A DNA stretch of 64,000 nucleotides from positions 124,001 to 188,000 of the forward strand of contig CANDCH010000001.1 of assembly GCA_947383145.1 (NCBI GenBank). Reading direction: 5' to 3'. Below, piece by piece: positions 1-64,000 of this stretch; positions within the stretch are counted from its first letter, which is position 1; each line of letters starts with the position of its first letter. The notes beneath the pieces are model-generated. The model was not told the origin of the DNA. It did no database searches and saw nothing but the letters and a program-made list of their open reading frames with translations. The stretch is from an uncultured bacterium (lineage in GTDB: Bacteria; Bacillota; Clostridia; Oscillospirales; Oscillospiraceae). Both the position numbers and the translations under genes were made by a program.

Positions 1-2164
1 TCCAGGAGGCGGCCAGCACCGGGGGAGCCGGGTAGCCGCACACCCCGTCGATCCAGTTTTTCCCCGACTGGTCGGGGAGGGTGAGGCCCTGGGGCCCGTC
101 CCGCTCCAGGGACACGGGCTTGCCGATGGCGTCCACCGCGCCGGTCTGATAGGCGCACGCGAACAGGGCCCGCCGCAGCTCCTCCTCATCGGAGTAGGCG
201 AGCTGGTCCAGCAGGTCGTTCCACATGGGGTCACGGTAGCTCCGGCCCCGCAGATCGGCCAGCACCAGGCCGCCCTCCGCCCCGGCGGCGGGGGCGGACT
301 CCCGGAAAACGGCGCTGCCCGGCACATTGCCCAGCAGGGGATCGGTTTTATAATCAAATTTCGTGGAATCGCCGGCGGATATCCATTCCTTCACCGCGTC
401 CGACGCCCATCGGTCCAGCTCGGTGGGGGCGGTGGGCTGAGTGCCCCGCCAGTCCCCGCGGGAGAGGACCGCCGCCCCGCTCACCGGCTGTCCGGACATA
501 TACGCGTCCAGCTCCGGGAACCGGTTGACCGCCGCCCGCGGCTCCCCCCGCCTGGGATTTTGGCCGTCGTACCAGACCGTGGCGGGCACAAGTATTTCGC
601 GCAGGTCCAGCACCCTGTGGGAGTCGGCGCGCAGGGAGACGGTATACGTTCCCTCCTCCAGCATATAGCAGCCGGCGGTGCCGTCCCCGTTGTCCCGGGC
701 GGCGCAGTAGGAGGCCATGTCCTCCAGGGCAAAGCGCACCTCCACGTCCTCATACGCTCCCGGCGCCAGCAGCCCGGTTTTCCCAAAACCGGCCAGCACG
801 GCGGCGGGCTTCTCTATGCCCAGCCTCCGGTCCAGCCCGGTATAGAGGGCGGTGAAATAGGCCTGCACCACGTCCTTTCCGGCGTATTGGCCGCCGGTGT
901 TGGTCACCCGGACGGTGAGGCGGACCTCCTCCCCCTGCGCCGAAAACGAGCGGATTTCCTGGCGGAACGCGGTGTAGGACAGTCCGTACCCAAAGGGGTA
1001 AAGCACGCCGTCCTCCCGGCTGTAAAAGTCCGCCGCACCCTCGGCGCAGGCGGTCTCGTAATAGCGGTAGCCCAGGTACACCCCCTCCTCATACTCCCGG
1101 AAGGGGGCGCGGGCCATGTCCTGCCAGCCCCCGGAGGACACCAGGGTGGTAAAGGCGTTCTCGTACAGGAAGCGGGCGCTGCCGTCGTCCTGGTTGGGGA
1201 AGGTGGGGTCGCGCTTGAAGCTGGCCGCCCAGGTGTCGGGCAGGCGGCCGGAGGGGTTCACCCGCCCGGTGAGGATGTCCCCCAGGGAGAGATAGCCCGT
1301 GCTCCCCGCGCCCCCAAGCCACAGAATGGCGGACACGCCGGGGTCGTCCTCCCACACGGAGACCTCCATGGGGGAGGGGCAGGCCAGCACCACCACCACG
1401 GCGGCGCAGGCCCTTTCCGCGTAGGCCACCGTGTCCAGCTCGGCGGCGGTGGGGGCCAGCATATGGGGGGTCGCGTCGTCGTAAACGGCGGTGGACGCGT
1501 CCTGATTTTCTCCGGTCTGCCGGGCGATGAACACCACCCCTACCGTCCCGGCGCAGGAGTCCTCCGTCCCCTGGTACACCGCTGGGGCGAACTCGTACAG
1601 CGCCTGCCCGCCGTCATTCTCCCTCAAGGGGCGGCATACGGCGATCTGCCCGTTTTCCGCCAGCGCTCCCCCGGCCCCCAGGGCCTGGGCGTACCGTCCC
1701 TCCAAATCGGCGTTGACCTGGGAAAAGGCGGCGGACAGGCCCTCCGCCGGGGTGGCCACCTGCCCCTCGCCGCTGCCGATGGCGGAGGAGCCGGTGCCGC
1801 CGTAGAAGGGCAGGGCGTAGCGCAGGCCGAAGGGGGAGACGGCGGCGGACTCCTCCAGGGGGAGCAGGCCGTCGTTTTTCAGCAGAACGGTCCCCTCGCC
1901 GCCGATCCGGCGGGAGAGGGCGGTGGCGGCGGCCAGCGCCTCCCGCCTGCCGCTGTAGCGCTGTTCATAGTAGCAGGCGTCCGGCTGTCCCTGTCCGCCG
2001 ACAGGGGCGACGGTACGCGCTCCCCGGCCAAACAGCTTGTCCAGCGTTCCGGCGTTGGACCGCATCCCCACGGTTACCGTGACGGCCAGGGCGGTGAGCA
2101 GCGCCATGGCGGGCAGGAAAATCTGCCGCAGCCGCCGGGCGCTGGGGGGTGTTTTTCGTTTCAT
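1..2164 (-). CDS. Membrane-anchored GH3 family glycoside hydrolase, reversed domain order (partial; C-terminus outside window)
   Basis: The reading frame stays open to the window edge, so about 721 N-terminal residues are visible. A basic N-terminus is followed by a hydrophobic segment (about residues 14-34) that would anchor the protein with its catalytic part outside. The order seen is an alpha/beta sandwich segment (GEGTVLLKN, then YGGTGSS, then GRVNPSGRLPDTW), an FnIII-like stretch (VTNTGGQYAGKDVV) and the start of the TIM barrel, where the window cuts at VLAASW. This is the reversed GH3 order known from Butyrivibrio and Ruminococcus beta-glucosidases. The catalytic Asp lies outside the window. 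The ATG overlaps the stop of the upstream kinase (ATGA) and has a GGAGGG ribosome site, so translation is probably coupled. Substrate unknown; a beta-glycosidase is likely. Confidence 0.88.
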   Translation of the reverse strand, partial: MKRKTPPSARRLRQIFLPAMALLTALAVTVTVGMRSNAGTLDKLFGRGARTVAPVGGQGQPDACYYEQRYSGRREALAAATALSRRIGGEGTVLLKNDGLLPLEESAAVSPFGLRYALPFYGGTGSSAIGSGEGQVATPAEGLSAAFSQVNADLEGRYAQALGAGGALAENGQIAVCRPLRENDGGQALYEFAPAVYQGTEDSCAGTVGVVFIARQTGENQDASTAVYDDATPHMLAPTAAELDTVAYAERACAAVVVVLACPSPMEVSVWEDDPGVSAILWLGGAGSTGYLSLGDILTGRVNPSGRLPDTWAASFKRDPTFPNQDDGSARFLYENAFTTLVSSGGWQDMARAPFREYEEGVYLGYRYYETACAEGAADFYSREDGVLYPFGYGLSYTAFRQEIRSFSAQGEEVRLTVRVTNTGGQYAGKDVVQAYFTALYTGLDRRLGIEKPAAVLAGFGKTGLLAPGAYEDVEVRFALEDMASYCAARDNGDGTAGCYMLEEGTYTVSLRADSHRVLDLREILVPATVWYDGQNPRRGEPRAAVNRFPELDAYMSGQPVSGAAVLSRGDWRGTQPTAPTELDRWASDAVKEWISAGDSTKFDYKTDPLLGNVPGSAVFRESAPAAGAEGGLVLADLRGRSYRDPMWNDLLDQLAYSDEEELRRALFACAYQTGAVDAIGKPVSLERDGPQGLTLPDQSGKNWIDGVCGYPAPPVLAASW

Positions 2165-3510
2165 TTCCGGCCCTCCTCAGCGCGCAGGTATTTGCCGGGG
2201 TCCAGGGGAAAGAGGATGTTCACGTTGAACACCTGATCCTTGGCGTGGAAGCTGATGGTCCCCCCGTATTTTTCCACAATGAGCGCCATGCTCTTCACGC
2301 CGAAGCCGTGATAGCCCGTCTCCGCCCGGTTGGAGACGGGCAGGCCCCGTTCCATGCGCACCTCCCCGCCGTAGTAGTTGTGGGAGTTGATGGATAACAG
2401 GGCCCGCTCGGCCCGGACGCTGAAGCTGATCACCCGCTTGTCCGGCTCCAGCGCCGTCACGCTGCGGATGGCGTTGTCCAGCAGGTTTCCGAACAGGGAG
2501 TAGATGTCGCTGTCCGGCATAAAATCCAGCTTGGCCCCGTCGGCAATGCAGCTGATGGTGACGCCGTTTTTCTGGCAGTAGAGGTTTTTTTCCGCCAGAA
2601 TGATGTCCAGGGCCTGATTTCCTGTCTTGACGATGGTGCCATAGATGGAGATGACGCTCTCCATCTCCTCCAGGGCGGCCGGGTCGATGGCCGTCTGGCG
2701 GCTGATGGCCCGGATCTGATGCTTCATGTCGTGGCACTTCACGTTGATCAGATCAATGGTCTCCTTGGAAATTTCGTACTGCTTCTGCTCCTGCCGCCAC
2801 ATCTGGCAGACCACCTCCAGCTCCGCCTCCAGGGATTTCTGGAGCAGCAGGGAGAACAGAATCACCAGCACCGACAGGCTGCAAATGATGTTGGTCAGCG
2901 AGGCGGCCAGATAGTAGGTCAGGTCCAGGTTTTCGTACTTGTGGTAAATGACCACGGCGTTCAGAACAATTTCCACCAGCACCGTCAGCGCCACCAGCAC
3001 CAGCAGGGAAGGCCGCTGGATGGACACCTCCCCGCCCTTGTTCAGCCGGTGGCCGAACGTCTGGTACAGCGCCCAGTACACCAGGGCGTATACCTCCAGA
3101 AAAATGGCGGCGGGGATGGGGTCAAACCGGGCGGGGGCGTTGGAGTACACCTGGGTGGTGCCGGAAAAGCCGGCGATGGTGAGCACCAGGTCATAGCACA
3201 CCGAGGCCAGGTGCTGCACGCTGTACCCCGCCACGGTGCAGAACACGCACCCCCGCCAGCCCGCGTCGAAGCAAAGCTTGGCCGCGGGAATGGTGAGGGT
3301 GAAAAAGGCCAGAAACATCACCGAGCTGTACAGCGCGTCATAGCGCAGAATGGGAAAAGCCAGCGCCGCCAGGAAGCAGCCTGCCGCCGCCGCGCCGGCC
3401 CGCAGGGGGAATCGGTCCCGCCGGGGCAGGCGGAACAGGAACAGCGCCTCCGCAAGCAGCAGGGCGGCCATGAACTGGAGCTTGTAGGCAAACAAGCTGG
3501 TGAGTCCCAT
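2161..3510 (-). CDS. GHKL sensor histidine kinase (AgrC/LytS-like), system 1
   Basis: A 449-residue membrane sensor. The first ~190 residues are mostly hydrophobic and look like a polytopic sensor domain. A helical stretch follows with the phospho-acceptor motif KCHDMKHQI (His260), then the HATPase_c fold with the N-box NLLDNAIRS and a GFGVKSM glycine box. It should autophosphorylate and pass phosphate to the LytTR regulator just upstream. I chose the ATG at 3510 because it overlaps the regulator's stop codon (ATGA) and because the upstream extension is a shadow of the regulator gene. Its own stop overlaps the start of the GH3 gene, making one translationally coupled three-gene operon. No agrB/agrD-like signal genes are seen nearby, so the ligand is unknown. 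Confidence 0.9.
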   Translation of the reverse strand: MGLTSLFAYKLQFMAALLLAEALFLFRLPRRDRFPLRAGAAAAGCFLAALAFPILRYDALYSSVMFLAFFTLTIPAAKLCFDAGWRGCVFCTVAGYSVQHLASVCYDLVLTIAGFSGTTQVYSNAPARFDPIPAAIFLEVYALVYWALYQTFGHRLNKGGEVSIQRPSLLVLVALTVLVEIVLNAVVIYHKYENLDLTYYLAASLTNIICSLSVLVILFSLLLQKSLEAELEVVCQMWRQEQKQYEISKETIDLINVKCHDMKHQIRAISRQTAIDPAALEEMESVISIYGTIVKTGNQALDIILAEKNLYCQKNGVTISCIADGAKLDFMPDSDIYSLFGNLLDNAIRSVTALEPDKRVISFSVRAERALLSINSHNYYGGEVRMERGLPVSNRAETGYHGFGVKSMALIVEKYGGTISFHAKDQVFNVNILFPLDPGKYLRAEEGRK

Positions 3511-4223
3511 CAGCCGGTCCCCCCTCCCAGATAGTCGTTGAGAGCCTGGATAAAGGCCCTGCGCCGGGGGCGGCTGATCTGAAGCGACTCCCCGTCCACC
3601 AGCACCGTGTGGCCCTGAATGGCCTGGACATAGTTCAGGTTGACCAAATAGCAGCTGTTGCACCGGGCGAAGATGGCCGGGTCCAGCGCGGCCTCCGTCT
3701 CCTTCAGGTTGCCGTAGGCGTTCACCTCGCCGCCGGTTGTGTGGTAGACCATGCGGTGGCCGGAGATCTCAATGTATTTAATCTGGGAAGCGGACAGGCG
3801 GATCATGTGGTCGGACAGGGTGACCAGCACCTCGGCCTCCCGCCGGGCGGACAGCCTATCCAGCAGGCGGCGGAGCTTGAGGGCGAAGTTGGCGTAGGTC
3901 ACCGGCTTCACCACAAAGTCGAAGGCGTCCACCTCATAGCCCTTCACGGCAAACTGGGCCATATTGGTCACAAAGATCAGGGGCACCGACTGGTCCACCC
4001 GGCGAAGCTGGGCGGCGGCGTCCATGCCGCTGGCCTTGGGCAGGCAGATGTCCATGAGCACCAGGTCGTACACCGGGCGGTAGCGGCTCAAAAACGCCTC
4101 GGCGCTCTTAAAATGGGTGACGGTGAAGGTGGTGCCGGATTCCTGGGCATAGCGGGCAAAATAGGAGCGCATGGTTTCGGCCTCCTCCGTCTCGTCCTCC
4201 ACAATGGCGATATTCCGATTCAA
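3510..4223 (-). CDS. LytTR-family response regulator, system 1
   Basis: A 237-residue response regulator: receiver domain (acidic pocket IVEDE, phospho-acceptor Asp58 in LVLMDI, Lys in FVVKPV) followed by a C-terminal LytTR DNA-binding domain (IKYIEISGHRMVY ... CNSCYLVNLNYV). LytTR proteins bind pairs of direct repeats about two helical turns apart. The start is a TTG at 4223: an in-frame stop lies three codons upstream and the nearby ATG is out of frame. The length matches regulators 2 and 3 exactly (237 residues). It is the first gene of the operon with the kinase and a GH3 enzyme, and is divergent from the GH3 gene at 4441, which is a likely target. Confidence 0.9.
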   Translation of the reverse strand: MNRNIAIVEDETEEAETMRSYFARYAQESGTTFTVTHFKSAEAFLSRYRPVYDLVLMDICLPKASGMDAAAQLRRVDQSVPLIFVTNMAQFAVKGYEVDAFDFVVKPVTYANFALKLRRLLDRLSARREAEVLVTLSDHMIRLSASQIKYIEISGHRMVYHTTGGEVNAYGNLKETEAALDPAIFARCNSCYLVNLNYVQAIQGHTVLVDGESLQISRPRRRAFIQALNDYLGGGTG

Positions 4224-4277
4224 GCTCCATCACGTCCCTTTCCCCTGGGTATGGCATCCCCAGTTTAGATACTTGGT

Positions 4278-4306
4278 ATTATAGCCGAAAAACTGCCCGC
4301 TGTCAC
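4278..4306 (-). promoter_or_regulatory. Sigma-A promoter of the system 1 regulator-kinase-GH3 operon
   Basis: On the minus strand the -35 is GTGACA (4306-4301) and the -10 is a perfect TATAAT (4283-4278), with a 17-base spacer. It sits about 55 bases upstream of the TTG start at 4223. Confidence 0.75.
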
Positions 4307-4357
4307 CAGGAAGTATGTTCAATTTATGTACGCAAAACGACAGGATACGTGATATTG

Positions 4358-4386
4358 TGGAAATGGGAAACCGGGGATGCTATGAT
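4358..4386 (+). promoter_or_regulatory. Putative promoter of the GH3 genes at 4441 and 6995
   Basis: The -10 is TATGAT (4381-4386). The -35 TGGAAA (4358-4363, spacer 17) is weak, which would suit activator dependence. I searched 4310-4357 for LytTR-type direct repeats and found none convincing. Confidence 0.45.
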
Positions 4387-4440
4387 ACGGGCAGAACCCC
4401 TCCAGACAGGGGAGATTATCATGAGGAAGGAGCAAATACC

Positions 4441-6918
4441 ATGAAAAAGTGGAAAAAGTCCCTTGCAGGCCTTCTGAGCGCGGCGATGCTGCTTGGCCTG
4501 CTGTGCGCCTGCAACAGCGCGGAGCAGCCCTCCGGCAGCGGGGCCCCGGAGGCCTCGAACAGCCCCAGCGCGGCGGCCAGCCAGCCGGCGGGCGGCGGCG
4601 GAGACTACCCCCTGGAGCCCCAGGAGCTGGGCTCCGGCGAGGTGAAGTGGAGCGAGGAGAAGACCGCCGACGGCTGGACGAAGGTGACCAACCAGGGCGG
4701 CGAGACTCTGGGCTGCTCCCCGGACAGCGGCGTGAAGCTCATCCAGGTGGACGGCTTCGCGTTCAAGGACCTGAACCGCAACGGCAAGCTGGATTTGTAT
4801 GAGGACTGGCGGCAGGAGGACAATGACCGGGCGGCGGATTTGGCCTCTCAGCTCCCGGCGGAAAGCATCCTGCCCCTGATGATCCATGAGTCGGTTTTCA
4901 ACATTACGGAGAAAATCGACGAGGACGGCTTCAAGGCCTGCCTGGACGAGGGCAAGCGCACCGTTCTGAACTTTGGCACCTCCTTCCCCGCCAAGACCCA
5001 GGCGGGCTGGAACAACTCCATCCAGGCCTACGCCGAGGGCAAGGACTACGGCATTCCTGTGGATATCAGCACCAACCCCCGCACGATGGATATATTCCCC
5101 GAGAACTTGGCCCTGGCAGCCACCTTTAATACCGATCTGGCCGCCGAGGTTTCCAAGGAGCTCGCCAAGGAGTACCGCGCGCTGGGCGTTATCACCCTTC
5201 TGGGTCCCCAGATCGACCTGTCCACTGAACCCCGGTGGAGGCGCATCAGCGGCGCGTATGGCGAAGACCCCGCCCTGTCCCGCGACATGACCAACGCAAC
5301 CACCAGCGCCTATCAGTCCACCTATGACGAGAGTGGAAAGGATCTGGGCTGGGGTTCGGAGAGCGTCATCGGCATGATTAAGCACTATCCCGGCGACGGC
5401 GCCGCCGAGTCAGGCCGTGAGGCCCACGCCGCTTACGGGAAGTACAACGTCTATCCGGGCAATTCCTTTGCCACCCATCTGATTGCTTTCTTCGATGGCG
5501 GTCTGCACCTGGACAGCGTGACTAAGGAAGCGGCGGCAGTCATGCCCTCCTACTCCATTGCCTGGAGCGACGACGAATCCCTGGGTGAGCTGGTAGGCAG
5601 TTCTTTCAGCGAGTTCAAGCTGAATCTTCTGCGCGGCAACGGCTATGACGGCCTGATCTGCACTGACTGGGGCACCTGCCATAATCCGGACGCCTTCATG
5701 TCTACCCCTTGGGGCATGGAGCAGGGGTATGCCAAGCCGGACCGTATGTACAAGGAACTGGTTGCCGGAATCGACCAGATCGGCGGCGAGGAAGATGTGG
5801 GCGCTTTGACTGAGGCATATCAGATGCTGGTGGACGAGCTGGGCGAGGACGACGCCCTGGCCCGCATCCGCGAATCCGCCCGCCGCATCACCCGCCTGTC
5901 CTTCATGGTGGGCCAGTTTGAGAATCCCTACGTCAGCATTTCCGAGGCTGAAAAAATTACCGGCAGCGCCGAGGCCAAGGAACTGGGCACCAGCGCGCAG
6001 CAGCAGTCCGTGGTCATGCTGAAGAATTCCGGCGGTGCCATTCAGGCCAATGTGGGCGGCGACAAGCCCACGGTGTATATTCCCATGCAGTTCAGCGGCG
6101 GCAAGTGGAGCCTGCCGGTGTCTCAGGCCGCCGCCGACGCGGTTTACAACGTCGTGACGGATACCGTGGGCGAACCCACCGGCGCGCCGGACAAGGACGG
6201 TAACGCCACCTATACGGAGCAGGATATCGTGCGCGCCGCCGCTTCCGACCTCGCCAGCTGCGACTATGCCCTGGTCATTGTGAAGAATCCGCAGAACGGC
6301 GGAGGCGGTCACGGCGGCTATGACACCGAGGCGGAGAAGTATATCCCCATCTCCCTCCAATACGGCGACTATGTGGCTGATTCTGAGGGCGTCCGTAAGG
6401 AGTCCATCGCCGGCGACATGGTGGAAACTCAGGTTCAGAACGAGTACGGTACGGTGACGGTCATGGCGAAGGAAAACCGTTCCTACTACGGGGAGAGCGC
6501 GATTATCACCAACAAGTCCGATCTGGACAGCATCCTTTACGCCGCGGAGAATATGCCGGACAGCGCCAAGATCATTGTGGCGGTCAACGCCGACAGGCCC
6601 ATGGTATTCTCGGAATTTGAGGACAAAGTGGACGCCATTCTGATGGGCTTTGGTATCAATAACGACATCTTCCTGGACATTGCCACCGGAAAGGTGGAGT
6701 CCTCCGGCCTGCTTCCCCTCCAGATGCCCGCCAGCATGGAGGTCGTGGAAGCCCAGCTGGAGGACGTCCCCCGGGACATGGAGTGCTACACCGACGCCAA
6801 CGGCAATACCTATGACTTCGGCTTCGGCCTGAACTGGTCCGGCGTGATTCAGGACGAGCGCACCGCGAGGTACTGCGTGCCCGCCCTCACCGCCCCCGAG
6901 ACAGTTTCCATCGGCTGA
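4441..6918 (+). CDS. GH3 family glycoside hydrolase, surface lipoprotein (GH3-A)
   Basis: 825 residues. The lipoprotein signal ends in LLGLLCAC and a low-complexity Ser/Ala/Gly/Pro linker follows. An EF-hand-like loop, DLNRNGKLDLYEDW (about 110-123), precedes the TIM barrel. Barrel motifs include IDLSTEPRW, the Lys-His pair in IKHYPGDG and the presumed nucleophile Asp409 in LICTDWG; the alpha/beta sandwich comes after it, the usual GH3 order. The C-terminus (EDVPRDMECYTDANG, then FGLNWSGVIQ) is shared with the lipoprotein GH3s at 40164, 42828 and 45292. The start is the ATG at 4441 after AGGAAGGAG, since only this start gives a signal peptide. It is divergent from system 1 and followed by a membrane GH3, probably co-expressed. 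Substrate unknown. Confidence 0.92.
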   Translation: MKKWKKSLAGLLSAAMLLGLLCACNSAEQPSGSGAPEASNSPSAAASQPAGGGGDYPLEPQELGSGEVKWSEEKTADGWTKVTNQGGETLGCSPDSGVKLIQVDGFAFKDLNRNGKLDLYEDWRQEDNDRAADLASQLPAESILPLMIHESVFNITEKIDEDGFKACLDEGKRTVLNFGTSFPAKTQAGWNNSIQAYAEGKDYGIPVDISTNPRTMDIFPENLALAATFNTDLAAEVSKELAKEYRALGVITLLGPQIDLSTEPRWRRISGAYGEDPALSRDMTNATTSAYQSTYDESGKDLGWGSESVIGMIKHYPGDGAAESGREAHAAYGKYNVYPGNSFATHLIAFFDGGLHLDSVTKEAAAVMPSYSIAWSDDESLGELVGSSFSEFKLNLLRGNGYDGLICTDWGTCHNPDAFMSTPWGMEQGYAKPDRMYKELVAGIDQIGGEEDVGALTEAYQMLVDELGEDDALARIRESARRITRLSFMVGQFENPYVSISEAEKITGSAEAKELGTSAQQQSVVMLKNSGGAIQANVGGDKPTVYIPMQFSGGKWSLPVSQAAADAVYNVVTDTVGEPTGAPDKDGNATYTEQDIVRAAASDLASCDYALVIVKNPQNGGGGHGGYDTEAEKYIPISLQYGDYVADSEGVRKESIAGDMVETQVQNEYGTVTVMAKENRSYYGESAIITNKSDLDSILYAAENMPDSAKIIVAVNADRPMVFSEFEDKVDAILMGFGINNDIFLDIATGKVESSGLLPLQMPASMEVVEAQLEDVPRDMECYTDANGNTYDFGFGLNWSGVIQDERTARYCVPALTAPETVSIG

Positions 6919-6930
6919 CACACCCCAACG

Positions 6931-6964
6931 GCAGGGGGCGGCGCTCCCGTCCCCTGCTGTTTTA
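6931..6964 (+). terminator. Rho-independent terminator or attenuator between two GH3 genes
   Basis: GCAGGGG (6931-6937) pairs with CCCCTGC (6951-6957), followed by TGTTTTA. The next GH3 gene starts only 31 bases later with no clear promoter, so this may be a partial terminator that lowers expression of the second gene. Confidence 0.6.
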
Positions 6965-6994
6965 TACCCTTTTCCGCTTTGAGGAGGTATTTCC

Positions 6995-9925
6995 ATGGCT
7001 GAAAAGAGCCAAAAAAAGAAGATGAGCAACAAAAAATTCCTGGCCATCTGGATTCCCGCGCTGTGCGTGGCGCTGGCCCTGGCGGTGGCGGTGAATATCC
7101 TCACCCAGGTGTTCCGCCCCTATGTGGACCTGTACCTGGGGGGCGGCGAGATGATCGTCACCAAGACCGAGGGCAGCGGGGACTGGGAGAGCGAGTACTA
7201 CCCCCTGGACTACAAGGACAAAAAGGAGACCGTGGCCGCCGCCAACGCCCTGGTGGAGGAGATCGAGGGCGAGGGCATCGTGCTGCTGAAAAACAACGGG
7301 GCTCTGCCCCTGTCCGCCCCGGCCAAGGTGACCCTGCTGGGCCGGGACGCCGCCGACCCGGTGTACGGCGGGTCCGGCTCCGGCTCGGTGGACCCGGCCA
7401 AGGCGGTGGACCTGCGCGCCGGGTTGGAGCGGGCCGGGTTCGAGATAAACGGCGCGGCGTACGACGCGCTGGCCGCCTACGCCGCCTTTCATGAGGAGGC
7501 CACAGCCCTGGGGGCCCAGCGGGTGTACGACCACCCCAAGGGGGTCATCACCATGGACAAGGGCAACTCCACCTACTACATCGGCGAAATGCCCGTGGAG
7601 GGCTATGACGGCGTGATCTCCAGCTTTTCCGCCTACGGGGACGCGGCCGTCGTGGTCCTCGGCCGGGTGGGGGGCGAGGGGGGCGACCTCACCCAGGACA
7701 TGAAGGGCTGGGACGACAACTATACCCCCGGCCAGCACCAGCTGGAGCTGAATCAGGATGAGAAGGACGCCGTCGCCCTGGCCAAGGAGCACTTTGACAC
7801 GGTGATCGTCCTCATCAACGCCTCCACCACCATGGAGCTGGGGGAGCTGGAGGAGGACGAGGGGGTGGACGCCATCCTGTGGGTGGGCTCCCCGGGGCAG
7901 ACCGGGTTTTACGCCGTGGGCGACGTGCTGTCCGGCAAAATCAACCCCTCGGGCCGCACCGCCGACCTGTGGGCCGCCGACTTCACCCAGGACCCCACCT
8001 TCGTCAACTTCGGGAGCTTCCAGTATTCCAACCTCAGCGCCGCCAACGCCATCGGGGACGGCTATTTCGTCCAGTATGAGGAGGGCATCTACACCGGCTA
8101 CCGCTACTACGAGACGGCGGCGGAGGAGGGCTTTATCGACTACGGTCAGGCGGTGGTGTACCCCTTCGGCTACGGGCTGAGCTACACCGATTTTGACTGG
8201 ACCGTGAGCGGCCGGGAGCTGGGGAACGCGGACGGGACCATCTCGGTGGAAGTGACCGTCACCAACACCGGCGGGTTGGCGGGCAAGGACGTGGTGGAGC
8301 TCTACTATTCCGCCCCCTACACCCCCGGCGGCATTGAAAAGCCCAGCGCGGTGCTGGGGGCCTTCGCCAAGACGGGACTGCTCCAGCCCGGCCAGAGCGA
8401 AACCGTCGCCCTCGCCCTGGACGTGGAGGACATGGCCTCCTACGACTATAAAAATGAGCGGGCCTACGTGCTGGAGGCGGGGGATTACGCCCTCACTCTG
8501 CGGACCGATTCCCACAACGTAAAGGCGGGCTGCGAGCCCATCTCCTACAAGGTGGGCAAAACGGTGGTGTACGACGGGGAAAATCACCGCTCCGGCGACG
8601 CCGCCCCCGTCACCAACCGGTTTGACGACGTGTCCGCCCGGTTCGCCGACGCGCCCCAAGAGGGCCTCGCCCTGAACATGAGCCGGGCGGACTTTGCGAA
8701 CACCTTCCCCACCGCCCCCGCCGCCGCCGACATGGAGGCGGACGGAGAGGTGATCGCGGGCTTCCAGGCCTACGACCCCAAGACCCACGAGGACCCGGCG
8801 GCGGAAAAGCCCGCTTTGGAGCAGAAAAACGGCCTGAACCTCATCGACCTGCGGGGCCTGCCCTACGACGACCCCTCCTGGGAGCTGATGCTGGACCAGC
8901 TCAGCGTCAAGGACATGGAAAAGCTGGCGCTCAACGGGATGTACGCCACCGTGGCCCTGTCCAGCGTGGGCAAGCCCGCCACCGTGGACTTTGACGGGCC
9001 CGCCGGCATCAACTCCTACATGACCAGCCTGAGCTGCACCGCCTACCCCTCCGAGGTGGTCATCGCCTCCACCTTCAACGTGGAGCTGGTGCGCCGCATG
9101 GGGGAGATGGTGGGCAACGAGTCCCTCGCCAACCAGGTCAACGGCTGGTACGCCCCCGCCATGAACCTCCACCGCTCCCCCTTCGGCGGGCGCAACTTCG
9201 AGTATTATTCGGAGGACCCCCTGCTGTCCGGGGCCATGGGGGCGGCCTGTGTGTCCGGGGCGGCGTCCAAGGGCCTGTACTGCACGGTGAAGCACTTTGC
9301 CGTCAACGACCAGGAGACCAACCGGGTCAACGGCGGCGGGATCGCCGTATGGGTCAACGAGCAGGCCCTGCGGGAGCTGTATTTAAGGCCCTTTGAGTAC
9401 ACGGTGAAAAACGCCTCCGCCGCCATCCGGTACATCTCCGACAGCCAGGGGACCATGTCCGAGCGGGAGATGCCCGCCTGCACCGCCGTGATGAGCTCCT
9501 ACAACCGCATCGGCGCCGTCTGGGCGGGGGGCAGCGAGGCGCTGCTGGGCCGGGTGCTCCGGGAGGAATGGGGCTTCCGGGGCCTGGTGATCACCGACTT
9601 CGACCTCTACGAGTTCATGTACCCCGACCAGGCCGTGGCCGCGGGCTCCGACCTGATCCTGTCCACCGAAGCCATGAAGAGCCTAACGGACACCAAAAGC
9701 GCCACGGCGGTGCGGAACCTGCGGGAGGCCTGCCACAACATCCTGTATACCGTGGCCCACTCCCACGCCATGAACGGCATCGTCCCGGGCACCATCATCT
9801 CCTACACCGCCGCCCCCTGGGAGGGCTGGCTGTCCGCAGCGAATATGGCGGTGGGCGCGCTGCTGGCGGCGGGAACCGCCTGGGTGGTCCTCCGGGTGGT
9901 CAAAAACAGGCGGAGCGCCGGCTGA
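6995..9925 (+). CDS. Membrane-anchored GH3 glycoside hydrolase, reversed domain order (GH3-B)
   Basis: 976 residues. A lysine-rich N-terminus and a hydrophobic segment (about 15-40) are followed by the alpha/beta sandwich (EGEGIVLLKNNGALPL near 90-105, YGGSGSGSVD, NPSGRTADLW), an FnIII-like domain (VTNTGGLAGKDVVELYY, about 415-510) and a C-terminal TIM barrel (about 610-930). The barrel carries the Lys-His pair in TVKHFAVND and the presumed nucleophile Asp868 in LVITDFD. A second hydrophobic segment (about 944-967) is followed by a basic tail VKNRR. Both ends would be cytoplasmic, with the enzyme held as a loop outside. Start ATG after GAGGAGG. It follows lipoprotein GH3-A. An insertion before MSSYNRIG is not seen in the other copies. 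Confidence 0.92.
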   Translation: MAEKSQKKKMSNKKFLAIWIPALCVALALAVAVNILTQVFRPYVDLYLGGGEMIVTKTEGSGDWESEYYPLDYKDKKETVAAANALVEEIEGEGIVLLKNNGALPLSAPAKVTLLGRDAADPVYGGSGSGSVDPAKAVDLRAGLERAGFEINGAAYDALAAYAAFHEEATALGAQRVYDHPKGVITMDKGNSTYYIGEMPVEGYDGVISSFSAYGDAAVVVLGRVGGEGGDLTQDMKGWDDNYTPGQHQLELNQDEKDAVALAKEHFDTVIVLINASTTMELGELEEDEGVDAILWVGSPGQTGFYAVGDVLSGKINPSGRTADLWAADFTQDPTFVNFGSFQYSNLSAANAIGDGYFVQYEEGIYTGYRYYETAAEEGFIDYGQAVVYPFGYGLSYTDFDWTVSGRELGNADGTISVEVTVTNTGGLAGKDVVELYYSAPYTPGGIEKPSAVLGAFAKTGLLQPGQSETVALALDVEDMASYDYKNERAYVLEAGDYALTLRTDSHNVKAGCEPISYKVGKTVVYDGENHRSGDAAPVTNRFDDVSARFADAPQEGLALNMSRADFANTFPTAPAAADMEADGEVIAGFQAYDPKTHEDPAAEKPALEQKNGLNLIDLRGLPYDDPSWELMLDQLSVKDMEKLALNGMYATVALSSVGKPATVDFDGPAGINSYMTSLSCTAYPSEVVIASTFNVELVRRMGEMVGNESLANQVNGWYAPAMNLHRSPFGGRNFEYYSEDPLLSGAMGAACVSGAASKGLYCTVKHFAVNDQETNRVNGGGIAVWVNEQALRELYLRPFEYTVKNASAAIRYISDSQGTMSEREMPACTAVMSSYNRIGAVWAGGSEALLGRVLREEWGFRGLVITDFDLYEFMYPDQAVAAGSDLILSTEAMKSLTDTKSATAVRNLREACHNILYTVAHSHAMNGIVPGTIISYTAAPWEGWLSAANMAVGALLAAGTAWVVLRVVKNRRSAG

Positions 9926-9942
9926 ACCCCGCAAAGCAGACG

Positions 9943-9979
9943 CCGGGGAGGGGCCGCCCTGCGGGCCGCCCCTCCCCGG
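9943..9979. repeat. Strong GC-rich hairpin after GH3-B
   Basis: CCGGGGAGGGGC (9943-9954) pairs with GCCCCTCCCCGG (9968-9979). It is followed by an A-run rather than a T-run on the plus strand, so it is not a canonical terminator. It may protect the 3' end of the GH3 mRNA. Confidence 0.6.
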
Positions 9980-9993
9980 AAAAAAGATATGAA

Positions 9994-10022
9994 TTGTGAA
10001 TCAGCTGAGTTTATGATATAAT
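9994..10022 (+). promoter_or_regulatory. Sigma-A promoter of the cysteine desulfidase-like gene
   Basis: -35 TTGTGA (9994-9999), 17-base spacer, perfect -10 TATAAT (10017-10022). It leaves a leader of about 115 bases before the ATG at 10144, in which I see no recognisable riboswitch. Confidence 0.7.
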
Positions 10023-10143
10023 CCACCGGCAAGCTTGAACAGCCGGGCGGGAAATTTCGCAGGCCGGGGCGGGCGGGGCGCTCCGGCCTGCGTCCGTGCC
10101 TGCGGAAGCCGTCCGGAGGAGCCTTGACAAAGGAGGAGACGGT

Positions 10144-11418
10144 ATGGACCAAGCCTTATACCGCGCCTATGTGGACATACTGCGGGAGGAGCTGGCCCCC
10201 GCCATGGGCTGCACCGAGCCCATCGCGGTGGCCTACGCCGCCGCACTGGCCCGGCGGGCGCTGGGGGCGGCGCCGGAGCGGGTGGACATCCGGGTGAGCG
10301 CCAACATCATCAAAAACGTGAAAAGCGTGGTGGTCCCCCACACCGGGGGCCTGCGGGGCATCGCCGCCGCGGCGGCGGCGGGCATCACGGCGGGGGACGC
10401 CGCGCGGGAGCTGGAGGTGCTGTCCGCCGTGGAGGACAGGCAGCTCCCGGCCATCCGGGCCTATCTGGAGAGCGCCCCCATCTCCGTGTCCCCCGCAGAC
10501 AGCGGGCTCATCTTCGACATCCGGATCTCCGTGGCGGCGCAGGGGCACACCGCCCTCGCGCGCATCGCGGGGAGCCACACCAACGTGGTCCGGTTGGAAC
10601 GGGACGGGGAAATTCTCCTGGACCGGGATTTGACGCAGTCCGGTGGGCCGGAGAAGACGGACCGCGCCCTGCTCACCGTGGAGGGCATCGCGGCGTTCGC
10701 GGACGCGGTGGAAACTCAGGACATCAAGGACATCCTGGACCGCCAGATCAGCCTGAACCGGGCCATCGCCCAGGAGGGCCTCCGGGGGACGTGGGGCGCG
10801 GGGATCGGCCGTACCCTGTTGGACGCCTACGGCGGCGCGGTGCACAACCGGGCCAAGGCCTGGGCCGCCGCCGGGTCCGACGCCCGGATGAGCGGCTGCG
10901 AGCTGCCGGTGGTCATCAACTCGGGCAGCGGCAACCAGGGCCTCACCGCCTCCCTGCCGGTGATCGTCTACGCGGAGGAGCTGGGCGTTGACAGGGACGC
11001 TCTGTACCGGGCGCTGGCGGTGTCCAATCTTGTGACCATCCACCTGAAAACAGGCATCGGGCGGCTGTCCGCCTACTGCGGGGCCACCAGCGCCGGGTGC
11101 GGCGCGGGGGCGGGCATCGCCTACCTCCACGGCGGCGGGGCGGACGAGATCGCCCACACCATCGTCAACGCCGTGGCCATCAACTCCGGCATGATCTGCG
11201 ACGGGGCCAAGGCCAGCTGCGCCGCCAAAATCGCCTCCGCCGTGGAGGCGGGGCTGCTGGGCTGGCAGATGCAGGTGCACGGCGAGCAGTTCTACGGCGG
11301 GGACGGCATCGTGGTGAAGGGCGTGGAAAACACCATTCGCAACGTGGGCCGTCTGGCCCGGGACGGCATGGCGGAGACCGACCGGGAGATCATCAGCATG
11401 ATGGTGGAGGGGTGCTGA
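10144..11418 (+). CDS. L-cysteine desulfidase / L-serine dehydratase alpha-like protein (UPF0597, CyuA/YhaM family)
   Basis: 424 residues, close to the family's usual ~430. The N-terminal AMGCTEPIAVAYA motif and the C-terminal cysteines in YCGATSAGCGAGAG and MICDGAKASC are the family's conserved cysteines. In studied archaeal members such cysteines hold a 4Fe-4S cluster, and the enzyme splits cysteine into pyruvate, ammonia and sulfide in the cytoplasm. The ATG at 10144 follows AAAGGAGGAGAC; the in-frame start 48 bases upstream has no ribosome site. The gene has its own promoter and meets the kinase gene at 11434 tail to tail, 15 bases apart. Its role among the sugar genes is unclear; it may be an unrelated neighbour. 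Confidence 0.85.
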   Translation: MDQALYRAYVDILREELAPAMGCTEPIAVAYAAALARRALGAAPERVDIRVSANIIKNVKSVVVPHTGGLRGIAAAAAAGITAGDAARELEVLSAVEDRQLPAIRAYLESAPISVSPADSGLIFDIRISVAAQGHTALARIAGSHTNVVRLERDGEILLDRDLTQSGGPEKTDRALLTVEGIAAFADAVETQDIKDILDRQISLNRAIAQEGLRGTWGAGIGRTLLDAYGGAVHNRAKAWAAAGSDARMSGCELPVVINSGSGNQGLTASLPVIVYAEELGVDRDALYRALAVSNLVTIHLKTGIGRLSAYCGATSAGCGAGAGIAYLHGGGADEIAHTIVNAVAINSGMICDGAKASCAAKIASAVEAGLLGWQMQVHGEQFYGGDGIVVKGVENTIRNVGRLARDGMAETDREIISMMVEGC

Positions 11419-11433
11419 CGCCCCCCGCCCCCA

Positions 11434-12750
11434 TCAGCGGCCATGCCGTCCGGGCTGAGCCGCTCCGCACGGTATGGTCACCCGCAGCAAAAAGATCTGA
11501 TCTTCCGCCTGCACCGTTAAAAAGCCGCCGTACTTTTCCGCCACGCTCTGGATGCTTTTCAGGCCGAAGCCGTGATAATCCGCGTTTGGCTTGCTGCTCC
11601 GGGGAAGGGACCCGTCGAATTGAAGCTCCCCCTGGTAATAATTTTCCACCTGGAGAAACGCCAGCCCGGCCCTGGAAAACGCCATAAACGAGATGGTGCG
11701 CTGTTCGGGGTCAGGCAGCCGGGCGGCGCTCTCCACGGCGTTATCCAAAATATTCCCGACCATGGCGTATAAATCCACCGCGTCCATAAAGGCAAAGCAT
11801 TTCCCGTCGGCCATGCAGGTCAGCTCCACGCCCTTTGCCTCGCACAGAAGGCTTTTTTCCGTCAGCACCGCGTCCAGGATCTTGTTGCCGCTCTCCGCGA
11901 TTGCGTCGTAGATCATCACGGACTGCTCCAGGGACCGGATGGAGCTGTCCCGCTGGGCGTCGTCGGCGACGAGCCGGAGGGCGGCGATCTGGTGCTTGAG
12001 GTCGTGGCACTTCTGATTGATCACGTCCACGTTCTGCATGGCGGTCTCGTACTGGGCCCTCTGCTGGGCCCAGAGCTGCTGTTGCACATCCAGGTCGTGG
12101 CGGAGGATCAGGCGCTTTTGCTGGGAGAGCTGGGCCCACAGGGCGTACACGCAGAAGGCGACGGCGTACAAAAGGGAAATGCGGTAAAAATACTCGTTTT
12201 CCGGCTGGAGCTGCTGGGCGAAGGCGCTGAACACCAGCGCCACCAGAAGCGCCCCCGCCGTCATCCCAACGGAATGGGTCACCTTCAAATCATACCGGCC
12301 ATGGGTGGGCAGGCGGCGGGCAAACAGCCGGTAGGAGGCCAGGTACACCAGGCCGTAGACCAGGAGGTACAGCCCGCCGGGGCGGAAATCCAGCCGTCCC
12401 ACGGAGTCCGGCTCCAGCAAGGTGAACAGGCAGTAGGCCATGTGCTGGGTCAGATAGGCGCTGGAGGCGGCGTACAGGGCCTCCGACACGGTGATCCGGC
12501 AGCAAAGCAGGGCAAACAGAAGCCCGCACAGGTAGGAGCCCAGAGAATACAGCAGCACCAGCACCAGGCGCCGGCCCATCCAGGGGGCCAGCGCCGAAAA
12601 CCCCGCGTAAAACAGCCCGTAACACAGCGCGAGCCACACCGGCCAGAGCGCGGCGCTGCCGCGGCGGCGCAAGGGCAGGCAGAACAGAGCCACGGCGGCC
12701 AGCACTTCCATGGGCAGGGTCATGGCGTGTACGACGGAACCCCAGGACAT
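11434..12750 (-). CDS. GHKL sensor histidine kinase, system 2
   Basis: 438 residues. A polytopic N-terminal half is followed by the phospho-acceptor motif KCHDLKHQI (His249), the N-box GNILDNAVESAARL and the glycine box FGLKSIQ. The build is the same as kinases 1 and 3. Its ATG overlaps the regulator's TAA stop (TAATG). Unlike systems 1, 3 and 4 no GH3 gene follows it; the neighbours are the cysteine desulfidase gene (convergent) and the fructan operon upstream. The GH3 pair ending at 9925 is the nearest possible target set. Confidence 0.9.
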   Translation of the reverse strand: MSWGSVVHAMTLPMEVLAAVALFCLPLRRRGSAALWPVWLALCYGLFYAGFSALAPWMGRRLVLVLLYSLGSYLCGLLFALLCCRITVSEALYAASSAYLTQHMAYCLFTLLEPDSVGRLDFRPGGLYLLVYGLVYLASYRLFARRLPTHGRYDLKVTHSVGMTAGALLVALVFSAFAQQLQPENEYFYRISLLYAVAFCVYALWAQLSQQKRLILRHDLDVQQQLWAQQRAQYETAMQNVDVINQKCHDLKHQIAALRLVADDAQRDSSIRSLEQSVMIYDAIAESGNKILDAVLTEKSLLCEAKGVELTCMADGKCFAFMDAVDLYAMVGNILDNAVESAARLPDPEQRTISFMAFSRAGLAFLQVENYYQGELQFDGSLPRSSKPNADYHGFGLKSIQSVAEKYGGFLTVQAEDQIFLLRVTIPCGAAQPGRHGR

Positions 12751-13463
12751 TACCGATACCCCCCTCCCATGTAGTCAGACAGAGCCTGTAAAAAGCTTTT
12801 CTGTTTGGAACGGCTCAGGGGAACCGCCTCCCCCTCCACCAGCACCGTGTCCCGCCGGACGCTGGACACGTGGCGCAGGTTTGCCAGATGGCTGTGGCTG
12901 CACCGGGCGAAGGGCTGGCCCTCCAGGGCCTGCTCCAGCTTGGACAGCGTCCCGTTGGTGACGTACACCCGGTCCGCCGTATGGACGTGGATGTGGCGGT
13001 TGGCCACCTCGATATAGCGGATGTCCGCCGTCAGCACCCGGAACAGCTCCCCGTTTTCCGACACCAGCAGGAACCGCTCCTCCCGGCGGCGGATGATCTC
13101 CTCCACGTGGCGCAGGCGCATGGCCAGCTTGGCGTAATTCACCGGCTTGAGGACGAAGTCCAGGGCGCTGACCTCATAGCCCCGGATGGCGTACTTCCCC
13201 ATGTAGGTGATGAAGATGATGAGCACCGCCGGGTCCGCCGCCCGGATGCGCCGGGCCGCCTCCATCCCGTCCAGGTGAGGCATCTCGATGTCCAGCAGGA
13301 GCACGTCCCACACCGGGCGGTACGCCTCCGCCAGCTCCATGCCGTCGGGGAACACCTGGAGCTGGAGCTCCAGGCCGTGCTCCCGGCAGTACCGCTCCAC
13401 AAAGGAACGCAGGTCCGCCGCGCACTTCGGGTCGTCCTCCGCGATGGCCAGCTTCAGCACCAT
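12750..13463 (-). CDS. LytTR-family response regulator, system 2
   Basis: 237 residues: receiver (acidic pair AEDD, phospho-acceptor Asp58 in VLLLDIEMP, Lys in FVLKPV) plus LytTR domain (IRYIEVANRHIHVHT ... CSHSHLANLRHV). I chose the ATG at 13463 because GGGAGGGGGG lies 7 bases upstream and the length then equals the sister regulators; the longer frame to 13523 would begin upstream of the promoter -10 hexamer. Transcribed from its own promoter at 13492-13520 and coupled to the kinase gene. Confidence 0.9.
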   Translation of the reverse strand: MVLKLAIAEDDPKCAADLRSFVERYCREHGLELQLQVFPDGMELAEAYRPVWDVLLLDIEMPHLDGMEAARRIRAADPAVLIIFITYMGKYAIRGYEVSALDFVLKPVNYAKLAMRLRHVEEIIRRREERFLLVSENGELFRVLTADIRYIEVANRHIHVHTADRVYVTNGTLSKLEQALEGQPFARCSHSHLANLRHVSSVRRDTVLVEGEAVPLSRSKQKSFLQALSDYMGGGYR

Positions 13464-13491
13464 ATTCCATCCCCCCTCCCTCTGTGAGAAG

Positions 13492-13520
13492 AGCATAGCA
13501 CAGAGGGAGGGATTTTTCAA
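13492..13520 (-). promoter_or_regulatory. Sigma-A promoter of system 2
   Basis: Minus strand: -35 TTGAAA (13520-13515), 17-base spacer, -10 TATGCT (13497-13492). It begins right after the terminator of the upstream fructan operon, so the two units are separately transcribed. Confidence 0.75.
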
Positions 13521-13521
13521 C

Positions 13522-13564
13522 AAAAAGGCGGGAGCCGCCCCGCCGCGTCCGGCGGAACGGCTCC
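13522..13564 (-). terminator. Rho-independent terminator of the GH32/ABC operon
   Basis: Read on the minus strand, GGAGCCG (13564-13558) pairs with CGGCTCC (13537-13531), with inner GC pairing, followed by CGCC and TTTTT (13526-13522). The ~180 bases between it and the GH32 stop at 13745 show no gene. Confidence 0.7.
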
Positions 13565-13744
13565 CAAATGTAACATGGAGCGCGCGAATTAAGACGAGGC
13601 GCCGCGTCGAAGCCTTCCACGCGCGGCAGAGCTGTAACGCCCCGCTCGGTTTGACGCGCTCTTGGCAGGCAAAGCACTTTTTGAGGCCGTTTTCCGTAAA
13701 GCCGCGAGCGGTTCGCCCAGGGCGGCCGCGCCGAGTCCGCCGCC

Positions 13745-15238
13745 TCAGCCCTCCCGCTCCAAGGCCAGGTCGTACTTCTCCACGTCCACCAGCGCCTGCC
13801 CGTCCGCCTCGAAGGTGATGGCGTCCGCCTCCTGGGGGGTGTAGATCACGGCGCTGGCCGCCGCCTCGCCGTCGTTGACGAACACCTCCACGCTGTACCG
13901 GTCCAGGATGACCCGGAGCTTAAGCGTTCCCCCTTGGGGGCGCACCAGAAAACTGCGGGTGTTGACGATGTCCCGGGGCAGGCCGCTGCGGCAGCGGTCG
14001 ATCTTTACGGTGCTCTCGTCCGGCTTGTAGCGGATGATGGTGTCGTGCCGTCCGTCCTTGGCCACGTGCAGGCGGAACCAGCGGTAGGAATTGGGGCCCA
14101 TGGGCCTGACGGCGACGGTCATGTCCAGCACCCGGCCCTGAACGCCGGGCAGGTTGGTCTCCCCGCTGACCAAGATGTGGTGGTGGACCACCGGATTGCG
14201 CCGGCAGGCTTCCAGCTCCCGCACCGGGCGCTGGTACAGCCGGCCGTTCTCCACGGACAGCTCCCGGGGCAGGGTCATCTGCCCGAACCAGCGGCAGTGG
14301 AAGGGCTTGGCGCCGGCCGTGTCCCAGTTCTGCATCCAGGCGGTCATGATCCGCCGCCCGTCCGGGGTTTCCAGGGTCTGGGGGGCGTAGAAATCCAGGC
14401 CGTAGTCGATGGCCTGCACCCGCTCCCGGGCGAAGCCCGTCTTTTCGTCGTAGCGCCCCATCAGGCACAGCGTCCCGTTGCCCGCGTGGAATTCCAGGCC
14501 GATGGGGGTCATGTCCTGGGGACTGGTAAGGAGGATCTGCCTGCCGTCCAGCTGGAAGAAATCCGGGCACTCCCACATTTTTCCGTACTGATTGTTGCAG
14601 CGGTCCAGGACGCGGACAAAGTCCCACTTCAAGCCGTCTGCGCTTCGGTAGAGCAGGACGGCCCCGCTGCCGTCTTCGGTGCGGTTGCCGATGGCGGCGT
14701 AAAACGCTCCGTCTCTGTCCCGCCACACCTTGGGGTCCCGGAAGTCGATGGTGCTCCCCCCCTGGGGCAGGTCCTTGCCGTCCAGCACCGGGTTGAGGGA
14801 GTATTTCTCATAGTTCAGCCCGTCCCCCACGGCCACGCACTGGGTCTGCACGTCCTCTAAAAAGCCCTCGGCGTTGTGGTGGCGCTGGACGCCGGTGTAC
14901 AGCAGCAGCTGCCGCCCGTCGGGCAGCTCCGCCGCCCCGCCGGAGAAGCAGCCCGAGGCGTCGTACTCCTCGTCCGGGGCCAGGGCGCAGGGAAGCCGCT
15001 CCCAGTGGACAAAGTCCTTGGTTTTCAGGTGCCCCCAGTGCATAGGGCCCCACTCGATGGAGTAGGGGTGGTACTGGTAGAACAGGTGGCACTCCCCCCG
15101 GTAGAAGGAGAAGCCGTTGGGGTCGTTCATCCAGCCGATGGTGGGGGTGGCGTGGAAGGCGGGGCGCTCGGTTGCGGGGATGTGGGGGCCGTACTGGGCT
15201 TCAAAGTCCCGGGCCTTTTGCAGGGCTTCGCTGGTCAT
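13745..15238 (-). CDS. GH32 beta-fructofuranosidase (sucrose / fructo-oligosaccharide hydrolase)
   Basis: 497 residues, no signal peptide, so cytoplasmic. All three GH32 signatures are present: WMNDPNG (36-42, nucleophile Asp39), FRDP (166-169, transition-state Asp168) and WECPDF (222-227, acid/base Glu223). The five-blade propeller is followed by a C-terminal beta-sandwich with RVILDRYSVEVFVNDGEA, typical of invertase/levanase enzymes. It would release fructose from imported sucrose or short fructans. It is last in the operon with a binding protein and two permeases (38-base gap to the binding-protein gene). The exact chain-length preference cannot be read from sequence. Confidence 0.93.
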   Translation of the reverse strand: MTSEALQKARDFEAQYGPHIPATERPAFHATPTIGWMNDPNGFSFYRGECHLFYQYHPYSIEWGPMHWGHLKTKDFVHWERLPCALAPDEEYDASGCFSGGAAELPDGRQLLLYTGVQRHHNAEGFLEDVQTQCVAVGDGLNYEKYSLNPVLDGKDLPQGGSTIDFRDPKVWRDRDGAFYAAIGNRTEDGSGAVLLYRSADGLKWDFVRVLDRCNNQYGKMWECPDFFQLDGRQILLTSPQDMTPIGLEFHAGNGTLCLMGRYDEKTGFARERVQAIDYGLDFYAPQTLETPDGRRIMTAWMQNWDTAGAKPFHCRWFGQMTLPRELSVENGRLYQRPVRELEACRRNPVVHHHILVSGETNLPGVQGRVLDMTVAVRPMGPNSYRWFRLHVAKDGRHDTIIRYKPDESTVKIDRCRSGLPRDIVNTRSFLVRPQGGTLKLRVILDRYSVEVFVNDGEAAASAVIYTPQEADAITFEADGQALVDVEKYDLALEREG

Positions 15239-15275
15239 GGCGTTTATCCTCCTTGGCCGTTTTCAGCAACTCGTC

Positions 15276-16934
15276 TTATTCCGCCGCGGCGTACCGCTCG
15301 TAGGCGTCCTGATACGCCTGGAGCAGCCGGTCCATGCCGCACTTTTTGGACAGGTACTCCTTGTACTCCTCCCACTCCCCGTCGTCGGGGCCTCCGTCCC
15401 GGAGCCACAGGGCCTCCCGCTCCTTCACGGTGTTCTCGAAGTCGGTGCGGTACAGGTCGATGGTGTCCAGCTCCTCGCTGGTGAACACGCAGTCCACGGG
15501 GTAGATGGTCTTGTCGTCCACATAGCTGAACCAGAAGTTCTCCAGATCCTCCAGGCGCTGGACCGCCCGGGCCTCCATGTGGAACACGTCGGTGTAGTAG
15601 CTGGACAGGATCAGCTTGGGGCCCGCCACCTCGTTGGCGCCCTTCAGCTCCCCGGCGGTTTTGCCAAACCGGGCCTTGGCGTCCTCGTCGGTGATGGAGT
15701 TCCAAAGCCCGTCCTCCCCCTGCTCGGTGAAATACACGCCGATGGGGCCGTATTGGAGCTGCATCACGTGCTCCCCGGTGTACCACTGGTCATAGAATTT
15801 AAGCAGGTTGACGGGGCTCTCGCAGTCGGCGGTGACGGACAGCTGGCCGGAGTTCACCGCGCTGCCCGCGGATTTCAAGGTGACGGTGCACTTACCGTCG
15901 GGGCCCTTCAGCGGGGGCAGGTACACATAGTCCTCCGCGTAGTCCCCGGTGAGCTCGGCGATCTCCCACCAGGTGGCCACCCCCACATAACCCTGGGTGC
16001 ACTTGGAGATGTACTGGGTGTCGGTCTGGCTGAACACCTCCAGGTCGATGAGGCCCTCCTCGTACCAGTCGTGATAGTAGGTGACGGCGTCCCGGTACCC
16101 GTCGCTGACGCAGTCGAACACCACCTGCTTCTCCGGGGTGAGCCGCAGGTCCATGCACACGTCGGACCAGTTGGTGACGCCGAAGGGGGCGTAGAAGATG
16201 TTCTGGCCCCAGCACCACTGGTCGAAGCCGAAGGTCATGGGGATGGTGGTGCCGGGATCGTTGCCGTAGACCTTGTGGGACATGTCGTTGTCCTTGAAGG
16301 CCCGCAGGGCGGTTTTCAGCTCCTCCACCGTCTGGGGAACCGGCAGGCCCAGATCGTCCAGCCAGCGCTTGTTGATCATGGAGAACTGCTGGATGGAGTG
16401 GATGGAGATGTCGTCCTCCGCCCCGACGGCCCCGGTGCCCATCATCTCGGCGGCGGGCAGGCCGTAGATGCCGCCGTCGTCCTGGGTGATGGCCGCCTTG
16501 ATGGCGGGGTTCTCCTCCAGAATTTTGGACAGGTTGGGCATGATCTCCGGGGTGATGTAGGGGGTCAGGTCCAGGAAGGTGCCGCCCCGGCCGTACCGAG
16601 CCAGGTCGTAGTTGGAGAAGCCCACCGCCTGGAAGGCGTCGGGCAGGTCGCCGCCGGTGATGCGGATGTTCACCTGCTCGCCCAGGGAGTCGCTCATGAC
16701 CTCCCAGTTGATCTTGATCCCCGCCGCCTGGGCCATCTCGTTGAGGACGGGGTTTTCGTCATAGCCGGAGGACAGGGCGGAGATACCGCTGACCACGTGG
16801 AACTCGGTCTGGTCGGTGTTCAGGTTCACCTCGCCGTTGTTGACGCTGCCCACGCGGCCCAGGCCGCAGCCGGACAGCGCCCCCGCCAGCAGGGCGGCGC
16901 ACAGCGCGCCGGGAATGATTCGTTTTATATTCAT
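15276..16934 (-). CDS. Sugar ABC transporter substrate-binding lipoprotein (family 1)
   Basis: 552 residues. The signal peptide ends in the lipobox LAGALSGC, so the mature protein is tethered outside the membrane. Size and pairing with LplB/LplC-type permeases match the long binding proteins of oligosaccharide importers. I chose the ATG at 16934 because GGAG lies 9 bases upstream and it starts directly at MNIKRIIPG; the longer in-frame starts (16949, 17009) run into the dispersed repeat and lack a ribosome site. Operon order points to fructo-oligosaccharides or sucrose as cargo (inference). No ATP-binding subunit gene lies nearby; such importers usually share a general MsmK-type ATPase. Confidence 0.9.
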   Translation of the reverse strand: MNIKRIIPGALCAALLAGALSGCGLGRVGSVNNGEVNLNTDQTEFHVVSGISALSSGYDENPVLNEMAQAAGIKINWEVMSDSLGEQVNIRITGGDLPDAFQAVGFSNYDLARYGRGGTFLDLTPYITPEIMPNLSKILEENPAIKAAITQDDGGIYGLPAAEMMGTGAVGAEDDISIHSIQQFSMINKRWLDDLGLPVPQTVEELKTALRAFKDNDMSHKVYGNDPGTTIPMTFGFDQWCWGQNIFYAPFGVTNWSDVCMDLRLTPEKQVVFDCVSDGYRDAVTYYHDWYEEGLIDLEVFSQTDTQYISKCTQGYVGVATWWEIAELTGDYAEDYVYLPPLKGPDGKCTVTLKSAGSAVNSGQLSVTADCESPVNLLKFYDQWYTGEHVMQLQYGPIGVYFTEQGEDGLWNSITDEDAKARFGKTAGELKGANEVAGPKLILSSYYTDVFHMEARAVQRLEDLENFWFSYVDDKTIYPVDCVFTSEELDTIDLYRTDFENTVKEREALWLRDGGPDDGEWEEYKEYLSKKCGMDRLLQAYQDAYERYAAAE

Positions 16935-16969
16935 GTTCAAATGCTCCATTCTAAAACTGTTCTGAAATT

Positions 16970-17069
16970 GAAGCGTTTCGTTGTCGTGCGGATATTTTAC
17001 AGTTAACACATGCTTATGCAGCGAATTAACGTTCTTTTTCGGTTCCTTTTTCTTGAGAGAAAAAGGAAC
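16970..17069 (-). repeat. Dispersed hairpin repeat, copy a
   Basis: Between the permease stop and the binding-protein gene. Minus strand begins GTTCCTTTTTCT with its inverted partner AGAAAAAGGAAC, then CGAAAAAGAACGTTAATTCG and, further on, a GCACGACAACG motif. A homologous copy lies at 56112-56215 (copy b). The right boundary is approximate. Confidence 0.7.
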
Positions 17070-17960
17070 TCAACCCTTCACGGCGCCGGCCATGAAGCCC
17101 TTCTCGAAATACTTCTGCACGAAGGGGTAGGCGATGAGCATGGGCAGGGCCGCCACGATCATGGAGCTGAACTTGATCATCTCCTTGAGCTTGTTCAGCT
17201 CGGCGAAGCCGCCCTCGATCATGCCCGCCTGCTCGGTGGAGGCGGCGCTCTTGATGAGGATGCCCCGCAGCACCAGGGGCAGGGGCTGGCCCTTGCCGCC
17301 CAGGTAGATCATGGCGGTGAACCAGTCGTTCCAGTAGGCCACCATGGCGAACACCGCCTGCACCGCCAGAATGGGCATGGACAGGGGGATCACCACGCTG
17401 AGGAAGGTGCGGAACTTGGACGCGCCGTCGATGTGGGACGCCTCAATGAGGTCGTGGGGAATGCTGTTCTGGAAGTAGTTGCGCACGATGATCATATTGC
17501 CCACGGCCACGCCGCCGGGGAGGAACAGCGACCACATGTTGCCGATGAGGCCGGTCTGCTTGACGATCAGGTAGGTGGGGATCATGCCGCCGCCGAAGTA
17601 CATGGTGAATACGAAAAAGAGGCTGAGGAACTTCCGCCCCGGCAGGTCCTTCTGGGCCAGGGGATAGGCGGTGATGTACAGCATGACCACGGAGAAGACG
17701 GTGCCAACGGCGGTGTACTTCACGGAATTGAAGAAGCCCGGCATGATCTTTGGGTCGGCGAACACCGCCTTGTAGCCCTCCAGCGTGAAGCCGCTGGGGA
17801 ACAGGAAGGTCTTGCCCGCGTACACGTCGTAGGGGTTGGAGAAGGAGGCGATTACCACATAGTACAGCGGATAGGCCACGATGAGCAGCACGATGGCGCA
17901 GATGGCAACCAGGATGATATCGCTGGTGCGGTCGGAAACGCCCTTTGCCTGTTTATTCAT
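17070..17960 (-). CDS. Sugar ABC transporter permease, LplC/YtcP type
   Basis: 296 residues with about six membrane segments and the permease EAA-type loop (EASHIDGASKFRTFLSVVIPL), which contacts the ATPase subunit. N-terminal AYPLYYVVIASFSNP and C-terminal GFMAGAVKG are typical of the LplC branch. It partners the permease encoded 12 bases upstream. A dispersed hairpin repeat begins immediately after its stop. Confidence 0.93.
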   Translation of the reverse strand: MNKQAKGVSDRTSDIILVAICAIVLLIVAYPLYYVVIASFSNPYDVYAGKTFLFPSGFTLEGYKAVFADPKIMPGFFNSVKYTAVGTVFSVVMLYITAYPLAQKDLPGRKFLSLFFVFTMYFGGGMIPTYLIVKQTGLIGNMWSLFLPGGVAVGNMIIVRNYFQNSIPHDLIEASHIDGASKFRTFLSVVIPLSMPILAVQAVFAMVAYWNDWFTAMIYLGGKGQPLPLVLRGILIKSAASTEQAGMIEGGFAELNKLKEMIKFSSMIVAALPMLIAYPFVQKYFEKGFMAGAVKG

Positions 17961-17972
17961 TCCGGCACCCCC

Positions 17973-18917
17973 TTAGACAAATTCCACGTCCGAGGCTTTG
18001 GACGCGATGCGGTTGACCACCAGCAGCAAAATGATGTTGACGGCGGTGTTGAACAGGCCCACGGCGGTGGAGTAGCTGTACTTGGCCTGTTCGATGCCCT
18101 GTTGGTACACGTACACGGCGATGACGTCGGAGGTGGCCTTGTTCAGGTCGGTCTGGAGCAGCCACACCTTCTCAAAGCCTACGTTCATCAGTCCGCCCGC
18201 CGCCATGATGAGGTTGAGGATGGCCATGGGCAGCAGCTCGGGCAGGTCGATGTTCAGGATGCGCTGGAACACCGACGCGCCGTCCACCTTGGCGGCCTCG
18301 TAGAGGCCGGGGTCCACGTTGGCCAGCGTGGCCAGATAGATGATGCAGCCCCAGCCCGCGTCCTGCCAGATGCCGGAGGCGATGTAGATGGTGCGGAAGG
18401 CGGAGGACTGGGTGAGGAAGTCGATCTGGGTGCCCAGCAGCAGGTTCAAAAGGCCGCCGGTGGGGCTGAGGAAGATGCGGATCATGCCGCAGATGATCAT
18501 GGTGGAGATGAAGTGGGGGGCGTAGAGCACCGTCTGCACCACCCGCTTGAAGCGGTGGAACCGCACCTGGTTGATGATCAGGGACAGGATGATGGGGATG
18601 GGGAAGCTCCACAGCAGGCTGAACAGGCTGATGAGCACCGTGTTCTTGATCATTCGGAAGCAGGTGGGGGCGTTGAAGAACCGGGCGAACCATTGCAGGC
18701 CCACCCATTCGCTCCCCAGAAAGCCCAGGTTGGGGTCGAAGTCCCGGAAGGCGATCTGGATTCCGTACATGGGGATGTACTTGTACACCACGGTCAGCGC
18801 CACGGGGATCAGCAGCAGGGCGTACATCTGCCAATTGTCCGCCAGCCGCCGCCCCAGAGGCTTGCGGGCCGTGCGGCCGGGGGCCGCGGCCTGGCTTGGG
18901 GACGCGATTTTGCTCAT
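17973..18917 (-). CDS. Sugar ABC transporter permease, LplB/YteP type
   Basis: 314 residues, six predicted membrane segments, N-terminal family signature YKYIPMYGIQIAFRDFDP and the EAA loop EAAKVDGASVFQRILNIDLP. First gene of the importer operon, with AAGGGAGAG as ribosome site. Expression is probably controlled by the divergent LacI-type regulator, since operator-like sites overlap and follow the promoter. Confidence 0.93.
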   Translation of the reverse strand: MSKIASPSQAAAPGRTARKPLGRRLADNWQMYALLLIPVALTVVYKYIPMYGIQIAFRDFDPNLGFLGSEWVGLQWFARFFNAPTCFRMIKNTVLISLFSLLWSFPIPIILSLIINQVRFHRFKRVVQTVLYAPHFISTMIICGMIRIFLSPTGGLLNLLLGTQIDFLTQSSAFRTIYIASGIWQDAGWGCIIYLATLANVDPGLYEAAKVDGASVFQRILNIDLPELLPMAILNLIMAAGGLMNVGFEKVWLLQTDLNKATSDVIAVYVYQQGIEQAKYSYSTAVGLFNTAVNIILLLVVNRIASKASDVEFV

Positions 18918-18953
18918 TTGCGCTCACTCTCCCTTGAAACTTGTTCTCCATAT

Positions 18954-18963
18954 AATGTTTCAC
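18954..18963 (-). promoter_or_regulatory. LacI-type operator-like site (D)
   Basis: Minus strand GTGAAACATT, matching the shared core RTGAAACRWT. It lies in the leader of the ABC operon, just upstream of the LplB-type gene. Confidence 0.45.
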
Positions 18964-19005
18964 GCCGCGGACCGGCCAAGCTTCTGCCGGAATCCTCCCG
19001 GCCGC

Positions 19006-19021
19006 AATGTGAAACGTTATT
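19006..19021 (+). promoter_or_regulatory. LacI-type operator-like site (A)
   Basis: TGTGAAACGTTATT (19008-19021), a near-palindromic TGAAACGTT core typical of LacI-family operators. It lies 15-30 bases downstream of the ABC operon's -10, a position suited to repression. A CcpA cre site is an alternative reading. Confidence 0.55.
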
Positions 19022-19035
19022 TATTGGGTGGATTT

Positions 19036-19064
19036 ATAGTAGTACGGCACGCCGGAGATGTCAA
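19036..19064 (-). promoter_or_regulatory. Sigma-A promoter of the ABC importer/GH32 operon
   Basis: Minus strand: perfect -35 TTGACA (19064-19059), 17-base spacer, -10 TACTAT (19041-19036). Operator-like site A lies just downstream. Confidence 0.75.
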
Positions 19065-19153
19065 GCGTTTTCTGGGCCGGATTGGTCTAATCGCCCAAGT
19101 TTATTTGATTTTCACAAGGACATATATCCCGTTTTGTGCAATTCAGAAAAATG

Positions 19154-19165
19154 TATCGTTTCATG
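19154..19165 (-). promoter_or_regulatory. LacI-type operator-like site (B)
   Basis: Minus strand CATGAAACGATA, matching the shared core RTGAAACRWT, 20 bases upstream of the -35 of the regulator's own promoter. Confidence 0.45.
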
Positions 19166-19185
19166 AAAAACTTGTGAAATTCATC

Positions 19186-19215
19186 TTTACAAGGACCACT
19201 CCCATCTGCTATGAT
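19186..19215 (+). promoter_or_regulatory. Promoter of the LacI-type regulator
   Basis: -35 TTTACA (19186-19191), 18-base spacer, -10 TATGAT (19210-19215). Confidence 0.65.
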
Positions 19216-19256
19216 AGGGTCAACGAGAGAGAACGGGTCCCGAAACGGCCCGGACT

Positions 19257-19270
19257 ATGAAACGTTTTAT
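19257..19270 (+). promoter_or_regulatory. LacI-type operator-like site (C)
   Basis: ATGAAACGTTTTAT in the leader of the regulator gene, just before its ribosome site GGAGGGAG. It suggests autoregulation. Confidence 0.55.
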
Positions 19271-19284
19271 TCGGAGGGAGCGCC

Positions 19285-20265
19285 ATGAAAGGAACAACGC
19301 CCACCATGAAGGATGTGGCCCAGGAGGCGGGAGTGGCCCTGGGCACGGTGTCCAAGGTGTTCAACGGCCTGCCCGTGGGGGAGCGCTACCGGGTCAAGGT
19401 GGAGGAGGCCGCCAAACGGCTGGGCTATCAGGTGAACCAGTACGCCCGGGGGCTGCGCTCAGGCAGGACCTACAATGTGGCGGTGATCCTCCCGGGGGTG
19501 GACCACCCCTTCTTCGCCGCCCTGGCCCAGCATCTGTGCGCCGCCCTCATGCGGCGGGAGCACCGGATGCTGCTGTACGTCACCGCCTCCAACCCGGACG
19601 CGGAGCGGGAGTGCGTGGGCATGGTGCGGCAGAACAAGGTGGACGGCGTCATTGGCCTGACCTACAACCCCCTGGAGCTGGGCGGGGAGCTCCCCTTCGT
19701 CAGCATCGACCGCTGCCTGGGCCCCGACATCCCCTGTGTGGCGGCGGACAACTACGGCGGGGGCCGGATGGCGGCGGAAAAGCTCATCCAGCTGGGCTGC
19801 ACCCGGCTGGCCTTCCTCCGCACCGGCTCGGCCAGCCCCAGCGAGACGGACAAGCGGGGGGACGGCTTCGAGATGACCTGCCGGGCCCGGAGCGTCCCCT
19901 ACGACGCCCTTCGGCTCAACGACGGGGAGGATTTCGGGCGGTTCCACACCTTTTTCCGGGAACATATGGCGGGGGGGCGGCTGGACATCGACGGGATCTT
20001 CTGCTCCACCGACCTGCTGGCCTGGAGGGTGCGGGGAATGCTGGCCCAGCTGGGCGTACGGGCGCCGGAGGACGTGCAGATCATCGGCTTTGACGGCATC
20101 CGGCGGTTCGGCGCGGAGGAGCTGTACTGCTCCACCATCGTCCAGCCCACCCAGAAGCTGGCGGAGACCGCGGTGGACCTTCTGCTTGCCAAGGACCGCT
20201 CCAATACCCCGGCGCTGGTGTGCCTGCCGGTGAGCTACGCCCCCGGCGGCACCACGAGGGAATGA
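19285..20265 (+). CDS. LacI-family transcriptional regulator
   Basis: 326 residues. N-terminal helix-turn-helix (MKDVAQEAGVALGTVSKVFNG, about 8-28) with the hinge helix region, then a periplasmic-binding-protein-like effector domain (AVILPGVDHPFF ... IIGFDGIRRFGAEELY). Divergent from the ABC/GH32 operon with four operator-like TGAAAC sites in the 367-base spacer, so it most likely represses that operon in the absence of its sugar. Start ATG after CGGAGGGAGCGCC. Confidence 0.92.
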   Translation: MKGTTPTMKDVAQEAGVALGTVSKVFNGLPVGERYRVKVEEAAKRLGYQVNQYARGLRSGRTYNVAVILPGVDHPFFAALAQHLCAALMRREHRMLLYVTASNPDAERECVGMVRQNKVDGVIGLTYNPLELGGELPFVSIDRCLGPDIPCVAADNYGGGRMAAEKLIQLGCTRLAFLRTGSASPSETDKRGDGFEMTCRARSVPYDALRLNDGEDFGRFHTFFREHMAGGRLDIDGIFCSTDLLAWRVRGMLAQLGVRAPEDVQIIGFDGIRRFGAEELYCSTIVQPTQKLAETAVDLLLAKDRSNTPALVCLPVSYAPGGTTRE

Positions 20266-20267
20266 CC

Positions 20268-20990
20268 ATGGCAAGCGAATATTTGAAGTGGAAGTACCGG
20301 GACGTGCGGCGCCGGGAGGCCGCCGCCCTGACCCCGGCGGAAAAGTGGAAAAACTGGTGGCATTACCACAAGTGGCGCGTGGCTGTCGGTCTGGCCCTGG
20401 CCCTCCTGGCAGCGTATCTGGTCTGTCAGGCCTTGGGGGTGGGGCAAATTCAGCCGGACTACCAGGCGGCCTACGTGGGGGCGGACGCCCTGCCGGAGGA
20501 CGCCGCCGCCGCCATCGAAAGCGCCTTCGCCGCCCTGGGGGAAGACCTGAACGGCGACGGGCGGGTGGTGGTGCGGCTCAACCAATACCCATCCTCGGAA
20601 GGCGCCGGCCCCGGCATGGCCGCGTCCGGCGAGGTGGCCCTCATGGCCGACCTGCTGGAGTGCGAGAGCTACTTCTTCCTGCTGGAGGACCCGGAGCGGT
20701 TCCAGCGGAGCTATCATGTCCTGTGCCGCCTGGACGGCTCCCGGCAGGAGGAGGGCCCCTGGACGGCGGAGGGGACGTATCTTCCCTGGAACCAATGCCC
20801 GGTGCTGGCCGGACTGGAGCCGGGCGTGTATTCCGGCGAGCCGCCGGGCGGGACGGCGGCAGGGGACAGCGGCGGGCCGGCCCCCGGCCTGTACCTGGCC
20901 CGGAGGGGCTTCTGGACAGAAAAAACTGCCGCGCACCCCGAGGGCTGCGCGGCGCTGTGGGAAAAATTGACGGAAGGGGCGGTTTCATGA
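20268..20990 (+). CDS. Single-pass membrane protein of unknown function
   Basis: 240 residues. A short charged N-terminus (EYLKWKYRDVRRREA) leads through NWWHYHKWRVAV into one membrane segment (about 40-60). The rest, about 180 residues, would lie outside and matches no family I recognise. I chose ATG 20268 because GAGGG lies 7 bases upstream; an ATG at 20262 overlaps the regulator's stop with too short a spacing. Its stop overlaps the next gene (ATGA). With the lipoprotein and the YesL-like protein downstream it forms a three-gene set; a role in transport or sensing is guesswork. Confidence 0.7.
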   Translation: MASEYLKWKYRDVRRREAAALTPAEKWKNWWHYHKWRVAVGLALALLAAYLVCQALGVGQIQPDYQAAYVGADALPEDAAAAIESAFAALGEDLNGDGRVVVRLNQYPSSEGAGPGMAASGEVALMADLLECESYFFLLEDPERFQRSYHVLCRLDGSRQEEGPWTAEGTYLPWNQCPVLAGLEPGVYSGEPPGGTAAGDSGGPAPGLYLARRGFWTEKTAAHPEGCAALWEKLTEGAVS

Positions 20991-21584
20991 AACGGACGGC
21001 GCTATGGCTTTTCGCCGCGGCCCTGTGCCTGGGGCTGGCGGGCTGCGGCGCGCCGCCCGCCCCGGAGCGGGCGGCGGACGGCCTGGACTGGGACGCAGAC
21101 TGGGTCACGGTGGGCGGCGTCGTGGGCGTGGATACCCCGGAGGGCATAACCCCCCGGGAGAACAACGAGGCGCTGGCGGCCGACGGAATGTACTACGCCA
21201 CCTGGTCTATCGGCGAGGGGGAGCCTTACACCAATGAGGACGGGGACGAGGCCACCCTGTACGGCGCACAAATCTATCTGCTCCTGGGCGGGTATAAATC
21301 GGAGGAGGAGGCCCGGGACACCCTGTCCCAGTGGCAGGAGATGGCCAAGGCGCAGTATGCTGTGGACGAAACGTCGGAGAAAACCCATAACGGCCGGGAC
21401 TACCACATCATTACCTATAACCTTTGACGGGGAAGCCAACCCCTACACCCGGGGAACCTCTGCCTTTGGAACGTATCGCAATTACGCGGTCAGCGTGGAG
21501 CTCGCCTGCCGGGAGGGGTTCGACGGCGACGCAGGAGAACTGCTGGCCGGGTTTTTGGACAGCTGCCATTACGCCATGCCGTGA
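20987..21584 (+). CDS. Small lipoprotein of unknown function, interrupted by a frameshift
   Basis: The signal peptide ends in the lipobox LGLAGC. The frame from 20987 ends at 21427 after HIITYNL. The next frame continues without loss of sense as TFDGEANPYTRG ... DSCHYAMP to 21584. Removing one A from TATAACC near 21418 gives TYTFDG and a continuous protein of about 198 residues, so a one-base insertion, real or from sequencing, is likely. No family recognised. Coupled by ATGA overlap to the membrane protein before it. Confidence 0.7.
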
Positions 21585-21596
21585 GGAGGGCACATC

Positions 21597-22352
21597 ATGG
21601 AAATGTTTATCCGAGAAGATCCCAGCTATGACGAAAACGTCCGGCAGGTGGGCTTCAACCGGTACAAACAGCTTTTGAGCATCCGGTTCGGCCGGTGGTG
21701 GAAGGTAAACCTGCTGACGCTGGCGGGCTGCGCGCCCCTGGCCGCCGGGATCGTCTACGCCATTGGCGTGTCCAGCGTGCTGGCGCTCCTCCCCTGCTCC
21801 ATTTTGGGCGGGATGATCGCGGGTCCGTTCCTGGCGGGGCTGTACGACGCCGTCCTCCGGGGCCTGCGGGACGACCCCACGCCGTGGAAAGAGGCCTACG
21901 CCCGCTCCTGGCGGCAGAATTGGCGGGGAAGCCTGCTTCCCGGGGCGGTCCTGGGCCTGATGGCCGGGCTGTACGCGTTCATGGCCATGCTGTTCTGGTG
22001 GGCGGAGACGCCGCCCACCCTGGGGATGGTGGCGCTGTACCTGTTCTCGCTGCTGCTGGCGCTGGTGCTGTGCGCCCTGTACTGGCCCCAGCTGGTGCTG
22101 TTCGACCAGTCCCCCGCCATCCGCCTGCGCAACTGCCTGCTGTTCTGCGTCAAGCATTTCTGGCGGGTCATGGGCGTGGGCCTGCTCCAGCTGGCCTACG
22201 CCGCCGTCCTGGTGCTGTTCGCGCCGTGGTCGCTGCTCCTGCTCCCGGTCACCGGGGCGTGGTATATTGTGTTTCTGGCGCAGCTGCTGATTTACGATCC
22301 GCTGGATGAGGCGCTGCGGATCGAGGAACGCTTCAGCGGCAAGGCGGAGTGA
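21597..22352 (+). CDS. YesL/DUF624-like membrane protein
   Basis: 251 residues, four to six membrane segments, with the N-terminal pattern FNRYKQLLSIRFGRWWKVNLLTL and PCSILGGMIAGPFLAGLYDAV seen in DUF624/YesL-like proteins. These are common beside LplABC-type sugar importers, though their function is not established. Start ATG after GAGGAGGG, 12 bases after the lipoprotein's restored stop. Likely co-transcribed from the LacI-type gene. Confidence 0.8.
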   Translation: MEMFIREDPSYDENVRQVGFNRYKQLLSIRFGRWWKVNLLTLAGCAPLAAGIVYAIGVSSVLALLPCSILGGMIAGPFLAGLYDAVLRGLRDDPTPWKEAYARSWRQNWRGSLLPGAVLGLMAGLYAFMAMLFWWAETPPTLGMVALYLFSLLLALVLCALYWPQLVLFDQSPAIRLRNCLLFCVKHFWRVMGVGLLQLAYAAVLVLFAPWSLLLLPVTGAWYIVFLAQLLIYDPLDEALRIEERFSGKAE

Positions 22353-22424
22353 CGTTTTCCAGGCGGCTTCACCCTTGAGGTCCCGGAAAACGCCACGTCC
22401 ACCCCATCGCCCAGACGGCCCATA

Positions 22425-22901
22425 TCACCCCCTGTCCCCCCAGTCCAGCTTGTCCCCCGCGCCGTCCGCCGCGCCCTTGCTCAGGGCCAGAAGCCGCACC
22501 AGCCACTTGGGCACCGGGGCCCCCATGGCGGCGGCGTTCTCCGCCATGCTGCCCAGTTCGGTGACGATGTACCACACCAGCGCCACCGGGCAAACCAGCC
22601 CCGCGTACTCAAAGGGCAGGGTCACCAGGGGCAGGTTGTCCAGCACCGCCGCCAGAAGCAGGTCCGCCCCGGCGGCCACCAGCACCACCACGATCATCCC
22701 GCACTTGTGCCAGATGCCCTCCCGGGCCCTGGCGCTGGACCATTGGCCCTCCTTGGCCGCCGCCATGGACCCGGTGAGGTAGTCCAGCGCCATGCACACA
22801 ATCCACCCCACCACCAGCCACCCCAGCCAGCCCCACAGCCCTGTAAGCAGCCCCAGCGCCGCGGCCGCGGCCGCCTTTATCTGATTGATTGTCTTTTCCA
22901 T
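22425..22901 (-). CDS. Phage-type holin family protein (holin_4 / TcdE-like), orphan
   Basis: 158 residues with three hydrophobic segments, the motif MALDYLTGSMAAAKEG and the downstream pattern KCGMIVVVLVAAGADLL, which mark the toxin-secretion/phage-lysis holin family. No endolysin, tail or other phage gene is nearby, so it is not part of a visible prophage. In clostridia such orphan holins can take part in non-lytic protein export (TcdE is the known case); whether this one does is unknown. Start ATG 8 bases after AAGGAGG. Confidence 0.8.
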   Translation of the reverse strand: MEKTINQIKAAAAAALGLLTGLWGWLGWLVVGWIVCMALDYLTGSMAAAKEGQWSSARAREGIWHKCGMIVVVLVAAGADLLLAAVLDNLPLVTLPFEYAGLVCPVALVWYIVTELGSMAENAAAMGAPVPKWLVRLLALSKGAADGAGDKLDWGDRG

Positions 22902-23107
22902 CGGTCATTCCTCCTTGCGGATATCCCGCCCACAGGGGCTTCGGGTTGCCTGCCGCAGTGCACCCAGGCGGGCCGTTTGATCCCTCGCACCCGTAACAGT
23001 CTTGTTCCCGAGGGCGGAGAGCGGCTCCTATTTCGGTCATTTTTCAAAAAGGGGCGGGAATGGCGGTTGGTAAATTGCCCGAACGCTCAGGGCGCGGGCA
23101 CAGCGGA

Positions 23108-23143
23108 GCGGCGGCCGGACCCCTTTTGGGACCCGGCCGCCGC
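23108..23143. repeat. GC-rich hairpin between the holin and GH3-C
   Basis: GCGGCGGCCGG (23108-23118) pairs with CCGGCCGCCGC (23133-23143), with further CCC/GGG pairs around a TTTT loop. There is no T-tract on either side. The rest of 22902-23192 holds no gene that I can support. Confidence 0.55.
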
Positions 23144-23159
23144 CGAATGAGGAGTTATG

Positions 23160-23191
23160 GAAGCGCCAATGCCGCTTGGCGTTCTTTTTTT
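23160..23191 (+). terminator. Terminator-like hairpin, plus strand
   Basis: GAA-CGCCAA pairs with TTGGCGTTC around GCCGC-type loop bases (23160-23184, one bulged G), followed by seven Ts (23185-23191). The T-tract is on the plus strand although the adjacent GH3-C gene ends here on the minus strand, so it may stop antisense transcription. Confidence 0.5.
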
Positions 23192-23192
23192 G

Positions 23193-26126
23193 CTATCCCG
23201 CCCGCCGGGCTTTCCTGTCCTTGCGGAAGGCCAGGAAGCCCCACAGTGCGAAGCCCGCCGCCGACAGGCCGTCCACGCAGTAGAGGGCGATGTTCCAGAT
23301 GGGCGGGGCGTAGCCGATCACCTGGCCGTTCATGGCGTTGGAGTTGACCACGGTGTACATCACGTTCTTCGCGCACTGCCGCAGCACGATGACGTCGGAC
23401 ACGTCGGAGGTGTCGCACCAGCTCACCGGCGTGGTGGCCAGGTTGAGGTCGCCCCCGGCGTAGGCCATCTGGCGGGAGTTCATGTAGTCGGGCACCGTGT
23501 TAAAGTCGCACAGCACCATGCCCCGGAACCCCCACTCCTCCCGCAGGATGGTGGTGAGCAGGCGGTAGTCGCCGCCGGTCCACCGGGTGCCGATGCGGTT
23601 GAAGGAGCTCATCATGGCCCGGGCGCCGCCCTCCTTCACCGCCAGCTCGAAGGGCCGCAGGAAGGTCTCCCGCATGGCCTGCTCCGTCACCCAGGAGCAG
23701 TTGCCGCCGATGGAGCGGTGGGTCTCCTGCTCGTTGAGGGCGAAGTGCTTCACGTAGCAGTACACGCCCTTGCTCTGGCAGCCCCGAATGACGGCGGCGG
23801 CCATCTTGCCGTTCATGACGCCGTCCTCGGAGTAATACTCGAAGTTGCGCCCGCCGAAGGGGCTGCGGTGGATGTTGCAGCCGGGGGCGTACCACCCGGA
23901 GTAGGGCATTCCGTCCCCCTTGGCGTTGCCCCAGATGCCCTCGTTGCCCACGCTGCGGCCCATCTCCTCGGCCAGCTCCTGGTTCCAGGTGGAGGCGATG
24001 ACCACCTCGGCGCAGTAGGAGCAGGTGCCGTAGTAGGTGGAGGTGTCCATGAAGTTGACGAAGCCCACGGGGCCGTCGGTGTCGTTGGTGCGGGGCTTGC
24101 CCACGCTGGCCACCGCCTTGGTCTGGAAGGCGGCGTAGTCGTACATCTCCACCAGCTCGTCCAGGTTGGCCTGGTCCAGCAGGGCCTCCCACCGCTCGTC
24201 GTCATAATCGGCGCGGGCGGCCTCGCCCTCCCCGGCCAGCAGGTCCCGGAGGGTGAGGCCGTTGGCCTCGTCCGACCAGGGCATATCCTCCAGGGAGTAA
24301 TCGTTGGGGTTGTTGGTGCTGGTGTCCTTCAGCCAGCTGATGAAGTCGGCGGTCACGTTGCGCTCCTCGTCGGTGGGCGCGGTGGGCCAGGTGCCCTCCC
24401 AGTCCGCCCGGGACAGGACGGTGGACAGCTGCGCGTCGGAATTGAAGGCCGGGTCGTCCTGGCCGGTGTACAGGTTGGCCACCTGCGCGCCGGTGACCGG
24501 GTCGGTCTCATAGCGGATGCCCTCCGCGGGCACGGAGAAGGGGATCTCCGCCGCGTCCTCATGGGCGTTCCGGCTGACGAAGAGGCAGTAGCCCTCGCCG
24601 CCCTCCAGCTCGTATCCGGCGAAGCCGTTGCCGTTGGCGTCGGTGTAGTCGTAGGAGGCCAGATAATAGGGGTCGAAGGTCAGGGTGACGGTCTCGGACT
24701 GTCCCGGCTCCAAAAGGCCGGTCTTGGCGAAATCCACCAGCACCTTGTGGGGCTTCTCGATGTCGCCCTGCTGGTAGGGCGCGTGAGCGTAGAGCTCCAC
24801 CACGTCCTTCCCCGCCGCGCCGCCGGTGTTGGTGACCTTCACCTGCACTTCATACTTCCCGTCCGGGGCCACGGAGGCTCCCTGGATGGAGGAGCTGTCC
24901 GCCACCTCCCAGTCAAAGGCGGTGTAGCTCAGGCCGTAGCCGAAGGGGAATACCACGTTCTTCTGATACCAGTCCTCCCCGTCGGTGAAGCCCCGGGTCT
25001 CGTAGTACTTGTAGCCGGTGTACACGCCCTCCTCGTAGTCCACGAAGAAGTACATTTTGGGGGAGCCGTTCTCGCTGTAGCGGTCGCCGTCGGCCACCAT
25101 GTTGTCGCCGAAATTGACGAAGGAGGGGTCCTGTTTCAGGTTGGCGGCGTAGGTGTCCACCGTGCGGCCGGAGGGATTCACCGCGCCGCTGAGCACCTCG
25201 GCCAGGGCGGTGGTCCCCGTGTTGCCGGGGAAGCCCATCCACACGCAGGCGTCGATCTTGTCCTGATAGGCGTAGTAGCCGGGGTCGGTGAGGAAGGTCA
25301 GCTCCATGGCCGCCCCGCTGTTGAGGACGACCACCACCCGCTGGAAGCCCGCCCCGCACACCGCGGCCAGCAGGTCCGCCTCGTTCTGGTCCAGCTGGAG
25401 GTAGGTGTCCTCACTGTCATGGGCCCCCTCGGTCTGGCCCATCCGGCGGGGCAGGTCGAAGCCCTCGCCCCCCACCCGGGTGAACACCACCAGGGCGGCG
25501 TCCGAATAGCCGGCGTAGGAGGCGGTCACGTCGCCGCCGTACATGGACTGAGGGGTCTCCGCCGTGGCGATGGCCACGCTGTTGCCGCTGTCCAGGTCGG
25601 TGGAATTGCCCTTCCGGGCGGGGCCGGATTTGCCGTCGTCCTCATAGAAGGCCTTCAGCACCGGGTTGCAGTCATAGCCCGCCGCCTCCAGCGCGGCGTA
25701 CAGCCCCACCGCCGCGGCGGTGTCCGCCCCGCCGGAGCCGGAGCCGCCGTAGGCGATGTTCACGCTGTTCTTGCCGAATACGGAGATCTTGGGCCTGGCG
25801 CCCACCGCGTTGTCCGACTCCGGGGTCTTGAGGGGAAGGGCGCCGTTGTCGTTCTTGAGCAGGACGATGCCCTCCTCGCACAGGCGCACGTTCAGCTCGT
25901 TGGCGTGCTGGAGCGCCTCTTCCTTGCTGCCGTAATCGGAGGGGTAGACCGCGCCGATCTCCGGGTCGTACTGGGCGCGCATTCCGCCGCCGGGCATCAC
26001 GATGTTGAGCAGGTCGAAAAACACGTTGCAGGCCAGGAAATTTACCGCCAGCAGCAGCGCCAGCACCGGCACGCACACCACCGCCCAGCGCTTCACGGCG
26101 GATTTGCGTTTCTTCTCCTGTTTCAT
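23193..26126 (-). CDS. Membrane-anchored GH3 glycoside hydrolase, reversed domain order (GH3-C)
   Basis: 977 residues. Basic N-terminus MKQEKKRKSAVKR, hydrophobic segment (about 14-36), alpha/beta sandwich (EEGIVLLKNDNGALPL, YGGSGSGGAD, NPSGRTVDTY), FnIII-like domain (VTNTGGAAGKDVVELY) and C-terminal TIM barrel. The barrel shows VVIASTWNQEL, SPFGGRNFEYYSED, YVKHFALNEQE and the presumed nucleophile Asp874 in MVLCDFN. A second hydrophobic segment near 945-965 is followed by RKDRKARR, so both ends should be cytoplasmic. It is the last gene of the system 3 cluster, 7 bases after the CBM lipoprotein gene; the ribosome site (GGGTGAG) is weak. Confidence 0.92.
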   Translation of the reverse strand: MKQEKKRKSAVKRWAVVCVPVLALLLAVNFLACNVFFDLLNIVMPGGGMRAQYDPEIGAVYPSDYGSKEEALQHANELNVRLCEEGIVLLKNDNGALPLKTPESDNAVGARPKISVFGKNSVNIAYGGSGSGGADTAAAVGLYAALEAAGYDCNPVLKAFYEDDGKSGPARKGNSTDLDSGNSVAIATAETPQSMYGGDVTASYAGYSDAALVVFTRVGGEGFDLPRRMGQTEGAHDSEDTYLQLDQNEADLLAAVCGAGFQRVVVVLNSGAAMELTFLTDPGYYAYQDKIDACVWMGFPGNTGTTALAEVLSGAVNPSGRTVDTYAANLKQDPSFVNFGDNMVADGDRYSENGSPKMYFFVDYEEGVYTGYKYYETRGFTDGEDWYQKNVVFPFGYGLSYTAFDWEVADSSSIQGASVAPDGKYEVQVKVTNTGGAAGKDVVELYAHAPYQQGDIEKPHKVLVDFAKTGLLEPGQSETVTLTFDPYYLASYDYTDANGNGFAGYELEGGEGYCLFVSRNAHEDAAEIPFSVPAEGIRYETDPVTGAQVANLYTGQDDPAFNSDAQLSTVLSRADWEGTWPTAPTDEERNVTADFISWLKDTSTNNPNDYSLEDMPWSDEANGLTLRDLLAGEGEAARADYDDERWEALLDQANLDELVEMYDYAAFQTKAVASVGKPRTNDTDGPVGFVNFMDTSTYYGTCSYCAEVVIASTWNQELAEEMGRSVGNEGIWGNAKGDGMPYSGWYAPGCNIHRSPFGGRNFEYYSEDGVMNGKMAAAVIRGCQSKGVYCYVKHFALNEQETHRSIGGNCSWVTEQAMRETFLRPFELAVKEGGARAMMSSFNRIGTRWTGGDYRLLTTILREEWGFRGMVLCDFNTVPDYMNSRQMAYAGGDLNLATTPVSWCDTSDVSDVIVLRQCAKNVMYTVVNSNAMNGQVIGYAPPIWNIALYCVDGLSAAGFALWGFLAFRKDRKARRAG

Positions 26127-26133
26127 GGCCGGC

Positions 26134-27546
26134 TCACCCGTTGAAGTTGCCCGTCATGGGCAGGTTGAAGTTGGCGTCCCAAGTGAGCACCGCGTCGGTG
26201 GTCAGCTTGATGCAGTCGATGAGGGGGGCGGTGCCGCTGATGGTGCCGCTGCCCACGTAGTTGTCGCTGTTGGAGGTGGTGAACTTGATCACGTTGGCCC
26301 CCTCCTTCAGGGTCACATTGGCGGAGATGACATAGTCCTCAAAGGGCAGGCACTGGCCGTCGTTGGTGGAGGTGGGCACGTTGGTGAAGCTGATGGCGCC
26401 GTACTGCACCGGGGTGTCGTTGACGCTGATGGTGTAGTTGTTGGGGTCGATGGTGAAATCGGCCATCTCGGCGGACAGGCGGGCGGTGAAGTTCACGTTG
26501 GACGCGTCCTTGTCGCTGGCGATGTAGAACTCCACGGAATTGCCCATCTGGTAGAGGTAGGAGATGTAGCGGTCGCCGCTGGCCTCCATGCCCTCCTGGA
26601 ACACGATCATGTTGGTCTCGGCGGACGTGCCGGAGAAGCCGGGGCCGGACTTGCCGGTGAGGTCGGTGAGCTCCGCCTCGAACACATAGGTGCTCTCGCC
26701 GGACTGGGCGCGGGTCCATTTGGCGAACAGCTGGGTGTCACCGGTGACCGCCTCGCCGCCGTAGGCGGCGGTGCAGGCCGCGTCGGTGTACCAGCCGTCG
26801 AAGGTATAGCCCTCGCGGGCGGGGGCGGCGCCGGGGGCGCGGGCGGCCTCGCCGTCCTTGACGGTCTGGGCCAGGGAGGCGGGCTTGCAGCCGTAGTAGT
26901 TCAGCTCCAGCTGGACGGTGTGATAGGCGGCGCCGTCCTCCTGCCACTGGGCGTACAGGGTCATGTCCCGGTCCACCGTCTGGGAGAAGTCGTACTCGGC
27001 GGTGCAGTCCGCGTCGGCGTACCAGCGGTAGAAGGCGAAGCCGGAGCGGCTGGGTGCGGCGGGCTCCGCCACGGCGGAGTTCTTGCTGACGGAGACGGAC
27101 TCGGCGGCGGGCGCGCCGTCATAGTTCTGGTCGAAGGTAACGGTATAGCCCTGCTCGGTGACGGTGAAGCGGACGCTGGCCTTCTTGCCGCCGTAGTTGA
27201 GGGTGACGCTCTTGTTGCCCACGGCGGTGGCCTCGGTGGCGGAGCGCTCCACCTCCGGGTCGGTCATGTCCACGTCCTTGGTGGCGCCGTCCAGATAGGT
27301 GACGGTGAGCACGCCGCCGTAGAAGTCATAGCTGTCGCCCACGAAATACTCGGTCTTGTCGGGGGCGGTCTTCACCTCCACGGATTTCACCGCGGCCTCG
27401 GTCCCGCCGCCGTCCTGGACGGGGGCGCTGTTCTCGGTTTTGGGCGGCTGGGAATTGGCGGCGGGCGGGTTGCCGCCGCAGGCGGTCAGGCAGGCCAGCA
27501 GGCAGCCCGCCAGCAGAAGGGCCTTGAGCCGATGGATGGCTTTCAT
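26134..27546 (-). CDS. Surface lipoprotein with Ig-like, two InlB-type repeats and a CBM6/35-like module
   Basis: 470 residues with no catalytic domain. The signal ends at LACLTAC. After an acidic/Pro linker comes an Ig-like segment (VEVKTAPDKTEYFVGDSYD ... DVDMTDPEV), then two InlB B-type repeats ending in LYAQW and LFAKW, each with the GFxFxxWY core. The C-terminal ~165 residues begin YVFEAELTDL and end in PLIDCIKLTTDA, the layout of CBM6/CBM35-type carbohydrate-binding modules. It lies between two GH3 genes in the same operon, so it probably captures their substrate or anchors it near the surface. Start ATG after GGAAAGGAG. Confidence 0.85.
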   Translation of the reverse strand: MKAIHRLKALLLAGCLLACLTACGGNPPAANSQPPKTENSAPVQDGGGTEAAVKSVEVKTAPDKTEYFVGDSYDFYGGVLTVTYLDGATKDVDMTDPEVERSATEATAVGNKSVTLNYGGKKASVRFTVTEQGYTVTFDQNYDGAPAAESVSVSKNSAVAEPAAPSRSGFAFYRWYADADCTAEYDFSQTVDRDMTLYAQWQEDGAAYHTVQLELNYYGCKPASLAQTVKDGEAARAPGAAPAREGYTFDGWYTDAACTAAYGGEAVTGDTQLFAKWTRAQSGESTYVFEAELTDLTGKSGPGFSGTSAETNMIVFQEGMEASGDRYISYLYQMGNSVEFYIASDKDASNVNFTARLSAEMADFTIDPNNYTISVNDTPVQYGAISFTNVPTSTNDGQCLPFEDYVISANVTLKEGANVIKFTTSNSDNYVGSGTISGTAPLIDCIKLTTDAVLTWDANFNLPMTGNFNG

Positions 27547-27571
27547 GTCGAAGTTCTCCTTTCCAAAGCAG

Positions 27572-27604
27572 GGACCGCGGCGGCAGGCATTGCCGCCGCG
27601 GTCC
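27572..27604. repeat. Perfect 13-bp intercistronic hairpin
   Basis: GGACCGCGGCGGC (27572-27584) and GCCGCCGCGGTCC (27592-27604) around a 7-base loop, between the GH3-D stop and the CBM lipoprotein start. No T-tract follows on the minus strand, so it may be an mRNA processing or stability element, or a weak terminator, within the operon. Confidence 0.7.
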
Positions 27605-27643
27605 TCTGGCTGGTTATTTTTTCCGATCCGATGAGAGGCACGC

Positions 27644-30600
27644 TTACTCCACCACCAGGGTGACGGTGCGGGAGTAGGTGAGCACGTCGTGGCCCCAGTT
27701 GGGCTGGTCCCAGACGTTGTGGTGGGTCACCCAGGGGGCGGAGAGGGTGACGGTGAAGGTGTAGCTGCCGGGGGCGGCGGGGGCGCCGGAGAGCTGATAG
27801 CCGCTCACCGCCTGATACTCGCCCGCGCCGGAGGTGCCGGTGTAGCTGGCCATCACGGGCTCGAAGCTCAGGCCCTCGGGCACGCTGCCCTCCACGGAGA
27901 AGCCGTACACGTGGCTCTCCGCCGCCTCGGCGGGGTCGATGGTGGTGATGTCCGCCGCCGTCTTGTCCTGGTTGGCCACCACGGGGCGTCCGATGGAATC
28001 CACGTACCAGTTCAGCACCCGCTTGGTGGAGCCGAAGCCGCTGCCCATGGTGAACAGGTTCTGGTAGGCGTAGAAGGGGCAGTCAAAGGTGCCGGTGTAG
28101 CTCTGCCCGGCCTTGATGGTGTCGATGACGTCGCCGGTGATGGACGCGCCGTTGTAGTGCATGGCGCTGCCCACGTGGATGTTCAGGTTGGCGGTGGAGT
28201 CCACCCAGCCGTCGGCGCGGATCTTGATGGGCACGGTGTAGTCGCCCTCCTCCACCGGGGTGCCGCTGACCACGATGTTATTCAGCTCCAGCCCCTCGGG
28301 GAGCACGGCGTCCTCCGCCAGCTCCACGGCCAGGTCGCCGATGCCCTCCATGGCGATGGAGGCGTTGTTGCCCACGCCCATCTCCAGGTACACGTCGGTG
28401 CCGCCGCCGGCCAGGATGCCGTTCTTGTTGGCGTTGGTGTTGGCGCAGGTGTAGAGGATGCGCTGGGCCGCCTTGCGTACGGCGTAGTAGTGGGTGTAGG
28501 AAGCAAGGGTATCAGTCGTGGCGTCGGAGCTGGCCTTGACCAGCACGCAGTTTTTGGACGCGTCCCAGGTGCCCTTCTCCAGGTCGTACTCAGGGGCGTT
28601 GGCGCCGGTGCCCAGCACCTCCTCGTCGCCGGCGCGGACCATCAGATCCAGGGGGCACCAGGCGCGGATCCACGCGTCGGTGCAGCTGTAGCCGGAGAAG
28701 CCCCACTCGTCCCGCAGCAGGCTCTGCTTCATGGCGTAGTTGTAGGCGCAGGGGACGTAGCCGATGCGGTTGAAGGCGGACATGATGCCCATGGACCCGG
28801 CCTTGACGGCGTACTCGAAGCACTTGGCGTAGATCTCGCGGATGGCCTGCTCGTTGGCCATGGTGAGCACGCCGCCCTGGTCGCCGCGGTAGGCCTCCTG
28901 GTCGTTGAGGAAGCAGTGCTTGGTGAAGCAGATGACGCCCTTGGAGCTGACGCCCTCCATCAGGGCCGCGGCCATGATGCCGCCCTGGACGCCGTCCTGG
29001 GAGTAGTACTCAAAGTTGCGCCCGGAGAAGGGGGAGCGGTGGATGTCCATGGAGGGGCCGTACCAGCCGCTGATGCCGTTGAAGATGGACTCGTTGCCGA
29101 TCATGCGGCCCTGGGCCCGGGCCAGGTCCACGTTGTAGGTGGCGGAGAGGATGGGGGTGGAGGCCCACAGGGTGCCGTTCTTAATCTGGCAGGAACCATC
29201 GTTTGCCATTTCAGCGGATTTCCCGATGCTTTCAATGGCCGCGCTGCCGCCTCCGGATACGATAAGCGAAACCATTTCTTCCCAGGTGAGCTGATTCATG
29301 AACGCGTCCCACTTTTTGGAGTTCTCGTCGGAGGCGGGGGTGGCCACGCCGTCCACGAGGGTGGGCAGGGTGTAGGGCACGCCGGACATGTCCCGCAGCT
29401 TCACGGTCACGTCGGAGAAGTCCTCGGCGTGGCTGTCCGCCTGGGTCCAGCCGGGGATGGCCTGACCCACGTACCAGGGCTCGGTGCCGTCGTCCTGATA
29501 GCTGGCGTAGGTCTCCTGGCTGTCCAGCCGGTCCTTCACGTCCTTGGAGATGGTGCGGTCCTCCTTGGAGGCGGGGGCGGGCTGCTTCAGCCCGGCGCGG
29601 GAGATCTGGTTGGCCAGCAGGGTGGGGCTGGTGCTGTCATAGTCGTCCACAAACACGGGGACGATCTCCGCGCCGGTGGTGTAGTCGGTCTTGCACTGGA
29701 TGCCCTCCTTGAGGGTGCGGGTGACGGAGGCCGCCACGTCGTGGGAGTCCTTCCGGGCGGAGATGACGTAGTCGCCCGCCTCCAGCTCATAGCCCTCGAA
29801 GCCGTTGCTGTTGGCGTCGTTGTAGTCGAAGGAGGCCATGTCCTGGGCCACGAAGGAGACGGTGACGGTCTGGCTCTCGCCGGGCTGGAGCAGCTTGGTC
29901 TTGGCGAAGCCCATCAGGTTGGCGGACGCCTTCTCAATGCCGCCGCTGGTGTAGGGGGGCGCGGCGTAGACCTGCACCACGTCCTTGCCCGCCACGCTGC
30001 CGGTGTTGGTCACGGTGACGTCCATGGACAGCACCTGGTTGGCGGCGGTGATCTCGCCCTTCTCCGGGGTGGTATCCGCCAGAGCCCAGTCGAAGGTGGT
30101 GTAGCTCAGGCCGTAGCCGAAGGGGTAGAGCACGTTCTCCTCGTACCACTTGCTGCCGGAGCCCTCGCTGGCGGCGTTCATGTCGTCCGCCATGGTCTCA
30201 TAGTAGCGGTAGCCCATGTAGATGCCCTCGCGGTACTCCACGGTGCGGTAGCCGGTGTCCTCCCCCTCGTAGTAGAGGAAGCTGTCCATCCGGGCGCCGC
30301 CGGCATCCTTGTTCTGGGTGTTGGCGCTGAAGTTGGTGAAGGTGGGGTCCTTAGTGAAGTCCCGGGCCCAGATGTCCACCGTGTGGCCGGAGGGATTGAC
30401 GGTGCCGTTCAGGATGGAGCCCACCGCCTCGATGGCGTTGTTGCCGGTGTTGCCCACCCAGAGAATGGCGTCCACGCCCAGGTTGTCGGCGGTCTTGGGC
30501 TCGGCCAGGTCGGGAATCTGCATGATGTTGGAGGCGTTGATGAGCACGATGACCTTGTCGAAGTGCTGCTTGACGTGGCGGATCAGGTCCCGCTCGTTGT

Positions 30601-31324
30601 CGTCCAGCTGGAGGGCGTGCTCGTCCTCGTCGGCGTGGCCGGGCACGCTGTTGGTCAGCAGGTCGGCGTTCTCCGCGCCCAGGCGGGAGAAGGTGACCAC
30701 CGCCGCGTCGCCGTAGCCGCCGTATGTACCGATCACCGCGTTGTCGTAGTAGGACACGGGCAGCTCGTTGCCGGTGGTGCCCAGGGCCTGGTGGGTCTCA
30801 TACAGGCTCAGGGTCTTGGGGTTGACCTTGTAGCCGGCGTTCTCCAGCGCGCCGCGCACCGTGGACGGCTCGATGCCGTTGTTGCCCAGGGTGCCGCCGG
30901 CGGAGCCGCCGCCGCTGGGGATCAGGCTGATGGAGTGCATCCCAAAGAGGGTGACGTACCGCACGTCGGAGGACAGGGGCAGCACGTTGTTCTCGTTCTT
31001 CAGCAGCACGTCGCCCTCCTGGGCGATCTCAATGCTCAGTTCCTTGGCGGCCTGCTGCTCGTCGGCCAGGGTGACATAGTCCGTGTAATACATGCCGCCG
31101 GAGGCCAGGTGGCCCATGTTGGGCCCGGCGACGTCCACCGAGCCGGAGGCGGCCGGCGGGGTCTGGACGGTCTGCGAGGCCGCCGGGGGAGCGTCCGAGA
31201 CGGCCCCGCTGGGGGCGTCCGGCCCGGAGGCGGTGTCACAGGCCGCCAGCGGCAGCGTGAGCGCCGCGCACAGCGCCAGACTTACGGGGCGGCGAAGCAG
31301 GTTTGCGATGGTGCGTTTTTTCAT
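27644..31324 (-). CDS. Large lipoprotein GH3 glycoside hydrolase, reversed domain order plus C-terminal Ig-like region (GH3-D)
   Basis: 1226 residues. The signal peptide ends in LPLAAC (lipoprotein). The alpha/beta sandwich (AQEGDVLLKNENNVLPL, NPSGHTVDIW) comes first, then FnIII (VTNTGSVAGKDVVQVY) and the TIM barrel with SPFSGRNFEYYSQDG, CFTKHCFLNDQE and the presumed nucleophile Asp883 in YSCTDAW. About 220 extra C-terminal residues hold a putative Ig-like repeat (LPEGLELNNIVVSGTPVEEG) and a related second unit (VPEGLSFEPVMASYTG), perhaps for substrate or wall binding. It is the one reversed-order copy that is a lipoprotein rather than a membrane protein. First gene after system 3, with its own promoter and LytTR-type repeats. 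Start ATG after GAGGAGG. Confidence 0.92.
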   Translation of the reverse strand: MKKRTIANLLRRPVSLALCAALTLPLAACDTASGPDAPSGAVSDAPPAASQTVQTPPAASGSVDVAGPNMGHLASGGMYYTDYVTLADEQQAAKELSIEIAQEGDVLLKNENNVLPLSSDVRYVTLFGMHSISLIPSGGGSAGGTLGNNGIEPSTVRGALENAGYKVNPKTLSLYETHQALGTTGNELPVSYYDNAVIGTYGGYGDAAVVTFSRLGAENADLLTNSVPGHADEDEHALQLDDNERDLIRHVKQHFDKVIVLINASNIMQIPDLAEPKTADNLGVDAILWVGNTGNNAIEAVGSILNGTVNPSGHTVDIWARDFTKDPTFTNFSANTQNKDAGGARMDSFLYYEGEDTGYRTVEYREGIYMGYRYYETMADDMNAASEGSGSKWYEENVLYPFGYGLSYTTFDWALADTTPEKGEITAANQVLSMDVTVTNTGSVAGKDVVQVYAAPPYTSGGIEKASANLMGFAKTKLLQPGESQTVTVSFVAQDMASFDYNDANSNGFEGYELEAGDYVISARKDSHDVAASVTRTLKEGIQCKTDYTTGAEIVPVFVDDYDSTSPTLLANQISRAGLKQPAPASKEDRTISKDVKDRLDSQETYASYQDDGTEPWYVGQAIPGWTQADSHAEDFSDVTVKLRDMSGVPYTLPTLVDGVATPASDENSKKWDAFMNQLTWEEMVSLIVSGGGSAAIESIGKSAEMANDGSCQIKNGTLWASTPILSATYNVDLARAQGRMIGNESIFNGISGWYGPSMDIHRSPFSGRNFEYYSQDGVQGGIMAAALMEGVSSKGVICFTKHCFLNDQEAYRGDQGGVLTMANEQAIREIYAKCFEYAVKAGSMGIMSAFNRIGYVPCAYNYAMKQSLLRDEWGFSGYSCTDAWIRAWCPLDLMVRAGDEEVLGTGANAPEYDLEKGTWDASKNCVLVKASSDATTDTLASYTHYYAVRKAAQRILYTCANTNANKNGILAGGGTDVYLEMGVGNNASIAMEGIGDLAVELAEDAVLPEGLELNNIVVSGTPVEEGDYTVPIKIRADGWVDSTANLNIHVGSAMHYNGASITGDVIDTIKAGQSYTGTFDCPFYAYQNLFTMGSGFGSTKRVLNWYVDSIGRPVVANQDKTAADITTIDPAEAAESHVYGFSVEGSVPEGLSFEPVMASYTGTSGAGEYQAVSGYQLSGAPAAPGSYTFTVTLSAPWVTHHNVWDQPNWGHDVLTYSRTVTLVVE

Positions 31325-31383
31325 CTTGATCCAATCCTCCTCGTTTTTTGTTTTACAGCTTGAGACGTCCTCTCGTCGGTCTT

Positions 31384-31413
31384 TTCATATCATGAAAAAC
31401 CGCCCCGCTTCAA
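31384..31413 (-). promoter_or_regulatory. Promoter of the GH3-D / CBM / GH3-C operon
   Basis: Minus strand: -35 TTGAAG (31413-31408), 18-base spacer, -10 TATGAA (31389-31384). It is only moderately conserved and sits directly downstream of a direct-repeat pair, suggesting activation. Confidence 0.6.
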
Positions 31414-31417
31414 CCCC

Positions 31418-31445
31418 CACAGCTTTTCCCGCCTGTCTCACAGCT
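31418..31445 (-). promoter_or_regulatory. Direct-repeat pair, candidate LytTR operator
   Basis: AGCTGTG occurs at 31445-31439 and again at 31424-31418 on the minus strand, a 21-base period. The nearer copy ends 4 bases from the -35. LytTR regulators such as AgrA bind ~9-base direct repeats with this spacing. The adjacent system 3 regulator is the natural candidate. Confidence 0.6.
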
Positions 31446-31452
31446 CTTTTTG

Positions 31453-31493
31453 CACAACAAAGCGCCGGGGCGGCCCATGGCCGCCCCGGCGCT
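31453..31493 (-). terminator. Terminator of the system 3 regulator-kinase operon
   Basis: A perfect 15-bp stem: AGCGCCGGGGCGGCC (31461-31475) against GGCCGCCCCGGCGCT (31479-31493), with a 3-base loop. On the minus strand it is followed by TTGTTGT, a modest T-rich tail. Confidence 0.75.
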
Positions 31494-31506
31494 CTCTTAC
31501 GATTGT

Positions 31507-32823
31507 CTATGCCGCCCGCTCCTCCACCGGCAGCAGGATGTCGAGGACATACACCCCGTCCTGCACGTCCAGGCGCAGGTCGCCCCCGTATTTTTCGGTC
31601 AGCGCCCGGATGCTGCGCATTCCGAACCCATGGTACCGCTTATCCTCCTTCACGGTCTGGGGCAGCCCGTCCGCGAAGGTGAGCTCCCCCTCGTAATAGT
31701 TCTCCTGGTGGATGAGGATGAAGGAATTGCGGGCGGTGACGGTGAGGCAGACCACCCGCTTTTCCGGGTCCTCCAGCCGCTCCACCGCCTCGATGGCGTT
31801 GTCCATAATGTTGCTGAACAGCGAGTAGGTGTCCGCCTCCGACATAAACGCCAGCCGTTTGCCGTCCGCGATGCAAGTGGCGGCGATACGCTTGCTCAGG
31901 CACAGCAGGCTCTTGTTGGACAGCACAATGTCCAGCGCCGCGTTCCCCGTGCTCACCCCCGAGTCATAGATCTCCACCATGTCCTGAATGTCCGACAGCT
32001 CCCGCGGGTCCACCCGCCCGTCCAGCGCCGCGATCTGGTGCTTCAGGTCGTGGCACTTGATGTTGATGGCGTCCGCCGCGGCCTTCTCCCGGAGGTACTG
32101 GCCGCGCTCGCTGTAGAGCAGCTGCCGCGTCACCTCCGACTCCCGGCCGGCCTGCTCCGCCCGGGTCTGGCACAGGCTGACCAGCAGGGCCATAAAGGAG
32201 CACACAATGGAAAAGGCGTAAATGCACAGCGTGAGATTGGGGGCGTTGAGACGGCTGGCCTCCCCCATGGCGTAGGTGTTGATGACGATATCCATGCACA
32301 CCACGCACACCGCCAGCACGACCATCAGGCGGTTGTCGGAGATGCCCTCATTGCCTGCCTGGGCCACGGGGCGCAGCAGCTTCCAATACAAAAGCCCGAA
32401 CACCGCCGCTGAGATCAGCAGCAGAATGAACCGGTCCGCCAGGATGGGGATGCCGGGCCGCAGCAGGCGGATGCCGCCCATAAGGCGCTGGGAGATGTGC
32501 TCCAGGCAATAGGCGATGGTAACGCAAAACACCGCCAGCACCGGCGTGCACCGGGTGCAAAACAGCACCGCCAAGACGGTCAGCAGGTACAGCACCAGGT
32601 ATTTGACAATGCTCAAGGAACCGTACGCGGTCTGGTGGTCCGCCGCCAGCCGCAGACTGTTGATGATCAGCGACCAGCAGAACATCGCGGCGAGGGACGC
32701 CGCAATCCGAACGGCGCAGTGCCGCTGGCGGGGCATTTTATATCCCATAAGCATTGTGCCCGCCAGCAGAGACAGCACCACGTTCAGATCATCTCGAAAA
32801 AAGATTCCCACAAGCTCAGCCAA
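31507..32823 (-). CDS. GHKL sensor histidine kinase, system 3
   Basis: 438 residues from the TTG at 32823. The polytopic N-terminal half is followed by KCHDLKHQI (His258), the N-box NIMDNAIEAVERL and the glycine box FGMRSIRAL. I prefer TTG 32823 because GAGGAGG lies 8 bases upstream and the alignment with kinases 1 and 2 then begins at the same place. A GTG at 32847 overlapping the regulator's stop is the alternative and would add 8 residues. The gene ends before a strong terminator, beyond which the GH3-D/CBM/GH3-C operon starts. Confidence 0.87.
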   Translation of the reverse strand: MAELVGIFFRDDLNVVLSLLAGTMLMGYKMPRQRHCAVRIAASLAAMFCWSLIINSLRLAADHQTAYGSLSIVKYLVLYLLTVLAVLFCTRCTPVLAVFCVTIAYCLEHISQRLMGGIRLLRPGIPILADRFILLLISAAVFGLLYWKLLRPVAQAGNEGISDNRLMVVLAVCVVCMDIVINTYAMGEASRLNAPNLTLCIYAFSIVCSFMALLVSLCQTRAEQAGRESEVTRQLLYSERGQYLREKAAADAINIKCHDLKHQIAALDGRVDPRELSDIQDMVEIYDSGVSTGNAALDIVLSNKSLLCLSKRIAATCIADGKRLAFMSEADTYSLFSNIMDNAIEAVERLEDPEKRVVCLTVTARNSFILIHQENYYEGELTFADGLPQTVKEDKRYHGFGMRSIRALTEKYGGDLRLDVQDGVYVLDILLPVEERAA

Positions 32824-32843
32824 TAATTTCTCCTCCTCTCCCG

Positions 32844-33557
32844 TCACGCCGGGCCCCCGCCGCTGAAATAGCGGTTCAGCTCCGCCACCAGCTCCTTCTT
32901 CCGGGCCCGGCTGATGGGGATGGCGCGGCCGTCCACAAGCACTTCCATGCCGCTGACCGCCATGACGTGCCGCAGGTTCACAATGTAAGAACCGCCGCAG
33001 CGGAAGAACTGCGCTTTGGGCAGAACCGCCTCCACGTCCTTCAGCACGCCGTAGGCCTTATATTCGCCCAGCTCTGTGTAATACACGATGTGGTGCTTGT
33101 AAATCTCCACGTATTTCAGCGCGGAGGCCCTCAGCCGCAGCGGCCCGGTGTTGGTGCTGAGGGTGATCTCCTCCTCCCGGGCCCCTCTCCGGCGGGTGAC
33201 CGCCCGCTTGAGCTTCAGCGCGAAGGCGGGATAGCCGATGGGCTTTACGATGTAGTCCAGCGCGTCCACCTCATAGCCGTTGATGGCGTACTGGGACAGG
33301 TGGGTGACAAAAATCAGGATGACAGAGGGGTCCTTCTCCCGGAGCTGCCTGGCCGCGTCCATGCCGTTGACGCCGGGCATTTCGATGTCCATGAAAACAA
33401 TGTCGTACTGGGAGCGGTATTCCCGCAAAAACGCGTCCGCGTTCTCGTACCGGGTGTGCCGGAGCGCCTCCCCTTTTTCCTGGGAAAAGCGCTGGATATA
33501 CGATTCGAGCCGCTGGGCTTCGCTGGGCGTGTCTTCCACGATGGCGATATGGAGCAC
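32844..33557 (-). CDS. LytTR-family response regulator, system 3
   Basis: Receiver domain (acidic pair VEDT, phospho-acceptor Asp57 in IVFMDIEMP, Lys in YIVKPI) plus LytTR domain (LKYVEIYKHHIVYY ... CGGSYIVNLRHV). I chose the GTG at 33557 because AAAGGTGAG lies about 9 bases upstream and the protein is then 237 residues like regulators 1 and 2; a GTG at 33566 touches that ribosome site. Likely activator of the GH3-D operon through the repeats at 31418-31445. Confidence 0.88.
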   Translation of the reverse strand: MLHIAIVEDTPSEAQRLESYIQRFSQEKGEALRHTRYENADAFLREYRSQYDIVFMDIEMPGVNGMDAARQLREKDPSVILIFVTHLSQYAINGYEVDALDYIVKPIGYPAFALKLKRAVTRRRGAREEEITLSTNTGPLRLRASALKYVEIYKHHIVYYTELGEYKAYGVLKDVEAVLPKAQFFRCGGSYIVNLRHVMAVSGMEVLVDGRAIPISRARKKELVAELNRYFSGGGPA

Positions 33558-33603
33558 AGCGTTCACCTCACCTTTTGTTTCAGTAACCCGGCCTTATAAG
33601 CTC

Positions 33604-33632
33604 AGTATAACACCTCAGCGCCGCCCCTTCAA
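33604..33632 (-). promoter_or_regulatory. Sigma-A promoter of system 3
   Basis: Minus strand: -35 TTGAAG (33632-33627), 17-base spacer, -10 TATACT (33609-33604). Confidence 0.75.
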
Positions 33633-33750
33633 CTATATTTTGCAGATCCGGAAGACAAGCGTTTCTTTATCAGACGGCCCGCCGCACCCGCGGGGGCCGG
33701 TCAAAAAGCCTGACAGCCGCACGCGTCCGCGCCGCCGTGAGCCGCCGGCC

Positions 33751-33780
33751 TTGTCATACCCGGGAGGCTTGTGCTATAAT
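33751..33780 (+). promoter_or_regulatory. Sigma-A promoter of mcrBC
   Basis: -35 TTGTCA (33751-33756), 18-base spacer, perfect -10 TATAAT (33775-33780), 35 bases before the ATG at 33815. No gene is seen between this and the system 3 promoter on the other strand. Confidence 0.75.
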
Positions 33781-33814
33781 CATACCATATGGATGGAAAA
33801 GGATCTGATCAGCA

Positions 33815-35423
33815 ATGAATTGGGAACAGTTGTCGTTGAATCAGGTGAAAACCGTGCTCCTGGAGGGCCGGCCGGAATGCGAGCCGCTTCGGAGGGCGTT
33901 GAAGGAGCAGCTGCGGAAAAAACCTCCAGGAGCGGAACAACCGGAGATATCCCCTCGCCTTTATGGCGTACGCCCTCGCCGTCCTGGCGGTGTGGCACGC
34001 GGCGTTCGAGGGGCGGGATGCGGACCTAAACGACCTGGAAGAACACTACTGTTTGAAGAAGCTTTTCTGGGATAAGGAGCGCAACCGAGAGGATTTCGAT
34101 CTCTCCCAGTACCTTAACATGGCGTCGCCCAACAGGCCGGCCAGAGGGGCGCCCGTGGATGAGCAGCGGGCGTGCGCCGAGCAGTGCCTGCGGCGCATCC
34201 GGGAAAACTATGCCCAGGAGGCCTTCCGCCCAGATATGCCCTTCGGGGAGCTGCTGGAGCGGGTGGAGCAGCGGAACAGGCGAGAGGCCGACGCCGGCAG
34301 GGAGGAGCGGCCCATCTACTCCTACCTGCCGCCCCTGCGGGAGGTACTGCGCAATGAGCTCCCCGCCGGGGCCGTCGTCCCGGAGGACCCGCCCCGGGAA
34401 GCCCGGCAAGCCGCCACAGATCCTTTCCGCCAGGAGATCCGCAGCCTCTTGGAAAACGGCGTCAAGCTGGTGGTTTTCACCGGCGCAGCCGGCACCGGGA
34501 AAACCTATACCGCCAAAAAGCTGGCCGGGGAACTGGGCGCGCCTCTGCCCGGGCCCGCGGGGGCCCGTCCCTATGCCCTGGTCCAGTTCCACCCCTCCTA
34601 CGATTATACGGACTTTGTGGAGGGACTGCGGCCCGTCCAGACAGACGGCCAGATGCAGTTTGTCAAGCTGGACGGCAGCTTCAAAGCCTTCTGCCGCCAA
34701 GTGGCCGAACTGAACAAGCAGTACGCCGGACGCGAAGAGAAGGACCCGGACCGGCGCTACTTTTTCCTCATCGACGAGATCAACCGGGCGGAGCTGTCCA
34801 AGGTGTTCGGCGAGCTGATGTCCTGCCTGGAGGCGGACAAGCGGGGGCCGGGGCCGGAGGGTCAGAACCGGGTCCATACCCAGTACCAGAACCTGCCCAC
34901 CTACGACCTGAAGCGGGGCCGGATGCTGGAGCCCAGTGAGGACGTGTTCGCCGGCGGCTTTTACGTCCCGGAAAACGTGTACATCATCGGAACCATGAAT
35001 GACATCGACCGCTCGGTGGAAAGCATGGATTTTGCCCTGCGCCGCCGGTTCGACCTGCGGGAGGTGTCGGTGAGCAGCGCGCTGTTAAGCGGCGCTTTCT
35101 CCGCCATGGGCTTTGGCCGCAACGCGGGTGAGCTCACCCGCCGCGTGACCGCCCTGAACCATGTGCTGGAGGCCGGCGGCGGGGCCTATGGGCTGAACCG
35201 GCAGTACTTTATCGCTCAGGGACATTTTTCCAATCTGCCCGCGGCCATTCAAAAAGAGGGCCCGCTGGGGGCCATTCTGGACCATGTATGGACCTACCGC
35301 CTGGAAAACCTGCTGCGGGAATACCTCCGGGGCGTGAACGACTCTAAAGTTGACGCGTTCGCAGCCAAATGCCGGAATGCCTTTCTGAACGGAGGCGGCG
35401 CCCATGAAGCCGCTCAGGGATAA
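33815..35423 (+). CDS. mcrB: McrB-type AAA+ GTPase of a McrBC modification-dependent restriction system, N-terminal frameshift
   Basis: The core is intact: Walker A FTGAAGTGKTYTAKK, Walker B YFFLIDEINRAELSKVF and the McrB signature GTMNDIDRSVESMDFALRRR. In McrBC, McrB forms the GTP-driven ring that recognises methylated DNA and drives the McrC nuclease. The ATG at 33815 sits behind a strong promoter, but its frame breaks near 33951. Dropping one C from the CCCC at 33951-33954 joins EIS to LAFMAYALAVLAVWH and yields a ~535-residue protein. Without that correction, translation could only begin at 33963. So either an assembly error or an inactivating mutation. Overlaps mcrC by 20 bases. Confidence 0.85.
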
Positions 35424-36858
35424 CGCCCTGGTCCCCGGCAGCATGGTATCCCTCTGCCGGGGCATTCAGGAGCAGATTGACCAGGCCCGCTGCAGCCTGA
35501 TCGACCTGCTGGAGCTGTCCGGCCCCAACCGGCGTGCTGGGGATGGACCCACGCAGCCGCCCCAGGTGTTCCTCCGCCGGGACGGCGGACAGTACGCCAC
35601 GGGAAATTATGTGGGCCAGTTTGAGTTCCACTGTGGGGACGGCCGGGTGGACCGGGTGACCATTGGCGCCAGGGGGCCCGGATACCGGGGGCCGGGCGAG
35701 GAGGGTCTGCGGGACGCCCAGGGCAGGTTCCTGCTCCGGTCCATGCTGGAAGGCGCCCGGGCGGTCCCCCGGGACATTCTGGAGGAGGAAACCGGCCGGG
35801 AGCCGGAGGACGGCTACAGCCAGCTGCTGGCCGCCCGTCTGGCGGCCCAGCTGGACCACGCGTGGCGGAAAGGCCGGCTGCGGTTTTACCGCGGCTCCCC
35901 CCAGCGGGACGGCCGGGTTCGGGGCCGCCTGGACATCTCCCGGGAGATCCGCCAAGGCGCGGGCCTCCGGGACGGCCGCATGGCCTATGAGGTCCGGGAA
36001 TTCACCGGCGGCAACGACTACAACCGCCTGTTCCTCCAGGCGTGCCTGTCGGCAGAGCGTCAGCACCCCAGTCTGATGCTCCACATGCGCAAACGGCTGC
36101 CGGGATATGGCGCCGCCCTCCAGGCCTTGCAAAACACCGCCTGGCGCCGGATAGATACCGGCGCGCTGCTGGACCGAACGCGGAAAAAAATCACAAACCC
36201 CATCTACCGGGACTATGAGACGCTGCGCGTCATTTCCCAGGCGTTTCTCCGCCGCCAGGGAAACGTCTCCAGGTCCGAAGATAGCGGCGCTCCCTTTGTC
36301 ACCGGCATCTTTCTGGACATCAGCCAGCTCTGGGAGCGGTTTCTCCTGGAAAAGGTCCACCCGCCTTCGCCGAAACTGCATTACCAGGCGGAAGCCCGTA
36401 TCCTGGACGGAAATCTACGGGTGTTCCCCGACTTTTACTATTAAGGCCGGCTCGTTTTGCCGGGAGAGCCCCGGGTTGGTCCTGGATGCCAAAACAAGTT
36501 CAAATGGGGCAATACCTTGGACAGCGGCGGCCCCTGGACCGGCGTACACGACGACATCTGCCAGGTGCTGGCCTATATACTGGAGCTGCGCTGCCCTCAC
36601 GGCGGCGTGGTCTTTCCTGTGGATTGGACCGCTCTTCCGAAAACGCCCCGGCTGCCCTCCGGGGCAGGCCCGAGGGATCGGCTGAACCTTCCCCCGTTCC
36701 AGTTCTGGCGCTTTCCCTTTGCCGTACCCGGCGAGGTCTCGGATTACGGCGTCTTCCGGCGTCTCATGGATCAGGAGGCGGAACGGCTGGGCCGCCAGAT
36801 CACGGGACTGCTCCTTCAGCCCTGCCGCCCCCTGGCCGTCTATTTCGGCGGGCGGTAG
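35404..36858 (+). pseudogene. mcrC: McrC nuclease subunit, two frameshifts
   Basis: The first frame (to 36444) gives the McrC N-terminal region and stops just after RVFPDFYY. Dropping one T at 36433-36436 restores DFTIKAGSFC ... LVLDAK. A further missing base at the AAAA of 36491-36494 restores a DAK(Y/N)KFKWG reading and then DICQVLAYILELRC to the stop at 36858. Together these give the PD-(D/E)xK nuclease core of McrC. As assembled, the protein ends before the catalytic lysine, so the nuclease should be dead unless the indels are sequencing errors. Confidence 0.8.
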
Positions 36859-36869
36859 AACGCCAGGAG

Positions 36870-36899
36870 GCGCCGCGGGCAAGGAGAACGGCGCGGCGC
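36870..36899 (+). repeat. GC-rich hairpin after mcrC
   Basis: GCGCCGCG (36870-36877) pairs with CGCGGCGC (36892-36899), followed by GATTTC. A weak terminator for mcrBC at best. Confidence 0.4.
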
Positions 36900-36939
36900 G
36901 ATTTCACCTGTGAAAAAATCGGCGCAGGGCTTGAGACGG

Positions 36940-36969
36940 TTGACAGGCGGCGCAAAGTATGGTTACAAT
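36940..36969 (+). promoter_or_regulatory. Sigma-A promoter of system 4 and the ROK gene
   Basis: Perfect -35 TTGACA (36940-36945), 18-base spacer, -10 TACAAT (36964-36969), 25 bases before the ATG at 36995. Confidence 0.8.
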
Positions 36970-36994
36970 ATCCTGAGAAGGGAGGGCGGGTTCC

Positions 36995-37717
36995 ATGTAT
37001 GCGATTGCGGTCTGTGATGATGAGGAGCCTGTGCTGCGGCATATTGCCCGCAGCATCTCCCTTGAATTTGAACGAAGGGGACAGCCGACGGTTGTAGATG
37101 AGTATGACGGGGCCACCGCCCTGGAGAAACGGTTTCAGCTGGCGAATTCCTACGATGTGCTGCTGATTGATATTGACATGCCGAAGCTGGACGGCATTGA
37201 GTTCTGCCGCCGCTTCCGCGAGCAGGGGGGAGATTCGTTAATTGTATTCGTATCCAACCGAGAGGAGCTGGTGTTCAAAACATTTGAGGTGGCTCCATTC
37301 CGCTTTGTCCGAAAAAGCCGCCTGCACAAAGAAATTGGAAAATTATGCGACGATATTATTATTGAGCTGGAGCGGCGGGCGGACAAGTTCCTCTGCTTTG
37401 ACGACGAACAAGGAAGCCGCATATACTCTGTGAACATCCGAAAGCTGATGTATGTGGAGGCCAGCCGCAAATACTGTAAGCTTTGTTCTGTCGGCGATAC
37501 GCTGGAGGTGCAGATCCAGTTCAATGAGATGGCGGCGAAATTGGGCGCAATGGGATTTATCCAAATTCATCGGAGCTATCTCGTAAACCCCGCGTTTATT
37601 TACTTAATTGATAACGATTCCGTGACGCTGGACGACGGAGAGCGGCTGCCGATGAGCAGGAACAGAAGAAATGACGTAAAGGATTCGTTTTTCCATTGGC
37701 GGAGGGCTGGCTTGTAA
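36995..37717 (+). CDS. LytTR-family response regulator, system 4
   Basis: 240 residues: receiver with acidic pocket CDDEE, phospho-acceptor Asp59 in VLLIDIDMP and Lys in FRFVRKSRL, then a LytTR domain (IRKLMYVEASRKYCKLCS ... IHRSYLVNPAFIY). It is more distant from regulators 1-3, which resemble each other; the region 36995-38994 is also visibly less GC-rich than its neighbours. Its TAA overlaps the kinase ATG (TAATG). Likely activator of the GH3 array from 40164, whose promoter region carries a direct-repeat pair. Confidence 0.9.
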   Translation: MYAIAVCDDEEPVLRHIARSISLEFERRGQPTVVDEYDGATALEKRFQLANSYDVLLIDIDMPKLDGIEFCRRFREQGGDSLIVFVSNREELVFKTFEVAPFRFVRKSRLHKEIGKLCDDIIIELERRADKFLCFDDEQGSRIYSVNIRKLMYVEASRKYCKLCSVGDTLEVQIQFNEMAAKLGAMGFIQIHRSYLVNPAFIYLIDNDSVTLDDGERLPMSRNRRNDVKDSFFHWRRAGL

Positions 37718-38994
37718 TGGAATTTTTGAAGTGCGCTTTGGATTGGTACGGGAATTCCCAATTCCTGATGGTATTGCTGATGCTGTCCGCCGTGTTCCCG
37801 CGCCGGGGCGGCATAACCCGCACAGCCCTGCTTGGCGGGGGCTTGACCGTGTGCTTCGCGCTCTGCAATGGACTGAGCGGCTGGATCGTGATCCGGGGCG
37901 GGCTGCCTGTGATGGCCAACTTTCAGCTGTTCCTCCTGCTGGTGTTTTTATGGTCGCTGTTGTTTGGGTACGCCGCGCTGGAGGTGGCGGGCAGTCAACT
38001 AATCAGTACCCTCCTTTTTTTCATCAACAGCGTGTACCTGTGTTATAGACTGGTTGGAGCCGTATTCACTTCTGCCGGTATGGCGCGCTCCGTTCAGAAT
38101 CTGCTGACCATTTTGCTTCTATTCGTGCTGGTTCCAATATTGCGGCGGATGATTCACCCCATCAAAATTAAACTGTCAACGATGTACTGGGTGTTGGCGG
38201 ATCTGACCCTGGCGATTATGATCGTCTTAAGCAGCTTCCGCGCCGAGCTGCCGGAGCGGGACGACCTGGGGATGATACTGATCCTGCTCACAATGAATTT
38301 CACCCTCTACTTCCTCCTGGTGCGCGTGGCGGACGAGACCGAAAAACAGATGGAGCTGGCGCTCGCCAATCAGAGCCTGATGCTTCAGGTGCGGCAGATG
38401 GAGAACATAAAGCCAATGCTGGAGCGAACGCGGCAAATGCGGCATGAGCTGAAAAACAATTATTTCCTCATAGAGTCCATGCTGTTGGAAAAGCGGTACG
38501 AGGAAGCGCAGCGGTTTCTCCATGAAAAAATAGGGCCCCGCCTGGAAGAAAAGGAACTGGTCGCCACGGGAAACCATTTTATTGACCTATTGCTGTCGCA
38601 AAAGGTGAACGAGGCGCGCCTGAAGGAGATTCCCGTGGAATTGAACGTGCTGCTGCCGGATCAGCTTTCCATCAATCAGGAGATGCTGTGCGGCCTGCTG
38701 TTCAACTTATGGGACAACGCCATCGAGGCGTCCTCGAACGTCGCGGACCCTGGGATTTGCTTTTCCATGCGCAAGGTTAAGGGGTATATCGAAATAGAAA
38801 TCCGCAACAAAATTGTCCGCTCCGTGCTGGCCAATAACCCTAATCTGAATACGACGAAATCCGAGGCGGAAAGCCATGGCATCGGTATGGGGATCATCCG
38901 GCAGATCGTTCAAAGGTACGACGGAAATTTGACCATTTGGGAAAAGGACCGCTGGTTTGTGGTAAGCGCGATATTAGTTGACCGCATGAATTAG
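37717..38994 (+). CDS. GHKL sensor histidine kinase (AgrC-like), system 4
   Basis: 425 residues. A polytopic N-terminal half (about residues 1-200), the phospho-acceptor RQMRHELKNNY (His243), the N-box LLFNLWDNAIEASSN and the glycine box SHGIGMGIIRQIV. The Arg-His-Glu-x-Lys-Asn pattern is closer to the AgrC/CitA-type H box than the HD-x-KHQ of kinases 1-3, so this system has a separate origin. ATG 37717 overlaps the regulator's stop and has GGAGGG upstream. Followed after 10 bases by the ROK gene. Confidence 0.9.
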   Translation: MEFLKCALDWYGNSQFLMVLLMLSAVFPRRGGITRTALLGGGLTVCFALCNGLSGWIVIRGGLPVMANFQLFLLLVFLWSLLFGYAALEVAGSQLISTLLFFINSVYLCYRLVGAVFTSAGMARSVQNLLTILLLFVLVPILRRMIHPIKIKLSTMYWVLADLTLAIMIVLSSFRAELPERDDLGMILILLTMNFTLYFLLVRVADETEKQMELALANQSLMLQVRQMENIKPMLERTRQMRHELKNNYFLIESMLLEKRYEEAQRFLHEKIGPRLEEKELVATGNHFIDLLLSQKVNEARLKEIPVELNVLLPDQLSINQEMLCGLLFNLWDNAIEASSNVADPGICFSMRKVKGYIEIEIRNKIVRSVLANNPNLNTTKSEAESHGIGMGIIRQIVQRYDGNLTIWEKDRWFVVSAILVDRMN

Positions 38995-39004
38995 GGGTGT
39001 ATGC

Positions 39005-39958
39005 ATGAATCAATATTTTATTTCCAGTGTGGGGGAGCGGGCCGCCAAGGGCCAGCAATTATCGACCCAAGGACATTACGCCATTGGAATAGAGCTGACC
39101 TCCGGCCATATCCGCATGCTCGCGGTGGACTTGCTGGTGCGCAGGCTGGGCGCAAAAACGGTGGCCATTCCGTTTCAGGCCAATGACGAATACGCGCTGC
39201 GCCTGACCCGGGCGATAGAGGATTTTATCGACGAGGAGGGGCTGTCGCGCCAGCGGCTGCTGGGCGTCGGGGTTACGGTCCCGGGAATTGTGGACGCCGG
39301 CCGGACGCACATCACCGACGCGCCCACCATCCAGGTGAAGCAGATGGCCGCGGCGGATCTGATCGGCCATATCCCATACCCTGTCTGGCTGGAAAACGAC
39401 GCAAACGCCGGGGGATACGCGGAGTGGTGGAACCGCGCGGGGGTGGCGGATATGGCCTATCTGTCTGTGGGGCGCGGCGTGGGCGGCGCGATTCTGATCG
39501 CGGGCAGCACCTACTTAGGCACACATACCCGTTCCGGGGAATTCGGACATATGTGCATCCATCCCGGCGGCAAAATCTGTGAGTGCGGCCAGCGGGGATG
39601 CCTGGAGGCGTACTGCTCCACAGGCAGGCTGTCGGACGCGCTGGGCATCTCCCTGGAGGAATTTTTCAGCGGTATGGAGGGCGGGAACGGGGAGTACCGC
39701 AGCCTGTGGAACGACTATCTGGACAACCTGGCCATTGGCGTCCGGAACATCCATGTGATTCTGGACTGCGGAATTGTGATCGGGGGGAAGCTCTCCCAAT
39801 TCCTCGCGCGCCACTTCGCGGAGATGGAATCAAGGCTGCGAAAACTTGACGCCGGTTATCTGCGGGAGCCGTACCTGTCCATCTGCCGGTACCGCTCCCA
39901 CTCCACTGAAATCGGCGCGGCGCTGTACTTCATCGACAAGTTTATCAAGGAGCACTGA
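39005..39958 (+). CDS. ROK family protein (sugar kinase type, no DNA-binding domain)
   Basis: 317 residues. Seen: the ROK N-terminal nucleotide-binding start AIGIELTSGHIRMLAVDL, the catalytic stretch WLENDANAGGYAEWW, the EFGHM loop and the zinc motif CECGQRGCLEAYC. There is no N-terminal helix-turn-helix, so it is the kinase branch of the family rather than an NagC/XylR repressor. The first phosphate-binding loop has Glu-Leu-Thr instead of the usual Asp-x-Gly-Gly-Thr, so kinase activity needs proof. Third gene of the system 4 operon, which places sugar phosphorylation or sensing beside the signalling pair. A terminator follows. Confidence 0.85.
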   Translation: MNQYFISSVGERAAKGQQLSTQGHYAIGIELTSGHIRMLAVDLLVRRLGAKTVAIPFQANDEYALRLTRAIEDFIDEEGLSRQRLLGVGVTVPGIVDAGRTHITDAPTIQVKQMAAADLIGHIPYPVWLENDANAGGYAEWWNRAGVADMAYLSVGRGVGGAILIAGSTYLGTHTRSGEFGHMCIHPGGKICECGQRGCLEAYCSTGRLSDALGISLEEFFSGMEGGNGEYRSLWNDYLDNLAIGVRNIHVILDCGIVIGGKLSQFLARHFAEMESRLRKLDAGYLREPYLSICRYRSHSTEIGAALYFIDKFIKEH

Positions 39959-39990
39959 ACAGAGCGGCCCAACGGGCCGCTCTGTTTCTT
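39959..39990 (+). terminator. Rho-independent terminator of the system 4 / ROK operon
   Basis: Perfect 12-bp stem ACAGAGCGGCCC (39959-39970) / GGGCCGCTCTGT (39974-39985), then TTCTTGTT. The GH3 array downstream must therefore have its own promoter. Confidence 0.85.
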
Positions 39991-40020
39991 GTTGCGGCGG
40001 CTTGGAACGGAGCCTTGCGA

Positions 40021-40053
40021 TACATCTCGTACCGCATTTGTACATTTCGTACC
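40021..40053 (+). promoter_or_regulatory. Direct-repeat pair upstream of the GH3 array, candidate LytTR operator
   Basis: TACATCTCGTACC (40021-40033) and TACATTTCGTACC (40041-40053) match at 12 of 13 bases with a 20-base period, about two helical turns. Downstream I see only weak -10 candidates (TATTGT 40078-40083 or TAGTAT 40083-40088) and no -35 match, as expected for a promoter that needs an activator. The system 4 regulator is the nearest candidate. Confidence 0.6.
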
Positions 40054-40163
40054 AAAATCTCATATCGCCCTGTCAGCTATTGTAGTATTGCAGCAGCACG
40101 TGAGGGCCGGAGGACCACGAGACCGTGGCGGTCTGAGCGGAAAGAGTGAAAGGAGCATAAAAA

Positions 40164-42692
40164 ATGAAAAAGAAGCGCACATGGAAAAGCCTGAGCCTGC
40201 TGCTGGCGGCGGTCATGCTGCTGTCCCTGCTGGCCGGCTGCAACAACGGCGACGCAGAGGGCTCCGCCCCGGCGGAGAACTCCGCGGCCCCCGCGGCGAG
40301 CGACGCGGGAACCGACCCGTCCCAGCCGGCGGGCGCCGGGGAGCTGGAGGAGCTTGGCTCCGGCGACGTGAAGTGGTCCGAGGAGACCACCGCCGACGGC
40401 TGGATCAGAGTGACCAACGAGGGCGGAGCCACCCTGGGCTACACCGCCGAGTCCGGCATCAAGCTGCTCCAGTCCGACGGGTACGCCTTTAAGGACATGA
40501 ACCAGAACGGCCAGCTGGATACCTATGAGGACTGGCGGCTGGACGCGGATACCCGCGCTCAGGCGCTGGTTGACATGATGAGCGTGGATGAGCAGCTCCC
40601 GATCATGGTCCTGACCGAGTATGACATGGGCTACCAACCCGGTTCGCTGGATGATTACGTCACCGGCTTCATGGATGTCGGGGTCCGGGATATCAGCGAG
40701 CCGTTCCAGTTCAAGAGCATCGCCGCGGCGGTGGAATACTCGAATATGCTGCAAAAGTACGTCGAGGGCAAGACCTACGGAATCCCCATCGATCTTCATG
40801 CGGAATTGGGCAGCACGGTCCTGACCGCGTTTGTGAGCAATATCGGCTTTGGCGCAACCTTCAACGCGGACCTCGTCGAGCAGTACGCCCGGATCACCTC
40901 CGCCGAGTGCCGCGCCATCGGCGTGACAACCGTCATGTCCCCCCAGATCGACCTGGCCACAGAGCCCCGCTGGAGCCGGATCACCGGGACCTTCGGCGAG
41001 GACCCCCAGCTGTCCAGCGATCTGGCCCGCGCCGTGACCAACGGGCTTCAGTCCACCTATGACGAGAACGGCAACGACCTGGGCTGGGGCGCGGACAGCA
41101 TCAACACCCTGGTCAAGCATTACCCCGGCGACGGTTCCGCCGAGGGCGGCCGCGAGGCGCACAACGCCACCGGCGCGTTCAACGTGTATCCCGGCGACAA
41201 TTTCTACACCTCCACGCTGCCCTTCGCGGCCACGCTGGACCTGCCCGGCGCCACCAAATCCGCCTCCGGCTTCATGCCCAGCTATTCCATCGCCATCGGA
41301 TCGGACGGGGAGCCCTTTGACGACGAGCTTCGCGCCAGCTCCTTCAGCCACTTCAAGCTGACGGAGGTGCTCCGGGAGCAGCTGGGGTTTGAGGGTGTGA
41401 TCTCCTCTGACTTTGCGCTGATCGAGAGCAGCGGCGCCAGCCGTCCCTGGGGTGTGGAGGACCTGTCCCCCGCAGAGCGGCGTTATGTGGCCCTGGAGGC
41501 CGGCCTGGACCAGTTCGCCGGTGAAAACCTGACCGATTGCATCACCTCTCTGAAGGAAGCCTACAACATGGGCGTTGAGGAGCACGGAGAGGAGTACATG
41601 AAGGAGCGCATCGCCGGCTCGGCCTTCCGCATCCTCAGAACGCGCTTCAGAGTCGGCCTGTTTGAGAACCCCTATCTGGTCACCGCTGAGAGCGAGGCCA
41701 AAATTGCGAAAGAGGAAGCCAAGGCAGTGGCGCTGCAGGCGGTGGAAGAATCCATTATTATGATCAAGAATTCGGAGGGCTTGGTCCATGAGGCGTCCGG
41801 GGACGGCGAAAAGCCCACGGTGTATATCCCCATGACATTCACTCCGGCCTCCAACAGCATGTGGGGCTCGTCTTCGGCCTCCTGGTCTGTCCCTGTTGAT
41901 ATGGCGGTCTATGGCCAGTACTTCAATATCGTCACGGACAGCGTCAGCCCCACGCTGACCGGCCCTGCTGACGACAAGGGGAACCCCACTGTTTCCGAGA
42001 ATGACATTGTCCGGGCTTCCGACGCGGAGCTGGCGTCCTGTGATTTTGCCTTTGTGAAGATCGGGAGCCCCTCCGACGCCAACAGCGGGTATGACGCCGC
42101 CACCGAGCAGTATCTGCCCATCTCCCTGCAATACCGCCCCTACAGCGCCACCAGCCAGTATGTCCGCACCAAGTCTCTGGGCGGCAAGCAGATTGAGGTT
42201 TCCATCGAGTCTCCGTACGGCGCGCAGACCGTTCTGGAAACGGAAAACCGCTCCTACTATGGGAAGTCCACCACGACCCGCAATGAAAGCGATCTGGACA
42301 CCGTGCTCTATGCCGCGTCCAAGGTTGACAAGGTGATCGTGTCCATCAACTGCAGCAAGCCCATGATCTTCTCGGAGTTCGAGGATGTGGCGGATGTCAT
42401 TTTGGTTGACTTTAATTCCAACTCCGCACTGGAAAGCAGCAATTCGAACGCGATCGAAAACGCCATCTGCCAGATCATCTCCGGCCAGCTCGAGCCCTCC
42501 GGCCTGCTTCCCTTCCAGATGCCCGCCAGCATGGACACCGTGGAGGCCCAGTACGAGGACGTCCCCCGGGACATGGAGTGCCACGTGGACAGCGACGGCA
42601 ACACCTATGATTTCGCCTTCGGCCTGAACTGGTCCGGCGTGATCCAGGACGCACGCACCGCCAAGTACTCCGTGCCCCCCCTGGAAGGCTGA
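40164..42692 (+). CDS. GH3 family glycoside hydrolase, surface lipoprotein (GH3-E)
   Basis: 842 residues. Lipoprotein signal ending LLSLLAGC, Ala/Ser/Pro linker, the shared block LGSGDVKWSEETTADGW, EF-hand-like loop DMNQNGQLDTYEDW, TIM barrel (IDLATEPRWSRI, VKHYPGDGSAEGGREAH, presumed nucleophile Asp416 in VISSDFAL), alpha/beta sandwich and the shared C-terminus EDVPRDMECHVDSDGN. First gene of the four-GH3 array. Its ends are almost identical to GH3-G at 45292 while the barrel is diverged. Preceded by AAAGGAG and by the direct repeats at 40021-40053. Substrate unknown. Confidence 0.92.
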   Translation: MKKKRTWKSLSLLLAAVMLLSLLAGCNNGDAEGSAPAENSAAPAASDAGTDPSQPAGAGELEELGSGDVKWSEETTADGWIRVTNEGGATLGYTAESGIKLLQSDGYAFKDMNQNGQLDTYEDWRLDADTRAQALVDMMSVDEQLPIMVLTEYDMGYQPGSLDDYVTGFMDVGVRDISEPFQFKSIAAAVEYSNMLQKYVEGKTYGIPIDLHAELGSTVLTAFVSNIGFGATFNADLVEQYARITSAECRAIGVTTVMSPQIDLATEPRWSRITGTFGEDPQLSSDLARAVTNGLQSTYDENGNDLGWGADSINTLVKHYPGDGSAEGGREAHNATGAFNVYPGDNFYTSTLPFAATLDLPGATKSASGFMPSYSIAIGSDGEPFDDELRASSFSHFKLTEVLREQLGFEGVISSDFALIESSGASRPWGVEDLSPAERRYVALEAGLDQFAGENLTDCITSLKEAYNMGVEEHGEEYMKERIAGSAFRILRTRFRVGLFENPYLVTAESEAKIAKEEAKAVALQAVEESIIMIKNSEGLVHEASGDGEKPTVYIPMTFTPASNSMWGSSSASWSVPVDMAVYGQYFNIVTDSVSPTLTGPADDKGNPTVSENDIVRASDAELASCDFAFVKIGSPSDANSGYDAATEQYLPISLQYRPYSATSQYVRTKSLGGKQIEVSIESPYGAQTVLETENRSYYGKSTTTRNESDLDTVLYAASKVDKVIVSINCSKPMIFSEFEDVADVILVDFNSNSALESSNSNAIENAICQIISGQLEPSGLLPFQMPASMDTVEAQYEDVPRDMECHVDSDGNTYDFAFGLNWSGVIQDARTAKYSVPPLEG

Positions 42693-42706
42693 TTCCTTTT
42701 CCCGGC

Positions 42707-42799
42707 GTCCCAATTTGCGTTTGCGTTCCCAGGCTGAACATGTCCCCGTGATTCCCGCCCCCGCAGGGGCGGGAATCACGGGAAAACATTGGGACTTTT
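42707..42799 (+). terminator. Nested inverted repeat, possible attenuator between GH3-E and GH3-F
   Basis: A perfect 17-bp inner stem (42745-42761 with 42766-42782, loop CGCA) lies inside an outer stem GTCCCAAT (42707-42714) / ATTGGGAC (42788-42795), followed by TTTTC. It may reduce read-through or stabilise the upstream mRNA. Confidence 0.6.
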
Positions 42800-42827
42800 C
42801 AGAAATGATTGTGAAAAGGAGATCAAT

Positions 42828-45263
42828 ATGAAAGGGTTTCACAAGAGAATTTGCGCTCTGTTTCTGGCCGGGATGATGCTGTCCTCCGCGCTGGCGGGCT
42901 GTAATGCCGGCAGCGCGGAAAGCTCAGACCCGGCGCAGACTCCCTCCGAAGCGCTTCCCACCGCCCAGCCCTCTCAGCCGGTTCCAAGCGAAGCCGCAAA
43001 AAGGTGGAGCGAGGAGACCACAAAGGAAGGCTGGATTCGAGTCGCCAACCAGGACGGGGCGGTGCTGGGCTATTCCCCCGACTCCGGGGTCAAGCTGATC
43101 GAGTCCGACGGGTATGCCTTTAAAGACCTGAACAAAAACGGCGTGCTGGACCCCTATGAGGACTGGCGGCTGGACATCGAAACCCGCGCAGAAAACGCGG
43201 CGGCTTTCCTGTCCGACGACGAGATGATCGCCATGATGCTGCTGGGCACGGACCGCACCGGCGGCGCCGACGGGAATATCGCGGACGACGTCAAGGAAAA
43301 GATCGACAACGGCTTCCGCAACCTGACGGCGGCGCCCACAGGGGATATCGCCAATATGGCAGCCTACTCCAATAAGCTCCAGGCGTACGCGGAGGGGAAG
43401 AGCGCCGGAATCCCGATTGACCTGCAGGGCGAGCCGGACCTCTCGGCCGTCTCCGTGTGGCCGTCCGCCCTGAGCCTGGCGTCGTCCTTTGACCCGGAGC
43501 TCATCCATGAATTCGCGAAGATCCGCGGGCAGGAATACCGGGCCATCGGGGTGACGTCGGCGAATATGCCGCAGATCGACTTGGCCACCGAGCCCAGGTG
43601 GTTCCGAATCGCGGAAACCTTTGGCGAGGACCCCGCGCTGGTCATCGATATGGCGCAGGCGTATGTGAACGGGCTGCAGTCCACCTACAGTGAAACCGGC
43701 GAGGACCAGGGCTGGGGCGCGGACAGCGTAGCGGCGTATGTCAAACACTTCCCCAGCGACGGACCTGGCGAGGGGGGCAGAGAGTCCCACCGGCCTTACG
43801 GCAAGTACAGTGTGCAGCCGGGCGGACAGCTGGCCACACACCTGAAGGTATTTGAATCGGTATTTAACCTGGACGGGAAAACCAAGAGCTCGGCCGGCGT
43901 TATGCCCAGCTACTCGATTGGAATAGGCCAGGACGGCGTCGCGCTGGGCGGCGAGCACGTGGGAAGCGGCATGAGCAACTATAAGGTGACGCAGCTGCTG
44001 CGCGGGGACCTGGGCTTCGACGGCGTCGCCGTGACCGACTATGGCGTGATCGACGAGTTCGCCCCGTGGGGCGCGGAGAGCCTGACGGTCGCGGAGCGGT
44101 GCCTGCTGGTTCTGGAGGCCGGCACGGATAAGGTCGGCTCCTCGGACGACCTGGAGGGCATGAAGGGCGGCGCCAAGCTGTACGAGGAGAAGCACGGCGC
44201 GGAGGCCCTGCACGCCCGCCTGACGGAATCCGCGCAGCGCATGATCAAAAATATGCTCAAGCTGGGCCTGGTGGATAACCCGTACCTTCTGGTGGACGAG
44301 AGCAGCGCGAAATACGGAACCAAGGAGCAGCAGGAGGCGTCCCTGGAGGCGCAGCTGAAGTCGGTGGTTCTGCTCAAAAACAGCGGCGATATCATCAAAA
44401 ACCGGCAGGGCGAAAAGCCCACCGTGTACATTCCCCTGGAATACAGTCCGGCCACCGAGGCGGTGCAGATGGGCCCGTTCGCGACTCCGGCCTCCCCGGC
44501 CTCCTTCTCCACCGCGATTGATGCCCGGGTGGCGTCCAATTACTTTAACGTTGTGACGGATACCATCAGCGACACCCTGACCGGACCCGCGGATGAGAGC
44601 GGCAAGCCCACCCTGGGGCCCAACGACGTGATCCGCGCCTCCGAGGCCGAGCTGGCGGCGTGCGACTTCGCCCTGGCGCTGGTCGGCAGCCCCGTTAACG
44701 CGCCGGGCTCCATCGGCATGGGATACGACTCCGAAAAGGAGGAGTACATTCCCATATCCCTGCAATATGGCCCGTACACCGCAAATTCCGCCGACGTTCG
44801 GAAGACCTCCATCGGCGGGGACCTGCTTGCGGACGGGACAAAGGAGAACCGCTCCTATTACGGCAAGTCCTCTATCATCATGAACTCGGATGAACTGGAC
44901 TTTATCCTGGACCTGACCAAAAAGGTCGAACACGTCGTCGTGGTCGTCAAGGCGGCGAACCCCATGATCGTCTCGGAATTTGAGAAGGAGATCGACGGCC
45001 TGCTGGTCCATTTCGGCGGCGTGGGCGACGAGGCGCTGTGCAAGGTCCTCTCGGGCCAGGTGGAACCCAGCGCCCTTCTGCCGGTGCAGATGCCCGCCAA
45101 TATGGAGACCGTGGAGGCCCAGTACGAGGACGTCCCCCGGGACATGGAGTGCTACGTGGACAGCGACGGCAGCGCCTATGATTTCGCCTTCGGCCTCAAC
45201 TGGTCCGGCGTGATCCAGGACGCGCGCACCGCCAAGTACGCCGTAGAACCCCTGAAAGGCTGA
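42828..45263 (+). CDS. GH3 family glycoside hydrolase, surface lipoprotein (GH3-F)
   Basis: 811 residues. Signal ending LSSALAGC, short linker, block KRWSEETTKEGWIRV, EF-hand-like loop DLNKNGVLDPYEDW, TIM barrel (IDLATEPRWFRI, VKHFPSDGPGEGGRESH, presumed nucleophile Asp404 in VAVTDYG), sandwich domain and shared C-terminus EDVPRDMECYVDSDGS. ATG 42828 follows AAAAGGAG. The N-terminal linker differs from GH3-E and GH3-G, so it is the more distant member of the array. Confidence 0.92.
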   Translation: MKGFHKRICALFLAGMMLSSALAGCNAGSAESSDPAQTPSEALPTAQPSQPVPSEAAKRWSEETTKEGWIRVANQDGAVLGYSPDSGVKLIESDGYAFKDLNKNGVLDPYEDWRLDIETRAENAAAFLSDDEMIAMMLLGTDRTGGADGNIADDVKEKIDNGFRNLTAAPTGDIANMAAYSNKLQAYAEGKSAGIPIDLQGEPDLSAVSVWPSALSLASSFDPELIHEFAKIRGQEYRAIGVTSANMPQIDLATEPRWFRIAETFGEDPALVIDMAQAYVNGLQSTYSETGEDQGWGADSVAAYVKHFPSDGPGEGGRESHRPYGKYSVQPGGQLATHLKVFESVFNLDGKTKSSAGVMPSYSIGIGQDGVALGGEHVGSGMSNYKVTQLLRGDLGFDGVAVTDYGVIDEFAPWGAESLTVAERCLLVLEAGTDKVGSSDDLEGMKGGAKLYEEKHGAEALHARLTESAQRMIKNMLKLGLVDNPYLLVDESSAKYGTKEQQEASLEAQLKSVVLLKNSGDIIKNRQGEKPTVYIPLEYSPATEAVQMGPFATPASPASFSTAIDARVASNYFNVVTDTISDTLTGPADESGKPTLGPNDVIRASEAELAACDFALALVGSPVNAPGSIGMGYDSEKEEYIPISLQYGPYTANSADVRKTSIGGDLLADGTKENRSYYGKSSIIMNSDELDFILDLTKKVEHVVVVVKAANPMIVSEFEKEIDGLLVHFGGVGDEALCKVLSGQVEPSALLPVQMPANMETVEAQYEDVPRDMECYVDSDGSAYDFAFGLNWSGVIQDARTAKYAVEPLKG

Positions 45264-45291
45264 TCAATATACGAGGAGGTTAGGTTTCACA

Positions 45292-47774
45292 ATGAAAATG
45301 CAGTTGAAAAAAGCGTGCGGCCTGACGCTGGCGGCGGCCATGCTGCTGTCCCTGCTGGCGGGCTGCAACAACGGCAACGCGGAAGGCTCCGCCCCGGCGG
45401 AGAGCTCCGCGCCCCCCGCGGCGAGCGACGCGGGAAGCGCTCCCTCCCAGCCGGTATCTGCCGGGGAATTGGAAGAGCTGGGCTCCGGCGACGTGAAGTG
45501 GTCCGAGGAGAAGACCGCCGAGGGCTGGATGAAGGTGACCAACCAGGGCGGGACCACCCTGGGCTACTCCCCCGACTCCGGCGTGAAGCTGCTCCAGTCC
45601 GGCGGGTACGCCTTCAAGGATATGAATAAAAACGGCAAGCTGGACCCCTATGAGGACTGGCGGCTGGACGCGGACACCCGCGCCGCGGATCTGGCCGGCC
45701 AGGTGGCGTGGGATCAGATTCCCGGCCTGCTGCTGCTGTCCACCAAGGGCGGACGCAGCACCAACTTCTCCGATGATATGAAGGAGAGCATAAACGCCGG
45801 CGTGCGGACCTTCGACGGCTCGGTGTCCGATGTGAACGACTCGGTGTCCTACACCAACGCGGTCCAGGCCTATGTAGAGGCGCTTGATCTGGCGATTCCC
45901 GTGGACTTCCACGCGGAGACCGGCTCCATGATGAGCGTGAAGCTGGGCACAACCTGGCCCGACACCCTGGGCCTGGGCGCCACGTTTGACCCGGCGATGG
46001 CCCAGAACGCCGGCGAGGCTCTGTCCGCCGTCTACCGCGCCTCGGGCATCACGACGGTGAACTCCCCCCAGATCGACCTGATTACGGAGCCGAGGTGGAG
46101 CCGCTCCGCCGGCAGCTTACGGAGGACCCGCAGCTGGGCTCCGACATGGCCAAGGCGTTTGTGTCCGGCCTGCAGTCCACCTATGACGAGAACGGCGGCG
46201 ACCAGGGCTGGGGCCTGGGCTCCGTCAACGCCCTGCTCAAGCACTTCCCCGGCAACGGCACCGCCGAGGCGGGCCGGGAGGCGCACAATGACTACGGCAA
46301 GTACAACGTATACCCCGGCGACAATTTCTATACCCAGCTGCTTCCCTTCCAGGCGGCCATGGACCTGGACAGCGCAACCGGCTCCGCCGCCGGCGTCATG
46401 CCGGACTACGGCATCGGCATTGACGACAGCGGCGACCCCCTGGGCGGCGAAAAGGTCTCCAGCGCGTACAGCTCCTATAAGATCACCGAGGTCCTGCGGG
46501 GGGAGCTGGGCTTCGACGGCATGGTGGTCACCGACTACGACATCGTGGATGCCCGCCCCTGGGGCACGGAGGACCTCACTGAGACCGAGCGGGCCCTGAT
46601 GATCTTTGAGGCCGGCGTGGACAAGATCGGCAGCTACGCCAACGTGGAGACCCTGCGCGAGGCGATGCAGGCCTATGTGGACAAGCACGGCCAGGAGGAG
46701 GCCGAAACCCGTTTCCGCGATTCCGTGCGCCGGGTGGTGCGCGACATGATCCAGATCGGCCAGATGGACAACGCCTACATCTCCGCCGAGGGGATGAACA
46801 CCGCCATCAAGAACGAGAAGTACGAGGACAACGCCTACGAGGCCCACCTGAAGTCCCTGGTCATGGTGAAAAACAGCGGAAACCTGATCAGTGATAACGG
46901 CGGGGAAAAGCCCACCGTCTACATCCCCATGGTGTACAGCGAGGGCCGTACGGATATGTTCTCCCTGATGATGTTCGGCCCCCAGCCAGCCTCCTGGGCC
47001 ATGCCCGTCAGCGCGAATACCGCCAGCAAATACTTTAACGTCGTGACCGACCGCGTGGCGGATACGCTGACCGGCGAGCCGGACGAGGACGGAAAACCCA
47101 CCGTATCCCGGGACGACATCATCCGGGCCTCCGCGGAGGAGATCGCGGCCTGCGATTTCACGCTGGTGGTCATCAATTCCCCGTCCAACAGCGGCGGCGG
47201 GTTTGACAAGGAGACCGGGGAGTACCTGCCCATCTCCCTGCAGTACGGCAATTATGTGGCCAACTCCCCCTATGTCCGAACCCAGTCCCTGGGCGGCGAT
47301 ACCATTACGATCGAGCAGACGGACGTCTACGGCACCCAGACCGTCAAGAGCAGCGAGAACCGCTCCTATTACGGAAACGCCGCCCGGGTGTCCAACGCGG
47401 ACGAGCTGGACAAGATCGCCTATGCCAACTCCGTCAGCGACAATGTGGTGGTCCTCGTGAAGGCCAGCGGCTCCATGATCGTGTCGGAGTTCGAGTCCAG
47501 CGTGGACGCCATCCTGTTTGATTTCGGCGGGGCCAGCGACGAGGCCGTGTGCGAGGTGATCTCCGGCAGCTATGAGCCCTCCGGCCTGCTGCCCCTCCAG
47601 ATGCCCGTCAATATGGAGACCGTGGAGGCCCAGTACGAGGACGTCCCCCGGGACATGGAGTGCCACGTGGACAGCGACGGCAACACCTATGATTTTGCCT
47701 TCGGCCTGAACTGGTCCGGCGTGATTCAGGACGCGCGCACCGAGAAATACGACGTCCCTCCCCTGGAGGGCTGA
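45292..47774 (+). CDS. GH3 family glycoside hydrolase, surface lipoprotein, frameshifted (GH3-G)
   Basis: The signal ends LLSLLAGC; the linker and GDVKWSEEKTAEGW block nearly equal those of GH3-E; EF-hand-like loop DMNKNGKLDPYEDW. The first frame reads correctly to IDLITEPRWSRSAGS and then turns to nonsense (stop 46599). The sense frame resumes as TEDPQLGSDMAKAF and runs to 47774 with LLKHFPGNG, VVTDYDI (presumed nucleophile) and the shared C-terminus. One missing base near 46119 (AGCTTACGG) explains it; restored length is about 827 residues. Ribosome site CGAGGAGG. Either a recent pseudogene or an assembly error; every catalytic motif is otherwise kept. Confidence 0.85.
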
Positions 47775-47790
47775 GCGCGTAACCACCCAC

Positions 47791-47833
47791 AGGGCGCACC
47801 GCACCCCATGCTTTCAGGGCAGCGGTGCGCCCT
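47791..47833 (+). repeat. Hairpin between GH3-G and GH3-H
   Basis: AGGGCGCACCGC (47791-47802) pairs with GCGGTGCGCCCT (47822-47833); 12 bp, 19-base loop, followed by GATTATGATT without a real T-tract. Confidence 0.6.
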
Positions 47834-47866
47834 GATTATGATTCAGATTGGAAGGGAGCCGTTATT

Positions 47867-50800
47867 TTGAAAAACAGGAAATGGGTAAAGCCTGTGATTT
47901 TCATCGTGGTTTTTGCCGCGATTACCGCGGGCATTTGGCTCGGCGTCCAGAGCCTGCTGGGGGGCCGGGGCGTAGCGGCCAGCAAGGACGATATTATAGC
48001 CGTCGTGAAGTCTGTCCTCCCCTATTTGATCGTCATGGCGGTTGCGGTCCTCGCGATTGCGGCGGCGTTTATCGTGTGCGCCGTCAAAAAGCCCTCCGCT
48101 GCGGCAAAGCTGACCATTCGGACGCAGACGGTGGCGGCGGGGCTGCTGGCCATCGTCGTGTGCGTCAACCTGATCTGCGTCGGCCCCATGTCCTCCCTGC
48201 TGAATGTCAGCGCGGGCGCCAAGGGGGCCATGTCCGAGACCACCCAGGAGCGGTCCCGCGCTCTGGCGGAGCAGATCGCGGAGGAGGGGATCGTCCTGCT
48301 GAAGAACAAGGACGGCGCGCTGCCCCTGGGCGCGGACGTCACCAAGCTCAACGTATTCGGCTGGGCCTCCACCAACCCGATTTACGGCGGGACCGGATCG
48401 GGGGAATTCTCCAGCGCCGCAGACAAGGTCACGCTGCTGCAGGGCCTTGAGCTGGCCGGCTATGAGCTGAACCAGGATCTGATCAACTTCTATGTAAAAG
48501 AGGAGTCCGAGCGCCCGGAGGTGGGGATGTACATCCAGGACTGGACCAACCCCGAGGCCAAAATCAAGGATATGGACCGGGCGAAGCTGTTCGACGGCGC
48601 AAAGGAGTTTTCGGACACCGCGCTGCTGGTGATCTCCCGCTCCGGCGGCGAGGGCGCCGACCTGCCGGGCAGCATAACGGATGAGAATTCCATCGCCGAG
48701 GCCGCGGCCACGGGGCGGGGGGTTCGGTATACCAGCCAGAAGGACGACGTTGACCCCGAAAAGAGCTATCTGGAATTGACCAGCCGGGAAACCGCCTTAC
48801 TGGAGCGGCTCAACGAGGAGTTCAAGAATATCATTGTGATTATCAATTCGGCCAACACCATGGAGCTGGGCTGGATTGAGGAATACGAGAACATCGGCGG
48901 CGTGATCTGGTGCGCGGGGCCCGGGGAGTTCGGCTTCGCGGCCCTGGGCCGGGTGCTGAACGGCTCTGTGAGCCCGTCGGGCAGGACGGCGGACACCTAT
49001 CTCTATGACCTGACAACCGCCCCCACCTATCGGAATTTCGGCAATTTCGAGTATGACAACGTATCCGAGCTGGTGAACCGCCCGGGAAGCGGCGATAACT
49101 ACAAGGCCACCTTTGTCAACTATGTGGAGGGCATTTACGTAGGCTACAAGTTCTATGAGACGGCGGCGGCGGAAGGGCTCATCGACTACGAAAAAACCGT
49201 GCAGTTCCCCTTCGGCTTCGGCCTGTCCTACGCCTCCTTCCAGCAGGAGCTCACGGAGCTGGCCGAGAAGGACGGCGCTGTGACCTTAAAGGTCAAAGTG
49301 ACCAATGTGGGCTCCACCGCGGGAAAAGATGTGGTTGAAGTTTACTATACGCCGCCTTATACTAATGGTGGGATTGAGAAATCGTCCGTCAATCTGATTG
49401 AGTTCGCCAAAACCGAAACGCTGGAGCCCGGTCAGTCCGAGACGGTGGAGGTCTCCTTCGCGCTGGAGGACATGGCCTCCTATGACGATTTGAACCGGGG
49501 CTGCTATGTGTTGGAGGCGGGGGACTATGAGATCAGCATCCGCTCCGATTCCCACACGGTGCTGGCCGCCCAGACGGTGCATGTGGACGCGGATGTGGTC
49601 TACAACGACAGCGGGGCCGGGGCCCGCCCATCGGACGCCATCGCCGCTGTGAACCGCTTCGACTTCGCTCGGGGGGATGTCACCTACTTGAGCAGGGCGG
49701 ACGGCTTCGCCAATTACGAGAAGGCCACGGCCGCTCCCGCCAGCATGAGCATGAGCGGGGAGGCGAAGGCTGGCTTCATCTCCAACGCGGTCTATGACCC
49801 CGCCGAACATATGGATAACAGCGGGACGGTCCCGGCGGCGGGCGCTTCCAATGGCCTGACGTTAGAGGACATGGCGGGCGCGGAGTACAGCGACGAGCGC
49901 TGGGACGCCCTGCTGGACCAGCTCACGGCGGCGGACATGAACGCCCTGATCTCCGTGGGCGGATATATGACCTCCGAAATACCCAGCGTCGGGTTCCAGG
50001 CAACAGTGGAGACCGACGGCCCCTCGGGCCTGCACAGCAACTACACCGACCTGGCCGGTATCAGCTTCCCCGCCCCGGTGATGCTCGCGTCCACCTGGAA
50101 CAAGGAGCTGGCCAGGGAGTTCGGGGAAGTGGTGGGGCTTGAGGGACAGGAGCTGGGCATTTCCGGCTGGTACGGCCCCGCCATGAACATCCACCGCTCG
50201 GCCTTCTCGGGCCGGAACTTCGAGTATTACTCGGAGGACGCGGTCCTCTCCGGCGTGATCGCGGCCAACGCGGTGGCCGGAGCCAGGGTCCATAATATGC
50301 AGACCTACGTGAAGCATTTCGCGCTGAACGACCAGGAGGGCAACCGGACGAATATGCTGCTGACCTGGAGCAACGAACAGGCGATCCGGGAAATCTATCT
50401 GAAGCCCTTTGAGATGGCCCTCAAGGAGGGCGGCGCCAAGTCCGTCATGAGCTCGTACAACTATATCGGCAACATCTGGGCCGGGGCGTGCGACGCGCTG
50501 CTCAACCAGGTCCTGCGGGGCGAGTGGGGCATCGACTGCACCGTCGTCACCGACTGGTACGGCGGCTACGGCTATATGAACGCCGACCTGTCCATCCGCA
50601 ACGGGGGCGACCGGATGCTCACCACCACCGACACCGCCAAGCTGCTGGACAGCGACAGCGCGGAGGCCAGGACCGCCATGCGCCGGGCGTGCCACAATAT
50701 TCTCTATTCCCTGGCCAATTCCAACGTGTTCGGCAGCAATCTGGGGATGGCCAACTGGAGGATCATCCTGATCGCGGCGGATATCTGCGCGGGCGTCCTG

Positions 50801-50875
50801 CTGGTGATTCTGGAGGCCGTGTACTTCCTGCGCTTGAAAAAAGCGAAGCAGAACGGGCCCGACCCCTCGAAATAA
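47867..50875 (+). CDS. Polytopic membrane GH3 glycoside hydrolase, reversed domain order (GH3-H)
   Basis: 1002 residues from a TTG at 47867, chosen because GGAAGGGAG lies 8 bases upstream and the only earlier start falls inside a hairpin. Three hydrophobic segments at the N-terminus (about 9-28, 50-72, 85-108) precede the sandwich (EEGIVLLKNKDGALPL, YGGTGSGEF, SPSGRTADTY), FnIII (VTNVGSTAGKDVVEVYY) and C-terminal TIM barrel (SAFSGRNFEYYSEDA, YVKHFALNDQE, presumed nucleophile Asp896 in TVVTDWYGG). A last hydrophobic segment (about 962-985) ends in LKKAKQN. Last GH3 of the array; the GH43 gene follows after 22 bases. Confidence 0.92.
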   Translation: MKNRKWVKPVIFIVVFAAITAGIWLGVQSLLGGRGVAASKDDIIAVVKSVLPYLIVMAVAVLAIAAAFIVCAVKKPSAAAKLTIRTQTVAAGLLAIVVCVNLICVGPMSSLLNVSAGAKGAMSETTQERSRALAEQIAEEGIVLLKNKDGALPLGADVTKLNVFGWASTNPIYGGTGSGEFSSAADKVTLLQGLELAGYELNQDLINFYVKEESERPEVGMYIQDWTNPEAKIKDMDRAKLFDGAKEFSDTALLVISRSGGEGADLPGSITDENSIAEAAATGRGVRYTSQKDDVDPEKSYLELTSRETALLERLNEEFKNIIVIINSANTMELGWIEEYENIGGVIWCAGPGEFGFAALGRVLNGSVSPSGRTADTYLYDLTTAPTYRNFGNFEYDNVSELVNRPGSGDNYKATFVNYVEGIYVGYKFYETAAAEGLIDYEKTVQFPFGFGLSYASFQQELTELAEKDGAVTLKVKVTNVGSTAGKDVVEVYYTPPYTNGGIEKSSVNLIEFAKTETLEPGQSETVEVSFALEDMASYDDLNRGCYVLEAGDYEISIRSDSHTVLAAQTVHVDADVVYNDSGAGARPSDAIAAVNRFDFARGDVTYLSRADGFANYEKATAAPASMSMSGEAKAGFISNAVYDPAEHMDNSGTVPAAGASNGLTLEDMAGAEYSDERWDALLDQLTAADMNALISVGGYMTSEIPSVGFQATVETDGPSGLHSNYTDLAGISFPAPVMLASTWNKELAREFGEVVGLEGQELGISGWYGPAMNIHRSAFSGRNFEYYSEDAVLSGVIAANAVAGARVHNMQTYVKHFALNDQEGNRTNMLLTWSNEQAIREIYLKPFEMALKEGGAKSVMSSYNYIGNIWAGACDALLNQVLRGEWGIDCTVVTDWYGGYGYMNADLSIRNGGDRMLTTTDTAKLLDSDSAEARTAMRRACHNILYSLANSNVFGSNLGMANWRIILIAADICAGVLLVILEAVYFLRLKKAKQNGPDPSK

Positions 50876-50897
50876 GACAGGCAGGAGGCAATTTGCG

Positions 50898-52334
50898 ATG
50901 GCTCAGGCATTCAACCCCTATCTCCCCAGCTGGGAGTACATCCCCGACGGCGAGCCCCACGTGTTTGGGGACCGCGTGTACGTGTACGGCTCCCATGACA
51001 AATTCAACGCCCCCATCTTCTGCGTCAACGACTATGTGTGCTGGTCCGCCCCGGCGGCCGACCTGTCCGACTGGCGGTATGAGGGCGTGATCTACCGCAA
51101 AAACCAGGACCCGAAGAACAAGCTGGGCCTGCGGCTGCTGTTCGCCCCCGACGTGTGCCGGGGGCCGGACGGGCGGTACTACCTCTACTACGCCTTCGAC
51201 TTCATGGGGATCATGGGGGTGGCCGTGTGCGACACCCCGGCGGGGGAATACCAGTTCCTGGGCCACGTGAAGTATCCCGACGGCACGATCTGGGGCCGGA
51301 GGAAGGGCGACCAGTTCCCCTTCGACCCCGGCGTGCTGGCGGACGACGACGGCCGGGTGTGGCTGTACTCCGGGTTCTACACCCCCACCCCCGCCATCGT
51401 CACAGGCGGGAAAAAGCTGCGCAACGACGGCGGCACGGTGGCGGAGCTGGAGCCCGACATGGTGACCCTGAAGGGGGAGCCCAGGGTGATCTTCCCCAAG
51501 GAGGGCCCCGGCTCCTTCCCCAACCACGAGTTTTTCGAGGCCAGCTCCATCCGAAAGGACGGGGACACCTACATCTTCGTCTACTCCTCCCGGCACAACC
51601 ATGAGCTGTGCTACGCCACCAGTGAGCGCCCCGACGGCGGCTTCACCTTCGGCGGCACCCTGGTGAGCCTGGGCGACCTCTTTCTGGACGGCAACGAGGA
51701 CGAACAAAAGGGCGTCAACTACCTGGGCAACACCCACGGCGGGCTGTTGAACCTCGGGGAGGACTGGTACATCTTCTACCACCGGCAGACCAACCGGCAC
51801 TCCTACTCCCGGCAGGCCTGCGCGGAGAAGCTGGCGCGCACCCCGGAGGGGGGCTTCAAGCAGGCGGAGGTGACCTCCTGCGGCCTGAACGGCGGGCCGC
51901 TGCGGGGGGAAGGGCGGTACGAAGCCCGGATCGCCTGCAACCTGTGGAGCAAGGACGGCGTGGGGCGGTACGACGGCCCCAGCCCCCGCAGGCGCTTGAA
52001 GGAGCATCCCTATTTCACCCAGACCGGCGGGGACCGGGAGGGGGACGGCGGCCAGTACATCGCCAATATGCGCAGCGGCTCGGTGGCCGGGTTCAAATAC
52101 TTTCAAATTGGAAAGAAAACCGCCGTCAGCCTGGAAGCCGGCGGCGACGGGAAGGGCGTGATGCAGGTGTCGGACCGGCCCGACTTCGCCCATATCTGCG
52201 CGGAGGTTACCATAATGTCCGGCCTTGCGTGGGATGCCCCGCTGCACATGGAGCCAGGGGTACGGGCGCTGTACTTCCGGTTCCGCGGCGAGGGGGCTGT
52301 GAGCTTTCACGCGTTTACCCTTTCGCCGTTGTAA
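50898..52334 (+). CDS. GH43 family glycosidase (arabinofuranosidase/xylosidase type) with C-terminal beta-sandwich
   Basis: 478 residues, no signal peptide, so cytoplasmic. The five-blade propeller start carries PDGEPHVFGDRVYVYGSHD with the catalytic base Asp, a second Asp in FAPDVCRGPDGRYYLYYA, and the general acid Glu in FFEASSIRKDGDTYIFVYS. The last ~120 residues (from GGQYIANMRSGSVAGFKYF) look like a CBM6-type sandwich, as in GH43 beta-xylosidases. It would cut imported arabino- or xylo-oligosaccharides. Placed between the GH3 array and the pentose genes, it connects surface hydrolysis to pentose catabolism. Confidence 0.88.
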   Translation: MAQAFNPYLPSWEYIPDGEPHVFGDRVYVYGSHDKFNAPIFCVNDYVCWSAPAADLSDWRYEGVIYRKNQDPKNKLGLRLLFAPDVCRGPDGRYYLYYAFDFMGIMGVAVCDTPAGEYQFLGHVKYPDGTIWGRRKGDQFPFDPGVLADDDGRVWLYSGFYTPTPAIVTGGKKLRNDGGTVAELEPDMVTLKGEPRVIFPKEGPGSFPNHEFFEASSIRKDGDTYIFVYSSRHNHELCYATSERPDGGFTFGGTLVSLGDLFLDGNEDEQKGVNYLGNTHGGLLNLGEDWYIFYHRQTNRHSYSRQACAEKLARTPEGGFKQAEVTSCGLNGGPLRGEGRYEARIACNLWSKDGVGRYDGPSPRRRLKEHPYFTQTGGDREGDGGQYIANMRSGSVAGFKYFQIGKKTAVSLEAGGDGKGVMQVSDRPDFAHICAEVTIMSGLAWDAPLHMEPGVRALYFRFRGEGAVSFHAFTLSPL

Positions 52335-52464
52335 AGGGGAGCGTATGCGGGCAGTTAAACACGGGCGGCGGCATTCCTATGGCGGTATTCTTCTTTGTCA
52401 ACAAAAGCGTTTTCCCCGAGGGGAGCAAAAAAAGCGGGCCGCGTAAGCGAAAGGGGCAGTTCAG

Positions 52465-53988
52465 ATGGAATTTTTGTTAGGAATTGATTTAGGCACGTCC
52501 GGCACCAAAACGGTGCTCTTCGACCCGTCGGGCACGCCTGTGGCCAGCCATACGGTGGAGTACCCCCTCCACCAGCCCCGGAACGGCTGGGCGGAGCAGG
52601 ACCCGGAGGACTGGTGGCGGGCGGCGCGGGAAACCATCCAGGCCGTGCTGGCGAAAAGCGGCGCCAGCCCCGCCGCCGTCAAGGGGATTGGCATATCCGG
52701 CCAGATGCACGGGCTGGTGATGCTGGACGGCCAGGGGCAGGTGCTGCGCCCCGCCATCCTGTGGTGCGACGGCCGCACCCAGAAGCAGTGCGATGAGATC
52801 ACCGCCAGGATAGGCGCGGACAAATTGCTGTCTATCTCCGCCAACCCGGCCCTGCCGGGCTTCACGGCGGGCAAGCTCCTCTGGGTGCGGGAGCACGAGC
52901 CGGAAATTTATGAGAAGTGCCGCCACATCCTGCTGCCCAAGGACTACATCCGATACAAGCTCACCGGGGAGTTCGCCACCGAGGTGTCCGACGCCTCCGG
53001 CATGAACCTGCTGGATGTGCCCCGCCGGGCGTGGAGCGGCGAGCTTCTGTCCGCGCTGGAGATTGACCCCGCCTGGCTGGGGCGGATGTATGAATCCTGC
53101 GAGGTGACCGGGACGGTGACCCGCGCCGCGGCCCAGTCCACCGGGCTGGCCCCCGGCACCCCCGTGGCGGGCGGGGCGGGGGATAACGCGGCCGCCGCCA
53201 TCGGCACCGGCGTGGTGGAGACGGGCAGGGCCTTCACCACCCTGGGCACCTCCGGGGTGATCTTCGCCCACGCCGACGAGGTCACCATCGACCCCAAGGG
53301 TAGGGTGCACACCTTCTGCTCCGCCGTCCCCGGCAAGTGGACGGTGATGAGCTGCACCCTGGCGGCGGGACTGTCCCTCCAGTGGTTCCGCAACCAGTTC
53401 TGCGCCGCCGAGCGGGAGGCCGCCGCGGGCATGGGCCGCGACCCCTACGAGCTGATGACCACCCAGGCCCAGCGCAGCCCCATCGGGGCGAACCGCCTGC
53501 TCTACCTGCCCTACCTGATGGGGGAGCGCTCTCCCCTGCTGGATTCCGACGCCCGGGGCGGCTTCATCGGCCTGTCCGCCATCCACACCAAGGGCGACCT
53601 GATCCGCGCCGTGATGGAGGGGGTGGCCTACTCCCAGCGGCAGTGCCTGGACGTGTTCCGGGAGATGGGGGTGGACGTGTCGGACATGGCGGTCTGCGGA
53701 GGCGGCGGGCGCAGCCCCTTCTGGCGTCAGATGCTGGCGGACGTGTACGGCTGCCCGGTGAAAACCATCGCCTCCGCCGAGGGGCCGGCCCTGGGCGCGG
53801 CCATCCTGGCGGGGGTGGGCGCGGGGATGTACGCCAGCGTGCCCGAGGGCTGCGCCGCGGCGGTACGGACGGGGGAATGCCAACAGCCTGAGCCGGAGCG
53901 CTCCGCTGCCTATGAACCCTACTATCAGCTGTACCGGGGGCTGTACCCCGCCCTGCGGGACAGCTTCCACACCCTGGCGGCGCTTTAA
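52465..53988 (+). CDS. xylB: Xylulokinase
   Basis: 507 residues, FGGY family. N-terminal phosphate loop LLGIDLGTSGTKTVLFD, xylulokinase-type substrate motif GISGQMHGLV, ILWCDGRTQKQC, the catalytic Asp in GGAGDNAAAAIG, and the C-terminal ATP site VCGGGGRSPFWRQMLADV. It phosphorylates D-xylulose to xylulose 5-phosphate. Downstream genes encode a ketose/aldose isomerase and transketolase, so the operon forms and uses this product. Related FGGY kinases for other ketoses cannot be fully excluded. Confidence 0.92.
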   Translation: MEFLLGIDLGTSGTKTVLFDPSGTPVASHTVEYPLHQPRNGWAEQDPEDWWRAARETIQAVLAKSGASPAAVKGIGISGQMHGLVMLDGQGQVLRPAILWCDGRTQKQCDEITARIGADKLLSISANPALPGFTAGKLLWVREHEPEIYEKCRHILLPKDYIRYKLTGEFATEVSDASGMNLLDVPRRAWSGELLSALEIDPAWLGRMYESCEVTGTVTRAAAQSTGLAPGTPVAGGAGDNAAAAIGTGVVETGRAFTTLGTSGVIFAHADEVTIDPKGRVHTFCSAVPGKWTVMSCTLAAGLSLQWFRNQFCAAEREAAAGMGRDPYELMTTQAQRSPIGANRLLYLPYLMGERSPLLDSDARGGFIGLSAIHTKGDLIRAVMEGVAYSQRQCLDVFREMGVDVSDMAVCGGGGRSPFWRQMLADVYGCPVKTIASAEGPALGAAILAGVGAGMYASVPEGCAAAVRTGECQQPEPERSAAYEPYYQLYRGLYPALRDSFHTLAAL

Positions 53989-54000
53989 GGAGGCGGAAAT

Positions 54001-54636
54001 ATGGAGATCACGAGCGTATTTGACAAGGAATTCGCCCCCTACGGGCGGGTGCATGAGGGCTACGAGCTGTCCGGCCTGCTGGCGGCGATGGACGCCATCC
54101 CCTTGCCGGAGGAGGGCACGGCCTACCAGCCCTCCATTGAATCGCTGGAGGCTCTGCCTGTGTTCTGCCAGTTTGAGGGCAACGCTTACGGCGGAATGCC
54201 GGTGCAGCTGGGGATGTGCTGGGGCCGGAATACGAAATTGAACTGTCTGGAGTACCACCGGGACAGCGAGTTCAACGTGGGCACGGAGGACTTCATACTC
54301 CTGCTGGCAAAGCAGGAGGAGATCGTGGACGGCGCGCTGGACACGGCCAAGGTCAAGGCCTTCCGCGTCCCCGCCGGGGCGCTGGTGGAGGTCTACGCCA
54401 CCACCCTGCACTACGCCCCCTGCCACACCGACCCGGTAAAAGGCTTCCGGGTGGCGGTGGTTCTGCCCCGGGGCGCCAACACAGCGAGGCCGGAATTCAC
54501 CGAGGAATACGGCGACTCCAAGCTGCTGTGGGCCCGGAACAAGTGGCTGCTGGCCCACGCTGACAGCGCCGAGGCCAAACAGGGCGCGGTCGTGGCCCTG
54601 ACAGGTGAGAATATTGACATCAAAGACCAGATTTGA
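54001..54636 (+). CDS. DUF4867 family protein (cupin-like)
   Basis: 211 residues. Seen: LEYHRDSEFNVGTEDFILLLAK and LVEVYATTLHYAPCH, spaced as in cupin or ureidoglycolate lyase-like beta-barrels. I recognise it as DUF4867, found in sugar isomerase/kinase operons. A role as sugar mutarotase or isomerase helper is inference from context. It lies 12 bases after xylB with AAGGAGG, and 13 bases before the isomerase gene. Confidence 0.75.
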   Translation: MEITSVFDKEFAPYGRVHEGYELSGLLAAMDAIPLPEEGTAYQPSIESLEALPVFCQFEGNAYGGMPVQLGMCWGRNTKLNCLEYHRDSEFNVGTEDFILLLAKQEEIVDGALDTAKVKAFRVPAGALVEVYATTLHYAPCHTDPVKGFRVAVVLPRGANTARPEFTEEYGDSKLLWARNKWLLAHADSAEAKQGAVVALTGENIDIKDQI

Positions 54637-54649
54637 GGAGGAGTACATT

Positions 54650-56131
54650 ATGAAAAATATCCCTGACGTGAAGCTGGGCCTCATCGCCGTGAGCCGGGAC
54701 TGCTTTCCCATCGCCCTGAGCGAGCGCCGCCGCGCCGCCGTCAAAGCCGCCTATGCGGGCGAGCTGTACGAGTGCCCCGTCACCGTGGAGAACGAGCAGG
54801 ATATGCTGAAGGCCGTGGCCGACGTGAAGGCCCAGGACTGCAACGCCCTGGTGGTGTTCCTGGGCAATTTCGGCCCGGAGACCCCGGAAACGCTGATTGC
54901 CAAAAAGTTTCACGGCCCCTGTATGTTCGTGGCCGCCGCCGAGGGGGACGGCGACCTCATCAACGGCCGGGGCGACGCCTACTGCGGGATGCTCAACTGC
55001 TCCTACAACCTGGGGATGCGGCATTTGAAGGGTTACATCCCCGAGTACCCCGTGGGCGCCGCCGCCGACATTGCCAAAATGATTGCCGACTTCGTACCCA
55101 TTGCCCGGGCCGTCATCGGTGTGAAAAACCTGAAAATCATCACCTTCGGCCCCCGGCCCCAGGACTTCTTTGCCTGCAACGCGCCCATCAAAGGGCTGTA
55201 CGAGCTGGGGGTGGAGGTGGAGGAGAACTCCGAGCTGGACCTGCTGGTGTCCTACAAGGCCCACGCGGACGACCCCCGCATCCCCGAGGTGTGCGCCGAG
55301 ATGGCGGCGGAGATGGGCGAGGGCAAGTATTACCCCGAGCTGTCCGCCCGGATGGCCCAGTTTGAGCTCACCCTGCTGGACTGGGCGGAGCAGCACAAGG
55401 GCTCCCGGAAGTATGTGGCCTTCGCCGACAAGTGCTGGCCCGCCTTCCCGGAGGCCTTCGGCTTCGAGCCCTGCTACGTGAATTCCCGGCTGGCCGCCCG
55501 GGGCATCCCCGTGGCCTGCGAGGTGGACATCTACGGGGCCCTGTCCGAGTACATCGGCGCCTGCGTCAGCGGCGACGCCGTCACCCTGCTGGACATCAAC
55601 AACTCCGTCCCGGCCCAGTTGTGGGAGGAGCAGATCAAGGGCAAGCACGACTACGCCCTCACCGACACCTTCATGGGCTTCCACTGCGGCAACACCCCGG
55701 CCTGCAAGCTGTGCGCCGACCGCGCCGTGAAGTACCAGCTCATCCAGAATCGGCTGCTGGAGAACGGCGGCGAGCCCGACTTCACCCGGGGCACCCTGGA
55801 AGGCGACATCGCGCCCAGCGATATCACCTTCTACCGTCTCCAGTGCGACAGCGAGGGGAACCTGCGCTCCTACATCGCCCAGGGCGAGGTGCTGCCGGTG
55901 GCCACCGGTTCCTTCGGCGGCATCGGCGTGTTCGCCATCCCCGAGATGGGCCGGTTCTACCGCCATGTGCTGATCCAGAAGCGCTACCCCCACCACGGGG
56001 CGGTGGCCTTCGGCCACTACGGCAAGGCGCTGTTTGAGGTGTTCAAGCTCCTGGGCGTCCAGGATATCGCCTGGAACCAGCCCAAATCCCTGCCCTATCC
56101 CACCGAGAACCCCTGGTTTACTTTTTCTTGA
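54650..56131 (+). CDS. L-fucose/L-arabinose isomerase family protein
   Basis: 493 residues from ATG 54650 (GAGGAGG upstream). The Rossmann-like N-terminus (VKLGLIAVSRDCFPIALSERRR), VVFLGNFGPETPE, the central ADKCWPAFPEAFGFEPCYVNSRL and the C-terminal GSFGGIGVFAIPEMGRFYRHVLI follow the FucI/AraA fold, whose metal site isomerises an aldose to a ketose. No xylA-type gene is seen, so this protein may supply the xylulose for XylB; L-fucose, D-arabinose or L-arabinose are alternatives. The last residues (TFS and stop) are encoded inside a dispersed hairpin repeat, so its C-terminus was probably altered by insertion. Confidence 0.85.
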   Translation: MKNIPDVKLGLIAVSRDCFPIALSERRRAAVKAAYAGELYECPVTVENEQDMLKAVADVKAQDCNALVVFLGNFGPETPETLIAKKFHGPCMFVAAAEGDGDLINGRGDAYCGMLNCSYNLGMRHLKGYIPEYPVGAAADIAKMIADFVPIARAVIGVKNLKIITFGPRPQDFFACNAPIKGLYELGVEVEENSELDLLVSYKAHADDPRIPEVCAEMAAEMGEGKYYPELSARMAQFELTLLDWAEQHKGSRKYVAFADKCWPAFPEAFGFEPCYVNSRLAARGIPVACEVDIYGALSEYIGACVSGDAVTLLDINNSVPAQLWEEQIKGKHDYALTDTFMGFHCGNTPACKLCADRAVKYQLIQNRLLENGGEPDFTRGTLEGDIAPSDITFYRLQCDSEGNLRSYIAQGEVLPVATGSFGGIGVFAIPEMGRFYRHVLIQKRYPHHGAVAFGHYGKALFEVFKLLGVQDIAWNQPKSLPYPTENPWFTFS

Positions 56132-56215
56132 AAGAAAAAGTAACCAAAAAGAACTTTAATCCGCTACCGGCGTGTCTGTTGTTCCAAGTTTGCACATGAC
56201 AACGCAAGTGGCATT
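56112..56215 (+). repeat. Dispersed hairpin repeat, copy b
   Basis: ACTTTTTCTT pairs with AAGAAAAAGT (56120-56141), then AACCAAAAAGAACTTTAATC and a later GCACATGACAACGC motif. Homologous to copy a at 16970-17069. It spans the isomerase stop codon and fills the gap to the transketolase gene. Right boundary approximate. Confidence 0.7.
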
Positions 56216-56229
56216 TGAGGTAACGTTTT

Positions 56230-57075
56230 ATGACAAAACAAGAAGAAAAAGCCCTGCAAGCTACGGCTTGCAGGGTTCGGATGGGCGTGCTCACCGCCAC
56301 CCACGGGGCTAAGGCGGGCCACCCCGGCGGCAGCCTGTCCGCCGCCGACGTGTTCACCTACCTGTACTTCAAGGAGCTGAACGTCGACCCCGCTGACCCC
56401 AAAAAGGCGGACCGGGACCGCTTTGTGCTGTCCAAGGGCCACACCGCGCCGGGGCTGTACGCGGCGCTGGCCCACCGGGGCTTCTTCCCGGTGGACGACC
56501 TGCCCACCCTGCGGCACATCGACAGCTATTTGCAGGGCCACCCCAACATGAACACCGTCCCCGGCGTGGATATGTCCACCGGCTCCCTGGGCCAGGGCGT
56601 CTCCTGCGCCTGCGGCATGGCCCTGGGCCTGAAGAAGCGGGGCAGCGCCGCGAGGGTCTACACGCTCCTCGGCGACGGCGAGATGCAGGAGGGGCAGGTG
56701 TGGGAGGCGCTGATGTTTGCCGCCCACTACAAGCTGGACAATTTGTGCGTCATCATCGACCACAACGGGCTCCAGATCGACGGCCCCAATGACAAGGTGA
56801 TGGGCCTGGGCGACCTCCCGGACAAGCTGCACGCCTTCGGCCTGGAGGTGTTCCAGATCAACGGCCACAATTTCCGCTCCATGGAGGGGGCCTTTGAGAT
56901 CGCCCGGCAGACGAAGGGCAGCCCTTGCGCCATCGTGCTGGAGACTACCAAGGGCAAAGGGGTCAGCTACATGGAAAACCAGGTGGGCTGGCACGGCAAG
57001 GCCCCCAACGACGAGGAATATGCCCAGGGCATGGCGGAGCTGACCGCCCAGCTGGCGGAATTGGAGGCGGGCTGA
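56230..57075 (+). CDS. Transketolase, N-terminal (thiamine diphosphate-binding) subunit
   Basis: 281 residues. Split-type transketolase alpha half: HPGGSLSAADVFTYLYF, SKGHTAPGLYAAL, GSLGQGVSCACGMALG and the thiamine-diphosphate motif GDGEMQEGQVWEALMFAAHYKLDN. With its partner encoded one base downstream it transfers two-carbon units from xylulose 5-phosphate, completing the route from pentose to glycolysis. A second, housekeeping transketolase is expected elsewhere in the genome. Confidence 0.93.
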   Translation: MTKQEEKALQATACRVRMGVLTATHGAKAGHPGGSLSAADVFTYLYFKELNVDPADPKKADRDRFVLSKGHTAPGLYAALAHRGFFPVDDLPTLRHIDSYLQGHPNMNTVPGVDMSTGSLGQGVSCACGMALGLKKRGSAARVYTLLGDGEMQEGQVWEALMFAAHYKLDNLCVIIDHNGLQIDGPNDKVMGLGDLPDKLHAFGLEVFQINGHNFRSMEGAFEIARQTKGSPCAIVLETTKGKGVSYMENQVGWHGKAPNDEEYAQGMAELTAQLAELEAG

Positions 57076-57076
57076 T

Positions 57077-58024
57077 ATGGCGGAAGGAAAGAAAATCGCC
57101 ACCCGGCAGAGCTACGGCGAGGCGCTGCGGGAGCTGGGCGCGCTCCACGACGACGTGGTGGTGCTGGACGCCGACCTGGCCAACGCCACCAAGACGGACA
57201 TTTTCAAAAGGGCGTTCCCCGACCGCCACTACGACTGCGGCATCGCGGAGAGCGACATGATGTGTGTGGCGGCGGGGCTGGCGGCCACGGGGCTGGTGCC
57301 CTTTGCCTCCAGCTTCGCCATGTTCGCGGCGGGCCGGGCCTTTGAGCAGGTGCGCAACTCCATCGGTTACCCCCACCTCAACGTGAAGATCGGCGCCACC
57401 CACGGCGGCATCTCCGTGGGTGAGGACGGGGCTTCCCACCAGTGCTGCGAGGATTTCGCGCTGATGCGCTCCATCCCCGGCATGGTGGTGATGTCCCCGG
57501 CTGATGATGTGGAGGCCAAGGCCATGGTGAAGGCGGCCTACGAGCATAAAGGGCCTGTGTATATGCGGTTCAGCCGGTACGGCGCGCCGGTCATCCACGA
57601 TCCGGATAGTTTTACTTTTGAAATCGGCAAGGGCGAGGTGCTGCGGGAGGGCACGGACGCGGCCCTCATCGTCAACGGCCTGCTGGTGGCGGAGGCGCTG
57701 GAGGCGGCGAACTTTCTGGCGGAACAGGGCGTCAGCGCCCGGGTCATCGACATGGCCACCATCAAGCCCTTGGACGAGGCGCTGGTGCTGAAAGCGGCCC
57801 GCGAGTGCGGCAGAATCGTCACCTGCGAGGAACACTCCACCATCGGCGGGCTGGGGGAGGCGGTGTGCGCCGTCATCGCTCAGCACGGGCTGGCCTGCCC
57901 GGTGGAGCGGGTGGGGGTCAACGACGAGTTCGGCCACTCCGGCCCCGCCGGGGCGCTGCTGGAGCAGTTCGGGCTGTGTGGGAAGCATATCGCGCAAACC
58001 GCTAAGATGCTGTGCTGTAGATAG
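57077..58024 (+). CDS. Transketolase, C-terminal (pyrimidine-binding) subunit
   Basis: 315 residues. Contains VVVLDADLANATKTDIF, the cofactor-activating Glu in YDCGIAESDMMCVAAGLA, the ATHGGISVGEDGASHQCCED segment and a C-terminal domain with CEEHSTIGGLGEAV and the FGHSGPAGALLEQFGL ending. It completes the split transketolase with the preceding gene, and two MITE-like repeats plus a strong terminator follow. Confidence 0.93.
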   Translation: MAEGKKIATRQSYGEALRELGALHDDVVVLDADLANATKTDIFKRAFPDRHYDCGIAESDMMCVAAGLAATGLVPFASSFAMFAAGRAFEQVRNSIGYPHLNVKIGATHGGISVGEDGASHQCCEDFALMRSIPGMVVMSPADDVEAKAMVKAAYEHKGPVYMRFSRYGAPVIHDPDSFTFEIGKGEVLREGTDAALIVNGLLVAEALEAANFLAEQGVSARVIDMATIKPLDEALVLKAARECGRIVTCEEHSTIGGLGEAVCAVIAQHGLACPVERVGVNDEFGHSGPAGALLEQFGLCGKHIAQTAKMLCCR

Positions 58025-58032
58025 ACAGCGTA

Positions 58033-58203
58033 CTTAAGGAAGGACTGTTTAAATCGTCAAGAGCAGATTGCGAAGAAATTTTGCGCCAGAACACGGCGCG
58101 ATGACCCAGGAATAATTGCGTTTATTTCAAGAAACCGCAGCAAAATTATGGCGCAAAATTTCCGCAAGACGCCGCAGACGCATTTAATCAGTCCTTCCTT
58201 AAG
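58033..58203. mobile_element. MITE-like element 1 (non-coding, long terminal inverted repeats)
   Basis: A 22-base terminal repeat CTTAAGGAAGGACTGTTTAA.. (58033-58054) is matched inverted at 58182-58203 with about two differences. An inner inverted pair (GAAATTTTGCGCC near 58074-58088 and GGCGCAAAATTTC near 58150-58162) would let the whole 171 bases fold. No ORF inside. No transposase in the window shares these ends. Confidence 0.65.
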
Positions 58204-58303
58204 GAGTCACTGATTTAATCAATAATTTCTCAAGAAAAGCACAACATATTGTATTTTTTCTTTTTCAAAATCTATATACCGAATTAATCAGTGTTTCCTT
58301 TAG
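58198..58303. mobile_element. MITE-like element 2, abutting element 1
   Basis: CTTAAGGAGTCACTGATTTA.. (58198-58220) is matched inverted by the end at 58281-58303 with a few differences. It shares its first bases with the end of element 1 and has a related terminal sequence, so the two may be a tandem or nested pair. 106 bases, non-coding. Confidence 0.55.
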
Positions 58304-58325
58304 CGTTCTGGTCCCGTATTTCATG

Positions 58326-58379
58326 TGTGCGCCCCCTGAAAATTAGTCTCGTTCTCAGGGCCATGGCGCACATTTTTTT
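58326..58379 (+). terminator. Rho-independent terminator after the pentose operon
   Basis: TGTGCGCC (58326-58333) pairs with GGCGCACA (58365-58372), with an inner CCCTGA/TCAGGG stem, followed by seven Ts (58373-58379). Confidence 0.8.
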
Positions 58380-58477
58380 GCTTTTGTCAAGTGTTTTTTA
58401 TTTTGCGTTGGAATTTATTGGTTAACTTAATGGCGTTGATTGGATGGAGGGATATTTCCTGAACTGGAAGAAAGCGG

Positions 58478-58521
58478 ACAATAAAAACCACCGGCAGGGA
58501 CGTGCCCCCGCCGGTGGTTTT
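58478..58521 (-). terminator. Terminator of the GH1-GH43 operon
   Basis: AAAACCACCGGC (58484-58495) pairs with GCCGGTGGTTTT (58510-58521). On the minus strand the stem ends in GGTTTTTATT; it could also work on the plus strand. Between this and 58379 I see no gene. Confidence 0.75.
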
Positions 58522-58597
58522 CTTGGTTTACGGCATAGCATTTTTTGAGGGTAGCCCTGCCGGATTTTCATGACCAGGCTTATATTCCCATGACTGT

Positions 58598-60433
58598 TTA
58601 TATGGACGTTACCGCACAAATTTGCCCTTCCGTAATCCCGTTCTCGTTGAACGCGTCCACCCGAACATAGCATTGCTCCGCGCCGGACATCAGGGCCCGA
58701 ATTTCTACCTCTGTCTTGCCAAACACCCGGAAGCTGTGGTACAGCTTATCCGGCCTGTGCCCCCACAGCACCTCGTAACCCACGGCGTCCCCCCGCCAGC
58801 GCACCTCCATGGTCATACCGTCGGTGCGGCGGGCGGACACCTGGGACGCCTGGGCGGGCGGTTCGCCCCGGCCCCGCCCAAACACCCGCAGGCCGCTGAC
58901 GCAGGCCGGAGCGTTGTAGGCCGTCCCGGTGACGGTGAGCCGGACATACCGGGCGTCCACCCCCTCCTCCCGTACCGCCAAATCGTGGGGCAGGTCGGTG
59001 CCCGCCTCCCGTTTGTCCTCCAAAACCGTCCAGTGCTCCCCGTCCAGGCTGGTCTCCAGCAGCCAGCGGGTGAGCCATTCCCGTTCCTCAATATACCGCC
59101 CCCGGCCCTGCTCGCCCACCAGTTCCGCGCCCTGGGGCAGACGCTCCACGATGCCCATGTCATCGGCGAAATTCACCTGTACCGCGTTTATCGCGCAAAC
59201 CTCGCCCAAATCCACCGTGAGCTGGGGCGTTTTGCCGTCCGCTCCGGCCTTCCACCAGGTTTGGACATTCTCGTCCACGGCGTTGGCGGCGGGCGTCTTC
59301 TCGCTGCTGGCCCAGGTCCGTTTGCCATAGCTGAGCAGCATCCACTCCGGCGCGGCCCAGGGGTCCTGCGCTTCCCCTGTGACTGCCTGGGGCCAGTCGC
59401 CGTACCGCTGGTTGCAGAACAGCTCCCCGTCGGCGTCAAATCCGGCGGGCCACAGGCCGATCCGCCGCTCAAAGTCGTGGTTAACGGAGATGCGCATGGT
59501 GCTGGTGTGCCACCAGTTCCCGTACCTGTCCTCCAGGGTGGAGCCGTGGCCCGCGCCGGGGCAGAAGCCCCCGGGGGAGTAGGAATAGGGGTTGTTCCGG
59601 CAGGGGGCGAAGGGACCCAGCGGCCCGTCCCCCACGTACACGCCGTCGCAGTACACGTTATACTGTGCTCCCGGGCAGGCGTATTGAAGGTAGTATTTCC
59701 CGCCATGCTTGGTCATCCAGGCGCCCTCGATGTAGGGGTTGTCGGACAGCGCCGCCTTCAGCAGGGGCCGGTACTGCTCCGGGGTGGCCTCGATGGCGGG
59801 GGTGAGGTCGGTGACCTCCTCCGGGCGGCAGCCCAGGGTCTGGGCCATCTGCGCCTTCAAAAGCTGGACGATGCTGCTCTTGTCGGGGTCGTAGTGATGG
59901 TTCTCCCCGGTGCGCTCCCAGCCGTGCTCCGTTTTGCGGTTGTCAACGAGGGCCACGGGCTCGCCCATGCGCTCCATCGTCTTGGGGTCCAGCTCCACCC
60001 CCCAGATAGGGGTCATGTTGCTGCACCCCCAATAGAAGTACAGCCGCCCGTCGTCATCCAGGAACAGGTTCGGGTCCCAGAAATCGAAGGCGCCGGGGAT
60101 GCGCTCGAACACGCCGCCCTCCGGGTCCCGGGTGCGGTAGAAGTCGCAGGGGGTGTTTTTATGGCTGGCGCAGAAATACATCCAGTCCCCCACGGCCCGC
60201 ACGTCCGGGGCGTAGTCGTACACCGGCACGCCTTTCAGCGGGCACTGTTTCCAGTTCACCAAATCTTCGCTCACCAGAAAGCCCTTGGTCATGCTGGGAA
60301 ACAGGTAGTATTTCCCCTTGAAGAGGATCAGGGACGGGTCGGCGGCCTCCCGGTTCAGGGTGAAGCCGCCGGTGGTTTCATTGAACTGGTAGCGGTAGGA
60401 GAAGTTGAGGGGATTACAGAAATACTGCTTCAT
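58598..60433 (-). CDS. GH43 family glycosidase with C-terminal F5/8-type (CBM32-like) domain
   Basis: 611 residues, no signal peptide. Propeller motifs: NREAADPSLILFKGKYYLFPS (catalytic base Asp), YDYAPDVRAVGDWMYFCA, DFWDPNLFLDDDGRLYFYWG and the general acid Glu in NPYIEGAWMTKHGGKYYLQYA. Residues about 365-525 form a discoidin-like module (WASSEKTPAANAVDENVQTWW ... ARYVRLTVTG), then a short FnIII-like tail. Likely releases arabinose or xylose from oligosaccharides; the exact bond cannot be read. Second gene of the operon, 12 bases after the GH1 gene. Confidence 0.88.
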   Translation of the reverse strand: MKQYFCNPLNFSYRYQFNETTGGFTLNREAADPSLILFKGKYYLFPSMTKGFLVSEDLVNWKQCPLKGVPVYDYAPDVRAVGDWMYFCASHKNTPCDFYRTRDPEGGVFERIPGAFDFWDPNLFLDDDGRLYFYWGCSNMTPIWGVELDPKTMERMGEPVALVDNRKTEHGWERTGENHHYDPDKSSIVQLLKAQMAQTLGCRPEEVTDLTPAIEATPEQYRPLLKAALSDNPYIEGAWMTKHGGKYYLQYACPGAQYNVYCDGVYVGDGPLGPFAPCRNNPYSYSPGGFCPGAGHGSTLEDRYGNWWHTSTMRISVNHDFERRIGLWPAGFDADGELFCNQRYGDWPQAVTGEAQDPWAAPEWMLLSYGKRTWASSEKTPAANAVDENVQTWWKAGADGKTPQLTVDLGEVCAINAVQVNFADDMGIVERLPQGAELVGEQGRGRYIEEREWLTRWLLETSLDGEHWTVLEDKREAGTDLPHDLAVREEGVDARYVRLTVTGTAYNAPACVSGLRVFGRGRGEPPAQASQVSARRTDGMTMEVRWRGDAVGYEVLWGHRPDKLYHSFRVFGKTEVEIRALMSGAEQCYVRVDAFNENGITEGQICAVTSI

Positions 60434-60445
60434 TACGCGCCCTCC

Positions 60446-61747
60446 TCAATGCCCGCAATAGCCGCCCAGCAGGGCCAGACTGGGTTTGGGGATGCGCGCC
60501 TGGGTGGCGCGGTCCACGGCGATGAGGCCGAAGGTCATGGCGTACCCCTTCTGCCACTCGAAATTGTCCAGCAGGCTCCAGTGGAAGTAGCCCTTTACGG
60601 GCAGCCCATCTGCCACGCATCGCGCCACGCCCTCCAGCGCCGTCCTGATAAACGCCTGACGGCGGCTGTCGCCGGCGGTGGCGACGCCGTTTTCCGTGAC
60701 AAAGATATCCCTTTTGAACTCCGCCGCCGCCCGGCGGATGACATGCTCCAGCCCCTCGGGGTAATACTCGTACCCCGCCTGGGTGAGCTCCGCCCCCTCC
60801 GGGGTGGGCAGCAGACCCTCCGGCCCGATGAGCGAGCGGGTGTAGTTCTGCACGCCCAGGAAGTCGTCCCCCTCCAGCCAGGGCAGGTAGTGCCGGAACT
60901 CCTTGTCCCACTCCCGCTCCGCCACGTCCTCCGCCCCCGGCTGGGGCTGGAAGTCGTGAAAGGACAGGGTGAGGCCCACCTTCACCTGGGGGCACACCTC
61001 CCGGATGGCGGCCCGGGCGACGGCGTGGGCGCGGCAGATGATGGCGTCCCCCTCCGGGGTGCAGGGGGACTGGAACACGTGGACGCCCTGGGGGTCGGCG
61101 AGGCCGAAAGCGGCGGCGCCCTCCGCGGCGGCCAGCTGCTGCTGTTCCATCAGCGCCTTCATGTTCATGCCCATCTGGAGCGCGGCCTCCGGGTTGTGCG
61201 CCGCGGCCTTCTGCGCCTGCTGGGCCTGGAGCATATACCGCTTCATGATGTCGGCGATTTGCAGGCGGATGTTTGCCTCGTTGATGGTGCAGACATAGTT
61301 CAGTTCGCCCCCCAGCCGCTCCATCACATACCGGCAATACCGGGTGAAACAGTCCACCACGCCCTCCCACTCCCAGCCGCCTTTGGAGATGACCCAGGCG
61401 GGAGATGAGAAATGGTGGAGGGTGACCATGGGCTCCACGCCGTTGGCCCTGCAACAGCGGATCATGTCCCGGTAGTGCTCCACCTCGGCATCAATGAATT
61501 TCCCCTCCTCCGGCTCGATCCGGGCCCACTCGATGGAAAAGCGGTAGGCGTTCAGACCCGCCCCCGCCAATAATTGGATGTCCTCCCCATAGCGGCGGTA
61601 GTGGTCCACCGCCTCCCCGGAGGGTTCGGCGTAGGCGGTGTGGGGGATGCGCTCCAGCGCCCAGCAGTCGCTGTGGACGTTGTTCCCCTCCACCTGGTGG
61701 GCGGCGGTGGACGCGCCGACGAGGAAGCCTTTGGCAAACGGTTTCAT
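60446..61747 (-). CDS. GH1 family beta-glycosidase
   Basis: 433 residues, cytoplasmic. GH1 signatures: N-terminal FLVGASTAAHQVEG, YRFSIEWARIEPEEG, acid/base Glu157 in TINEANI, nucleophile Glu352 in FVTENGV and the aglycone-side FHWSLLDNFEWQKGY. It hydrolyses beta-glucosides or galactosides; there is no 6-phospho-site clue that I can rely on. It is transcribed with a GH43 gene and divergent from a GPH-family symporter, which probably brings in its substrate. Confidence 0.92.
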   Translation of the reverse strand: MKPFAKGFLVGASTAAHQVEGNNVHSDCWALERIPHTAYAEPSGEAVDHYRRYGEDIQLLAGAGLNAYRFSIEWARIEPEEGKFIDAEVEHYRDMIRCCRANGVEPMVTLHHFSSPAWVISKGGWEWEGVVDCFTRYCRYVMERLGGELNYVCTINEANIRLQIADIMKRYMLQAQQAQKAAAHNPEAALQMGMNMKALMEQQQLAAAEGAAAFGLADPQGVHVFQSPCTPEGDAIICRAHAVARAAIREVCPQVKVGLTLSFHDFQPQPGAEDVAEREWDKEFRHYLPWLEGDDFLGVQNYTRSLIGPEGLLPTPEGAELTQAGYEYYPEGLEHVIRRAAAEFKRDIFVTENGVATAGDSRRQAFIRTALEGVARCVADGLPVKGYFHWSLLDNFEWQKGYAMTFGLIAVDRATQARIPKPSLALLGGYCGH

Positions 61748-62074
61748 AAGAAAGCGCCCCTTTCATTTTTGTTGGTGATATCATACAGAAAGCGGCGGCG
61801 AACCGCAAACCAAAAAATCAGGAACAGGGATAAAAAATGATTAACTTATAAAAAATCCCCAGGGGAGACAGCAAAACACGATTTTTTGCCCATACCTGTA
61901 GCCCCAAAAGGATGTTTTTCCAAAAAACAGGTTCTAAATTCGTGTGTTTTTTTAAGATGCACGAAAAAGTATCTGTTATCCTTGATTTTTGCGTTTCCAT
62001 TCAAGGAGCTTCCCGTCATAATGGAGTGCAAGAAAGCCGCCCCGCAGGGCGGCGCAATATTGAGGAGGAGCATT
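61748..62074. other. Divergent control region between the GH1 operon and the symporter
   Basis: For the minus strand I see a -10 TATGAT (61785-61780) with only a weak -35 (TTGCGG). For the plus strand no convincing promoter, but a leader hairpin GCCGCCC/GGGCGGC (62036-62053) lies just before the symporter's ribosome site. The AT-rich stretch 61840-61990 holds an imperfect inverted repeat (TTCGTG ... CACGAA, 61937-61964). The AraC-type regulator at 63578 may act here. Confidence 0.4.
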
Positions 62075-63562
62075 ATGGCAAAGCAAAAAGTCACCGCCAG
62101 CGAGCTGGACGGCGTACAGTACCGCCGGGCCAAGCTGTGGCAGATTATCCTGTACGCCTGCAACGGCTTTGTGGGCATGAGCGTCTACTCCCTCATCGGC
62201 ATGGCCAGCTACAGCGCCAGCATCGGCTACGGCGTCGGCACCGTGGCGGTGGGGTATATCCTCACCAGCACCCGCATCCTGGACGCCGTCACCGACCCCC
62301 TGCTGGCCTTCCTGTACGACAAGGTGAACACCCGCTTCGGCAAGCTGCGGGTGCTGCTGGTGTCCGGCTTCCTCATTGAGGCCGTGGCTCTGCTGTGTAT
62401 GTTCAACTTCATGTCCAGCAAGGGCTTCGGCTGGGTGATGTTCACAGTCCTCTATGTGATCTACGTCATCGGCTACACCATCACCAACATGACCGCCCAG
62501 ACCATCCCCGCCATCATGACCAACGACCCCAAGCAGCGGCCCCTCATCGGCGTGTGGACCACCGCCTTCAACTACCTGGTGCCCATGACCATGATGATCG
62601 TGCTGAACATGGTGCTGCTGCCCGCCTTCGGCGGCACCTATAACCAGGCGTTTTTGTCCGCCGCCTGCTGGGTGTGCGTCGCCATGGGCGCGGTGGGCAT
62701 CGTGCTGGTGTGCGTGGGTGTGTCCGCCTTCGACAAGCCGGAGACCTTCCTGGGCGTCAGCCGCAAGCGGGAGCCGCTTAAAATTCGGGATATGGCGTCC
62801 GTCCTCAAGGGGAACCGTCCCCTCCAGTGCTACATCGTAGCCCAGGCCACCGACAAGCTGGCCACCCAGACCAACTCCCAGTCCATCATCAACACCCTGC
62901 TGTTCGGCATCGTCATCGGCAATATGGGCATCGCCACCACCCTCCAGGCGGTGAGTATGCTGCCCTCCATCCTGTTCGCCATTGTGGGGGCCAAGTACGC
63001 CGGAAAGTTCGGCAGCAAAAAGACCATTGTGACCTGGAGCACCATCTGTATGGCGGTGGCGGCGGTGACTGTGGCGTTCTTTGCCATCGGTGATCCGAAA
63101 AAAATTGCCGTGATGGGCCCCATGATGATCATTTACATCGTCCTGAACCTGTCCCTCAGCGGCTCCATGATGTGCGTCACCACCGCCAGCAACGCCTTTA
63201 TGGCGGACGTGATCGACTACGAGCTGGACCGCTCCGGCAAGTATGTCCCCGCCGTGGTCACCGGCGTGTACAGCCTCATCGACAAGATCATCTCCGCCTT
63301 TGGCGCCACCATTGCCACCGCCTGCGTGGCCCTGATCGGCTATACCGCCAGCCTGCCCCAACCCGGGGACGAGATGACCACGGCCCTGTTCTGGATGACC
63401 ATGTTCGTCAAATTCGGTATGCCCATCCTGGGCTGGCTGGCCACTCTGGCCGCCATGCGCTTCTGCAAGCTGGACAAGGCGGAGATGGTAGAGGTTCAAA
63501 AGCGCATCGCCGAGAAAAAGGCGGCTGCCCGCCACGCGGTCATTGAGGAAAACCTGCAATAA
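62075..63562 (+). CDS. GPH family sugar:cation symporter (MelB/XynP-like)
   Basis: 495 residues with about twelve membrane segments. The N-terminal pattern QIILYACNGFVGMSVYSLIG, the loop DAVTDPLLAFLYDKVNTRFGKLRVLL and the mid-protein TNMTAQTIPAIMTNDPKQRPLIGVW are typical of glycoside-pentoside-hexuronide transporters. It should import glycosides or pentose oligomers driven by Na+ or H+. I chose ATG 62075 (GAGGAGGAG upstream); the longer frame has no ribosome site. Divergent from the GH1/GH43 operon that would use its cargo. Confidence 0.92.
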   Translation: MAKQKVTASELDGVQYRRAKLWQIILYACNGFVGMSVYSLIGMASYSASIGYGVGTVAVGYILTSTRILDAVTDPLLAFLYDKVNTRFGKLRVLLVSGFLIEAVALLCMFNFMSSKGFGWVMFTVLYVIYVIGYTITNMTAQTIPAIMTNDPKQRPLIGVWTTAFNYLVPMTMMIVLNMVLLPAFGGTYNQAFLSAACWVCVAMGAVGIVLVCVGVSAFDKPETFLGVSRKREPLKIRDMASVLKGNRPLQCYIVAQATDKLATQTNSQSIINTLLFGIVIGNMGIATTLQAVSMLPSILFAIVGAKYAGKFGSKKTIVTWSTICMAVAAVTVAFFAIGDPKKIAVMGPMMIIYIVLNLSLSGSMMCVTTASNAFMADVIDYELDRSGKYVPAVVTGVYSLIDKIISAFGATIATACVALIGYTASLPQPGDEMTTALFWMTMFVKFGMPILGWLATLAAMRFCKLDKAEMVEVQKRIAEKKAAARHAVIEENLQ

Positions 63563-63577
63563 AGCGGGGCGGCGCGG

Positions 63578-64000
63578 TCAATGGAGGGCGCGTTCCTCCC
63601 GGTACTGGACGGGGGTGCAGCCCGCCACCTCCTGAAACACCCGGCTGAAGTAGTTGCGGGTGCCGAAGCAGAGCTGGTCGGAGATGTCCTGGACGGTGAG
63701 GCCGGTGCTTTTCAGCAGGATCTTGGCCCGTTCCACCTTGGCGAACTTCACGTAGTCGTTCACCGACGCCCCCACCTCCTCCTTGAACTTGTGGGTGAGG
63801 TAGTACTCCGTATACCCTACCAAAACCGCCAGGTCGGCGGCCCGGATCTTCCGCTCCAGATTCATCTCAATGTAGTCGCAGCACCGCTGGATCTGGGGGG
63901 AGAGCCTGGGGTTGGTGCGGCACTTGTGCACCCGGCGGATGAAGTCGTCGTACAGCATGGGGGCCAGGGGCATCAGGTCGTCCATGGTCCTGGCGGACTC
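63578..64000 (-). CDS. AraC-family transcriptional regulator (partial; N-terminus outside window)
   Basis: The frame is open to the window end, so only about 140 C-terminal residues are visible. They hold the double helix-turn-helix of the AraC family (IRAADLAVLVGYTEYYLTHKFKEE, then VQDISDQLCFGTRNYFSRVF and the ending GCTPVQYRE). Convergent with the symporter gene, 15 bases apart. It probably controls the adjacent symporter and GH1/GH43 genes. Confidence 0.88.
   Translation of the reverse strand, partial: ESARTMDDLMPLAPMLYDDFIRRVHKCRTNPRLSPQIQRCCDYIEMNLERKIRAADLAVLVGYTEYYLTHKFKEEVGASVNDYVKFAKVERAKILLKSTGLTVQDISDQLCFGTRNYFSRVFQEVAGCTPVQYREERALH

Follow-up and report, generated by a model that had tools for sequence, protein, structure and literature searches.

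Response regulators with a LytTR output domain and their GHKL histidine kinases are known for peptide signalling, virulence, competence and bacteriocins. AgrC/AgrA and ComD/ComE are the LytTR plus GHKL systems of peptide quorum sensing, and AgrC, a multi-transmembrane sensor without an ectodomain, serves here as the comparator for the kinases that we describe. In the PULs of Bacteroides, the HTCS is a single-chain hybrid of kinase and AraC regulator. The module considered below resembles the HTCS in the two-component control of glycan loci that we propose for it, but differs in dividing kinase and regulator between two proteins and in using LytTR for output; nor was an extracytoplasmic sensor domain seen. 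Gram-positive PULs (gpPULs) combine a degrading enzyme, a transporter and a regulator in each locus, with LacI/AraC regulators and ABC transporters, and the Roseburia locus Ros-7 has RR[LytTR] and HK with GH25, GH43 and GH51 and, in the excerpted text, no GH3 (PMC5320581). Some of our sampled loci likewise bring glycosidase, transporter and regulator together; unlike Ros-7, our loci have GH3 at their centre, and where the sampled modules hold a transporter it is of the MFS_2 family. A precedent comes from Butyrivibrio proteoclasticus B316, where three LytTR regulators each lie near a secreted GH3 enzyme with a C-terminal transmembrane helix, and where the regulators were proposed to share a function and to control expression of the enzymes (Kelly et al., 2010; PMC2914790). 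As excerpted, that is a short remark on one genome, without kinase pairing, permutation, operator, enrichment test or spread, and it was the only paper tying LytTR regulators to GH3 among the matches listed in open-licence PMC. Finally, the GlyA1 subfamily consists of permuted GH3 enzymes, most of them reported from Firmicutes that live in the digestive tracts of animals (PMC5104943); the excerpted text names no two-component partner for GlyA1.

The window analysed here is a stretch of 64,000 nucleotides from an uncultured Oscillospiraceae bacterium (contig CANDCH010000001.1). An earlier note on this DNA had described four LytTR/GHKL pairs, and nine GH3 genes within 51 kb, and Pfam domains confirm both, with the pairs about where that note had placed them (Table 1). 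Response_reg and LytTR domains were found in all four regulators and HATPase_c_5 in all four kinases. The system 4 kinase is the most divergent of the four (18% identity to that of system 1) and has a DcuS/MalK-type match far below cut-off. An Rfam scan of the window gave no match at gathering score. Five of the nine GH3 genes are permuted, with GH3_C ahead of GH3_N as in GlyA1, and four have the conventional domain order; for the gene cut by the window start, the order was taken from the whole ORF (L001:8166-11177).

Table 1. Features of the window, with position, strand and the basis of each assignment.
Feature	Position	Strand	Basis
System 1 permuted GH3, cut by window start	2..2164	-	Pfam GH3_C + Fn3-like
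System 1 GHKL histidine kinase	2161..3510	-	Pfam HATPase_c_5 2.5e-21; phospho-His in alignment
System 1 response regulator	3510..4223	-	Pfam Response_reg 8e-17, LytTR 1.8e-15
Conventional GH3 lipoprotein, divergent from system 1	4315..6918	+	Pfam; lipobox, TDW motif; likely start 4441
Permuted GH3, both ends hydrophobic	6995..9925	+	Pfam order C-Fn3-N; hydropathy
System 2 GHKL kinase	11434..12750	-	Pfam; GH32/ABC/LacI neighbours, no GH3 cluster
System 2 LytTR response regulator	12750..13463	-	Pfam
Permuted GH3, third of the genes that follow system 3	23193..26126	-	Pfam
Flg_new/Big_3 protein, flanked by two GH3 genes	26134..27546	-	Pfam
System 3 permuted GH3, lipoprotein-like signal	27644..31324	-	Pfam
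Kinase-GH3 gap of system 3, candidate LytTR operator	31325..31506	-	21-bp-spaced direct repeat, 10/12 matches, 124 bp before GH3 start
System 3 GHKL kinase	31507..32847	-	Pfam
System 3 LytTR response regulator	32844..33557	-	Pfam
System 4 LytTR response regulator	36995..37717	+	Pfam
System 4 GHKL kinase	37696..38994	+	Pfam
ROK-family gene, separating system 4 from its GH3 genes	39005..39958	+	Pfam 6e-40
Conventional GH3 lipoprotein	40164..42692	+	Pfam; lipobox
Conventional GH3 lipoprotein	42789..45263	+	Pfam; lipobox
Conventional GH3 in two frames (45292-46599, 46095-47774)	45292..47774	+	Pfam
Permuted GH3, both ends hydrophobic; last GH3 of system 4 cluster	47825..50875	+	Pfam; hydropathy

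In system 1, the regulator and kinase genes overlap by one base, and the GH3 gene, which starts at 2164, runs into the stop of the kinase gene by 4 bases. These overlaps are as the earlier note had them, but co-transcription by overlap is unusual: of 27 tandem modules measured, two show the arrangement, and both resemble system 1 in type. The system 3 kinase is followed on the same strand, after a 182-base gap, by the GH3 gene at 27644-31324. In system 4, regulator, kinase and ROK gene lie ahead of a row of four GH3 genes. System 2 adjoins GH32, ABC and LacI genes; its nearest GH3 gene is convergent and about 1.5 kb off, past a serine-dehydratase gene, and the system fits the LytTR/GHKL-GH3 module poorly. 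System 2 does not stand beside a GH3 cluster. There was no transporter among the scanned genes directly beside systems 1, 3 and 4.

The LytTR-GH3 neighbourhood is beyond chance. Within 6 kb of a GH3 gene lie 10 of the 16 LytTR genes of this bacterium's own genome (positions alone would predict 1.17; system 2, with its convergent GH3, is one of the ten), 43 of 148 in 25 genomes (6.1 expected, using all 148 LytTR and 152 of 166 GH3 matches, three second fragments of own-genome genes and 11 unlisted matches being omitted) and 37 of 103 in 13 distant genomes (3.4 expected, using all 103 LytTR and 140 of 148 GH3 matches, with seven second fragments or very weak matches and one short separate match omitted). 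The 13 distant genomes were selected from 80 contigs for already holding a permuted GH3 and a LytTR gene, and with one near LytTR gene dropped per genome there were still 24 near against 3.0 expected. At 10 kb, every LytTR gene is near GH3 in Bifidobacterium asteroides ESL0199 (4/4), Alloscardovia omnicolens (5/5) and Cellulomonas hominis (2/2). Such counts are not independent events, because relatives share orthologous loci. Six of 16 same-genus genomes had no LytTR gene near GH3, and two own-genome regulators of the same subfamily (L010 and L014) had no GH3 nearby.

Presence of the module therein differs among relatives, as it would if both gene types gathered in variable genomic islands and their proximity had no regulatory meaning, and other enzymes also lie near GH3 (for example GH43, 15/46 at 6 kb in seven genomes). 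In the same seven genomes, however, LytTR was near GH43 in 0/90 cases at 6 kb and 1/90 at 10 kb, and LacI was near GH3 in 3/30 at 6 kb; these genomes were picked for holding modules, and the counts cover 30 of 33 LacI matches (three below cut-off) and 46 of 53 GH43 matches (seven second fragments omitted). Gene order and strand are preferred, kinase and GH3 co-diversify, direct repeats are enriched before linked but not unlinked GH3 genes, and the pairing recurs in distant genomes. After the LacI and GH43 controls we judge such passive clustering very unlikely indeed. The search that the earlier note had called for, in relatives and against controls, thus gave a neighbourhood that is both kept and enriched.

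We consider it probable that these loci are instances of a recurrent module, in which a LytTR/GHKL pair accompanies a surface GH3 enzyme, the kinase reads a cue tied to a glycoside and the regulator activates GH3 through repeats spaced 21 bp apart. The kinase would sense through about six transmembrane helices, without an obvious ectodomain, and its cue could be the external glycoside itself, a released sugar or aglycone, or GH3 engaged with the glycoside. The phosphorylated regulator would then bind paired direct repeats 21 bp (two helical turns) apart upstream of GH3, and sometimes upstream of its own operon too, switching on GH3 together with companion glycosidases and transporters. We infer regulator binding, the direction of regulation, the ligand and the substrate; that the pair controls GH3 is likely, judging from the sequence.

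Of the 76 module kinases, 75 have the phospho-His (the other has a gap there in the alignment), and 66 of the 68 in which the motif was located have 5-7 hydrophobic segments. Each regulator-kinase pair was matched with the closest permuted GH3 no more than 6 kb away, conventional GH3 being excluded. In 52 of the 76 modules this GH3 gene lay downstream of the pair and shared its strand, and in 29 of those 52 it did so within 900 bp. Across 27 tandem modules, the gap between kinase and GH3 was at most 30 bp in two, 31-100 bp in two, 101-300 bp in 18 and longer in five. Gaps of 101-300 bp leave room for a short peptide gene, and the pairs might be ordinary Agr/Com-type systems answering secreted peptides, with GH3 among the regulon members turned on at high density. 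The domain classes of kinase and regulator are those of AgrC/AgrA and ComD/ComE, the sensor of about six transmembrane segments without an ectodomain is AgrC-like, and AgrA is among the weak NCBIfam matches. However, AgrB (PF04647, the one family tested) had no match in the own genome, an assembly that is 85% complete, and this model matched only 1 of 14 control genomes, below cut-off; in system 1 the overlapping genes leave no room between them; and, unlike in AgrC/AgrA and ComD/ComE, the partner is specifically a surface glycosidase, GH3, with glycosidases and symporters in the sampled modules. Peptide quorum sensing is, on this evidence, an unlikely explanation, and we prefer a glycoside-tied cue.

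Published LytTR sites are paired 9-bp direct repeats with 10-13 bp between them (PMC11347149, as excerpted). Our 21-bp spacing matches this operator geometry. The spacing was first noticed in a scan of spacings upstream of regulators, where 8/9 matches occurred in 14 of 87 regions, compared with 2.0 regions in shuffled sequence and at most 8 for any other spacing, and was then applied to GH3 promoters, for which start codons were guessed by script. Of 77 permuted GH3 genes that have a LytTR gene close by, 27 are preceded by repeats at 21 bp, as are 3 of the 47 that lack such a neighbour (Fisher p 2e-4). In the linked set, other spacings gave a mean of 3.67 and a maximum of 10, shuffles a mean of 2.75 and a maximum of 8, and spacings of 18 and 24 gave 5/77 and 8/77; the two halves of the set agree (12/41 and 15/36). 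Coding sequence can inflate a 21-bp signal because 21 is a multiple of three, and some of the 27 repeats resemble coding or low-complexity sequence; some are not independent, because they come from orthologous promoters (L020/L022, L062/L064). A hold-out of further linked GH3 promoters gave the repeat in 1 of 12 and did not reproduce the signal of 27/77. A class-wide search, with at most four candidates scored per genome, yielded few full-length anchored GH3 enzymes, and its loci were not long enough to test promoters. In the window, the only clear repeat is at system 3; the system 4 regulator is preceded by a weak one with high GC content, and systems 1 and 2 have none that stands out. The repeats upstream of linked GH3 genes appear to support direct control by LytTR, so that the earlier proposal that the pairs control GH3 gains from the excess among linked genes and loses from the hold-out and from system 3 being the sole clear case in the window.

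The usual module partner is a domain-permuted GH3 that keeps its catalytic residues and has predicted hydrophobic anchors, mostly at both ends. In the GH3 alignment, where the catalytic columns were assigned from GH3 motifs, the acid/base Glu is present in 58/58 rows and the nucleophile Asp in 57/58 with one gap (in these counts and in those of domain order a few ORFs are counted twice where loci overlap the window). PDB chains 5k6l, which we take to be GlyA1, and 5wug match the permuted GH3 with GH3_C first. Unlike GlyA1, most of the enzymes here are anchored at both ends, and the word 'transmembrane' has no occurrence in PMC5104943. Among the best 80 of 594 confirmed loci, found with a search alignment that consisted mostly of module enzymes, the permuted GH3 with a LytTR gene no more than 6 kb away were 33 of the 63 that are doubly anchored, 4 of the 12 with a single anchor and none of the 15 unanchored (Fisher 9e-5 for doubly anchored against unanchored; four ORFs cut by contig ends are omitted and two of the 80 loci had no permuted ORF). 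The 30 doubly anchored enzymes without such a neighbour include some at contig ends.

Because proximity to LytTR follows GH3 anchoring, a co-sensor acting purely through contact between transmembrane segments was attractive. This is weakened by the lipoprotein-like partner of system 3, for which a C-terminal transmembrane segment was looked for and none found; by orphan regulators, lacking an adjacent kinase, beside conventional lipoprotein GH3 genes (L005, L046); and by the lower GH3-profile scores of the unanchored enzymes, which may form a separate clade, so that the anchor classes are not independent rows. Another reading, tentative and on balance doubtful, would make the surface GH3 the receptor side as well as the target, with the ectodomain-less kinase reading the state or product of the anchored enzyme: enzyme, kinase and regulator would be a three-part glycoside sensor that genomes of two phyla carry in many copies, each for one glycoside.

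Could surface anchoring instead point inwards, to the cell's own envelope? LytSR has been tied to membrane-potential signals (PMC4830213, in excerpt), and the pairs could sense the state of membrane or wall, as proposed for LytS, while the anchored GH3 enzymes would trim glycans of the wall or surface of the cell that makes them. The predicted anchoring would suit this, as would the weak beta-N-acetylhexosaminidase match (35.9 bits) of the conventional GH3 at 40164-42692; the stronger matches of the scanned enzymes, however, are to beta-glucosidases and one arabinopyranosidase, and some modules carry GH78, GH16 and MFS_2 symporters. We regard envelope sensing as improbable and return to external glycosides. 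A scan of 11 of the 31 gapped modules found GH78, GH2, GH16, esterase-like and MFS_2 companion genes, with the MFS_2 transporter in four of the 11 (L021, L032, L098 and L133), and these companions suggest plant glycosides as substrates.

Taken with its spread, the module points to many gut bacteria pairing peptide-sensor-type signalling with an unusual surface GH3, a widespread and barely described control of the digestion of plant sugar compounds. That LytTR/GHKL pairs repeatedly accompany a single type of surface glycosidase across distant Gram-positives suggests a further class of glycan-locus control beside LacI and AraC. The earlier view of an alternative to HTCS or ABC-linked control is reasonable, although the excerpted Butyrivibrio remark (PMC2914790) means that it is not wholly new. 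The module would give a rule for predicting which genes respond to which plant glycoside, and GH3 pairing makes the signals of many as yet unassigned gut-bacterial GHKL kinases testable.

Kinase and GH3 co-diversify beyond genome effects: their distances correlate at 0.360, compared with 0.116 +/- 0.029 when pairings are shuffled within genomes, a procedure that leaves single-module genomes unchanged, and 0 of 1000 shuffles reach 0.360. This co-diversification, and companion enzymes that differ between modules, lend indirect support to the suggestion that each pair is tuned to its own glycoside. On the other side, kinase and GH3 have the same nearest neighbour in only 19 of 76 modules, compared with 36 of 76 for kinase and regulator. 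Finally, GH3 distances correlate only slightly better with the sensor half of the kinase (0.295) than with its catalytic half (0.262).

The earlier note had placed LytTR regulators beside GH3 genes in the window, and this closeness holds as an enrichment in relatives and in distant genomes, with low control counts. The window's own genome carries 16 LytTR genes and about 20 GH3 genes, and a GH3 gene lies within 6 kb of 10 of the 16, where 1.17 are expected from the fraction of the genome within the set distance of a GH3. Across 25 genomes, 43 of 148 LytTR genes had such a neighbour (expected 6.1); all 43 fall inside the own genus group, spread over 10 of its 16 genomes. The nine genomes drawn from the order's remaining families had no LytTR gene near GH3, both gene types being present in three only. 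Beyond the genus, 80 contigs were retrieved by similarity to permuted GH3, in which GH3_C comes first and GH3_N last (the best 80 of 594 confirmed); 78 carried a recognisable permuted GH3, and 32 had a LytTR regulator within 6 kb. We also searched 13 whole genomes, picked from organisms whose contig carried a LytTR gene (ranging from Cellulomonas and Bifidobacterium to Butyrivibrio and Streptococcus suis), members of the phyla Actinomycetota and Bacillota. Here GH3 lay within 6 kb of 37 of 103 LytTR genes (expected 3.4), or 24 against 3.0 once one near LytTR was removed per genome. At 10 kb, every LytTR gene was near GH3 in B. asteroides ESL0199 (4), Alloscardovia omnicolens (5), C. hominis (2) and Demequina iriomotensis (1). 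For control gene pairs, counted in seven genomes chosen for holding modules, GH3 was near 3 of 30 LacI genes at 6 kb, and GH43 was near none of 90 LytTR genes at 6 kb and one at 10 kb; GH3 was near 15 of 46 GH43 genes at 6 kb.

The available text of PMC2914790 gives this neighbourhood one sentence, on three Butyrivibrio proteoclasticus loci, and that of PMC5320581 lists a LytTR regulator in a Roseburia locus without GH3. Our literature search found no paper besides PMC2914790 that ties LytTR regulators to GH3. New are the scale of the association, its reach into distant genomes, the way the modules are laid out, the pairing of LytTR/GHKL with GH3 enzymes of the permuted, anchored kind, and an operator signal in the form of candidate repeats.

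Pfam confirmed the inventory of four regulator/kinase pairs (systems 1-4) and nine GH3 genes in the first 51 kb, with receiver and LytTR domains in the four regulators and a GHKL ATPase domain in the adjoining kinases. By domain order, the GH3 genes are of two kinds. Five are permuted (GH3_C - Fn3-like - GH3_N), a reversed order that they share with the GlyA1 subfamily (PMC5104943); the first is truncated at the window edge, and its complete ORF was taken from locus L001. All four conventional genes have the [ST]D nucleophile motif, and the three whose N-terminus was inspected have a lipobox. One conventional gene is in two overlapping frames, through sequencing error or decay; in L044, from a relative, the matching cluster holds three conventional ORFs, none of them divided. 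System 1 has the stop/start overlaps described before, regulator, kinase and permuted GH3 overlapping end to start. System 2 is the exception, its neighbours being GH32, ABC-transporter and LacI genes.

Features of the window and of comparison loci (L numbers: own genome, relatives or other carriers), counted from the start of each
Feature	Coordinates	Content	Remark
System 1	2161-4223	LytTR/GHKL pair	
System 2	11434-13463	LytTR/GHKL pair	
System 3	31507-33557	LytTR/GHKL pair	
System 4	36995-38994	LytTR/GHKL pair	
LacI/ABC sugar locus, classical type	13745-20265	GH32, substrate-binding protein, two permeases, divergent LacI	directly adjoins system 2
Phage holin family gene	22425-22901	Phage_holin_4_1	adjoins permuted GH3
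InlB-B-repeat (Flg_new) type proteins	26134-27546; L068:2703-4898		adjoin permuted GH3 in two modules
McrBC-like restriction pair	33963-36444	Pfam AAA_5 + McrBC	between systems 3 and 4
Two-frame conventional GH3	45292-47774	frames 45292-46599, 46095-47774	
Sugar catabolism operon	50898-58024	GH43, FGGY kinase, DUF4867, fucose-isomerase-like gene, split transketolase	downstream of GH3 47825-50875
Orphan regulators	L005:5384-9426; L046:6780-10886	LytTR without adjoining kinase, directly before conventional-order GH3 lipoprotein	two genomes
Divergent pairs	L003:10700-16246; L048:7991-12904	LytTR/GHKL, then conventional + permuted GH3	low window-profile scores
Fragmented kinase locus	L104:4508-8902	two regulators and kinase-like ORFs broken into several parts, flanked by two permuted GH3 in divergent orientation	Alloscardovia omnicolens; frameshifts or assembly
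Downstream pair	L070:8719-13732	regulator + kinase directly downstream of permuted GH3	window-profile scores 358 and 588 bits

We counted 76 modules, each a regulator-kinase pair whose nearest permuted GH3 is no more than 6 kb away. In these, GH3 lay downstream on the same strand in 52 (within 900 bp in 29), divergent in 14, upstream in six and convergent in four. The kinase-GH3 gap, measured in 27 tandem modules, was 101-300 bp in 18 and at most 30 bp in two, both of system 1 type; a separate GH3 promoter thus appears to be the rule and overlap the exception. Peptide signalling is a less likely reading of the pairs; AgrB was not found in the own genome, but these gaps could house a short peptide gene.

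Most likely, the kinase answers a glycoside-linked cue at the membrane, which may be the glycoside itself, a product of it or the enzyme in its loaded state, and the regulator would switch on the GH3 promoter via spaced repeats. Known LytTR sites are paired 9-bp direct repeats 10-13 bp apart, according to the portion of PMC11347149 consulted. Among the spacings scanned upstream of regulators, 21 bp stood out. At this spacing, a repeat matching in 9 or more of 12 positions lay between -180 and -60 ahead of 27 of 77 linked permuted GH3 (regulator within 6 kb); other spacings gave a mean of 3.67 (maximum 10), and shuffles 2.75 (maximum 8). Permuted GH3 without a nearby regulator had it in 3 of 47 cases (Fisher p 2e-4). 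The signal was present in relatives (12/41) and named contigs (15/36). Against it, only one of 12 further linked promoters had the repeat, and some of the 27 resemble coding sequence or are mutually orthologous. The strongest repeats sit in the kinase-GH3 gaps of L020 (12/12 matches), L022 (11) and system 3 (10), the only clear site inside the window, and in the divergent promoters of L034 (12/12) and L124 (11). The L020 half-site, CAGTTTGTG, presumably agrees with the LytTR consensus. Upstream of the L070 pair lies a repeat that matches the one at system 2, so the pair looks like a system 2 relative in a GH3 setting.

The window and the first 60 loci together contain 83 GH3 ORFs, 59 of them permuted. 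All 58 aligned rows retain the presumed acid/base Glu; 57 retain the nucleophile Asp, the other row having a gap there. In most of these enzymes, a hydrophobic segment flanks the catalytic core at both ends. In the 80 contigs, permuted GH3 with two anchors had a LytTR regulator nearby in 33 of 63 cases, those with one anchor in 4 of 12 and those without an anchor in none of 15; since the last group is further removed in sequence, this association may be one of clades. The module kinases mostly have 5-7 hydrophobic segments (mode 6), and their largest loops are short (median 38.5 residues, maximum 73), so that no ectodomain is obvious. The boldest remaining reading, that kinase, regulator and anchored GH3 together form a glycoside sensor, is tentative and rather doubtful; both system 3, whose GH3 partner resembles a lipoprotein, and the orphan regulators of L005 and L046 speak against its simplest, TM-to-TM form. 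Kinase distance correlated with GH3-partner distance at 0.360, compared with 0.116 +/- 0.029 (maximum 0.219 in 1000) when partners were shuffled within genomes and 0.788 for the kinase-regulator positive control. Nearest neighbours agreed in only 19 of 76 cases when kinases were compared with GH3, but in 36 of 76 when compared with regulators.

A scan of the kinase-GH3 interval, covering 11 of 31 gapped modules, showed GH2 (4), MFS_2 (GPH-type) transporters (4), GH78 (2), esterase-like genes (2), GH16 (1) and an InlB-type repeat protein (1), companions that would fit decorated plant glycosides as targets. Of the four window enzymes scanned, the two permuted ones most resembled exo-alpha-(1->6)-L-arabinopyranosidase and the two conventional ones exo-beta-1,3/1,6-glucosidase, all far below cut-off. 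A published lead is a Bifidobacterium GH3, perhaps a member of such a module, which, in the section of PMC9897726 available, is induced by amygdalin, degrades it to prunasin and shares its operon with an MFS transporter. The InlB-B-repeat proteins are candidate glycan- or surface-binding partners.
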